Source: Ptychodera flava (lineage: Eukaryota; Hemichordata; Enteropneusta; Ptychoderidae). From it: 64,000 nt of DNA. The position numbers and the translations under genes were made by a program. The notes under the pieces are model-generated. The model did no database searches. It saw only the letters and a program-made list of their open reading frames with translations, and was not told the origin of the DNA. The stretch lies in assembly GCF_041260155.1 (NCBI RefSeq), contig NC_091929.1, forward strand, positions 40,679,244 to 40,743,243. The letters are read 5' to 3'. This document shows positions 1 to 64,000 of the stretch, piece by piece (positions within the stretch are counted from its first letter, which is position 1; every line of letters starts with the position of its first letter).

Positions 1-2
1 CA

Positions 3-413
3 GAATTGGAGATTAAAGAAACTACAGAAACGGCCTTTTCTGCTTCATATCTGGACATTTTACTTAAATTTGACTCTAATGGTCACCTTTCTACTAGGCT
101 ATATGACAAGAGAGATGATTTCAACTTTAGTATCATCAATTTTCCACACCTCATAAGTAATATTCCACTCTCACCAGCTTATGGGGTATACATTTCCCAG
201 TTTATTCGATATGCTAGAGCATGCAGTTCATATGGTGATTTTGTAGAGAGACATGGCCATCTCTCTTACAAACTATTAAATCAAGGTTACACCAGAGCAA
301 GACTTGTCTCTACATTCAAACGCTTTTTTGGCAGGTATCGCAAGCTGGTAGATAAATACAATATCTCTCTTCGACAAATGATCACTGATGGCATCGGTGA
401 CATTGGGCCTTAG
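3..413 (+). pseudogene. C-terminal part of a retroelement reverse transcriptase (5' end outside window)
   Basis: An open frame enters from the left edge and ends at TAG 411-413 (about 136 residues visible). It contains ASYLDILL, LYDKRDDFNF, PAYGVYISQFIRYARACSSY and a basic tail with FKRFFGRYRKLVDKY. I recognise this series from C-terminal portions of reverse-transcriptase proteins that are highly repeated in marine invertebrate genomes. The LxT-LYDKRDDF stretch is placed like the LxT-VYRKPTHTD stretch of Penelope-like reverse transcriptases, but I cannot assign the family firmly. The visible part is uninterrupted, so it may be a young or domesticated copy. The catalytic YxDD box would lie upstream of the window. 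A decayed piece of the same family lies at 36715-37000. There is no link to the cellular genes here. Confidence 0.7.
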
Positions 414-3400
414 TTAGTGACCACTACCTATGTGACTTATAGATTGATATATGGCGGGTGCCACATGTGGGGCAGGATGCGCTTACTATTTTCGAAACAC
501 CTGACATCACTTCTTGGTCTTCTGGCCAGAGGTCCATATATCTTTCTTTCATGAATATGACTTTGTTTGTGTACCGTCTATTTACTGTCTGTTCTGTGCT
601 GTTTTGTGTCTATGTTTACAACTATTGTCTTCCGAATTCCGACCTACTGTCATTGGATTATGGATTGGTATGATTGCGATTATTTTACAGAAATTTATAA
701 ATATGCAAATATTATAATCAAAGGACACACCTATGAAATTTAGCATGGTACGACCACATGACTGTTTTAGCACCTGAACAGTCAGTTATTTCAAATTTAT
801 TCAAATTTATAGTCAGATTGCGATACAGCTTAATACACAAATTAATTAATTATGAAAATTACTGTTGATTATGCTGACCACATTCCAGCAAAAATCTAAT
901 CAAATCTAGATCTTCCTACGATACGAGGTACATGACTTCTGGTTTTTACGGTTTGACGTAAACAAAGTATTTTTGTGGATGGATGGACAGACAGACGGAT
1001 GGACACACACGGAGAGATATTGTGGCAATTTTAGACAATTTTTCGGTCTCAGGCCCACGTTGTCTAAAATAGTAGCCAATTGAACGAGTCAGAGTTTCTT
1101 TGTCATTTCTTTGACCGAAAGTCCTAATAATGAAAGCTATAATTTGCCTCCTTACGTATACCCCTGAGCTTGGTTGAGCCAGATATTTCTCGAGTTTACT
1201 ATTTTCGATATATTCGTAAGTCCGTAGAGACTGTGTTTAATCCTCTTTCTTTAAAATCGAAAAGACTGTAAAGCAAATCAATCTGAGTTATTCTTGCATA
1301 TAATGGAGCTCAGCAACTTTACGACACCAATAACATCAAATCTTAAAGAAAAGTGTATCTTCTGACATATTAACAAAAGCAAGACTATCGTGATGCAATT
1401 TATCATAATGCCGTTATTAACTAGATTTATTTTAAGGATGTGTCTATTTGTCCAAGAACTGCACTACTGTCGTTCATTTTGGGAGCTAAAAATCAGTATC
1501 ATTTTTCAGAATCTTTGAAATATTCTCTGCACCAAATATCCCTCCGTGGTATATACAAAGCAGTCTAAACGTTTCTAAATCAAAATTCCTCCTATAACAA
1601 GTCTGCAAACTTATAAATAAATGAGTTTCCCTTTCTTTGTACTGTTGGAGTATGTATACAATAATATGAATCTGATGGAAGACTTCATTGTTAGTTTGGA
1701 ATCAATCGGTGGTTTTCGTTGGCGCGTTAGTGTCAGACCGTCTGTGCCTAGAAGAATTTCTTGTAATTGTTACGTAGAAAGCAAAAATGAAAAATGTCGC
1801 GAAATTTTTACAATAACATGATCATGAGAATATCGAGATCTGGTTATGAGTAGCCTGCATAATTAATCATGGCAGTTTGCTTCATCGGCTATAACTTTAA
1901 GGGAGAGGGTCGTCCCATCTGCTTCTGCGCGAATCCTGAATTTGCCCGACATTCATCGCGAATTTCTATGGAAAGGCAATATTTATCGACATGAAAGTCG
2001 CAAAGCGGCAGATGTAATGACCACTTCCTTTAAAATTGCTGAATCATATTCGTGTTACTGTGCCGGCACTTAAACTTTTCTGTTGTCTTACGATGCGATA
2101 TATTTGCCGGGTAGGGTTTTGAGATAATACCTAATATTTTATGGCAGCAATGTCATCATACAGTTATCAAATTAAGAGCGCTGAATTTTATCAAACCTTT
2201 GACATAAAGTGATCATTCTGAGCTATACATAAAATTAATGTAGGATGACATGATTTGGTCATATTTCCTTATTTTCATGTTAAAAGAATTTCTATAAGGA
2301 AGCCATCTATCAATACTTGATTCACTGATTTGATGCAGATCGCTGAGATCCATTTATCCTTCTTATGTTTATTTATACTGGAAGATTGACCAACAGTGAG
2401 TGAATTTCTATTATCGGAATAATTTAATCTATTAAATCATAACCAATGTGCCTGCTGCTTTGCATTTTAAGCGATTTGATTGATAAATCAATACTGAATG
2501 TTGTAATTGTAACACTGGACCTGTGCTACTGATTGAAAAAAAAAATTTTGCATAAGAATGCTGAAAGTTTAATGAGCACAACATTATTTTTAGTCCATTT
2601 GCGTATTTCATGAAAACCTTTTTAAGTGTATGAAATAATCAGCGCACCAATTTGGACTGTACCTCTGCCATTCGTTTAACATATTTAGGATTACGATCGA
2701 TCTAATTCTCCTAACGTTTACACTGACTTGAGCCTTCGCTGAGTATCGAACTACAGGGTAAGTGGCAACAACTGTTATATAGTGATCCAAATACACTTTT
2801 GAGGGCTATTGATGACTCAATTGGTTATCAGCACTTTTCGTGACTTTTACCTAACATTGCAGAATACAACTAGCATCTGGATGATTTCAGTCAATTTCAG
2901 GTGTAAAATAAATGGTCATATCTTGCGCAATAATTTGCAACATTTTCAATCCCCGGTAGATAATTTAAGATTTAGCCGAGAGGTTTAGTTACACGTAATT
3001 ACGCATATGTCTGACGACGTACAGTGGTGTACGTGTATTATTGTTTAAGATGTGCGTTCCCGATGATTTGCTGCATTTTTCTTAGAATCATGCGAAATGC
3101 GTGTATTTTTAAGGAATTATTTACGCGATGACTGTTATTCGTCCGTTAGTTATATCAGTCGATTTTGATCATTAGAGTTTTTTACTTATGAGGTTGAAAG
3201 AAATGTCCAGGCGTCCGATAAAAGTTGGACTGAGACTTCATCCTTTCTCGTACTTTTGCAAAATATTCTGATATCGAAGATGCTTGCAGACTTTCGATGC
3301 TCGTCTTAATTCACGAAAAAGTAAATGTGTTGCATTCCGTTCCAAACATCTGTGCTATACTTATGCAACGTCTGGATATTACGTGACAAAAACCACTGCG

Positions 3401-3867
3401 CTACGCGTACTGATGCATGGTAGAACGCACTAAACCTTTAATTTTGTGTACGATTTCACAGCCCCTGCTCGCCGAATCTGGGAACTGCAAAACAAACACG
3501 GCGGACGATAGCTGGTACAACATAACGATTATCAAAACTCGATGTATACACATTTTATAGTGTTTATTATATTTGCCACGATGTGATGAAATGAAATCTT
3601 TATCCCGTTATCGGAAAGTGTTATGAAATTACGTTCGCGTACCTAGACCTAAGGTCAACCATGGGCCAGAGACTTCGTGCAGAGACTTCTTCGCGAAACT
3701 ATCGAAGTACCCTTTAGAGAAGCAAAGTTACTTCTTACATTCAAATCTACAGTAGCTTAAATAATATGGTAACAGTAAATGTGCATAATCTTTGAATTCT
3801 TTAATTTGAAGTTGCTTTTTAGTTGTGGTGACGTTCAATTTTTTATACCTATATATACTGTATTTTT

Positions 3868-3870
<3 letters not shown>
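414..3870. other. Gene-less stretch upstream of gene A
   Basis: I see no coding exon, RNA gene or clear transposon. Short ORFs here (for example 1621-1821 and 2608-2796 minus) have no domain-like pattern. A GGATGGAC/ACAG simple stretch lies at about 976-1010. The promoter and any 5' untranslated exon of gene A should be in the right part of this stretch, because the first coding exon begins at a splice acceptor (3957-3958), but I could not locate them. Confidence 0.5.

Positions 3871-3950
<80 letters not shown>
3871..3950 (+). repeat. (TC)40 microsatellite serving as polypyrimidine tract
   Basis: About 80 bp of perfect TC dinucleotide ends seven bases before the acceptor AG at 3957-3958, which is followed 22 nt later by the gene A start codon. 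The repeat sits exactly where a polypyrimidine tract is expected, so it probably serves as one. Confidence 0.85.
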
Positions 3951-3953
<3 letters not shown>

Positions 3954-3958
3954 TCCAG

Positions 3959-3980
3959 GACGATTACCTTTGCATTGAAA
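3959..3980 (+). other. 5' untranslated part of gene A first coding exon
   Basis: Twenty-two bases lie between the acceptor AG (3957-3958) and ATG 3981. A matching acceptor occurs 38 nt before the gene B start. Both genes therefore probably have at least one upstream non-coding exon. Confidence 0.5.
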
Positions 3981-6900
3981 ATGGATGAAAGACAACAGAA
4001 AATATTAAATCGAAATCTCAAGTTTCTGTTACAAAAAGTAGATCCTACGAAGTTGGTATTGAGCACGAGACAACTATACCCTGAAGTTCTACAAAGAGAA
4101 CATTTACGGGCAATAGAGGTGATTTTTATCTTTTTACTCATTGGCATCTTTCTTAAAGTTTATGTAATTAGTAAAACATTTACCCTTGTTTGGGGATTGT
4201 TGTTGTTGTTGTTTTTGCTTAAGGTTTCTTTTCTTGAATGGAAGTATATTCTTCTTCTTTCCTATATCGTTTTGAAATGTAACAGCAACATTTGATCCTG
4301 CCAATCGACACTATTCGACAAATTGAATATTGGAAATTCGGATTGATTTCTTGAGTAAAAATATGATGTTTCTATGAACATCACAAGCATAATTGACATT
4401 ACCAACAATTTCTAGTTGATGGAGGTTGGATACAATACATTTTTTTAAATTGTGGTGTTACTTCATGAATATGCCATAGATAAAATATTTTAATTTCTAA
4501 TGGTGACAATGAAGATGGTAACCGATTATTGGAAAGAGACTCTTGTTATATTTAAAAGTGATGATGATGATGATGTTGGTGATGATGATAAAACAAACAT
4601 GATCAGATCATCGAAAATACTTTAAATTTTCGATCGAGTTTGAACTCACAACATACGGCACCCAGTCACCTAGCGGAGAAACCTTAGATAAACCACTCCG
4701 CCAACTCCCAATTCCCATATAAAGTGGTTCAATAATCGTTCCAAGTTGTTAAAATTTTTCTGACAGCAACCCTCCCACAAGTTGAAATTTTCGTGAAGCA
4801 CCCACACTCGTACGCTCACTATCACCCATTGCACACAAACATTATTGAATCAATGAATACATTGCTAAAACTGGACGAAAGACTGCCTTGGAGACAATTC
4901 TGTCTACCATGAGAGCTCTCATACTAGGGTGAAAATGCGGAAAACTTTCGATGGGGTTCGAACTAACAACATACAGCACCCAGTCACCTAGTGGAGAAGC
5001 CACTTTAGAACTTTACAATGTCGTAAGTGACGGATGTTATTTATGGAAGGGGGCTCCATACATCAGTATTAATTTCAATGTTTGCGTTTTGTACACTAAC
5101 ATATTTATATTCTATTCTGTTGTTTGGGTGAGGACGTGAAAATGCAAGACGTAGTCGAGTGTGTGTATGCCAATATTTGATTAATGGCAATGGTTATCCA
5201 ATGAAATGTTAAACTTATCTTAGTACTGTCATTTAACCAAATAGTCGACTTTGTTGTGGCGAAACATTTGTGAATGCCCGTCACAAGGGTAAATCCAAAA
5301 TGAAAATCACATGTTATGATGAAAAATATTTTCATGATGCTATCAGCATTACACTTAAGCAGTCAATCAGATTGCATGTGATTGAATTGCCATATCAAAG
5401 TTACATCTCGTTTTTAACTTCAAAATCACTACTCCATCCCAATATATCTTCAAAACAAACACAGTAAAAGTTAACTGTGGATCTCAAGAAACAATTTGGT
5501 GAATGTTTTAATGATGCATGCTTCAAGATTGATTAAATGAAATTTTAACGGTAAATGTTTCTAAGCAAGTAACTTTTGGCCTCATATTCCTCCGGTTTAT
5601 GAGACAACGTCCTTATCGTTTAACTATACAATCACAAACTGTAACACATATATAATGCTGTTCAAATTACTCTACCAACACAATGGTCAGTTTGACTCCT
5701 TTCACCAATAAGGCCTGGTCATATTGGCAGTAGAGAAGCACAATAATGTCATGCAATAGTATACCAATCTATAAGATTGTAGTCCACTCTGACAGGATAT
5801 CGTTTTGCCGTTCCCTCTGGTGACGTTGCTTCTCCCGTATCTGGTCATACAAACTTACCTCATTGCTTGCAACGAGGCTCTGTGCTGCACTTGGCTTTCC
5901 ACCAATATAGACGTTTGAACATGGATGAGTCTGGATGAAGTTTGGTTCTTTTGACTTGATAACTACACTTTGGTCAGAATGTGATATTTCCTGCTGAGTG
6001 TCATAATTGTAGTAAAGGGTCCATTTCCCTCTTCATTGTGGTGTTCTCAAAAAGCAATCTTGTACTTCTGGCTTTTCCTTCATTTCTGATGTGCTGGATC
6101 TACTAAGTTATCCTGATTCACTTTAAAGTACCATGACCTGCATCAAACTGCAATTGATTGTCTGGTTTCGTCTCAACAGCTAATATTAATCTTAATCTTA
6201 ATCTTATTTCTTATATAGCGCATTACATTAAAAATAATCTCAATGCACTTCATTCTTTCAATCAACAAATAGAAGGATGAAGCATAAAATTGTTTGAAAC
6301 GCACAATAAAAAAGCCAAAGGTAAAACCAACATGTTACAAAAACTCATCATAAACACTACGAAAATAACGAATAAAAAGACGTTAAAAGGTGAGTTTTCA
6401 GTTTACTTTTAAAACATATAATGATTGAACCCTCGAATATGTCATGGCGAGAATTCCTTGAGCGAGGTGCACAAATTGAGAAAGCCCTATCACTGTAATA
6501 TACTGTGTTTCCTCCAATTTGCTGATATAAATTTACAATATTGGAATGAGAGCGAAATGAGTGTCACGAACTGTGAGCAATTCACCTAAATACTTTGGAG
6601 CATGACCATTGAGTATCTTAAAAGTAATGCTAAGAATTTGAATTCTATCCTTTGCTTAACTGGAAGTCAACGTAATCTATAAAGACTATAAAGTGTGATA
6701 TGAACGTTTTTCTTGTTCTAGTAACTAAACGAATTGCAGAATTCGGAGCTGTTTGAAGCTTTTGAATTTCATAAGCCAGCAGGCCAGAAAGCAAACTGTT
6801 ACAATAATCTAAACAAGACGTGATGATAGCGTGAACATGTTTCTCTGAGTGCTCTGATCCAAGATGTTACGAATTTTCCCTAAATTCCACAACGCATGGG

Positions 6901-9900
6901 AGGCTGAACTACAAATATTAATAACATTGGCCGACATACTACAGACTGATGCTACTGATGCATGGTGGTACAATTTTAGTATATGTGGTCTCGCCATGAT
7001 ATCCTCCCATAGTGTCTACTTGTGAACTAATGTACGATTATTTATCTATTGGCTGCATGTCATTCAATGGTATTTGGATACGTAAGTGTGTCCGCATCAT
7101 TCCGTCATGATCAGAAAGACAGTCTCATCTTCCTCTTCAGCGTTGCTCAACCAACCCCAATCTATGTCTTTCCTGCATGTCAATCTTTTCCTCCAACTGA
7201 TGTGAAGTTGGTGTCAAGAACGTTCAAGGCTCGAAGTTCTCTATTACTACTCCTCTTAGTTGGCTTTATGAGATGGGTCAAGGGCTCTCAACATGTCAAT
7301 AAGAGTCTTGTTAAATTTGTCAGTCATGCCATTAACCTGCGGTATCTTGTAGTGCGACTTTTAGTGGTACCTGCAAGTCTGCACAACTTCTTAATGATTT
7401 GACTTTGGAAATTTTTTCCCTTGTTTGCGTGGATCCCAGCAGGAATTCATAAAAATGAAACTATTTCAATATAACTTTAGCAACAGCAGTTATCCTTGAG
7501 CTCGATGTTTATATTGGGTATGCTCGTGCGTACCTCATAAATGGCCCTTCACAACAATACTTGTGAGTGGATCATAGTGTTGCTGTGGCAGATTTTTTTT
7601 CTAAATTCCTTGTCTCGCATTTCAGCTACCTTCTTATTTTCATGTGCCATATACCCTTATTCTTCTTTCATTTCTTTGCAATGTACACTGTGAGGCTGGA
7701 TTGGAGCAAGGCGTTAGTAAACTGCGCTCTATTGCAATCTTCTCATGAATTGACGAGTTAGTATATAGTCCCTGTCCAGGAAAGGTCTTCCACCGTTTTG
7801 TTGTTATTCAGTTGTGCAAAGAATGTACTTAAGGGCAATAGCATATGGATGGGCTGGTTAATTCTGTCTCTGATAGCACTCATAGAATGAAACCATTTGA
7901 AACAAAAGAAAACCGCCATTCTTGGCTCTCAACTCTTCGAATGCCCTGTCTGGTAACTGCTCATGAACTGCTGAGAGTTGTTTGGTCAGGGATATAACCC
8001 AAGCATTGGTGATCGGCAGACATATATTAATGAAGAGGATTAGGGAGGGCAATAACATATATGGACTGTTTCTCTGAAATACTATACAGAAAAAGCGGGG
8101 TAAAGTTATAGGCACACGCTCGACGCAGATAAGGCTTGTATAAACCGAATAATGCTTGCAATAGAATATGGCTATACACTGGTCGTCGCAAAACACACTT
8201 CCACTCCTATCACATATACACACTCATGCACCCAGGCAAGAGAGACTTCTTTCAGTGTGCTCAACTGCCAAAGTGGCCATGGTGTCTTTATTTCCCTATG
8301 TGAAACAAAGATCAAGTTCATGTGATTTGCCTTGCCAAAGCTCAAAAAAGATTTGATCATCAAAATAGCTACTAAATGCTAATAAATCTCCACAACAAAC
8401 AGAGTAAAAGTTAATGTAGATCTCTTAAAACTTTTATGCATGATTACATGACGGATGCCTAGGTTATGAGCTAATAAATAAATGTTTACAAAGCGAGTGC
8501 TTCCCAATATAAAACATAGGTCAAGTCTATGTGAGTTGCCGTGTCAATGGTCAAGCTTCGGGATTTACACTACACGTCTGGCACTATAGGGCATTGATGG
8601 CAGATCCCATAGAGTGTAATGTATATGGTTTTCATATCACTGAAACAATTAAAGTGTACGCTTAAAGAATGAATAAATGAAATTTTAAAAGTAAATTTAT
8701 CTGTTGCTAGTAACATTGACAAAATATTAAATGTTATGAGCCCATGAGTCCTGTTGATCGATATAGTCCATGAGCCAGACCCCCAAAATTGGTCGATTGG
8801 TACCATTTGGGTGGGCAAATTCCCCCATACATTTTCTGAAAGCCCGAAATCTGAACTTTCTGAAAATCTTTGGTGGACATGTCTCAGAAGTAGCTTTCTG
8901 TCTCAAAAGTTGTTGTTATGGCAACCATACTAAAAATCTTAAAAGTTAAGAATACTATACAAAACTGACTATTTAGTGAACAGCAAAAGATATTTACATG
9001 ATTTCATGACACATACTGGTACCTCACATTATGGCCTTTCAGTTGACCCCATGACCTTGAACATTCTGGGTCAAGGTCAAGAGGTCATGCCCATAACATC
9101 TCAGAATTTTTGTAAAATCAAGCATTTTTCACAAATACTTTTCTGCTACGTTTACATAACATATAATAGAAACTCAAAAACTTGCTCAACAATAGCCACA
9201 GATGTGTGCTCTTTGAAATTAGTATGTTTTGTATCAGGGATGATGTCGTTAGTGAGTAATTACCAAGGCAACCATATGTGTGTTTTCAGTTATGCATGTA
9301 GCCTATGAGCCAGACCCCAAATTTTGTCAATTTGCTTCCATTTGACTCAAGTGGGGAACAAAGCCGCCTTTTAAACCTGAAAATCTGAATTTTGAGAAAA
9401 TCTCCATTGGACAGTTTGCTGAATACGCTTTCAGTGTAAATATTGTTGTAGTGGAATGAGCATTCAAAAGCATTAAAATTAAGCATACTATGTAAAATAG
9501 ATTATCAAATACACGACAAAAGATATTTGATTGATTTAAGGATGCATATCAATAGTTCGCATTGCTTCTTAATTGACCCCATGACCTTTAGATTTGTAGG
9601 TAAAGGTCAATAGGCATTGCCTTCAGCAACTTAGAAATTGTTTGTGGGATTTTTTTGCAAATAGCTTTGCAACATTTTTACCAAACCAAAAGTACAAACA
9701 TGAAAACCTAGTTAGCTATAAGAGCTAATGCGATCTCTTTCAAATACTATGTTTTTATCATATACCTTGTTGACAGGGCGGCAATCACCATAGCAACCAT
9801 CAATGCATTTTCAGATACAGTAATAGAGCGACATTGGACATACCTTTGCATGTATATTAATGGTTATAAAATCATAACTTTTGTGTGCTAAGTACACAGC

Positions 9901-12900
9901 AATGTCAACTAAAGTCATATCGACAGTAAAAGAGGTCAAAAGGCAAATATACGTAAGTGAGTTTGATTGTTTAAAAACAAAATTTGGCAAAGTTTTATGT
10001 TTTGTTTTCATGATTGAAGTAACATGTTCACTTATCAAAAATGAGTATCTGTGTCGGACCAACGTAGTTAGTGGGAGATGATTATAAGCTTGTCAACGAG
10101 TGGACAAGTAGTCTGATCTCAAGAGATACCGATATACTATAACTTTTTCCGAATTTCATGTTGAGCTACCCTGTATCTCCAGATAAATGCTTTTGGTTGT
10201 TATTTTCCATTGGGGCGGAGCTTAAGTCACATGGGAAAATTAAAGCTTTAACAAGAGGTCTAGCAGCCGATAGACTTCTGCTGTTATGTATTGCTTAAAA
10301 ATAAAAAAGGTCAGGTTTTGTTTGTAAATAAACTTTGTAATACTGATACATCTGCTTATGTCGATTTTAGGAACACTGAACAAGGACATTCTTGCAAATG
10401 CATGTATTACTATTATATAATAATGGGCTCTTGTTTTTCATCTCTACCATAAATATGCAAGTATCAGCAAAATTTGAAGAAACTGAAGTAATACCTAGGA
10501 ACCTTTAAAGATAATTGTGAGAAAATTGTGTTTTTCGAACAAAAACGAAAAAAAGGCCCAAAAATTTCAAGTACGAAACTTTTCTTCTCAACCTCACTCA
10601 GGTTGTCCCTAGGAACCCACATAACACATTTCAAAGTTGATAAAAAGGAAGAAATGCCCCAAAATACAAATATGTAAATTTCACCATAATTTGAACAAAT
10701 CTAACTGAACTCAGCCAAATGAGTTGCATACCAGTATTGAAAGCAATTAGACCAGCAGTTTCAGAGAATAAAACAATTGTTGATAGATGACGGATGACGA
10801 CGGACAATCCACCTATCTGATATGCTCCACGTCACTGACAGCGGAGGTAAAAACTGCGTAACCACCTTAATTCCTGAAAAATGATCGCTGTGTCGTGAAT
10901 ATCTTGGTCCAGTTAGTTGCGCTGATTTAATGACTGTCGGTTTCAATGTTCCACATGTTGCTACAGCAAGTAGAATTGCAACTTCAGTTCGCCTTTTTTG
11001 AATCTATCTTTTCGCCTTTTGTTGAAAGTTTTGAATTTTGTCTAGGCATGTACAATACACATATCATGCGCATATAATATCCGAGTAATTAAGTAACAAA
11101 GAAACCATCAACATATAAAATAATTCAGCTTCATGCGATATTTCTCATAAAACTGGAAAAGTGAGTTGTGTAAGTAATAAAATCAAACATCTTGAAATTA
11201 AACTTCACTAGTACTCCAAGGGAGTACTATTCATTTGTTGTACATCCTATTGGTTTTGTGGTCATATACTCACTTATTTTTTTCAGACATGGAAATTCAC
11301 TTAACCTTTGGTGATTAAAATACAATTAGTCACCTCCTAAATAATCTTTAATTTAATATATATTTCAATAAAGTCAAAAAGATGATAGTGGCATTTCTTT
11401 TTTCACGCAATATCATTGTCTCGATTGAGTTTGTGAAAAATTTTGTTAAATCTAACGTAATGGATGTTTCAGAGGATGTTAATCAAAACAAGCGGGCGAA
11501 AAATGTGCAAATATTACGTCCACGTATCATTTAAGGTGCTATGACTCACATCTTAATAAGCTCGGGGAACTCAATTTTTGGAAAGGTTTGTTCAAAGCAA
11601 CCAAAATTTGCAAATTTGAAACTGTATTACATATTGTATAATCTAGACCGCGGAGAAAAAGTGTTCCCACAAGAAAACACTTAGTAGACTTGAATGTGAA
11701 AATTCAGTTCAATCTACTATTAACTGCAATCTGAGTCTAGGGTGTCACAAAGGGATGCTACAAATGTAAATACTGGAGTCTATCAGAAAAAGATGTATAA
11801 TTTATGAAAGAACAAAATATGTTATAAAGGGGCTAAACAAGAGAACCCCTACATCAAGCAGTAGACTTGAGGCCAAACATAAGTCTTTGGGAAAATGCTG
11901 TAGAAAGGATGATGGCTATAACGTCTAGGGGTATTGTAGCAGCAGAAGCACACTGCCACCGCAGCTGCTATACAGTACTCGACAGAACTAACGCAACAAA
12001 AGGCGGCAAGCCTCGAGCAGGCCACAGGCTTGCCCCAGGCCAGCTCAGGCTCACATAGGCTTGCCTGGGTCTGCTACAAAAACCCTTGATTTTACTGAAT
12101 GCACAGTCTGAGCTTGTGTTTGATAGCTGGCATACCTTTACCAACATTACCTTGTCGTGATTGGCGACAGCAGCTGGAAAATTTGTCGTAGCTTATGCTT
12201 CGTTGTTATAATATTCGACAAATATTCGATATAATGGCTAATATGAACACATCTTGTAAGACTGAAGGACAGCAAGGGGCGTAAACAAGTGACAAGATGG
12301 AGTTCAGTTCAGATACAGCGCTGTGATGGAGATACTTGTAGAGTTCAGTAATTTTTCCCCACATAAATGAAAATTGGTCAAGGAAAGCATATTGGTCAAG
12401 GAAAGAGCCGATACCGTGCAACAAAATATTTGGAAAATGGAATTCGATTGTATGGTCGTAAATGTCCAGAGTCGTTCATTGCCGTCCACACGACGTTAGG
12501 TCGTTATCATCCAGCTGCCAGTGAATCTGATTCCGTGGAGCCATTCACGTCATTTCCAAACCCGTCGGGGATATGTTCCGACGAAGATTCGCCCAAGAAG
12601 AAAATATTTCCTTCCTTCGCTATATATGTCGTTTTACGTTTCTGCCAAGTTTTCTTTTAAAAAGTACGCCGAAGTTTTCTTTTTTTGTTCTTTAAATCGT
12701 ATGGACAGGCATTATTTCTCATCTCAAAATAGTATATGTCCCAGGACAATAGTTAAAAAAACCCACCCTAGCTGTCTTTATTTTTGGGCACATTACTAAC
12801 GCTAGGATTTTTTCCAGAATCTGAATAACAGAACTATTATTGTTCAGAGTTTTCCACTGACTTTTGACAGCAGGGCGTGACATCTGGCCACATTTTAGGT

Positions 12901-14157
12901 AACAGAAAAATTTGTGTAGCCTGTCCATTTACCACTCAGGCTTCCGTTAGGAGATGAAGCCATGCAAGTGGTTCTGAAAGTTTATTTTTAATTTACTAAA
13001 CAACAGACATCAAAACAGGTCCAATAATCATTATCATTCAAGGTAACTAAGAAATTTACCAGGTCCAAGGGATATATCAAAAAATGACAAAAGCAATGGG
13101 GTAATCTTGAACCACGAAATACTTTTGGTACCACTTGTCCGGAATGGGTACGCGTGCCCTGCCAGCTAGCTGCCCCCATCAAAATAGACCCAAAGCGACA
13201 AATCTAATACAACGTTACCAGAAATTTGATAAATATCTGATAAACATTACGTCGATGCGCAGTTAGTTTGTTCAAGCGTTTGGTTGACAGTTGATGTCTT
13301 GATATCGATGATATAATGCGTTGATATGCAGTCAGCAACAGGCTGCCCTGGTTACATTGTCCGCTGGTTCCGTAAAATTAGATATTAAATGTCTAAACCT
13401 TCGCCAATTTCAAAATTAAGACTTTCTACAGCTGAGTAGCATACACACGCAGATCTAGATCGCTTAAATTTGATAATTTTCTCTTGATACATTTTCTTCA
13501 GCATTCCCTTGTCTTACTTGTTCGGCGTCGATTTTCATGATGAGCGTCCATTTTTAGTAATCCGCGTTAATAACCCGAGGAGCCCTATACATGTAATTAT
13601 AGGAAATACGTCGATCCGAAAACCACTGGCGCAACTGGGGCAGCAACGGGTTGTCTGATGAATCTGATCTAAATCAGATGTAGGGTACGTCGACGCCTAT
13701 ACGGTATTCTGCTGCTGTTACCTCACAGCACCAGAATACCGTTTAGACGTCTGATGACCTCTTTAAGGTGGTGTGGCATGAAAAAATGTGATTTTGGGCT
13801 ATTTTCACCTTTTTTACATAAATCAGTACGTCATATACTACCACCTTGTGAGGATTGCCTTTACATGCATGCTTTGCGTGCAAACTATCAGACTGTTGTC
13901 TGGAAAGGAAGCCTTGCTTGTCATCCATATATACTAAATTTTCATGAAGGGCATGGTTGGGTTATTGAAGACCGTCGTTTGTCAATCAAATCGATAAGGG
14001 GCATACCAGGGTTGTTGGAGTTTGAGACATGTAAATGTTCAAAATAGTGCAAATTTCCGCCATGTCAATGTCTGGTAAACGGAATAAGGTATACTCCGGT
14101 ATATATAATCTCCTGACACATGGAAATATTGTTGAGTTTGAAGATCAGCTAGGTTAC

Positions 14158-14252
<95 letters not shown>

Positions 14253-16847
14253 AAGAAAATAATAATGAGGATCAATGTAAAGATTGTTACCTAGATATTA
14301 CTACTTTCTTATGAAATGCTTTATAGTGTGTTAGTGGTGGTTGACTAATGTACGTTAGAATTACTGGTACTGTATTTTGATAAAACCCATGCAAGGGAAA
14401 ACGTAGAGGATCATAGAAAGTCAACATAACATTGGTCGTTGGTCATTTGTAATTAGTAAATTAACGATGAACGTTAATATGTTTGTTTTATTTAGTGCTA
14501 TTTACTTTTGATCAAGCGGTTCAAAACAGTAGTTTTATTATTAGCTCTATCAGACACATTTCATTTTGTTATCTTTCGTTGATATATTTACGGCTGATGT
14601 CCAGCAGCATTAAAAACTTATTTCTGACTGGTCTATTTCTTTGTTAGATCAGGTGCGGGCCACGCATATAAAGGCATAAGTACTGAGGCTCAGTACGTTG
14701 TTCAAATTGTCACGTTAAAGTTCAGATGTCATGTCACTAATGATTTTGCTTTTACGTGAACGTTCGAAAAAACATTAAAATGACACATGTTTGTTTACAG
14801 TAGTATGAAAATTCTGAAGCTAATTCTATTGTATAGCTAATAGCTGTAGGCTGTTAGCTTAATATAAGCTTGTTGATATTGCTTATCATTGATAATTATG
14901 ATGTTTAATACAAACTGGTACCATAAAATACTCTTTCCGTGTAAAAACATACATGTAACACCATAGAAATCACCATTTTATTCTATGTTTAACCTTGTTC
15001 TTTCATTGACCTTGACCTTGGTTTGGAAAGAGCATCAGACAAAGTGGTCAAATTTAATACCGGTAGAAGCACATGTATCGTTTGTAAAAGACAAGAGTGC
15101 ATCTTTGCTGACAAGAGTGCACCTTGCTTGAAAATGTCAAAAAGTGCACAACAAAAGAGACACTATTTCTGTGCATAGCCACCTGTAATGTAAACTTTCC
15201 ATGTTTTGAACTTTGACCTCATTTGGTCATGTACGCTTGACCTTGACTTTAAGGTCACATCTTGAGTGAAAGTTAGAATGTGTAACATATCCTATTTATG
15301 TTATCAATTTTGGTATGAACATTTTCATAAAGCAGGATATTCACTTTTGTATACAATTGTACTTTCTAAATAATTCAGATGTTTGTTTCTATGGCAACGG
15401 TTTTCACCCATTACTAAGCTACCAAAACTTTTCAGAAAATTCAGAGTTTCAACTTTCAGAAATATATAAAGTGTGAGATTGCCCTCTGCTTGCCCCAAAT
15501 AGTACCAATTGACCATAATTGGGGCCTGGCTCATAGAGTACATGTATAACTGAAAACACACAGATGGTTGCCTTGGTAATTACTCACTACCAACAACATC
15601 CCTGATACATAACATACTAATTTTCAAAGAGCACATATCTGTGGCTATGTCTGAACAAGTTTTTGAGTTTCTATCATATTTTATGTTAATGTAGCAGAAA
15701 AGTATTTATGAAAAATGCTCTATTTTATCGAAATTCTGAGATGTTATGGGCATGACCTATTGACCTTGACCCAGAATGTTCAAGGTCATGGGGTCATTTG
15801 AAAGGCCATGATGTGAGGTACCAGTGTCTGTCTTGAAATCAAGTAAATATCTTTTACCGTTCCCTAGAAAATCAGTTTTATCTAAAATCTTAGCTTTTAA
15901 GATTGTAAGTATTGTTGCCATGACAACGACTTTGAGACAGAAAGCTACTTCTGCGACCTGTCCACCAAAGATTTTCAGAAAGTTCAGATTTTGGGCTTTC
16001 AGAAAATGTATGGTGGAATTTGCCCACCCAAATGGTACCAATAACCTATCTGGCTCATGGACTAATATACAATGGTTAGTCTTACCATTGTCTTGAAAAG
16101 GAAGAATGTCATAAATATACACAGTTCTCAGTTCTTTAATAACTTGGTGATATCTTGTCCGATCAATTCAAGATCCCTCGTTCTAACATTGACAGATTAA
16201 ACTAATATTTCTGTCTACTAAATGGTTGCCATGAGAACAACTTTGATGAGTATATAGATCACTTACTCTAATATTAAATGTTTTGTTGCATTCCAAGTAT
16301 TTGATGGCATTTGGCAAAAAGGAATATATTTTGAGCGCCCAAAAAGTTGCTATCAAAACAAGCGGTACAGTAGTGGACAATGCATTTGTGCTTTTCAACC
16401 GTAAATGCTCTCATTGTTACATTTTGGATCAATCAAAGCTCTTCTAGTGGGATATAAAAAAACTATATTTCTTGCCACCAAACAGTTGTGATGCAAGCAT
16501 ACTGCCTGAGTATGAAGATCACTTTTGTTTAAAACAACCATTAAAAAATCTGTTTAAAAGTTTTAGTTGTATTTTAAGCCATTTTAATAGGATTTTTAAA
16601 AAAATATATTTGAACCCCAAATGTTTGCCATATCAACGAGAGTATCAGAATGGACAAAAAATTTGTTCGTTTCAACCAATAATAACCCTTAGCTTAATTT
16701 TTTTGCGAAAATGTACCGATGAATATTTGAATTATGGTCATTTTATCATCTTTTTTCATTAGCATTATTATTAGTGGTAGTAGTATTAGTATTAGTATTA
16801 GTATTAGTACTACTATCATTATCGTTACTATCCTCTTACTACTACTA

Positions 16848-16907
<60 letters not shown>

Positions 16908-16908
16908 A

Positions 16909-16940
<32 letters not shown>

Positions 16941-16957
16941 AACTATTAATATTATTA

Positions 16958-17027
<70 letters not shown>

Positions 17028-18723
17028 AAGTTTAGGGGCTATAAGTATTATATAGAAATCTAAAACAGTTCATTAAAACTGTGGGACTTCTGAAAAAAAG
17101 GTGTTATTACTCCTGAATGGTTGCCATGGAAACATCTCACATTGAAATGAGTGTGAATTTTTTTGGTTTGCGAACTAGAAAACCCCTTATTATCAATTTT
17201 TTACATCAATTAATAGTTCTTAATAGGAATTAGGGAAAAAGTAACATATTCAATCCCAAAATAGTTACTATGGCAACTCGAAGCTTTAAAATAAGTCCGG
17301 CATTTGTGTTCTCTGACCCGAACTTCCCCACTTGATAATTTCATATCAATCAAAGTAATTTTTCATGGGATATTAGAAAAACTGAAATTTTCAACACATA
17401 AAATGGTTACCATGGAAACATAGGGCAGTGAAAGCGATATCATATTTGGTCTTTTCGACCCAAAATACCCTTATGTGGAAATTTTCACTGAATTGAACCT
17501 ATTATTATTCGTGTTATTATTTCTATATAATACTTTATTATTAATTGCTGGAAGATTTTAGTGTATTGGTATAGGCATCTAAGCGTACAAATTAAGTGGG
17601 GTTCTAGTTTGAGTAAACCAGTTATTGTGGCTGTAGGTACCCGTCAAGGAGGATTATCGTCTCCTTTTCTTTTCAATTTGTTTTATCAAGATTTAGTGGA
17701 TGAATTGTCGTCATGTGTTGGAGGTATCAGGATTAATAATTTGTCTTTAATGTTTTTGTTATGCTGACGACTTATTGTTAGCTAGCCTTTCTGTTACTGG
17801 TCTTCAAAATATGATCGAGATTGCAAACAAATATATTGCAAATCATGCCTTGTGTTTTCAATCCTAAAAAGACAAGCTGTGTTATTTTCGGTAAGTGTAC
17901 ACTTACACCACATCCATATTGGTTACTGAGTGGTGTAAGACTGGATGAATGCGAAAGTGTGAACTATTTAGGTGTTACACTTTCATCGTCTAATCCTAAT
18001 GACACATCAGAAATAGAATAATGCATGTAGGAAAGCTTTTTATGGATTCAAGGCGCTGGATTCAGTAATGGCCATATTGACTGTAATGTACTCGCTTATG
18101 TATGGAATGCTGCCATAAGACCAGTTTTATTGTATGGTATTAACTGTGTACACATGTCTAAATCATCAATTAGTGAGGCCGAAAAAATCCAGTCAAAATT
18201 ATTAAAAGCTGGGTTTGGCATTCATAAATATTGTAGAAGTACTTCTTTCCTGAAGGCAATTAATGTTAGGAAAATTGATACGTCTCTTGAAATCAGTTCT
18301 CTTGATTTGATAAAATCCATCTTCAGTAATAAATCTCGTGCACGTTGTTTTTACCTGCATCTTTTGAATATGCATTTATGTGGTAGATTGCATGGTCACA
18401 CTGATTTAGTATCACGTGTTAATAGAATTTGTGTCAGAAATGGTATTTCACTTTTGCGGTATATTTTTGACAAGCGATATTCTCAATCGATCCTTCAAAA
18501 TATGAAAACATGTTCAAGGCCAGATGGGCTGACTGACAGCATTCGCCAGTTGCTACTTGCAAAAGATTTACATAGTCGTCATCTTCTTAATATGTTATTA
18601 AGACCATTTTAAACTTGGGATTTTTTTTTTGTCTTGTACCGAGTGTTTTCATTTAATACCTGATTTTTAAATTGTCATTGTATTATGTTTTGTATTTCTC
18701 TTCTTTTGAAGGCTTTATAATAA

Positions 18724-18759
<36 letters not shown>

Positions 18760-21700
18760 TAATTATTATTATTATTATTTTCAAGTAAATAACAAGTATT
18801 ATATTTTTGTTTTGTTATCATCGCTATTGGTTTTTAAAAATTCCAGAAGAAATCTGGTGAACCTCGCATAGCCTATATATTGGAGAGGTTCAAGGAAAAT
18901 CAAAATGGTTATGGACAACTCTTTGATGTCCTTGAGACATCTGGACATAGCGAAATGGTATTGAGGACTTTGAGACCAGGCCTGAAAGTTGGTAGGTAGA
19001 TAACTGATATGGAGAAAGGACATGTCGCAATCCATCCATGGTGATATAAGCCAGGGTCATGTAATAATATGCTATTTAATATTCACTGCACATTTGTCTG
19101 TTACCTAGTAGTCTTAGAATGACTGGGGAACACATATGTAGATTACGAATAGTTCAAAGTCTCTGTCAAGTTCAGAATTTGTATCATGGCTAAAAAGTAA
19201 ATGTAATTCATTAACAACGAAAGTCAGGTAGGTAGGTAGACAAATACATTGATATGGAGAGGACGATTTTTATAACATGCACACCGTACCCTTTTCAAAG
19301 CATAAAGTAAAGTGACAAAGGTGGTTTACTATGAAAGAGAGGTTTGTGTTTGAACTTTTAATCAGTCAATGTGTTCATAACCAGACAAAGTGGTTGCAAA
19401 TTATCATCTTTGTAGACTATAAACTCTTCACAGTAAGAAAGCAAAACATCGAATAATTCATTGCCATCGTTCGTACCGAGGTTTTAAAACATGAACGCGT
19501 CATACTGTTTAATCGTCATTCATTTCCTTGCTCACAAATTTCGGGTATCATATTTTTAAAAAATTCTGTTAAATCGAAAACATTCATAAGAAATTTCCGT
19601 TTCTTTAAACATAGGTGCATCATCCAGTCAGACAAAAGGTGGACCTGATCATGAAGGTAATTTCAGGCAGTGTAAAGGTAGTTCTCCAAGAACTTGAAAG
19701 TTTTAAAATCCACCTGACTCTTTTCTGGGAAACTCTGGAAATGGTTTACACCCTTTAGGCGCGTTAAATAAAATTCTTTGTTTACCGTCCGCGTGCTGAT
19801 AGGTTTTCAGAAAAATTAAGAAAAAAAACACAATGTTAACACTATTGCAAATAAATTATTATTTTTGTAAAAGAAACCAAATTAAAACTAAGCTTATGTC
19901 AATACACTTGTGCTCTTCGTCTGTATTGATTTTTTCCCTGGCTGGCCGGTAGATATTTCAAAAATCCATGGACGGCAAACAAATAATTCTCTTTAAGTGG
20001 CCGTAGCAAGATTTTTTTATCTCTGTGCCTTCACGTTGCTGACAACGATGCCTAAATGATGAAGCGCTATTTTGGAAAAATTATCGCCATCTTACTCGAA
20101 AAATGTCTTAATATACGTCTTATATATCTTCGAATAATTATAGCTGTAGTGTCTAGTCTGCCATATACACGGATATTCAGCAGTAGGCACAAAAGGAACA
20201 ATATATATAATCTATTAGTAGCATCAAACGAATCACTGAAAGTGTGTTGTTTCAAAAGTGTGTATTATGACAGGATTAGCTTTGATCTCGTGTTGCGTTT
20301 GGTAAAAGACATATAACATCAAACATTTTAAATGTTTCATGAGACTGACGTGTCATGACAGATTACAACGACACCGTTTACAGCTTATTTTAAATGATCG
20401 ATGGATAATATCATTCGGATGACAAAAATAACATAGGACGCAATTACCGCTCCTCTACCGCATGTTACTAGTGTAAGAGCTAAAATGAATCAGTCTCAAG
20501 CATTTACAGGTGTAATATGTTAAAAACAAAATATGACTTTATATTTTTCCTTGAAAAAAAAAGTTTTGAATCATCTTGCAAAACTGACATGTTTCACTTT
20601 CACAGCATGCATTACTTGGACATGTGTTTGATTGGCCATTTTAATGACCCAATGTTCAGTGCCGCAATCATGGGTTTATCAATTTAATGAAATTACGAGT
20701 TTACGATTACGAAGTATATTCAAATGCCTCTACATCTAATTTCCACTTACTTTCGAGCAACTAAAATATTTGTCTAGAAACACAAATGCATGACTGAATC
20801 ATGATGTAGGAGTCATAAACATGACCTATTTTGGAAACGAAGATGTTTTGTAGCTTATTTACTCTCACTTACGTTCTCAATTTTAGAGCTCCTTCGAGGT
20901 GTTCATGAAATGTTCAGTACACTGATGGAAGGTCAGAGAAGGACATCAGCTGAAATGTCAGATCTAAAAGACGAAGTTAAAAAGATAAATCTTCAATTGG
21001 AGAAAATTAACAGAATAGAGCAGGCATTACAGGAGATCCAAAAAGGTAATTTTTTGAAAGGGGTGTATTTGTACAAATACAATTGATACGGAAATGTTGT
21101 CCTGAAAGTTCATTTCAAAATTGCGAAGGGAAAAAAATTGAAAAAAGTACAGACTCTTTTCACTTACAAAGAATATAAATGGCGCATTTCACTGAAGGCC
21201 TAAATCAAGGTATGGAAGTTATCATTTATAAGTTACAATATATAATTACATTGTTACGAAGGATAATTATAAAATTATTTATACTCATAAATCACTGCTA
21301 GTGTTTAAATTGTGAAGATGAGGTAATGTTTTAGGCAATCGGCTTATTTTTGCTATTAATAAGCCCAAAATCGCGATGGAGTTTGATGTCCTTTATCACC
21401 CGCATCAAGTAAAAGGGTTTTTCTCTTGAACAAGAATGAGTCCAATAAACAATAAAGAGCAATTATTCATAGTTTCTATATTTCAAAATGAGTGATTCAT
21501 TAAATTCTGACTCCAAACTAATTGGCCTTAAGCTTTCCATTTTATCATCAGCATACGTGCTAAATGGTGCATATGAAACCACATCAAAATTTAAATTCGA
21601 ACCATGAGATTTACGTCACAGTAGGTGATGACACGCTACAAAACGTCGGCAAATATAAAATGGCCGTTGAAACTAGATTAGTTCTGAAAACATTGCAAGT

Positions 21701-24456
21701 TCTTATTTTCAATGAAATTAATTTGAATACAAAAATGTAAATCAAATTTTACAGGTGCTTATTGAAATAAGTACTTACTTGTTTGTGACCTTTCACATAG
21801 CCATCAACTGAACTGACTGTGACTGTAAAACATTAAAGATATAATAAAGATGCCTGTTGACCTTCGGGATTAAAGTGTAGAACAGGAAACTTAGTGGTCC
21901 AAGAAACCGAGCCATTTTCAATCCAGGGGATAGTGCATTTTTTCTGAACGTGTTCTCAATTATATTGTAAAGTCAACCATAACAACAACAAATTTTGTTC
22001 TTCCAGATGAGAAATATGACCTGTGCAATATTAGATAATTGACAAGTTTCAAAAACAAGAATACGTCATTCCAGGGTATATTGAAAATAATGCATGTTTT
22101 CCCTCAAAAACTGCTATAAACTCAGTTGACAACCGGTTTAATGCTGCCCCTTCAATCTAGTTCTCGCATTTCTTTTTGTTGATATATAGTGACATATTAC
22201 ATGTTGTTGGTTATTCTTTAAGCTTACTATTGAAAATGTTATCTACTTATTTTGAGATTAATATTAAAAAATCTATCTATGCTCTTTCGGAGTCTAAAAT
22301 GAGTTCAAACTTTACCTTAGACATGGCTGACGCTTTGTCATCTGAAAAGGAAGACCACAAAGATCTGGAACAAGGTATCAAAGACCTGCAAGAGTACATA
22401 AAGGAATTCAAATCAGAATATACTCGATTTGTTGAAAAGTATCAGAAGTCACATGACATAACTGTAGGTAAGTATTCTGCTTTCTTAATCCCTTGGCATA
22501 CCTGCGTACATATACTGTACACGGCACCCGTTTATTATTAAGTTAAAACGCGTAGGAACGCGTAGGCATGGTCCAAATCAGTGAGCATTAGTACTTCTAT
22601 ACACGTTATTCAGTTAGCAAATTAAACGAACCAACTAAGGTTTAAATAAAATCATGAAAATAATGTATAAAATTCACAGCTATTTTGACTTTAAGTTCTA
22701 AGGAGGACAACCGTTCCGTAAAGAAAGTAAATGGTATACTGAAGAAAATTTATTAGTTTGCCTTGTAATGACTGAGTAAATAGCTACTTAGTGGTCGACC
22801 GGTTAGGTGAATTCATTCAAGTATGATACTGATATGGCTCTAGAACATAATAATGTATGCAAACGTTGATTGCTTAAATCATACCATTGTCAACAGAATC
22901 AGAGAATTGTGGGTTGTTAACTGCCATCTCCACCATACTAAATATGTAGAGCTTGACATTTTGTTTACCATACACACAGTATACCACCTTCACTGCGATA
23001 ATATTTATATGACCATCTCGTTTGACACAGAACCGGGGAAATACAACCTCATAGAGACAATGATGGAGAAATTAGCATCTTCGGGTGTTAAAGACTACGA
23101 CAGCATCTTGCAGGAAATCAAGAAACTCCAAGAGGAAATAAATAGGCTGAAGAAGTTAATGGAAACTGTATTTGAATCGATTCAGCTAAGTCCACGACAA
23201 GGTAATTGTGTAAAGCTAAAAGAAATCTGAGTGTTTTGCAAGTTATCATTCGCAAATTATCCTGATACATAGGTAAAGATAGTCCAATGCTTCATTAAAA
23301 TCGTCTCATGTAAAATTGAAAACTTAATGTCGATGTTACTGGTTCACCTATCACGGCGGCGTTTAATATCCCATAGCAGAGGGCGTTGAATTTATCGGTT
23401 TATAGAAAATTCCAAGTTCCCGTGCGTGGAGAAGTAACTTTAACAAAATACTTTGGAGGCAAAGCAATTTGAAAATTGTTTAATAGACCGAGGTGAATAT
23501 GCGAGATCCAAAAAAAAATAGAAAGATTTTCTTCTTTCTCTCAAAAGAATTCAAAGAAATGCTCATTCATTAAACTTTCTGAACGCCATTGATTAATGTA
23601 TTATTATGAAACACTTGGGATTGATTGGCAAACTACTTGCCACTTAAGACATTTCGAAACCCAACACGTTTTAGAAATATTACTTTACCTGAACAATAGT
23701 AGAAGGGGTGACACTGTTATTTACTGAATCAGACAGGAGACGAAGGTCAAATAACACGTATGCAGATATACCACACGGATTAAATAATACTAGGGTGGTG
23801 GATAATTTACCCTCGTCTGACGTTTTTCGAAAAACTCCATACAATTAGCATTGTTACGTCGAAGTAAACTGACTTCCTTCTTGACAGTGATTCTTAAAAC
23901 CAACTGTTCCTCAAAATTCCTCTAATTTCTGTGTCCATTATACTGTAGGAAAAGACCGGGAGCTTGTTAATCGCGTATACATTACAAACGTATCGACAGA
24001 ACACACACAAAAATAAAGTTTAACGTGCATACCAAGACGTTTTGCATATAACAGATAATTTCACCACAAACTTCACAAATTATAATAATATGTGTATTAA
24101 ATAGTGACAAACAGATTATATTTCCTTAATGCCTTAAAGATAAGCTTACTCTGAGATTAATATTGTTACATGCTTTGACCTCATCGACAGCTTGTTTGAC
24201 AGAGTTTTACATACGTCCAATCGCACAAAAGAGTAAAAGCATCTGGCGCGCTCTGGGGGAAAAGGTTGGAGTTGATTTGACAAATATAGAAGATGCGATT
24301 TCCCAAATGGACGAGGGAAAGGCTGAGGAGGTCATTAAAAGATGGTTGGAGAAGAAAAACAATCGTCTGACGTGGACAGAAGTCATATCTGTATTATCTG
24401 AAATTGACGAGACTGTTGCAGGTGCCGTCAAAGACCTACGACCACATAATCTGTAA
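3981..24456 (+). CDS. Gene A: CARD - coiled coil - Death domain adaptor protein
   Basis: Proposed seven-exon gene: 3981-4118, 18847-18991, 19615-19656, 20887-21045, 22321-22467, 23031-23201, 24203-24456 (stop TAA); 1056 nt, 351 aa. All junctions are AG/GT and in phase (0, then 1,1,1,1,1). Residues 1-92 resemble a CARD: basic helix 1 (RQQKILNRNLKFLLQ), LYPEVLQREHLRAI, then IAYILERFKENQNGYGQLF and SGHSEMVLRTL. Residues 95-108 are a Gly/Ser linker. Residues 109-267 are charged heptad-rich coiled coil (for example EINRLKKLMETVFESI). Residues 268-351 resemble a Death domain: IWRALGEKVGVDL, IKRWLEK, LTWTEVISVLSEID. CARDs and Death domains bind their own kind and build caspase, NF-kB or RIP-type complexes in the cytosol. 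CRADD/RAIDD has CARD plus Death but is only about 200 aa, without the central coiled coil. The exons match gene B one to one, which is the main support. The exact function is unknown. Confidence 0.8.
4620..5012 (-). repeat. tRNA-derived SINE, two head fragments
   Basis: Read on the minus strand, 4710-4625 has an A-box match (TGGCGGAGTGG, consensus TRGYNNARNGG) and a B-box-like GAGTTCAAACTC, with a Leu/Ser-tRNA-like spacing. The same block, with B-box AGTTCGAACCCC, recurs at 5012-4950. The cloverleaf is not intact, so this is a SINE head and not a tRNA gene. It lies in gene A intron 1. Confidence 0.6.
5240..5520. repeat. Diverged interspersed repeat, relative at 8300-8480
   Basis: The stretch with CATGTGATTG.ATTGCC and AACAAACACAGTAAAAGTTA reappears in altered form at about 8315-8475 (AACAAACAGAGTAAAAGTTA) and in part near 8525. 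It is intronic and the family is not recognised. Confidence 0.45.
6178..6830 (-). pseudogene. 3' end of a CR1/L2-like LINE
   Basis: On the minus strand the six-frame reading shows, in order, SCLDYCNSLLSGL, LVTRTRK, RIQILSITFKILNGHAPKYL, CAPRSRNS and FKSKLKTHL. These match the conserved C-terminal end of CR1/L2-type reverse transcriptases (canonical SRLDYCN, RLVTRTRK, FKxLNGxAPxYL, APxLWNSLP, FKSxLKTxLF). Frames shift several times and stops interrupt, so it is dead. The element ends in a short tandem tail of (ATTAAG)n at 6212-6183, typical for this class. It is inserted antisense in gene A intron 1 and is 5' truncated. Confidence 0.75.
7240..7402 (-). pseudogene. Fragment of a Ty3/gypsy-like integrase
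   Basis: The minus strand reads KKLCRLAGTTKSRTT and then, after a frameshift, NGMTDKFNKTLIDMLRALDP. This resembles the end of the gypsy integrase core (LCxLAGxxKSRTTPYHP - NGxxERFNRTLLxML). Position ERF is changed to DKF and stops follow at once. It is a short relic in gene A intron 1; the flanks were not assigned. Confidence 0.55.
8005..8168. repeat. Interspersed repeat, copy 1
   Basis: About 160 bp containing AATGAAGAGGATTAGG.AGG and CTGAAATACTATAC is shared, diverged, with 27877-28040. No coding content was recognised; it is a dispersed repeat in gene A intron 1. Confidence 0.55.
8765..9840 (+). repeat. Left arm of large inverted repeat: two ~530-bp monomers
   Basis: Two monomers each start with GAGCCAGACCCC (8771 and 9308). 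Each carries, in order, a YATGGCAACCAT-like box and a stretch around CCCCATGACCTT with a GTCAAGGTCA-like motif. The inverse copy occupies 15000-16060. The first monomer contains AGGTCAAGAGGTCA (9083-9096), a direct repeat of nuclear-receptor half-sites spaced by two. There is no ORF of a known protein. It is an uncharacterised mobile or satellite-like family. Confidence 0.65.
10248..10835 (+). mobile_element. Non-autonomous interspersed element with terminal hairpin
   Basis: The start AACAAGAGGTCTA..., with hairpin arms AGAGGTCTA / TAGACTTCT (8 of 9 pairing, 8-nt loop), and the end ATGACGGATGACGACGGACA match the layout of a widespread non-coding element of marine invertebrates that opens with AACAAGAG plus hairpin and closes with GACGACGGAC. 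I recognise the layout from memory and did not classify it; a Helitron-like nature is possible. It lies in gene A intron 1. Confidence 0.4.
11640..14047 (+). pseudogene. Relic of a repetitive mobile-element-associated protein gene
   Basis: Two pieces of a protein family common in invertebrate genomes are visible. At about 11900-11980 the frame reads MMAITSRGIVAAEAHCHRSCY, cut here to its core ITSRGIVAAEAHCHRSCY, typical of the N-terminal part. At 13845-14047 it reads LPPCEDCLYMHALRANYQTV, then VWKGSL, HGWVIEDRRLSI and the C-terminal CKC, ending at TAG 14045-14047. Between them the sequence is decayed. The family's function is unknown; it travels in many copies and is often annotated as uncharacterised. 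The first piece is in a frame with later stops, so the gene is broken. It sits in sense orientation in gene A intron 1. Confidence 0.5.
14158..14249. repeat. (GAT)n microsatellite
   Basis: About 92 bp of uninterrupted TGA/GAT trinucleotide. It causes a poly-Ile ORF on the minus strand that is not a gene. Confidence 0.95.
15000..16060 (-). repeat. Right arm of large inverted repeat: two ~530-bp monomers
   Basis: This is the reverse complement of the 8765-9840 family. Monomer starts (CTGGCTCAT on the plus strand) are at about 16050 and 15525. The half-site pair reads TGACCTATTGACCTTGAC (15755-15772), i.e. AGGTCA-AT-AGGTCA on the minus strand. An X-box-like GTTGCCATGACAAC is at 15914-15927 and GTTTCTATGGCAAC at 15385-15398. 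Arms are diverged, with many small changes, and are separated by about 5.2 kb. Confidence 0.65.
16183..17480. repeat. Degenerate ~140-bp tandem array with a conserved X-box-like motif
   Basis: Diverged units each carry a 14-bp core like GTTGCCATGGAAAC, at 16225, 16346, 16485, 16623, 17120, 17264 and 17406. Spacing is 121-157 bp apart from the gap filled by the ACT/ATT microsatellite. Units also share a GGGATATTAGAAAAACT-like stretch and a TTTGTGYTTTTCRACC-like stretch. The core matches the RFX-factor X-box consensus (GTNRCC, 0-3 N, RGYAAC) in two to three units and is decayed in the rest. Confidence 0.6.
16760..17027. repeat. Compound (TAG/ACT/ATT)n microsatellite
   Basis: A trinucleotide run changes from AGT/ATT through ACT (about 16838-16940) to ATT (about 16944-17026). 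Its poly-Tyr, poly-Thr and poly-Ile ORFs are artefacts. It interrupts the X-box repeat array. Confidence 0.95.
17540..18780 (+). pseudogene. 5'-truncated non-LTR retrotransposon (RT to 3' tail)
   Basis: The reading begins inside the reverse-transcriptase palm, with GTRQGGLSSPFLFNLFYQDL, then the catalytic YADD encoded at 17760-17771 in a shifted frame. NPKKTSCVIFGKC, VNYLGVTLSSS and AIRPVLLYGINCVHMSK follow, then a long C-terminal region ending at TAA 18610-18612. At least two frameshifts or stops (near 17760 and 18020) make it inactive. The 3' end carries an (AAT)n tail at 18719-18778. The YLGV and IRPVLLYG motifs are those of CR1/Jockey-group LINEs. The element lies in sense in gene A intron 1, just before CARD exon 2. 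Confidence 0.8.
18719..18778 (+). repeat. (AAT)n tail of the non-LTR element
   Basis: The microsatellite follows directly on the LINE 3' end and probably arose at its insertion. Confidence 0.85.
18847..18991 (+). CDS. Gene A exon 2: second half of the CARD
   Basis: This 145-nt exon has no start codon of its own. Acceptor AG is 18845-18846 and donor GTAGGT begins at 18992. It reads 48 codons, including RIAYILERFKENQNGYGQLF and SGHSEMVLRTLRPG. It aligns with gene B exon 2 (SYLLDIFRRTPNGYSILYEI, NHSHTVLKTLDSE). It keeps phase 0 at the start and phase 1 at the end, as in gene B. It completes CARD helices 4-6. Skipping it would break the frame and destroy the CARD. Confidence 0.8.
24203..24456 (+). 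CDS. Gene A exon 7: Death domain
   Basis: This terminal exon (2 nt plus 83 codons plus stop) encodes the whole Death domain. Key positions shared with the gene B and C exons are IW/VW-R-LG-KVGV, a C- or S-QMD/KMD turn, the RWL helix, and TW/MWEDFI/VISV-SEID near the end. The TAA at 24454-24456 closes the frame. A possible polyadenylation signal AATAAA is at 24972-24977. Confidence 0.85.
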
Positions 24457-26850
24457 TATTCCCTATCGTGTAATGTCCTGGACAATCGTCTCCGTCCATC
24501 AACATGAAAATAGTAATATTGTATTAGCTTGATAAAACATTCAGTTAGAAAAGCTCATTAAGACCATTACCGCACATATTTCCGGCTTACCCTGATCTAG
24601 CATAGGAACTTTGGATGTTGCGTCATGTGGGCGAGAATTTGGCATAAAATTTGAACGTTCCCTATGATAGACTTTCTTTTTAACTTTTTTCGTCAGCAGT
24701 GCAATGCACTGACTTGTCATGTAAATTATCCTACAAAAATACTAAATACGATGATTTTGACCATAAGAAAAATATGCTAAATACAATCTTCATTCTGTCG
24801 TGTTGTCGTTTTACTCTTTTCGATCATTTCATTAAAGCACACTACTTTAACATTTTGCAAACAATTCAAAGAGTTGTGTAAGAATATAATCACTGTCATT
24901 AATTTCTGTCATCAAAATATATATTTTTGTCTGTAATGTTAATATTTGACGTGGAAGCTTGCTTATGCGGCAATAAATCGAGCTACTTGAAAGTAAAATG
25001 AAACTTACTCAAGAAATATTATTTCTCCTTGACTAAGAGACAAAGCTTAGGTTAACATAATGAAGTAACTAGGATGATTGAATGGTTATTTATAAATTTG
25101 CATTTATTTATTTATTTATTTATTTAATATAATTATTTGTATATTTATTTATTTTTGAGACATGGATAAACGTAGGCTATAGCAGCCCTACATTCTTTTG
25201 AATCAGGCCATCACTACGAGAACAATAAAGACCAAACAGTTGCACGCCATCTTTATTGATACGCTGAAATTCACATGCCTAATAATACTTCCCGCATATT
25301 TTAAGATAAAAGATACGGTTTACGAAAAGTTACATGGACAAAATGCTATCTTTTCGTCAGGGTTATTCGTACGTATTTTTGTAAGGATAAATTAATATAT
25401 AGTTTTTTATAGGCCGAGGCTGAATACGTATGCCCATTATCTAACTACACCATTCTTTATACTAAGAAGAGTTTATGAAAGTACTTTCATGAAAGTTTCA
25501 CAAGAAACATGACATCAGATCAATGGATTTGTATTTACATGTATCGCAAATTTCACAATCTGCTCAAAAAACTATAAAGAATAATGAAAGTTTATTTCGT
25601 ATTATATTTCAGTCTTTAACACTTAAAGCAAAGCCAACTTTAGGCACTACGCTACGGAGATACATAAAATATAGAGATAAACCATAGACCCTCCAAAACG
25701 GGTCTATGGATAAACATACTGCAAGTCCATATAAGTCCATATACAGTTGTCTAGCGAAGATCTACGCCCAGTATACACACTTGTATACTGTAAGTCTGCA
25801 AAGATATATACAGTAACTGTTGTAGACTGACATGTCGTGATGCTGCAAATTTAATATGAATATATATGCCACGTATATTGTTTGTACACTTTGAGAATAC
25901 CAAGTTGTATGTTAGTGTGTGGCTCTGCAGAGCGTACATGCACGTGTCCAGATGCGATGATATACTGATCGTAAATTAATTGATTGATTGATTGGTTGTT
26001 GGTTGGTTGACTAAGTATTCATTTTTGATGATCTTCGTACAACGTTAATTAGCCGAATTGTAGTCGTGCATCCCAATTACCTATTGGGATAGATAGTTTA
26101 TTAGGAAATGTTAGCATATTCGCCCGTTTGTGAAAGAAAAACCATGTTTGCGATTCAACATTGTCTCCTGCAGTCCGGACCTTTCTTAAGGTATTTTTTA
26201 TCAAATTAGGCCATGATCTGTTTTAGCTCGTTATTGATCGTTGCTGAGTGATGTAGCTCAGTGTAGCTCTGACGAATCGTTTTTCCTGTTGATTTCTTTC
26301 AAAAAAATAACCACGTCAGTTTTATTCTTTTGTCTACAGTTCAGTGTTCTGAACTTTAATGCAACGTTGGTCTAATAGTTAATGATAAATGAAGTCACTT
26401 AACTGTGCACACGTCCTTCAGCAAGAACGGCAGTCAACAAATTACATGAAAAAGCCCTACTGTAGACTTTATCCGATCTTGGCTGCAGTTACCTTAAAAT
26501 AGACATCATAATGTCAGGTATTTTTTGTGAAGTGAAGTTGCACAGCCCAGAGGACTTAGAGGGTGCTATTTATAGTTATTGTGGATGTCTGTGTGTACAA
26601 AAATATCAGTCATTAGTTATAAAGTTCTGCTTTTGGTATTGAGCAGTGTAATTTCCCACAAGGACATCAGTATGCAAGGGGCCAAATGTAAATAATTTTA
26701 CTCATTAACGCCTATTATGTAAATATTAGAGATGGAGTATGTATACACGGATTAAGTTTCATGCATCTAGCACATCACCAGACTACTTTTTCCCATAGGA
26801 TGTCTGCCTTTATAGGTTGGAACGTACCATTATTACTATAGTTCTAAGTG
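24457..26850. other. 3' flank of gene A, distantly homologous to that of gene B
   Basis: No coding sequence was seen. A (TTTA)n run lies at about 25104-25153. The part at 25980-26400 (GATTGATTG run, CATTGTCTCCTGCAG, CTACAGTTCAGTG) aligns in diverged form with 42980-43440 downstream of gene B. This shows that flanking DNA was duplicated together with the gene. Confidence 0.6.
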
Positions 26851-26858
26851 CTATTCAA

Positions 26859-27393
26859 TTCGATATATGACATTTGTCTTGATGACGACACTTTGAAACC
26901 AACTCAGAACGTTTGTTCAACATCATAGATAGGTCAGCAATGATTATTTGTAGCTTCTCTAACAGACAAAGATTACATCGCTCATTTATCTTGGATTTCT
27001 TGATACACCAAAGTCCCGATCCTTGATTTTGAGAGACCAAATAAACTTTGATAGTCCAGTACTGTTCTCATACTTTTTGTTACGGAAAGATTGCATGTGA
27101 TTAGCGAAGCGTGTCTTGAAGGTGTTATCAGTAAGGCCTATGTAAATCTTCTCTTTATTGACTCCTGTTGAGACTTTGGCCTTGTAAATGACACCCCTGG
27201 CTTGACAGTCACCTTTCAATGGACATGAAGACTTATCCCGGCAAGACAGCTGGTCAATCTTTACGTGGTTTCCGGCGATTACCCTATTACTATGTGATGT
27301 GGTTATACATGCCATATTCTCCATGCAATTGTAACTCACCCGATTTGTTTTTCTATTGAAGATCTTGTGTAGCTCAGACCCATTTGTTAACAA
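26859..27393 (-). pseudogene. Penelope-like element, GIY-YIG endonuclease end
   Basis: On the minus strand: VSYNCMENMACITTSHSNRV, then a zinc-knuckle-like C(4)C-PLKGDC stretch (SCRDKSSCPLKGDCQARGV), then the GIY-YIG signature region VIYKAK...EKIYIGLTDNTFKTR with the RxxxH helix (TRFANH), and, after a frameshift near 27010, CNLCLLEK and NKRSEL..KCRH. This order is that of the C-terminal endonuclease module of Penelope-like retroelements. The -1/+1 frame change and missing reverse transcriptase upstream show a dead fragment. The catalytic Tyr pair and Arg appear retained. It is an insertion in the gene A to B intergenic region. Confidence 0.8.
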
Positions 27394-27876
27394 GTCACGT
27401 TTTTACTGAAAGGGTTGAGTCACATGATGTTACGTTTCGTGTTATTGTTCCTCGTTGTTTATTGGTTGGTCTTCAAAATAACATATTTGATTTTTCTGTA
27501 ACCACTGGACTTCAACGCAGCTTCATCTTGTTTAATGACTCAAACTGTACTGGTACACTGACACGGTACACAGTTATGCCCCACCTTTTCGTTATCAGAC
27601 TATCAGTATGGGCGCGGGAGTTTAAAACAGTCGGGCATTAATAAGGCAATACATAACACTCAAAACGTAGCAATACACCCTAATGCATTGCTATTCAATG
27701 AGTATGTGTACATTAGATCTGAATGATTGTTTTGTTTTGTTTTGTTTGAACTTCGATTTATTTTCTTGCTAGTTCCGTCTGCACGTGGTAGAGAAACCCG
27801 GGTTTAACACATTAGGAGTCTTGTCTTTTGCCTTATGAGCTGCTAACGACTTATTTGATCATTGTTATAAGCCTCC

Positions 27877-28040
27877 GCGTTGGTGATCAGCAAAGCAAAT
27901 GAATGAAGAGGATTAGGAAGGCCTATTAACAATATATGGAATGTTCTCTTTGAAATACTATGTTGAGTTGGCAATGGTAAAGTTGCAGGCACAGACAGGA
28001 CACGGGTAAGGATTGTACAGTAATACAAGTTTAATACATG
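27877..28040. repeat. Interspersed repeat, copy 2
   Basis: Diverged second copy of the 8005-8168 sequence, in the same orientation (ATGAAGAGGATTAGGAAGG, TTGAAATACTATG). Confidence 0.55.
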
Positions 28041-28044
28041 GCAT

Positions 28045-28275
28045 TTATTGATCATAACAAGGAGGCACCGTGAGGCAGTGTTTAGAGTACAAGTCTCTCT
28101 ATAGAGGATGGTGAGTTCAAGATCCGGTAAGTCCAGAGTTACGAACTCACTGTAGGAGGATGGTAAGTTCGAGACTCTAACACAGTGCTGTGCCCTTGAG
28201 CAAGGCAGTTTACTCCGCATTGTTTCCTTGGGCAGTGGGTTGTAGGCACATCATTCTGTAATTGAGCGTTCGCCT
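28045..28275 (+). repeat. tRNA-derived SINE
   Basis: The head CCGTGAGGCAGTGTTTAGAG resembles a tRNA A-box region (GTGGCGCAGTGGTTAGAG) and GGTGAGTTCAAGATCC resembles a B-box. The body has GTGCCCTTGAGCAAGGCAGT, a sequence I recognise from SINEs of marine animals. It is degenerate, with an internal partial repeat of the B-box part at about 28150. Confidence 0.6.
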
Positions 28276-31200
28276 GTCGGATGATGGATTGAATACAAAA
28301 ACTCCTAGACGTGTACCCTGTGTTGAAACCGTGAATGTCTCCAATGGTTGCTCACTTGTGAGTTGACATGGTGATTGAGGTGGTGTAATCCCTTGGTGTT
28401 GATGATGGATCAACTGTATCTGTGAAACATACGTTGAGGTCACCAACCACAAGCATTAAACTCAATCTATTCATTGGTCATAGGTGAGCTTTGAGCAAAG
28501 CCTTGTGTGATGCCATTTGAGTTTTACTAAACGACCCTAGCCGCTGAAGATAATTCCCGTTCCACCATTCGTTTGTACTGTTTATAATCCACTAAAAGGT
28601 AAGTAGTGAAAATAATTCAGTGTGTTACTATTTGTGACTGAATACGTCTTCAACGTTGCACAATAGATCACATTGACTTCCAACACTCCTTTATTTAAAC
28701 ACAGTCCTTGTGTGTGGAAACACTGTGAACTGCAATCAATGTTGTAACATGTTAAATAAGCGTTATACCAAAACTAATATGTTATGTATAAACTAACAGT
28801 TGGGGTTTTAGCCTAAAATTCTATCGTCGCATCCGCCCGGGATCAACTTTAAAAGCGCAGTATTTGATGATTGTGACAAGTCAAAGTTGCCAAGTACACA
28901 TGGCGAAGAGCATACAATGATAACCGATGTCCAAGATATAAACTATAAATTGACCAAATCACATGTTTCATTTCGCAAGATTAAAAATGCACAAATAATA
29001 ATTTGTGTTTTATCCTTTGACACAGCTTAGGATTTTAACAACATGACTAGAACACAAATATTCTTTGCAATTTGAAAGACAATGTCCTTCTTTTGTTTGG
29101 ACCTAAGTTGTCTCGTTGCTAGTTTCGTCTTTATGTGGCAAAGAGACTGGGGTTTAGGATATCAGGAGCCGCCGAAGTGTGAACGTATATGGATTCTAAC
29201 TGTCTTTACTAATTTAAGAAAAATTTACTCTGATAACAGTAACAACTATGGCCGAGTGGGAAAATATGAAAACCTTCAATGTCATTCATCATAAAGCTGC
29301 ATGAATTTTTGCCCGAACCCTCCAGACACGAAACTAAATAAACGACATATTTGCAAAAACGTTTGATGTTCGACTTTGAATTGTGCTGTGAACTACACAA
29401 GGAGGAAACAGCGTTATCATTATTGTTTGTGGTATTTGCGTTGTGGCCATTTCCTGAAAAGAATATTGATAAATTTACCGCTGCTGCTGTAGAGACCTCA
29501 TAACCGTTTTATTTTTTTGGAGCAAGGCAGGGGGAATAGAATTACAGAGAAGCTCTCTTGTTAAAATCGTTGGAAATGTCATCGCTTACATTTTGTTAAA
29601 GACGTTGAACAGCGAAAAGCTGGGTTAACTTACCGAATTATAAACATATCTACAGATATAGCTTGTTAAAGGGTTTTAAGCACACATGTTCTCACTCGTG
29701 AGCGAACGTCGCGTCTATTTCTGTCTATGTGTCTGTGCGTCTGCCTGTTAGCGAGATATCTCGAGAATTGCTCATCAGATCACCATCCAATGTGGTACAT
29801 TAATTCATTTTGCAGACAGCAAGAAGTGATAAGTTTTTGAGGGTGTAGCTTGCATATTTTATGCGTATTTGCATAATTGATGGTTGGAGAAAAACGGATA
29901 CATATTACAACGCTGCCAAAAGTTTGATGAAAATTGCTAAAAATGTTGCTCACACCTGAGAAATATTAGCAGTGAAAGATTTTAAGGGATGCTATATAAG
30001 TTAATTGATAATTTGCATATTGAATAAACTTTCTTAAGGATATATATCTGAATTCTGTTGATCAAAGTTTACGAAACTTGCAATGTAGGTTGGAGATATT
30101 ATGATACATTTTTGAAAGTTATTAAGCATTTTAACTACTGCTAATTTCACATTTGTACATATTAAGAAATTTCCTAATTAGTGATATATATCTGGATAAA
30201 CTTCATCAAAGTTGATAATACTTGCTCTGTCCATTGAAGTTACTGTGATATAATATAACTGAAAGTCAATAAGTACTCTTACATCAGCAATTTAGAAATT
30301 CGCAAGTTAAACATAATTTCTTATCTAGATGTATATGTCTAAATTGACTGTCTCAAAGGTGATGAAACTTGCTATGTACATTATTTAACTAACTTTACGA
30401 AGTAAGGGCATAAGACTTGAAGGACACAAAAAAAATATGAAGCTTACTATGTATATTAAAGAGGGAGAATTATATTGTATAAGTAAAAGACAATTTGCGT
30501 TTTCTTGTCATTTAACTTATAATTTGCTCATCTAATGAGCTTTCACAGTTTGGCATATAAAGTTTGAAGGACTTGATCAAAAGCAACTACACTTTTAATA
30601 CAATGACAGCAGTAAAAGACATTTGGTACTTTTATTTCATCTAATTGCATATGGCTTCGTGTACCGTATAGAAAAGAGCTCGTCCTGTCTGCGGCTGCGC
30701 TACTTTTTTGCTTGTGAACAATGATTCTTCCCTGAAATTGACTATGAATGTCGAGGAAATGTGAAGCAGATTCATCATTTGATGCATGTTAATAGTTCAC
30801 CAGTTTTGCAGTTTTTAATTTCTAATCACAGCAAGAGTTTGCCGAACAAACTTTCATTACGTCCTTTGTCTATATAAAGCTGCTTTAGCCGCAGTACCCA
30901 ATTTGTGGTACAGCCACCATTTGAACAATATGGATATTTACATGGAATTTGCAATATGTGTGCTTAGCAACAGACCTGTCGTATTGGTCCCCCACGCGCA
31001 AACTGACCATTAGGGATGGTGATTAAATATGCCTACAGCTCTAAATGAGGGTATTAGATAAAGCCTAAAGCTCCTTATAAGTTGCAGTTTGAACGTTATA
31101 AATTTAGAGTGACTATTGCATTTCTCAGGTAATATTTTTAGCCAATAGTACAATTCTTCTTGATGCTAAAATTTGTGCATATCCAAATGATCTTGGTTCA

Positions 31201-32610
31201 TCAACACTTCCAATCGTAGTAGTACGTTGCCAGACTAGTTTCGACAGCTTTAGGGCAAAGGATACATGTCAGACAGTTTCTACTATTCTCAGTTAAGAGA
31301 ACACAATCAGTAATGATTAAGGTCATCTATCGCCTCAGTAGTTACTATGGTTGTTGATAAAGTTTTACTTAGTAACAGTTTGTGTGATGTTACCTCGCAT
31401 TTAGATAGATGGTGTGCGAGATGACAGCTGACCTGCCTAAATGTCTAAGTAGAAGAGTCAACAGTGATTTTAATATTAACAATAAAACATAAAGGTGTGT
31501 CCACTTGTACCCCTGTAGAATCCTGTAGTGTATTTCACATCGTAAAATGTATTTTTGATCCAATGTCATGGTCATCAAAGCTAAAATGACTTCCGACCAA
31601 AATCAATTTGCCCTGTACTTTCCTATGAGTAAACGGTAAACATGCACTGTTCCAGTTGATATCTTCTGTCGCCATGGCAACCATTTTGGCATTTTTAACG
31701 CGTAAATAGTCAACCGACTTAAAGTTGGCTGAACAGTAACTGCAGATAGAATTAAATATACTTCAGTAGATCTAGTGAACTTAACCCAGACTCTGATGTT
31801 TTCGCCACTCAGATTTTTAGTATTTATTTTACAAATTTTGCAACCTAAACTGTTTCATTTCCTGTCAACATAAATATGTGAAGCTTGACTGGCTTGTTAC
31901 AGTAGTTGTATTTCTTTCCTGTGATCGTCTGCGTGTAACTGCTCCCACCCTTTCTTAAAGCTACATGTACTTCGATGATTTACAACACGACAAACACGGT
32001 TGACTGACCTCAGCAAATCAGTTGATATCTGCTTTTCAGAGTCGTTCGGAAAGAGTTTGCGTAAGGATATCTTGTCACAACCGTTGGATTTATAATTGAT
32101 TAACATCGCCCTTTCCACACTGCCTGGCGTATTCTGACATTTTACTGATCAACATCAATATGTGCTGACTGCAGCGGGCCAAGATATAAACCGAACCGGC
32201 ACTTACGCTTAAGCCCTCCCTCCCGGCCCTGTTTTTAACTTTGAAAATATCGCTTCATTCACTTGCATGTTACGTACTTCAAATAAATATCGTTTGCGAC
32301 GAGTATTATACAAGCAATAATAAAATGAAATATTCATTGATGACAAATACAAAATTATAAAATGTATGGTGATCATTCCTAATGTAGCGAAGTACTCAAT
32401 TAGTAACAGGCTATGACATTTGACATCAAAGAACAACCCAGCCAGACACTACATCACTTCAGCAGCAGAACATGGTATGGCGGTGTATACTTAGAATTTC
32501 ATATTCACGTCTTTCGACATTATACAGAATCATTCTCGGATCAACAGAAAAATATCTAACGTCTGATCAAATACTACACATGGTAACAAACAAAATTAAA
32601 ATTTTCATGA
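28276..32610. other. Gene-less stretch with degenerate tandem units
   Basis: I see no convincing exon. From 29790 to 30600 diverged units of about 145 bp share GAAACTTGCWATGTA-like words (about 30073, 30217, 30364, 30439) and alternate with CATCTAATTGC/TGCATAT words. A perfect X-box-like GTCGCCATGGCAAC lies at 31669-31682. An isolated 74-codon minus-strand ORF (31897-32118) is not recognised. Confidence 0.4.
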
Positions 32611-32948
32611 CAGAATGCGCCTCGGGACAGATGTTTTCAATATTTTTCTGATTTAGCTTTTTAGGGGCTCAGTGGAAAGCCCTAGGAGTAAGAAGAACTT
32701 TCCCTGCCTCATTTTTTTTAAATTTGGAAATAGTATTTTTCCGATAGAGTTAACAAAGGGGTGCTGGCCATTTTGAATTTCAAATAATTATCGGCAAATG
32801 TTTGATAATTTTTTTCCATAGTACCAAGGTTTACAAGATGACGCCAGATTTTTTGGTTTTATTTTGCAAAGATAATAGTTGAAATTTTCATTGGAGAAAG
32901 TTTGACCAACATTTCAAGTCTTGCAATTTCGAGGCACATATTTCCTTA
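32611..32948. mobile_element. MITE of the GCGCCTCGAA family, copy 1
   Basis: The left end CAGAATGCGCCTCGGGAC and the right end TTTCGAGGCACATATTTCCTTA are imperfect inverted repeats. The interior is AT-rich, with no ORF. This is the copy outside the duplicated block. Confidence 0.6.
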
Positions 32949-33949
32949 AAGACACAGCACGGTATGCGCGATCTGCAGTATATATTCAGCCACAGAGAAA
33001 AGAATACTCAAAAATGCTTTTACCGATGAGTTCCCCTTCATTCTGCAATAACAAATGTATGCATAACATGAGTAAAATAATGTTAAACACATAAAAGTGA
33101 AACATTCATTTTCTGATGCAACAGCCGATTTCCTCTCATTTTAGTTATTACTGTTCAGGTGCCGCCAACGAAGCTGTTCGTGCAAAAAGGTGTTCGTACG
33201 AGTTTTTTTCAGCGAACGGGCAAATTTAAAATTTTACCAGCGGGAGGGTGAAAAGTCATCATTTATAGTGGGCGGGGAGGAAATTTCAGTTTTACAGTGG
33301 GCGGGGAGAAACTTTCTGGCAGTAGGTACCGAACATTAGGTACAGGGAGGGGGATGTTATGGTAAATAGAACTTACGGGAAGATTTAGAAACTAATTCGG
33401 GGGGGTCAATATCCAAAAATTGAATGATAAGATTTTGCTTGCGCAGTTTTGCGTTGATCTTGGTATGTACATGTATATTGCATCCATGCTAGGGCTGAAC
33501 GAAATCATACTGGGTGTTAGATAAATAATTGGGTAAATGAAATGTACATGTGGGAATATAAGTGAGCAATGAGGAATTTTAGTGATGGGGAAATGGCATT
33601 GGGAAGCGAGGAGCGGACAGGCATAGGTACTGGCGGGCAGTGAGCACCATGCATAATTCAGTGGGGGGGGGCCATATTTTTCCCCTTGTACCAGTTGCAG
33701 GGCAGTTACGAACAGCTTGCTTGTCACTCTAAATATTTGGGTCAAGGTCAAAATCAATAGGTTGGTTCATGAAGGTAAACAAAAACCAAACAATGGAAAA
33801 CTACATGTACTGTAAATGAATTCAATAATAGCAACGCGGCTTCGTATATTGCTCTATTTGAGTTAAATTTATCTTAATCGCCTGTAGGGGCGTAATCGGC
33901 ATACTGGTAAGTTTCTAGCGAATATGACGCCATTAGGTGGCCTGTCAGT

Positions 33950-33956
33950 ATAAATG
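33950..33956 (+). promoter_or_regulatory. Possible TATA box upstream of gene B
   Basis: TATAAAT lies about 105 bp before the gene B start codon and about 65 bp before the putative acceptor at 34021-34022. It would give a very short first exon, so its role is uncertain. Confidence 0.25.
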
Positions 33957-34060
33957 TTGTACGCCTTCTCATGCAGTGTTAGTTTTTATGAGTCATCGTT
34001 AACCCTTTTTAATATCTAACAGGCATTAACAACAATAACCTAAACGACGAACGACGAGCC

Positions 34061-37000
34061 ATGGACCTTCGACAAAAAAGAATACTTTCGGAAAACCTGC
34101 AGTTTTTCACAAGTAAACTAAAAGTGAAAGAAGTAATCGAATACACAAGAGAGAAATATCCAACTATTATAACAGATGGTGATGTGATGTCGTTGAATGT
34201 AAGTAATATTGTTTCCGATGATCAAGTTAAGGTTGCTCGTAAACAAAAATATGAATAAACCCATAACTTATGAAAAAAGGTATGACTTACTCATTTGTAC
34301 TATTATTACTGTACTTTTGAGAGAAAGGGAGGGAGGGGAGAAAGGCAAATATGACTTAGATGAATCATATTTACAGATTTTCTTGATTATATTTGTCATA
34401 TATTGTTGTTTCAATTACTTGTTTGTGTTAGGCTATGGAATCGCTAGGGGAGGGAAGGAGGGGAGAGACAGACAGACAGACAGAGAGACAGAGACAAAGA
34501 CAGAGAGTGTGTGTTCATCTATGGTATGCTATGGTCTGTACCAATCAATCAACTTTTTTTCCAATTGTAAATAATTGTACCGTTAGTTGTCAGTCAGAAA
34601 GCTTTCCTTTCCTTTAAAATTCATTGTAGATGCGAAAACAAGATGCGCGGGCATCCTATCTGCTAGACATATTCAGACGTACCCCAAACGGGTACAGCAT
34701 ACTCTATGAGATATTGGAGGAAACAAACCACTCACATACTGTGTTGAAAACGTTAGATTCGGAGAGACATGACGAAAGTAGAGCTCGTCGAGGTGAGTTA
34801 ATGACTTAATTATATATAATTGTGACTGTTGGTGTTCAGTGGGACTCATGTCATCAGACTGCGAGTTTTTTCGGACTGTGTGTCCGCCATTAAAGGAAGA
34901 TGTTTAGAATTTGACTTAGTTTGTTTAAAGTCAAGCTGTATGTATGTATGTATGTATGTATGTATGTATGTATGTATGTATGTGTGTATGTGTGTGTATG
35001 TATGTATGTATGTATGTATGTATGTATGTATGTATGTATGTATGTATGTATGTATGTATGTATGTATGTATGTATGTATGTATGTATGTATGTATGTATG
35101 TATGTATGTATGTATGTATGTATGTATGTATGTATGTATGTATGTATGTATGTATGTATGTATGTATGTATGTATGTATGTATGTATGTACATACGTACG
35201 TACGTACGTACGTATGTATGTATGTATGTGCATGCATGTATGTTTGTGTGTGTTGAGCTATTTACGAATTTTATAGGTTTAGAACTCCCTACATCAAAGT
35301 TGCAAGACGGGTCAATTATACTTAATCAGCTCATTTAATGGGCAGTGCAAAATCTGTCGACGAAAAAACGTGTTCGCTAGTATCTTCTGTGTGGGTGTTT
35401 GGCTTATTTTGTTCAAAAGTGAGGACACATGGCCGGGCAGGTACTTTAAAGCGATGACCCGGAAATAGGCCAGTGGGTTTGCATTGTGTACGATAGGGTT
35501 GTTTCCTTTAATATTCAACATTGAAGAGGGCAGTTATTAGCTCTGGTGGTGGGAAAAGGGTCAGAAGGGACTTTGCTTTGAGGGAGTTCGACTTGGGTAA
35601 AACTTTTGGGGGGGAATTTCAAACGTGGCGGTACGGCACTTGCAGACAGCTTCACCCGATCCCTAATTCACAATTTTCGAGATACCGTAGAAAATTATAT
35701 CCTCGGTAATATATTGAAATCCGATACCGGTCAACCATATCTATGAATAAAACTATGACGGGATTATCAAATCAATAATCGTGATTAAGCCTCAGCTTGC
35801 ATAATCTGAGGTCATCGATTCGATTGAAGTGGTCGAACACTTGCCAGCGATGTGTGAAATAAATAGGGATTAATTGATCGTGATTTTGATTCCCAGTCTT
35901 CGTGAGCGTGATAAGGCCCTTCAGTTGGCTTAGGTGAACCGTAAAACACCTTCTCTGAAGTAAAGATAAAGTTTAATACTGTGGGAACGTGTATTTTGTA
36001 TCAGATGCACAGGTGCTGCCCTTGAAACTGCAATATGCTCGACGAAATAATCTGCTTGCCAGTACCTGTAAATATTATTGTACCATGTCAGGTCACTGTC
36101 ATGTTTTTATTGAGTGCTTTTTCTATTTGGTATTTTTATTATTACAGGTGCAGCAGCTACAAATCCATACAAGGGAACGCCAGAAAAGGCTGGTCAGCTA
36201 AACACATATCATACTCTGCTTTTCAGCATTAGATAATATAATACGATAGTCATAACTCTGGCATATTTTGCTCGAAATGGTGATGTGGTTTTTATCGTTA
36301 TACAAGTGCAACTTGCATATATACAGATTGTTGTATAACTTAGTTACGTGGTATATCAATAGTGTAGATTGCGGCATTTTCCGGTCAATTACACTCTATT
36401 CTACTAGCATTGATGAAGCAACATGGTTCATGCTTTCGGTAAAAATATGAGTTCAGATTGTTAGGCTGCATTCACTAACACCTTTGGAGGAGCGAGAGAA
36501 TTGACGGGGATGTTGAAAATTTAAAGGGAATGTTTGGGGATACTTGAAATGATTTTGGGACTTAAAGGGATGGACTCAAAACAAAATTGTCTATTCTTAG
36601 TATAACATATGTGTGTTGGGTTTTCAATTTATAGCTGTAACGTTGGCTAATCTTTTGGTGGTTTTGTTTTGTGTATCTACTGCAATTTTTGTTCTACGCC
36701 CTGAAGCGTGATGAAAAATCTACCAAAGCTTTATGTATAAACGTAAACAGTAATATTCTATCTGGTCCAGCTTATAGTGTATACATTTCACAACTCCTGA
36801 GATACTGTAGAGTTTGTGATTCATATGAAGACTTTCAAGCGAGACGCACTTTCTGGCTTTATTGCTTGTGAAACACAGATTTTCAAAAAGTAGGTTGGCT
36901 AGATCATTTAAGAAGTTCTACGGTAAACATGGAGATTTTATATCAAAATATGAAAAACGTATTACTTAGATGATGAGAGACAGTATTCGAGACTTAGACT

Positions 37001-40000
37001 CACCACAGTAATTTGGCAACTAGCTGAATTATCGTACATCTACTTTGCTAGTAGGGTACGCTTGCCCAATTTGGACACCTGGTACTACCACTTAACTAGT
37101 GGTTAGAGATTAGACTATTGTTTTTGTCGGTGTGTTTTTTGTTGTTGTTGATTCGTTTGTTTGTTTCTTGGACCTGGTATTTTATATGCCATGAATGATA
37201 ACTATTGCTGGAATAATTTGATGTCATATTACCCTCATTTGTAGTTTGGGCTTGTAATTGTACAGAGAGCAATATTATTGTTTATAGAGAAATTATACAG
37301 GCCTTAAAGTCAATATTTAACAATATATGTACAAATTACTAAGTCAAGTGATAAAGTACAAACTGTTAAAGTTTACATGCTACTTATCTCAGCTGGGAAG
37401 GCACAAACTCCCTGATTAGTCTCCCGAGTTGAGCCAGACAGGCACACTAAAGGGTGGGGCTTGCAGGCTTGATGGATGAGGCTTACAGAGTTCACAGAAC
37501 AAGTCCAGCGTGAGTGTGAAGGTCCAAAATAGTCTTGAAGTCAACACTGAAGCGATCCCGAAAGTCTACCTGAAAATTTGTACCATCCCATATTTATAGT
37601 AAAATGATTCTATCTGGAAAATATCAGAAGGATCTAGAATTCCTAATGATATGCTAATTACTATTCTAAATATATCTTCACTTGTAGTAAACGTGACCTT
37701 CCAGAAATTTCTTAGCAAGACTAATTGAATTCAAGGTCGTGGAGAAGAATGACCTTAATACATTATCTTCAGAATTTTTGAGGCTAATTAAAGTCAGGTC
37801 CTGGGTTGGGAAGAATCACGTACATAGCAATATATACTTACATATTACAGATATTGCAACTTTTGTCAGGGAAATATTGAATTATTTACCTGTAGACTAC
37901 CAAGTGAAATAATAACTTTGGGTAAACTTCCAATATAATCTTTGTTGTCCACATCTTAACTATCAAATATCCTTATTTGAATCAAGTACATTTTAGTTTA
38001 GTATTGCGAGAAAAATTATTTGTAGTTCCCCGCCAGACTCCAATGTATAGTGGATCGACATTTTCGGTAAAATTCCAAAATTAATTTTTTTTTTTTTGTA
38101 AAAATTTGCATTTGTAACAATCTATTCTAATCAAGTACAGTTATGTCAATTATATAACGTCTATATAGCAAGTTCTATATTGGAAACAATTATTCACTGC
38201 TTTGTCAAAGACTCCAATGTATAGTGAATCAACATTTTCGGTGAAATTCCCAAATTAATTTGTACACATTTGCACTTGTAACCATCCTATGCTAATCAAG
38301 AACATCTAATACAGTTTGCCAAATAGACTCCCATGCATTATTGATATTTTGGACGAAGCACTATATCGGCCACATTTGCCTTCCTTTGAGGTCGGGGGAC
38401 TTCAAAATTCTAGCAAGTAAGGTGAACGCATTGTTAGTTTATTAGGGGCGTTTGAAAAACAACAGAGAATTTTTTTAATTCCCCTCTCAAGAGGTGTTTG
38501 TGAATGCAGCCTTATATCGCACTTTACAAACATAAAAGACCGGCAAAGCTTTAGCAGTAGACTATGTCATGTTCTCAATGCACCATGGCGAGCACTTTAA
38601 AGAGAGTAAAGTGATTTAATGTTATAACACATATAATGTAAAGACGAATTCGCTATTTTCGATATCCTCTACAGATTCGACGGCCGAAATTCTGAAGCAG
38701 CTTCAAAGCATATCGATGAAGATTACACAAAGTGATCAAGTCGTTCAAAGCATGTCGATGAACATGGCACAACGCGATCAAGTTGAAGAAGTGAAATCTA
38801 ATATAGACAAACTTACAGCTAAAATAGACAAACTTGGGAACGACAATAAGGAAATGAAGACGAAAATGAATGAATTGTCATTAGAGTTTGCTGGCTTTAA
38901 GGAAGAAATGAGGCAGAAATTTGAAATGATGGAAAAGCGACTTGAATCATTTGGAGAGAGTATGTATTAGGCAATAAAGTGCAAGCGCGCAATACTCGGT
39001 TAAGCTTTTATGCACCAGGGCTTAAAGTGTATTCTGCTATCGCCGCGCTCGATGACAGCAGAATACACCGCAAGGCCGAGGGCAAATTCCCCAAGTACGC
39101 TGCGCTTGCACTCTCGCTATGGGGTACTATCATATTATTGCATATGTTGCATCACAAAACATCAACAAAATGATGCCCTGTACGACGCGTTTCGACGTCA
39201 TCTGACGTATGAAGTTTGGCTGAATGATGTGTACCTATTACCTTTTTGTAATCGAGTGTCATTGAATTCTCATTGGCTACTTATGCCACACCGCCTGTTC
39301 TGATTCGGTAAAGTGTTGTTCACATGTTTACGGGTCAAAGGCTAGTTGACTTGCAGAACAGATCTTGCTCAAGCGCCCATTGCTGCAATGGCGGTTGGAA
39401 AGAACTGTGCACAAATTGTTTTCATTCGACTCATTTTCAGTTTACAGTGTGTTTGAAAAGCTAAATGCTTTACTGACAGGTAGAAATATACGCAAGAAAG
39501 AAAGACAGTTGAGTTATTATTTCGCGAATGAGCTGAAACCTCTTTGAGCTCCCGTAACAGCGAGGCGTTTGTCTTCCGAGGTAGAATAGCTTGCAGAAGA
39601 CCGATTTTTGTGTTTTAAAAATGCTAGTCCTTTACAAACAAAAGAAGTCCTGGTTACGGGTGCTCATTCATATAAGGCTGATTTTGGTTTTGATTTGGTA
39701 GTGCAAATACCTATGGCACACTCATTCGGTACAGGTAAACTGTGGTATATATGAAATAATTGGCAATGGCTCTTATTAGTCACTTGTTCATTTGATAAGA
39801 GTTAAAATATCAGTTACAACGGCAGCTATTTTCGAAAAGCAAACGCAACTCGAAAATGTTAATGAAAATAATGTTTTAAGTCGTTTGTTCCGTTCTTTGT
39901 CTACTACACTTGTCAGTATCGGTTAAACACTGAAACATTCCAACTTCAATATTACAGTAGTGTCATCCGGTAAGAAGACAAGCGAAAATGTCAAAACAGC

Positions 40001-41669
40001 TCTCGAAACACTTGCGGAGGAGGTCAAGAAATTCAAAGAAGATTATGCGCAGTTTGTTGAGAGCTATCACCAGTCACAAAATATAAAGGGTAAGTTTTTT
40101 TTCTTTCACAATTGAAAACCAATCAATCATAAAATCACAATGGATCAAATTCAGGACCCTGAAGAAAACTTATTCAACGGTGTGATTGAAAATTGCAGAG
40201 ATCACTATGTTATCAATATCGATGTAAACGCACTTAAGAATATGGATATTTACATACAGAGGAGAACTGTCGATGTGAAAACTTAATTTAGGTAATACAA
40301 AGTAGAATGCGCCTCGAACTCTAATATCTTTCGGGTCTACCGTAAGTGGAGTCTTGGAGTAAGAACAGTTTTTATCGTCGTATACGTAGTTTTAAAAATA
40401 TCTGGTAATGTTTAGTAATTTGTTTCTCAATACCAAAAGTTGCTCGATGACTCCTGATTTTGTATTCTTGATTTGGTTAGAGAAGGGCAGAAAGTTTATT
40501 TGAGGAATTTATGAGTAAACATTTAATTCTTTCTCTTTCGAGGCGCGTACTACCTTAGCAATAACATATCCCGGCAATAAGGCTCAGATGTTCGTTATTT
40601 TCAAATCAAGCAAAATTTTATTATTTTCATTGGCCGCGTACTTTGACTCGTATGTTAACATTGTGAGTTTCCAAATCACTGTCATTTCCTTTGAATAAGT
40701 TTCTTATAACATTTATGTATCAAGGGGAGCGTAATCTCTTTCATATTATTTCAATTAAAACATTTTGATAAAGAATCCAACGAATACGAATTCTTCAAGA
40801 CGGTTGTTGAAAAACTAACAGCTCTTGATGGCATAGACAAAGAGAAAATTTGGCGGGAAATCACAAAACTACGAGAAGATTTCAATGGTTTAAAGAAGTT
40901 AACAGAAAGTGTTTGGAAGATGATGCAGTCAAGTCTTTCACAAGGTAGTGTACATGATCATATACATACACAATGTAATCAGCAAAAGTTGTCATTTTCT
41001 AAACAGCAATCGTATTCAGATTTTTGAACTCAAATGACCAGCTTATCCGCTAAAGATTGCTGTAACCCTTATCACCATTGTCACACATCCAAGATAGGGT
41101 TTGAGTTGGGTATAAAATAATGTACAACTAAGTCATTGAAGATTAGCCTTGTACGCTAGACAAGATCCATTATGTAATGAATTAATATTGATGGATACTT
41201 AGAAGTGTGCAAATGTTTGCGCCTAGATAGCTCGTAAGGCTGGCATAAAGTGAAAATATGCAAAACTAATAGTCTTTTTCTCTTTATTAACTTATGAGCG
41301 GTCTGTTCGTGTCTAATAATTGTGATGTCCTTAGCTAGGTTATGTTTTTTCAGGACTGAAATATAAATACGTTATTTTGGCAATATTATCTCGTTGATAG
41401 AAATCGTACAAGACGATGACGTGCATGTACTTGCACAAAAGATCAAAACAATCTGGCGCCCTCTTGGACAGAAAGTTGGAGTCAATATAACCGACTTAGA
41501 AGGCGGGGAATGCAAAATGGACGTTGAGGGCAGAGCAGTGGCCGTCCTGACTCGTTGGTTGAGCAAGAGAGACAGTGGTCTTATGTGGGAAGACTTCATA
41601 TCTGTAGTATCTGAAATTGACGAGAATGTTGCAGATACAATCGCAGAGCTACGTTCGTCTAACCCCTGA
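34061..41669 (+). CDS. Gene B: CARD - coiled coil - Death domain adaptor protein
   Basis: Seven exons: 34061-34198, 34630-34792, 36148-36192, 38675-38959, 39958-40089, 40774-40944, 41401-41669 (stop TGA); 1203 nt, 400 aa. Phases equal those of gene A (0,1,1,1,1,1), and exons 1 and 6 have the same lengths (138 and 171 nt). CARD 1-95 (RQKRILSENLQFFTSKLKVK; SYLLDIFRRTPNGY). Linker 101-115 (GAAATNPYKGTPEKA). Coiled coil 116-311, with a first segment about 42 residues longer than in A (DKLTAKIDKLGNDNKEMKTK). Death domain 312-400 (IWRPLGQKVGVNI, LTRWLSK, LMWEDFISVVSEID). Exon 3 has the weakest donor (GTCAGC). The protein should be a cytosolic scaffold that couples CARD and Death-domain partners. 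The coiled coil suggests oligomerisation. No signal peptide or membrane segment. Partners are unknown. Confidence 0.83.
34464..34508. repeat. (ACAG)n simple repeat
   Basis: Short GACA/ACAG run in gene B intron 1. Confidence 0.8.
34938..35229. repeat. (TATG)n microsatellite
   Basis: About 290 bp of TATG tetranucleotide, with a GTACGTAC variant patch at 35189-35214, in gene B intron 2. All six frames stay open in it, which produces meaningless long ORFs. Confidence 0.95.
36715..37000 (+). pseudogene. Decayed reverse-transcriptase fragment
   Basis: ILSGPAYSVYISQLLRYCRV, then CDSYEDF, and after a stop SRLARSFKKFYGKHGDF, match the family of the reading frame at the left window edge (PAYGVYISQFIRY; FKRFFGRYRKLV). 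Internal stops and a frameshift show it is dead. It lies in gene B intron 3. Confidence 0.65.
38020..38400 (-). repeat. Truncated copy of the 2.3 kb inverted-repeat element interior
   Basis: Read on the minus strand, this stretch matches 45690-46050: GAAGGCAAATGTGGCCGATA and the satellite word CACTATACATTGGAGTC. Two to three units of the roughly 181-bp repeat are present. No terminal inverted repeat was found, so the copy is truncated. It lies about 275 bp before gene B exon 4. Confidence 0.65.
40299..40556. mobile_element. MITE of the GCGCCTCGAA family, copy 2
   Basis: Inverted ends AAAGTAGAATGCGCCTCGAA and TTCGAGGCGCGTACTACCTT. It lies in gene B intron 5 and is orthologous to 58515-58703 in the second block. 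Confidence 0.75.
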
Positions 41670-44600
41670 TATTCCCCTTTGTGGTTTTCTTGGCTCGTTC
41701 TATTGAACACAACAATTTTAGATCGTATACTAGACCATTAAGAGTTTAAAATAGTTGTATCTAAACGTTTTTTGAGGAACTTATATTTGGGCATAGTAAC
41801 GTTGCATTTGGCTTTCAAATAATAAGGATAGTTTGCTTAGTACATCATATTATGTTATTTAGAATTTGGAGTCACTTTACCTTTATTTTTCCTAATCTTT
41901 TAGAGGTGTTATTTTGATGCCAACTGCCATTATTTGCTTCAACAAGATTGCTCATAGGCTTCGAATTGATCAGATTGCTGTTTAAAGACAATTATTTCGA
42001 TCGCTGGATAAATATTCCGTTTTGTTAAGAAGGTTGAACTTGAAAAGGGAGTTTGGATTAGCACAAGGCTTGACAAAAGTTGAGCGAGCAATTTTGCTAA
42101 AGTCTGTGTAGACTGGTACAAATTAGGCCTAAAACAAACACCGAAGCAATTCAGCTGAAAACAGGAAATGGTCAAAGTTTGGCTGTTGGCATCAAGTGTT
42201 AAATGTTTCAAAACGAGTTTGCCACTTAATATCTTCTAATGTTTCTTAAGATAACGCGACGAATAGGTTTTTTTTTAAATGCACTCTTAAAGAATGATGT
42301 AAATATGAATGTAACATGAGAAGTGAAGTGTAAAGGCAGCCGCAAGTTATTATTTGATTTCTTCCCTCAAAGTTATATCAAATTCGATTATGCCTCACAT
42401 CGACGTATAATGTAGCAAAAGTATTTCAATTTTCAACTTTTGTATCTAATCTTTACAAGACCGATAGTCCCTTTTATAATAACCGAAATATCGTTTATTT
42501 AGTTATTATACTGTAAACCTTTCAAGATTTTACATTTTTAGAAAAGCTTAAAAAAATTAAATGTGTTGTTTCAAGCATTCATATAGTATTATTAGTTTTG
42601 TGTGGTTGTTGATATGAACATGTGTAGTTTGTATTTAGTCTCTTGGAAATGTACTTGTCAGCAGTGATATGAATATAAATAACAAATGAGGCCAATAGTT
42701 GTGAAGAAGAGCGTAGTTGCTTTGTTATTTCTCAAAAGAAGATAAATCAAACTTGATTAATGATTTAAAAAAGATCCAATTTTCTTCAAGTAACAATTTG
42801 GGTTATCGAGAGAAAAAAATTGTCAGGCAAAAACGCAACGTCGCGTCAAGTTTCTCCGAGCACATAAAAGAATTCAAAACTGTGTAATTAAGAGGTTAAA
42901 GAGCCATATTCCCCCACCACACCGAAATATCTATACGTAAAACTTCCATTTTTTTCAAGTGGCAACATTTATTTTTTATTATTATTGATTGATTGTCATT
43001 CATTCATTCAGTCATTCATTCATTTATTCATAAATGCTATAAATACTATAGTATTGAATTGGATAAATTCTGGTTTCGAGTTTCTAAAGTGCCCATTCAA
43101 GAAATATACCTACAGGACGTGGCTGATTCATATTTGTATGTTTGTATAAGCAAAATATGCGTGTTTTTCAACATTATCTCCTGCAGCCTGAACAATTACT
43201 TATTTTATCGAATGAGACAATGATCTGGGTAGTTTAGCTCGATGTCGATCGTTGCAGAGTGAGTGAATCTCGGTGTAAGTTAGCCCCGGCTAAATCTGTT
43301 TCCTGCTTATTTCGCTCACAATATTTCGCTCACAACACCGAGCCAGTCTTTTCATTATATCTACAGTTCAGTGCCCCTACTTTCTGAACCTATGCAATAT
43401 AGGCCTTACCATTTATGATAAGTTAAATCACCTGAATTGCTGTAGGATCTGCATACTAATGCGTTGTCCAACAAGAGCAAATGTCAAAAACTGTCTCATT
43501 GCTAGATTTAAATGTAATTATTAGTAGCAAAAATATATATTCACTGCTGCTGCTGCTAAATTAACGGACTGTCCTTCTTCAGCATGCCAATTTTCTAGTG
43601 AAGCAAAATAATTAATGAGACAAAATTCCGCTTTTTCCGGTCCATGCTGCAGTTAAGTAGGTAAACATCACCGTGGCGTACCATGTATCTGTTGTGTTGT
43701 ATAGAGAATTCCTCCGGGTTTGAGACAGCTTGTTTAGGGTGACCTTCAACAAGATATTAATAGTACAAATATTTGCATAATGGCATGCTAATTAATGTTA
43801 TTATAAGCTGATTTGTTGCCGGCCAGGGAAAACAACCTGGCAACCCCTGTTGGAATGAGGGTTAAAGACGTGTATACAGTTGAACTGTCTATGCGGTTCA
43901 GTACTTACTGACAACCGACCACCAGTCACAAGTTACTAAGAAAATGACAATTTTATCAAATAATACTAAATCCGTGTGATGCCTAAGGCTGATTAATTGT
44001 ACACACCGTGAGCCATAAAGGAAGAATATATCCGCTGATAAACCATATTTGGCAAGGCAGACTAGTGACAGCTGTTAGCACTATGCAACCATGTAGGTAC
44101 CGGGAAATCAAACTTGAAAAGTGAAATCGACTCTGATCACCGAGACAAAGCACTCGGGAAGGCGCCACGAATCCAGACTGTTGACAGCATTGGTGTTTGA
44201 TATGTTGTGTACGACTAAATAGAAGAGATCAGTATTTTTTTATCGTTATTCAGAACTAAAAGGGATACCCAATCTGGGATTGATGTTGTGAACGAAATCA
44301 GCAGATTAACAGATTTAGCCGTATGCCGAGTTACACCGAGGTCACTAGATCAGCAACAATCGACATCGAGCGAAAACGCCACATCATGCCCTTAATTGAT
44401 TAAGAATTACTGCTTTTAGTGAAGGTCCAGACCACAGAAGACAATTTTGAAAATCACGTAAGGTTTTTCTCGTACAGGCAGACAAACATACATTATTATT
44501 CATCCGTGTCGTATTTATATTATTTATGAATGCATAATGAATGAATGGATTACAGAATGAGTCAGGTGGTCGATTGGTGAAGGGCGAAATGAGTAAATAA

Positions 44601-44786
44601 CTAAATGTCTAATGATTCTCGATCTGTGCTATAGCATGTCTCCTTTTATGTTGGCATTTTTTCTTTTTGATTTGTTTTGCGTTTGAATTTTTTAGTTTGT
44701 TTTGTTTTGTTTTGTTTTTTTATTTGGTTTTAAGTTATACGAAAATGAACATTTTGACGAATTGACTCTTTTCTGAATCTAATTTT
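41670..44786. other. Intergenic part of duplicated block, copy 1
   Basis: Non-coding. It aligns with 59781-61805. Copy 1 has two extra segments, about 41754-42165 and about 43325-44078, with no counterpart in copy 2. An (ATTC)n run at about 42997-43030 matches the longer run at 60846-60892. Confidence 0.65.
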
Positions 44787-45026
44787 AAAGATAGTATACG
44801 CCTCGAATTCCGAAGAGGTTTGCGATATTTGAAAATCAAAATGGCCGCCATCCCTGTGTTAGCTCTAGGGGAATTTTAAATTTCATATTTTCGGAAAACT
44901 AAGATGCAGAAAGTTTTTTTCTTTCTCCAAGCGCTTTAAAATGAATTCCTACAAGTGGTAGATCAGAAACGAATTGTAGAAACTTGAGAGCCAGAATATC
45001 TGTCACCGGGGCGCGTTCTGCCTTAA
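44787..45026. mobile_element. MITE of the GCGCCTCGAA family, copy 3
   Basis: Left end AAAGATAGTATACGCCTCGA and right end GGGGCGCGTTCTGCCTTA. Its counterpart in block 2 is at 61806-62151. Confidence 0.6.
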
Positions 45027-45471
45027 TTCATTGATGCCACACCAGTTGTTTCTGCTAAGCTGCAAAATGACTTCATATAGCGTGACGGAACCACTCACCT
45101 CAACGTTGAATTTTATAACTTGCCGCATGATTACAAATTACATTAACACCTCGAAAAACATTTACTTCGAGGGTACCTGTGATGCCAATGATCACGAATT
45201 CTATACGTATGTCTGTGTGATATGTAAAGGACTATCGTCACAACAAAGGTAATCGACGATATGCAGAGTGTGCGATTGTAAGTTGATTTCCCTATGCACT
45301 TCAGTAAGGCATACGCTATAGATCACAAATTTCTCCTCATATTAAATACCAGTGGGTACTGCCCAAGTTTTTAGCCGCGGACTGGAGCGTATCAGTAACC
45401 TGGTTAAGAATAAGCAATAAAATTTGTTTACGTAAAACATTCTGTTTTAAAATCACTTTCAAGCAAGCTAA

Positions 45472-47774
45472 GGGACTGGACATAAATTACAGGGGGGGTG
45501 GGCCGGTGTTTTTCGAAAAACCGCTGCGTAAAAAATAGTGACCCTTCAAAAGTTCATGCACAAAAATTAGTGACCCTCCCCCTTATCCGTGCATGAAAAT
45601 AAGTGACCCTCCCCTGTTACTCAATACCCCCAAAAAACCCGCAATGTGTTAAAGACCCCCTTCTGACTTGCTATACTTTTTAAGTCGCCCTCCCGAAAGG
45701 AAGGCAAAATGTGGCCGATATAACGCGTTGTCCAAGAAATATCAAATCATATGTGTGTGATAATTCATGTAAATGTACTTTGCTTGAAGTGGCAGGTAAA
45801 AGTGCATGCCTGTACAAAAATGTAATTTTTAGATTTTATCGATAATGTTGATTCACTATACATGTAGTCGACTATAAGAAAACTACGAACGTGTATTTTC
45901 CAGTATAAAACTAGCTATATCTGTTCATATACAGATGTTTAATAACTGATATAGATATACTTGATTAGCATGGGTTGTTTACAAGTGCACATGTGAACAA
46001 GATATTTGATTTTGGAATTTCTCTCAAAATGTTGATCCACTATACATGGGAGTCTATGACAAAACTATACATGGGAGTCTATGACAAACACTGTCAAAAA
46101 TTTTCAGAATTAAAAATTTGCACTATTTGTGCATATATGGACCCTCAATAATTGACATAATTGTGCTTGATTAGAAGAGGGTGGTAAAATGTGAATCTGT
46201 GTACAATGACTGTTTTTGGAATTTCGCATAAAATGTTGATCCACTATACATGGGAGTCTATGACAAAACTGTACAAAAAAATTTTCAGAATTAAAAATAT
46301 GCCCTATTTGTGTATATATGACCCTGAATAATTGACATAATTGTGCTTGATTAGAAGAGGGTGGTAACACGTGCATCTGTGTACAATAACTTTGTTTTTG
46401 GAATTTCGCATGAAATGTGGATCCATTATACATTGTAGTCTATGAAGAAACTATGAATAATTTTTTTTAAATACAAAACTTGGCAAATCTGTGTATTTAT
46501 GTATGCTTGATTATTGATATTTATGTTCTTGATTAGACTAGAGTGGTTACAAATCCATGTGTGTGTAAGAAATTTGATTTTGGAATTTCACCGAAATGTT
46601 GATTCACTATACATGGCAGTCTATGGTGAAACCCTATGAATAATTTTTTTCCAAAACAAAAATAGGTAAATCTGTGCATTTATGTACACTGAATTATTGG
46701 TACTAATGTTCATGATAGACTAGAGTGGTTTCAAGTCAATGGTGTGCAAGAAATTTGATTTTGGCATATCACTTAAATGTCGATTCACTATACATGGCAG
46801 TCTATGATGAAACTATGAATAATTTTTTTCCAATAAAAAAATAGGAAAATCTGTGCATTTATGTACACTTGATTATTGTATTAATGTTCATGATTAGACT
46901 AGAGTAGTTTCAAGTCAATGGGTGTGCAAGAAATTTGATTTTGGAATTTCACTGAAATGTCCATTCACTATACATGGCAGTCTATGATGAAACTATGAAT
47001 AATTTTTTTCCAATACAAAACTTTGTAAACCTGTGCATTTATGTACACCTAATTATTAGTATTAATATTCATGATTAGACTAGAGTGGTTTCAAGTCAAT
47101 GGTTGTGCAAGAAATTTGATTTTGGAATTTCACCAAAATGTTGATTCACTATACATTGTAGGCTATGAGGAAACTACAAATAACTCATAGGTTATCTGAT
47201 CCTAAATTGTTATTCAAAAGTTGTTCGACCTGAAGCTTCCAGTTGTTATTGATGACACTATGCACTATTCTGAACAGTTTGTATTCTGTCAATGTCCTCA
47301 AAAAATTAAAAAATGTACATACAGCGACATGAACGTTTGACACCGACCTATACCCAATGTATTGTCAATGGGAGAATGATGTCAAATAAGTAATCTCCCA
47401 AATTGTTATTGAAAGAGTTATTATAGGGGACAGTTATGCACAATAGTGTTGAATAAGTAGAAATCATGACAACTTAAATCAATGTGGCTGCTTGGATCAT
47501 CAATACATTGTTTATTATACCTGAAATTTGCGCCCGAAGGGCGCGCCGAAAATGGTAATGGCAGAAAATGAAAGTGCCAGGAGGTATTTTTTCTTTTTTC
47601 AGTATTCCATAACGTGCACATGCAATTTCAGCTTTGATGCATGAAAAAAGGTGACCCTCCCCCATAGGCTTGCACAAAATTTTATGACCCTTCAAAAATG
47701 CTTGCGCGAAAAATGGCGACCCACCCCCAAAAAACACCGGCCCACCCCCCCCCCTGTAATTTGTGTCCAGTCCC
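45472..47774. mobile_element. 2.3 kb non-autonomous DNA transposon with terminal inverted repeats
   Basis: The element is 2303 bp. The left end GGGACTGGACATAAATTACA and the right end TGTAATTTGTGTCCAGTCCC are inverted repeats with one mismatch over 20 bp, and they extend through a G/C-rich run into GGCCGGTGTTTTT. It is flanked by TAA on both sides (45469-45471 and 47775-47777). The duplicated block 2 keeps the site without the element (around 62625). The 3-bp TWA-type target duplication and GG start suggest the PIF/Harbinger superfamily, but no transposase is encoded. The interior is mostly a tandem array. Confidence 0.8.
45840..47190. repeat. ~181-bp tandem repeats inside the DNA transposon
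   Basis: About eight units share the word TTGATTCACTATACATGGCA (variants), at 45847, 46031, 46234, 46417, 46598, 46779, 46959 and 47140. Periods are 180-203 bp. Each unit continues with AGTCTATGATGAAACTATGA and an A/T run. Confidence 0.85.
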
Positions 47775-47937
47775 TAATCTCGCAAGTGCAAGAGCCGATA
47801 TCTCAGTTTTGAGGTAACAGAACGCGCTCTAGCAACGTCGTCAGTAAGAGAACTTGAACCAATTTGAGACTGAAAATGAATCAAACTTTGATTGTAAACA
47901 ATACAACTGAGAACAAGATAGCTCATTTCGAAGATAA

Positions 47938-47943
47938 TTTATT
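47938..47943 (-). terminator. Polyadenylation signal of gene D
   Basis: AATAAA on the minus strand, 268 nt past the gene D stop. The same hexamer in the same context is kept at 62778-62783 downstream of gene E. Confidence 0.5.
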
Positions 47944-48210
47944 CTACAGACAGTGTTTTAAAGAGAAACTGTGTAGAGGAAAAAAAACATAGGCAATGAT
48001 CATTAAATAAATATGCTTCAAATATGATCTTTTTTGGTTACAACTACACCAACGTAACATCTATACCACGGTCTCCATACGAAAGAGGCTCAAGGAACGT
48101 ATTTCGGATGCTTTGCTAAGACTGTAAATTTCCAATGTTGTCTGCAAATTGATATTTGCTAAGATAACCTATTCTATCCGTAAATTCAATATCATTACCA
48201 ACATACTAAT

Positions 48211-54632
<6,422 letters not shown>

Positions 54633-55003
54633 TTTCCGATAAGAATTGTCTCCGGATAACTCTGGGAAAAGAATATCATTAAGCAATATTAAGTCACATG
54701 AAACATTTTTGAGAAGTGATTTACTAATCGATTTATGATATACGTGAACGTTTTGGCGCAAAGTAAATAATTAGTTCGTCAAACGCTGTTCTACGAAGCA
54801 ATTGCAATACAGCTCCTCGTTACGCTAAGGATAACCGCAAATTTTCTGTTGTGATCAATAGTAAAATTGCCTTCATGTTTCCTGCAATACAATCGCTCCG
54901 AGAAGTTCACATAGATATTGACTTAGATTGGCGTGCATACACATATAAAGACAAGTCTTGCCAATTATAAACATCGCAGATTCTAGGGAGGCAATACACT
55001 TAC

Positions 55004-55090
55004 CGTGTTTGGTGTGGAACCTGCTTCTGCCCTGCAGCTTCAACGTCCACTACACTTAAAATGCGCTAAAGTAGACTGGTTGTGTAACTT
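55004..55090 (-). other. Possible 5' untranslated exon of gene D
   Basis: On the minus strand a strong donor (CACG|GTAAGT, GT at 55003-55002) lies upstream of an acceptor (TTCCCAG ending at 54662) that precedes the start codon by 29 nt. A TATA-like GGATTATATC is near 55130-55121. The exon 5' limit is a guess. Confidence 0.35.
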
Positions 55091-55099
55091 ACACCTGCT

Positions 55100-58065
55100 G
55101 CAAGACTAATGGAAGCTTAATGAAGATATAATCCATTCTGTCCGGCTGTTTACATGGTTGAAACTCCTCCCCCTTCGGATCAGACGTTGGGTAAAAAACA
55201 CGCCGTATCGTGATCAATAAACCGAAGAGGGTTATATTTTCGAAAACTGGTCTGTACCCATTGCAATGTTTAAAATGTCTTCGAAATCAATAAAGTCAAC
55301 GATAGTCATTGTTTTTAATGTACCGTCACTGATGGTCATTAATTGCATCTTCGTCAGTTTTATGCAACTTGTTGCATTGTCATTCTCTACCAGACATCCC
55401 AGAGCTGATGTCGAGGACTTAATCAAATGTCAGTTCAACGAGATACATTTCAGGGGCTGAAATGTTCTATAACATTCCTGCTTTAACTATAAAATGGAGA
55501 TAAAGTACTCCAACAGGTTTCAATTATTTCAACAAGTTACTAGGTCCTCTAGAAACTCCATGGTGTAGAGCTATTTGTTCTGCATATTTAACGCAGGTAA
55601 TGACGACTACTTTGAATTTCAAATTTCCATGAATCTTTGGTAATATGCTTGCATTGTTATCGAGGCAATAATTTTTCATGATGAAAGATTACGTATTTTC
55701 TTGCAAATAAGGGAAGGAAAGGTTGAATACTTACGTTCTTGGGATGAGAGTTATCCTAGCGGAAATGAAACCATTTCCTATGAATGTTATATTTGTAGCT
55801 AACCTTTCTTGATTCAACTTTAAAACGATTTTTTTAATTCTTAGCTTAAAACCCAGAGCAGATTCCGGGATATATCTTCGGTTGTGCGCAAAAAAAGATA
55901 TATTTGAGCTTGTAAGCTGTCTTTGTGCAGTTCATTTGTTAATGACTGTTAATGTTAATTACCAAAAATATACACCCATCTCATCCTTTGAGTAAACTAC
56001 TGCTTTAATGCTAAACTTTAGAGTCTCTGCTTTTTGAAAATATATAGTATAAAGGGGTTTCTTTGTCATCTTTGGTGAGGAATATTGCTTTGAAAAAAAA
56101 ACTGTGTTTGCATACAGGTCCACCTTAAACGTTTAAAAAGTCATCGCTATTCGGCAACTTTTACTTAGATTTTGTTTTTGAATAGGTAGAGCAGACACTC
56201 GGCTTCAATTCCTAGTGATCACAGCTGGTGTCAAGTAAGCCATGGCAACCTATGCACGATAAACTGTATTATCTGATTTTCTGATGCAAAATTAAATAAT
56301 CAAATCTGTAAAGAGACCCGTCGGGAAGGGATCGCAAAAGGAAGATTAATCCGTGTACTTTATATAATCTACAACAGCTGGCCTATTGTAGTATAGTTGA
56401 AACGTGAGAGCCATGGAGTACCCTGTCGCTTTGGAAATCCGGAACCATGAAAATTACTAATTATATGTCGGTGTACCTTTTTAGGCACGGTTCTTTCACT
56501 CTCTTCATATTTCATTCGAAATGAGCAACCTTTTCATGACAGGCATATTGTCATTATTCAATCGATACGACGTCTTCAGTGCGTTCTTCTTTTCTTTAGT
56601 TTACGACTTTGGTGACTTATTGATAAACTATTCCATGACAAGCGCCAGACGTAAGTTTTTTCCTGCCCGTTTGGCATGAATGCATGCGTATACTAAGAGC
56701 GGAAAGATAAACGATTGGAAAAATTCTACCATAGCAGCGTTAAAGAAAGCTTCGGTTGAATTGCAGAAACAATCTGCGCCAACTGTAGAGCACACATTCG
56801 AATATTATAGCATAGTAGTCGCTTTAACCGAATTCCTAAAGAGTATTTCCACCTCAATTGATCTTCCTGTGTTGCTGTTACAGGTTGATATTGTAAAGGA
56901 AACTTTTTTACTACACAGCCTTTCCCCATTTCCTGCTTGGAACACCTTAGCAGACACATGTCTGATCAGATTAAACAGAAGGTAAATTGTTTGATAAGAT
57001 TCGAAATTTATTTGAAACAAAGCCTCTCAAAGTTAAAATCGTCTTGAAACACATGGTTGTTCCATTTAAAGGAGTATATGGTCTACCCCTAGTACGTTAG
57101 ATAGTTGTGTTGAATTGCTTGTTGACATTTCGAAACAGTAACTGAGCTTCCGCTCAGGACGGTGACATTATCACATTAAATTATGTAACTTTTGTTTAAT
57201 GCAGCTGTTGCAACTGACACCGGATCAACTTCAATAAGTCATTCGTCTACCCGTACGTTTGTTTGGAGAGTTTTTGTTTGCATTTTTCCCACTAAGCTTA
57301 AATTCATAATGAGTTTTGATTAACGGCAATTTTTTTGTCTCACAGCTGAAAGACTGCATTGATGTACCATAACTGTCTAGTAACTGTAGTGTAGCATTTA
57401 TGTTACATTGCAGGTATGTCCGTTGTGTCGCAGGCATGATCCTGCATTACTGTTACAGGCATGCTGGAACATTTGTGCAGCACACACGTTACACTCATTT
57501 ACATACAGTGCACCATACCTGAAACAGCACTGAACCATGATAACCCCAGCATGCTTGTTGCAGCCCTGCAGGAACATTTATGTCACATGAGTGCTGTTGC
57601 TGTTGCAACATTGCAACACTGCTGTTGCAAAAGTGTACAATGACAATCCCGGCATTGGTGTTGTAGCCCGACAAGGACATCGATATCACATGAGTGTGAA
57701 GTGTAACAAAGATGCTCTTTTGTTGATGATGTGTGGGGGAAATGCATCTACAAATGTTTCTCTGTAGACCCATTTAAGGCTTTCAGAATTAGTTTTTTGT
57801 TTAACTTGATTAATGCACAGGAATTAAATTAAATACATTGAAATTGCTCCTGAGTGTATGTTTCCTGCACGTGAATTAAAAGACCGGCCATCAGACCTGG
57901 ATGTACAGAGAATTATATTTTATTTCTTCAATTGTTGCAAAATGTAGATGGTAATAAAAAGCATGAGAAAAAATAGTTAGGAACAAGTAAATAAGAAGTA
58001 TAATTTACTGTAAAACAATGAAATCATCCATAAATGGAATAAACTTCTTCATTTTCGTTTTTATG
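55100..58065. other. Intergenic stretch without a recognised gene
   Basis: Open frames 56521-56679 and 56680-56985 on the plus strand show no domain and cannot be joined with a plausible intron. A region of loose GCAGGCATG/GCTGTTGC repeats lies at about 57405-57690. A GCCATGGCAACC word is at 56240-56252. Confidence 0.4.
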
Positions 58066-58232
58066 GATTCATACGAAGTTAACATATCAGTTCAAAAGGC
58101 AGCTATTTTAGAAAAGCATACGCAACTCTGAAATGTTCATGAAAATAATGTTTTAAAACGTCAGTTCTTTTATTTGCCCACGGGCCACTATACCTGTCAA
58201 AACAAAGAAAACCTCCCACTTCAATATTACAG

Positions 58233-59780
58233 TCGTGTCATCCGGTAAGAAGGCAAGCGAAAATGTCAAAACAGCTTTCGAAACAATTGCGAAGGAAGTC
58301 AAGAAATAATTCAAAGAAGATTATGCGTAGTTTGTTGAGAGTTATCATCAGTCGCAAAATATAAGGGGGACGTTTTTTATTTTTCACAATTTCAAACAGT
58401 GTAATTGAAAATTGCAGTGATTACTTTTTATCACTTTAGATGTTAATGCACTGAAGAATATGGATATATACGTACTAAGGAGAACTGTCAATGTATAAAC
58501 TCAATTTTAGCATCAAGGTAGAAAGTGCCTCGGGCCCATATATTCAGTCTCTTCAAGTATTACAATACGCTTCAGGTATATAGCTCATTTCGGGTCATTT
58601 TAAAGGTCGTTTAGTGAGAAAAGTTTTCGATTGAAAGTTCATTGAGGAAAGTTCGAGCAAACGTTTAAAGTCTTTCATTTACAAGGCGCATATACTACCT
58701 TAACAATAACATATTCCGTTCAGTATAAGGCTAAGACGTTCGTTTAATGTTAGATACAAAGTCTCCAAATGGAGATGGTACAACTTTGTTATTTTCACTG
58801 ACCCTGTGCTTTCCGTGACTGATCGGCTAACGTTGAGTTTGCAAAATACCCATATGTCGTTAGAAACAGTTTTATTATGGCAATTATGTTTATGCGGGAT
58901 CTCTTTCATATTATTTCAATTAAAACATTTTGATAAAGAATCCAACGAATACGAAGACAAAGAAAAAAATTGGCGGGAAATCACAAAACCAGGAGTAGAT
59001 TTCAATCGTTTAAAGAAGTAAAGAGAGGGCGTGGGAAGATGATGCAGTCAAGTCTTTCACAAGGTATTGTACATGATCGTATACTTACACTATGTCATAT
59101 ACAAAGTTGTCATTTTCTGAACAGAAATCGTCCGATTTCTGAAATTAAATGAACAGCCAATCCGCCAATATTGCTGTAACCCTTACGACCATTTGACACA
59201 TCCAAGATAGGATTGTGAGGCGTGGGTATAAAAGACTGTACAATTAAGCCATGATTGCTGACTTGCCTTGTACGCTAGGAAGATCCATTGTCTAGTGAAC
59301 TAGTATAGATGGATACTTTAGAAGTGTGCAAATATTTGCTCCCAGATAGCTCGTAAGGCTGCAGTTTAGTGAAAAAATACAAAAGTAATAGAGTCTTTTT
59401 CTATTTATTGACTTATCAGCGGTCTATTCGTGTCCAGTACTTATGATGTCTTTGCACGTTTCATAACTTAAATATGAATAACGTTATTTGACAATATTAT
59501 TGATAGAAATCGTACAAGACGATGATGTGCGTGTACTTGCACAAAAGATCAAGACTGTCTGGCGCCCTCTGGGACAGAACGTGGGAGTCGATATGACGGA
59601 CATAGCAGGCAAGAAATGTCAAATGGACGATGAGGGCAGAGCAGAAGTCGTCCTGACTCGTTGGCTGACCGGGAGAGACAATTATCTTATGTGGGAAGAC
59701 TTCATAGTATCTTCGTAGTATCTGGGATTGACGAGAATGTTGCAGATACAATCGCAGAGCTTCGTTCGAGTAACCCCTGA
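58233..59780 (+). pseudogene. Gene C: 5'-truncated, disabled copy of gene B 3' half
   Basis: Counterparts of gene B exons 5, 6 and 7 are present at 58233-58367, 58939-59063 and 59507-59780. Exon 5 copy: an inserted in-frame TAA (58306-58308), a CAG to TAG change (58328-58330) and loss of the donor (GGGGGACG where gene B has GGGTAAG). Exon 6 copy: an internal deletion of about 46 nt and a frame disturbance ending in TAA. Exon 7 copy: the Death-domain frame runs through WEDFI and then meets TAG at 59716-59718, after a small insertion; the old stop position is 59778-59780. No CARD, linker or first coiled-coil exon exists upstream, because the duplicated block begins in the intron before exon 5 (about 58070). 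No protein is expected. Confidence 0.85.
58515..58703. mobile_element. MITE of the GCGCCTCGAA family, copy 5
   Basis: AAGGTAGAAAGTGCCTCGGG at the left and AAGGCGCATATACTACCTTA at the right. It is shorter than its counterpart 40299-40556 through an internal deletion. Confidence 0.65.
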
Positions 59781-60845
59781 TATTTCCCTTTTTGTTTTTC
59801 TTGGCTCGTTCGATTCAACACAACAATTTTAGAACGTATACTAGATCATTTAGAATATAGAGTAGTTGAGAAGTAGAAGGTCGTCTGCAGAAACTGTTCC
59901 CTTTTTATCATTTAGCGTTTCCATGCATAAATACCGGGGCAAATTTTGGCAGTTGACATCAAGTGTTGTAATGTTTGCCACTTAATATCCTTTTAATGTT
60001 TCTTAATATTATGCGATAAATAAAGTTTTTGTGAAAATGCAATTTTAAAGAATTAGAATATGAATGTCAGATGAGATCAAAGAGAGTGTGAAGGCAGCCG
60101 TAAGTAATAATTAAATTTCTTACCTCAAAGTTATATCAAGGTTGATTATAACTCACACCTATAGCTAAGTACAATGTAGCAGCAAAAGTATTTAAATTTT
60201 CAACTTCTTTTTCTTGTAGATTCTCTTTGCAAGACTCATTGTTCTTTTTATAACAAAGAAATATCTATTTTTACTGTAGTTATTGTACTGTAAACCTTGC
60301 AAAATTTAAAATCGGGAATCACCTTAAGAAAAGTATAAAAAATATAAATGTGTTGTTTCAAGCATTGACATGGCTTTTGTTGGTTTTTTTGTTTGTTTTT
60401 TTTGTTTTAATGGGCTTGTTGATCTTGAAAATGTACTTGTCAGCAGTGGTATGAATATAAATAAAACAGGAGGCCAACAGATTGTGAAGAAAACTGTAGT
60501 TACTTGTTATTTCCCTAAAGAACATAAATCAAAGTTGATTTTAAAAAAAATTCTTCAAGCAACAATTTGAGTAACTGTTATAAATAAATAAAACAAATAT
60601 TTGCCTGACAAAGAAGAACACAAAGTCACTCCAAACCTTCTCCTAGCACATCAGAAGAATTCAAAAGTGTTTAATCAACATATTAATAACGGTAATATTT
60701 CTGCCCTTTACATATATTAATTCTACAATCTCTTGAAGAGACAATATTTTTATTATTGATTGATTGAATGAGTGAGTGATTTAGTCATTCACTCATTTAC
60801 TTATCATCCCATTGTCTAATTCACTCATTTCTTCATTTCTTCATT

Positions 60846-60892
60846 AATTCATTCATTCATTCATTCATTCATTCATTCATTCATTCATTCAT
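60846..60892. repeat. (ATTC)n microsatellite
   Basis: Tetranucleotide run in the intergenic part of copy 2. Confidence 0.9.
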
Positions 60893-61805
60893 AGTGTAAA
60901 TAGTGTGATACATAGTTGCCCGTTTGTAAGAGAAAAACCATGCATCGTTTTGAACATTGTCTCCTTTACTAAAAGTAGTAATTCTTTATTAGATGAGACC
61001 GTGATCTTGGTATTTTAGCTGGATTTCGATTGTTGCTGAGCATTTGACCTTCATTGTAACTCAGCCCCCGGCCAAACCTGTTATCTGCTTATTTCGTACT
61101 ATGCAGACATGTAGGCGCTGGGAATTCAACCTTAAAAAGTGAAGTAGACTCTGATTGCCGAGATAAAGCACTCGGGAAGGCGCCATGAATTCAATGGACT
61201 CTTGAAAGCATTGGTGTTTGATATGTTGTGTACGAATAAATAGAAGAGAGCAGTATTTGCTTTTATCGTTATCCAGAATGAAAAGGAATATTCGATCTGG
61301 GTTGATGTTGTGGACGAAATGAGTGGTTAACAAATTTGGCCGCTAACCGAGTTATACCGAGGTTAATTTGCTCAGCAACAATCGACATCGAGCTAAAAAC
61401 GCCACATCATGCCCTTATTTGATGAAAAATTACTGCTTTCAGTGAAGTTCAAACTACAGAAATCAATGCTCAAAATTACGTATGGTTTTTCTCTTACAAG
61501 CAGACAAACATGCATTACTCACATTATTATGTCTCTCTCGATTATGAATTTATCCAATAGTATTTATATTATTTATGAACGAATTGCAGATGATGAGTGA
61601 AAAACGAAATGAGTGACTGACTGAATGACCAAATGTCTACATGATTCACGATCTGTACCATAGCTTTCCTCCTTTATATTTTGTGTCTGCACATTTTGTT
61701 TTTCTTTGTTTTCCTTTGTTTATTTTTTGTTTCGCCTTGATTTCATTGGTTCTTAGTTGTACGATAATTGACATTTTGACGAACGGAATGGCTGAATTTA
61801 ATTCT

Positions 61806-62151
61806 TAAGGTAGTATGCGCCTCGAAAGTGAAAGACTTAAGCTTTTGCTGAGCTTTCCTAAATGAAACTTTCAACCATTCTCTTACCAAATCAACAATAA
61901 AAATCGGGAGTCGGCGAGCAAAGTTTGGAACTAACGACACAAATTGCCCAACATTTTGCGATATTTGAATTCAGAATGGCCGTCATCTCTATGTTAACTC
62001 TATGAGGGGAAATTAGATTTTGGATTTTCTAAAACAATAAGACGGAGAGAGTTTCCTTTCGGCAATAGCTTAAAAATGAAGTGGTAGGTCAGAAAAGAAT
62101 TGCTAAAATTTGAGAGTCCGAATATCTTTTCCCTATGCGCGATCTACCTGT
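61806..62151. mobile_element. MITE of the GCGCCTCGAA family, copy 6
   Basis: The left end AAGGTAGTATGCGCCTCGAA is well kept. The right end ATGCGCGATCTACCTGTA is decayed. Counterpart of 44787-45026. Confidence 0.65.
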
Positions 62152-62777
62152 ATTCATCGATGCAACGTCAGTTGTTTCTGCTAAGATACAAAATGGACTT
62201 CATATAGCGTGACGGATCCATTCCACTCAACATTGAATTTTAATACCTCTAGCATGACCACAAATTACATTTACACTTTGAAATACTTTTACTTTGGGAT
62301 CATCAAGAGCTCCTGTGATGCCTATGGTCACGAATTCTATGTGTATGTCTGGGTGTTGAGTTTGCAAGTTAACTTTGATGTAAAGGACTGTCGTCATGTA
62401 CAGGTAATCGACAATATGCAGATTGTATCATTGTAAGTTGATTCCCCTTTGCAGTTCACTACGGCATACGCCAGAGATCACAAATTTCGCCGCATATTGA
62501 GTGCCAGCGGGTACTGTCGAAAGTGTTTAGCCGTGGACTGCAGCGTATCAGTAATCTGGTTAAGACTCAGCAATAAAAGTGTTTTGACATAAAACAGTGT
62601 TTCGATATCACTTTGAAGTAAGCTTTACTAGCAAGTGCAGGAGCCAATATCTCATTTTTGACGTAACGGAACGCCCATTAGCAACGTCAGAAAGAGAGAA
62701 CTTGAACCATGTTGAGGCTCAATGTGAATTACACTTTGATTGAAAACAATACAGCGGAAAGTTCATTACGAGGATAC

Positions 62778-62783
62778 TTTATT
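62778..62783 (-). terminator. Polyadenylation signal of gene E
   Basis: AATAAA on the minus strand, 293 nt beyond the gene E stop and conserved in position with that of gene D. Confidence 0.45.
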
Positions 62784-63075
62784 CCACAGACAGAATTGTG
62801 AAGAGAAAGTGTGACGAGAAAAGTACATAGGTAATGATCATTAACGTAAATATTCTTCAAATTATGATCTGGTGACATTATTTCAGGTTACAACTACACT
62901 AATATTACATTTATACCATGGTCTAAATAGAGGGTGGGGTCATGAAGGAACGTATTTTGCATGCTTTTGCACAGACTATGAATTTCGAAATGTTGTCTGC
63001 AAACTAATATTTGCTAAGATAACCTTTTTTATCAGTGAATTCATTATCATTACCATCATAATTGAATGAACTAAT

Positions 63076-63308
63076 CTACCCAGTCATCACCTGTAACACG
63101 CATACGTGTTGCAACGACGATTGAGGTTTCTGCACGGTTCCAGTGACGTAACGGCCTTTCATCGGCGTCTCGCAGCCGCACTGGAAAGTAACCTTTTCTC
63201 TCTTTTTGCTAATTCTGCGGTGCATGACCTGGTTGCACACATCGTTACTTTTGGAGGTGGCCTGATTGTCATTGCCCACACGGACTTCAGTATCCATAGC
63301 CGGGTATT
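63076..63308 (-). CDS. Gene E: last exon of a second fucolectin/F5-8C-like secreted protein (partial)
   Basis: This exon has the same length (233 nt), phase and stop as gene D exon 5: acceptor AG at 63310-63309, stop TAG at 63078-63076. It is intact and encodes the second half of lectin domain 2 (TEVRVGND, VCNQVMHRR, VTFQCGCETPMKGRYVTGTV, VCVLQVMTG). The remaining exons would lie beyond 64000: the counterpart of gene D exon 4 is expected at about 64.1 kb. Against gene D, changes cluster between VGND and VCN, and after HRRI, while the cysteine and GRYVTG core is unchanged. It is probably a functional paralog, since the frame is kept while gene C in the same block has decayed. Confidence 0.8.
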
Positions 63309-63382
63309 CTACAAAAACGTGGACAGCAAATCAAGAAGATAATCAATTGTTCAAAGACTGCAAACGTAACCACATCTTTGCT

Positions 63383-63735
63383 TAAGGTAGTATGCGCCTC
63401 GAAAATGAAAGACAAACTTTAGCTCAAACTTTCATTAAGGAATCTTTAAACCGTTCTCTTTCAAAATCAAGAATAAAAAATCAGGGGTCACCGTGCAAAT
63501 TTTAGTACTAGAGAAACAAATTACCTAAGATTTACTCATATTTGAAATTTGAAATGGCAGCCATTCCTTTGGTAACTCTATGGAGAAAAAATAAACGTTT
63601 TCGACTTTCAAAAGCTAAGCCCGTTTAAGTTTTCCTTTCTCCAATAGCTTCGAAATGGGCCCTACATGTGGTAGATCAGAAAAGAATTGTAAAAGTTTGA
63701 GAGTCCGAATATGTGTAACCGAGGCTCGATCCCTA
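63383..63735. mobile_element. MITE of the GCGCCTCGAA family, copy 7
   Basis: Left end AAGGTAGTATGCGCCTCGAA; right end reduced to GAGGCTCGATCCCT. Counterpart of 48507-48690. It lies in the intron next to the gene E exon. Confidence 0.6.
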
Positions 63736-64000
63736 TAACGTCCAGACAGAATTATGACGAAGTAACGTTTATTGAGACGAATTTTCCCCAAATTCTAAAA
63801 CTTTGTGGGGATCGTAACTCACTGATTCAAATACTGTATACTCGGTTGACGTAATACAAACATTGTCTTGTCTTCAATGTTTGATTTAATATCATACACT
63901 TGTCAGATACTGCTTAGAAAATTGTAGCAGATTTCAAACCTCCCCCTTGAATATAGAGACAAAGAAACCACACCACTTAGCACTCCAAGATGCCATGAAT

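Follow-up and report, generated by a model that had tools for sequence, protein, structure and literature searches.

Two neighboring plus-strand genes (A and B) in a 64,000-nucleotide stretch of Ptychodera flava DNA, hereafter the window, are predicted to encode proteins in which an N-terminal CARD is followed by a heptad-rich linker and a C-terminal Death domain, the two end domains being of kinds that serve in cell-death and immune signaling. The CARD-coil-Death arrangement was confirmed in both genes at the level of sequence, with predicted exon joins. The reading we favor, at a rough probability of 0.55, is that A and B are tandem CRADD/RAIDD-like adaptors into which coil exons of phase 1-1 were inserted, and whose coil multimerizes and clusters the CARDs. 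The analysis supports the exons, their common phases, both domain families, the significant heptads in the linker and the constraint on the 3' exons. The alternatives weighed below overlap, and their odds are not mutually exclusive.

Gene A (positions 3981-24456, 337 amino acids) and gene B (34061-41669, 385 amino acids) are each composed of six predicted exons, B possibly with a tiny seventh; a broken, partial third copy (C) is also present in the window. In A, exon 1 (3981..4118) contains the start codon and the first half of the CARD (46 amino acids, ending in phase 0), exon 2 (18847..18991, phase 0 to 1), placed by splice sites and tblastn, contains the second half, exons 3 (20887..21045), 4 (22321..22467), and 5 (23031..23201), all of phase 1-1, code for the coil, and exon 6 (24203..24456) for the Death domain and the stop codon. 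The equivalent parts of B are exon 1 (34061..34198) with the start codon and first CARD half, exon 2 (34630..34792) with the second half, the phase 1-1 coil exons 3 (38675..38959, 285 bp), 4 (39958..40089), and 5 (40774..40944, with a weak pyrimidine tract, 0.45), and exon 6 (41401..41669) with the Death domain and stop, for which a possible second acceptor lies 12 nt downstream in the same phase. An uncertain, optional mini-exon in B (36148..36192, plus strand; 45 bp, phase 1-1, weak donor GTCAGC) leaves the reading frame intact whether it is included or skipped, and no counterpart of it was found in gene A.

All predicted joins are GT/AG, the phases (0,1,1,1,1) match at all shared boundaries, and the first exons (138 bp each) and penultimate exons (171 bp each) of the two genes are exactly equal in length; the agreement in exon number, phase and, in part, length that was noted in the preliminary description thus holds for the predicted models. 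Tblastn finds individual similarity for five of the six exon pairs, in identical order and on the same strand (E = 2e-6, 2e-8, 1.6e-7, 5e-11, and 7e-23, the exon 2 pair giving 2e-8), with 38% identity across 37 amino acids between the two first exons; between exon 3 of A and exon 3 of B no similarity is detectable. A and B are supported as a tandem pair of paralogous genes, the joins being predicted.

Library profiles match both terminal domains weakly: Pfam matches to CARD are below the cut-off in A and B, and for the Death domain only full-length A reaches it. Profile-profile comparison with controls assigned the N-terminal domain to CARD and not to DD, DED or PYD, and the C-terminal domain to Death and not to CARD, DED or PYD, so that neither of the two domains claimed at the outset was rejected by the profile test of both translations. 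When the 1591 open reading frames of the window were ranked against a human CARD model, exon 2 of B came first (E = 0.0027) and exon 2 of A second (E = 0.85, next to an unrelated frame at 0.91); against a human Death model, the Death exons took ranks 1 to 3. Exon 1 and exon 2 of A taken together were equaled in their match to CARDs by only 10 of 500 combinations of exon 1 with a random piece of a window open reading frame. A PDB sequence search with full B (6 rows) matched CED-3 over the whole CARD (E = 0.24), and the 4 rows obtained with the CARD profile include two CARD proteins (BCL10, E = 0.2; MDA5, E = 0.67) below an unrelated top row, an RNA polymerase L chain (E = 0.17). The 11 rows for full A, mostly ATP synthase subunit b, contain no death-fold chain, and the PDB search with the Death profile returned no rows. 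BLASTP of the B Death domain against human CRADD gave E = 2e-5. Relatives of the Death domain sought in the collections viral_contigs (52 pattern matches) and genome_contigs (97 pattern matches) yielded 0 confirmed cases in each, and as both are without animal genomes, absence there is uninformative about animals. The assignment of the N-termini of A and B as divergent CARDs and of their C-termini as divergent Death domains is supported.

The linker between the two domains measures 159 residues in A and 196 in B. Significant heptads cover 119 of the 159 residues in A (stretches 109-145, 147-194, and 216-249) and 84 of the 196 in B (132-173 and 197-238), with breaks; the proposal that CARD and Death domain are joined through about 160-200 residues of coiled coil is therefore right as to the architecture and too strong as to the extent of the coil. 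This division of the heptads into two or three stretches would also suit a linker that serves as a spacer or helical bundle, such as a spectrin-like hairpin, in a monomeric, stretched CRADD that does not self-oligomerize, a reading we regard as unlikely. Weak Pfam matches to spectrin-repeat models, all below the cut-off (ANC1_spectrin, E = 0.0038 in B and 0.014 in A; Spectrin_Anc-1_2, E = 0.0072 in A), point the same way, as does the periodicity of the B linker, which is stronger at 3.6 residues (reached by 0/1000 shuffles) than at 3.5 (18/1000). However, the 3.5-residue periodicity of the A linker was reached by none of 1000 shuffles, and exon 3 of B has grown by a tandem duplication (38702..38783, plus strand; 42 nt, 2.0 copies, 85% match, score 122) of 14 residues, which is exactly two heptads and thus keeps the coil register. 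Internal duplication of whole coil exons was considered and is not established, the heptad-preserving shuffles giving mixed results: shuffles scored as well in 9/1000 cases for A4-A5, 9/1000 for A5-B4, 47/1000 for A3-A5, 1/1000 for B3-B5, 181/1000 for B4-B5, and 903/1000 for A4-B5.

The best explanation of the A and B proteins is that they are cytosolic adaptors made of a CARD, an interrupted coiled coil and a Death domain, and we infer that they probably multimerize and so cluster their CARDs. Each would work as a relay of the CRADD/RAIDD type: the Death domain would dock on a Death-domain protein acting upstream, the coil would hold at least two copies side by side by analogy with the coil of CARD9/CARD11, and the clustered CARDs would nucleate polymerization of a CARD partner, for example an initiator caspase or a BCL10-like protein. 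As to origin, the phase 1-1 coil exons may have entered a CRADD-like gene at a phase-1 intron that separated its CARD exons from its Death exon, and coil exons of this phase placed between CARD and Death domain would represent an exon-level route to new death-fold adaptors.

In vertebrates, the CBM complex has CARD9/CARD11 as a CARD nucleator driven by its coil, and the PIDDosome has CRADD as its Death-to-CARD relay, the two being separate proteins. More tentatively, A and B may unite both roles as receptor relay, self-multimerizer and seed of CARD filaments, with a coil whose length would be tuned by whole heptads through exon change and duplication within exons. If the coil multimerizes, one molecule combines steps that vertebrates divide between CARD9/11 and CRADD, and the pair would be a compact natural test of the level of clustering needed for CARD nucleation.

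The CARD-coil-Death layout looks like a variation on the known human adaptor CRADD/RAIDD, which serves caspase-2 and PIDD and likewise has its CARD at the N-terminus and its Death domain at the C-terminus. Its linker is short, as the preliminary description had stated: about 26 residues in human CRADD (sequence identical to PDB chains) by domain limits that we set roughly, compared with 159-196 heptad-rich residues in A and B. The PIDD-interface positions G128 and R170 are both Lys in A and B in a single MAFFT alignment of these divergent domains, the change at R170 retaining the charge. That A and B are plain CRADD orthologues, whose linker became long in their own lineage and has no particular role, is similarly unlikely. 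The identical domain order would fit this, as would the B Death domain, to which CRADD appears nearest among the eight DDs compared, and CRADD is reported as widespread in animals, with a putative one listed for Aplysia, in the portions of the reports available to us (PMC5978004, PMC9334734); the length of the linker and its significant heptads argue against it.

CARD-CC proteins consist of a CARD and a coiled coil, some being fused to MAGUK domains, according to the available parts of two reports (PMC5978004, PMC6624267). CARD9, CARD10, CARD11, CARD14 and the invertebrate CARD-CC proteins resemble A and B in that the coiled coil directly follows the CARD, and from the same partial sources are plausible nucleators of CARD polymers (PMC6624267, PMC5978004). 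In contrast, the coil of A and B ends in a Death domain, and the descriptions of CARD-CC proteins, as far as available, mention none, in line with the earlier statement that the vertebrate members lack it. In invertebrates, death-fold domains are commonly met in new combinations, and in RLRs such pairings are tied to exon-level change; the amphioxus, sea anemone and lophotrochozoan sets offer new CARD, DD or DED pairings with other modules, as covered by the accessible parts of the sources (PMC2575513, PMC2246300, PMC8998645). The proteins in these shuffled sets differ from A and B in being receptors, NLRs, RLRs, Apaf-1-like proteins or caspases, with no CARD-coil-Death adaptor among those described in the same parts. 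No protein of this layout occurs among the matches listed in the open-licence PMC literature, in the text available for them, and calling the design unusual is therefore fair for the exact layout.

It is improbable that A and B are decoys or regulators that tie up their Death or CARD partners but relay no signal, or that only one of the two genes is active. The divergent interface residues, the first coil exon, which has diverged fast (A3 and B3 being dissimilar), and the decayed copy C nearby would agree with such a role, yet both domains and reading frames are intact in A and B, and coding constraint is seen in exons 4 to 6 of the B lineage. Copy C (58077..59868, plus strand), which lies beyond the span covered by the preliminary description, is similar by tblastn to the 3' part of B only, with pieces resembling exons 4, 5, and 6 at 58232-58366, 58938-59062, and 59506-59777. 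It is damaged: stop codons interrupt its frame, 45 nt are deleted, the frame is shifted in places and a donor is lost. Neither a CARD nor a first coil exon is detectable in it, which, together with its broken state, rules it out as a third full gene; judged from these remains, C is a broken copy of B, truncated to its final three exons.

Also improbable is a join that is an artefact of the gene models, with a CARD-only gene and a coil-Death gene duplicated together as a pair. In its favor are the long CARD-to-coil introns (1.9 kb in A and 3.9 kb in B by the predicted coordinates), the CARD-only protein that retention of intron 2 would yield in both copies and the in-frame ATGs within coil exon 3 of both genes. 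Against it, both copies have kept a phase-1 donor directly after the CARD (GTAGGT and GTGAGT) as well as an acceptor of that phase ahead of the coil, and the N-terminal ATG is preceded in each gene by an in-frame stop with no other in-frame ATG in between.

An Rfam search of the window gave nothing at the gathering score. Among 10 other open reading frames of the window scanned with Pfam, four had no match, three had chance-level matches, and the remaining ones, all below the cut-off, comprised one GIY-YIG-like and two F5/8-type-C-like frames.

Genes A and B are plus-strand paralogs, each predicted to encode a CARD, an interrupted coiled coil and a Death domain, in sequence that looks eukaryotic in character (32-38% G+C, introns, long microsatellites). 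Reconstruction of both genes from the DNA gives six predicted exons for A (3981-24456), coding for 337 residues, and six for B (34061-41669), coding for 385; a 45-nt mini-exon at 36148-36192, if used, would bring B to 400. The agreement in exon structure reported in the preliminary description holds: besides the equal exon number, the first intron is in phase 0 and the later ones in phase 1 in both genes, and two exons match in length between the genes, the first at 138 bp and the penultimate one at 171 bp. All introns are GT-AG, with weak pyrimidine tracts at some acceptors (0.45-0.75 of 20 nt); for the Death exon of gene B, a candidate alternative acceptor of identical phase lies 12 nt further downstream. 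The CARD's second half in gene A is encoded by exon 2, identified by tblastn with exon 2 of gene B (E 2e-8); an acceptor precedes this exon and a phase-1 donor follows it. An inverted repeat pair (8764-9332 and 15507-16064, ~88% identical over 570 bp), possibly a mobile element, lies within intron 1 of gene A. Very long microsatellites of tetranucleotide units, with as many as 79 copies, lie at 34937-35251, within intron 2 of gene B, and at 51415-51621 and 51626-51902.

The proposed paralogy is borne out by tblastn within the window, in which five of the six exon pairs (1, 2, 4, 5, and 6) are significantly similar, in the same order and on the same strand. For exon 3, the first coil exon, A-B similarity is not detectable: 692 of 1000 heptad-preserving shuffles score at least as high, which leaves position and phase as the only correspondence between the two exons. 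An alignment of 336 codons from the two genes has differences at 155 first, 112 second, and 179 third positions, as in coding sequence.

Library profiles by themselves do not settle the identity of the domains. For the Pfam Death family, full-length A is the only sequence to reach the cut-off (22.8 bits, over two stretches, vs 22.6), the A exon alone (17.3), B (17.0), and copy C (12.7), a partial third copy resembling exons 4 to 6 of gene B, all being below it. The CARD pieces alone are likewise below cut-off (B: CARD_2 E 0.0084, CARD E 0.014; A: CARD_2 E 0.028), not far from chance matches at E 0.042 and 0.065 in that search and far from four human control CARDs, which score E 6e-16 or better. 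Full-length B gives CARD_2 at E 0.18, and no CARD family is among the best 25 of 89 Pfam rows for full-length A.

Three further tests with controls were therefore made, using human domain sequences, of which CRADD alone was verified letter for letter. In hhalign with small human domain sets, the A+B CARD pair scores 34.6 (probability 85) against human CARDs (60 column shuffles: mean 10.9, maximum 15.8) and gives no signal against the human DD, DED, and PYD sets, while the Death pair scores 23.5 (probability 24) against human DDs (shuffles: mean 10.3, maximum 15.9) and gives none against the CARD, DED, and PYD sets. When models of the human domains were run on all 1591 window ORFs of at least 25 aa, the three best for the eight-DD model were the Death exons of A (E 0.0041), B (0.059), and C (0.28), the next ORF being at 0.57. 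With the four-CARD model, exon 2 of B came out on top (E 0.0027), followed by exon 2 of A (E 0.85, with an unrelated ORF close behind at 0.91), and exon 1 of both genes was missed. The score against CARDs of exon 1 joined to its own exon 2 was equaled by joins of one or the other exon to random window pieces in 10/500 and 1/500 cases for A and in 1/500 and 0/500 for B. The CARD and Death assignments, weak and mostly below cut-off in library Pfam, hold in hhalign and in the ORF ranking.

The linker between the CARD exons (1-2) and the Death exon (6) is 159 residues long in A and 196 in B. Its best 28-residue heptad window, under a simple scoring scheme devised for this analysis, was matched by shuffles in 1/300 (A) and 0/300 (B) cases, the same test being unremarkable for the CARDs (148/300 and 236/300) and Death domains (42/300 and 26/300). 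Hydrophobic periodicity is extreme at 3.5 residues in A (0/1000 shuffles) and in B is stronger at 3.6 (0/1000) than at 3.5 (18/1000). Stretches above the shuffle threshold in 28-residue windows are residues 109-145, 147-194, and 216-249 in A and 132-173 and 197-238 in B; 21-residue windows cover 107 and 83 residues, respectively. Exon 3 of gene B contains a 42-nt tandem duplication, that is, 14 residues or exactly two heptads. A coiled coil is therefore well supported from the predicted proteins, yet with interruptions: of the approximately 160-200 coiled-coil residues first described, significant heptads remain, covering 119/159 residues in A and 84/196 in B.

A collinear segmental duplication of ~5-9 kb (39800-48600 vs 58077-63470, blocks 69-83% identical) gave rise to copy C, which is absent from the preliminary description and carries exons 4, 5, and 6 of gene B, damaged by in-frame stops, a 45-nt deletion, frame shifts, and the loss of one donor; the CARD and exon 3 are not detectable in it. 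In the aligned block 39800-41757 of B, counting ungapped columns only, identity to C is higher in exons (467/526) than in intron and flank (939/1212; Fisher p 1e-8), a result that supports where exons 4 to 6 were predicted to begin and end. At the sequence level, the 3' half of gene B is thereby shown to be under coding constraint; the comparison is silent on the CARD exons. A satellite-like array of ~180-bp units (45760-47183) is present in the first duplication copy and missing from the second, and related copies in opposite orientation (37994-38421) sit in the intron preceding exon 3 of gene B.

Comparison with known systems places A and B in neither of two classes, as they lack one defining feature of each: the short linker of the human CARD and Death adaptor CRADD/RAIDD, and the absence of a Death domain in CARD-coiled-coil proteins of the CARD9/10/11/14 type. 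They probably work like a mix of both, the most likely interpretation being an adaptor of CRADD type that carries its own clustering arm. Docking through the Death domain would gather coil-bound multimers, whose CARDs could then seed a polymer of a partner protein. According to published work, the RAIDD CARD binds caspase-2 and its Death domain PIDD (PMC2705503), and CARD9 is dimeric via its coil and held inactive by a CARD-coil interface, the breaking of which yields templates that nucleate BCL10 (PMC6624267). Since the coil exons are phase 1-1, insertion, loss or lengthening between the CARD and Death modules keeps the frame, and an origin by insertion or lengthening of such exons is plausible. 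As to whether each is one gene or two, a phase-1 donor immediately behind the CARD and a phase-1 acceptor ahead of the coil are retained in both A and B, and each start codon has an in-frame stop upstream with no in-frame ATG between. Retention of intron 2 would yield a CARD-only protein from either gene, so that short isoforms of this kind are possible.

No CARD-coil-Death protein was found among the matches listed in the open-licence PMC literature, nor in passages of PMC5978004, PMC2575513, PMC8195603, PMC6208332, PMC2246300, PMC6624267, PMC6169973, PMC4346834, PMC8998645, and PMC9334734. As these passages show, invertebrates often combine death-fold domains in unusual ways. We rate the layout as a variation on an already known kind of protein.

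Elsewhere in the window, a minus-strand ORF (26989-27402) whose end resembles GIY-YIG (Pfam E 4e-4, narrowly below cut-off) is possibly a retroelement remnant. Two further minus-strand ORFs, 48960-49313 and 52008-52277, resemble F5/8-type-C (galactose-binding) domains below cut-off (Pfam E 0.035 and 5.7e-5) and are perhaps exons of one or two minus-strand genes.
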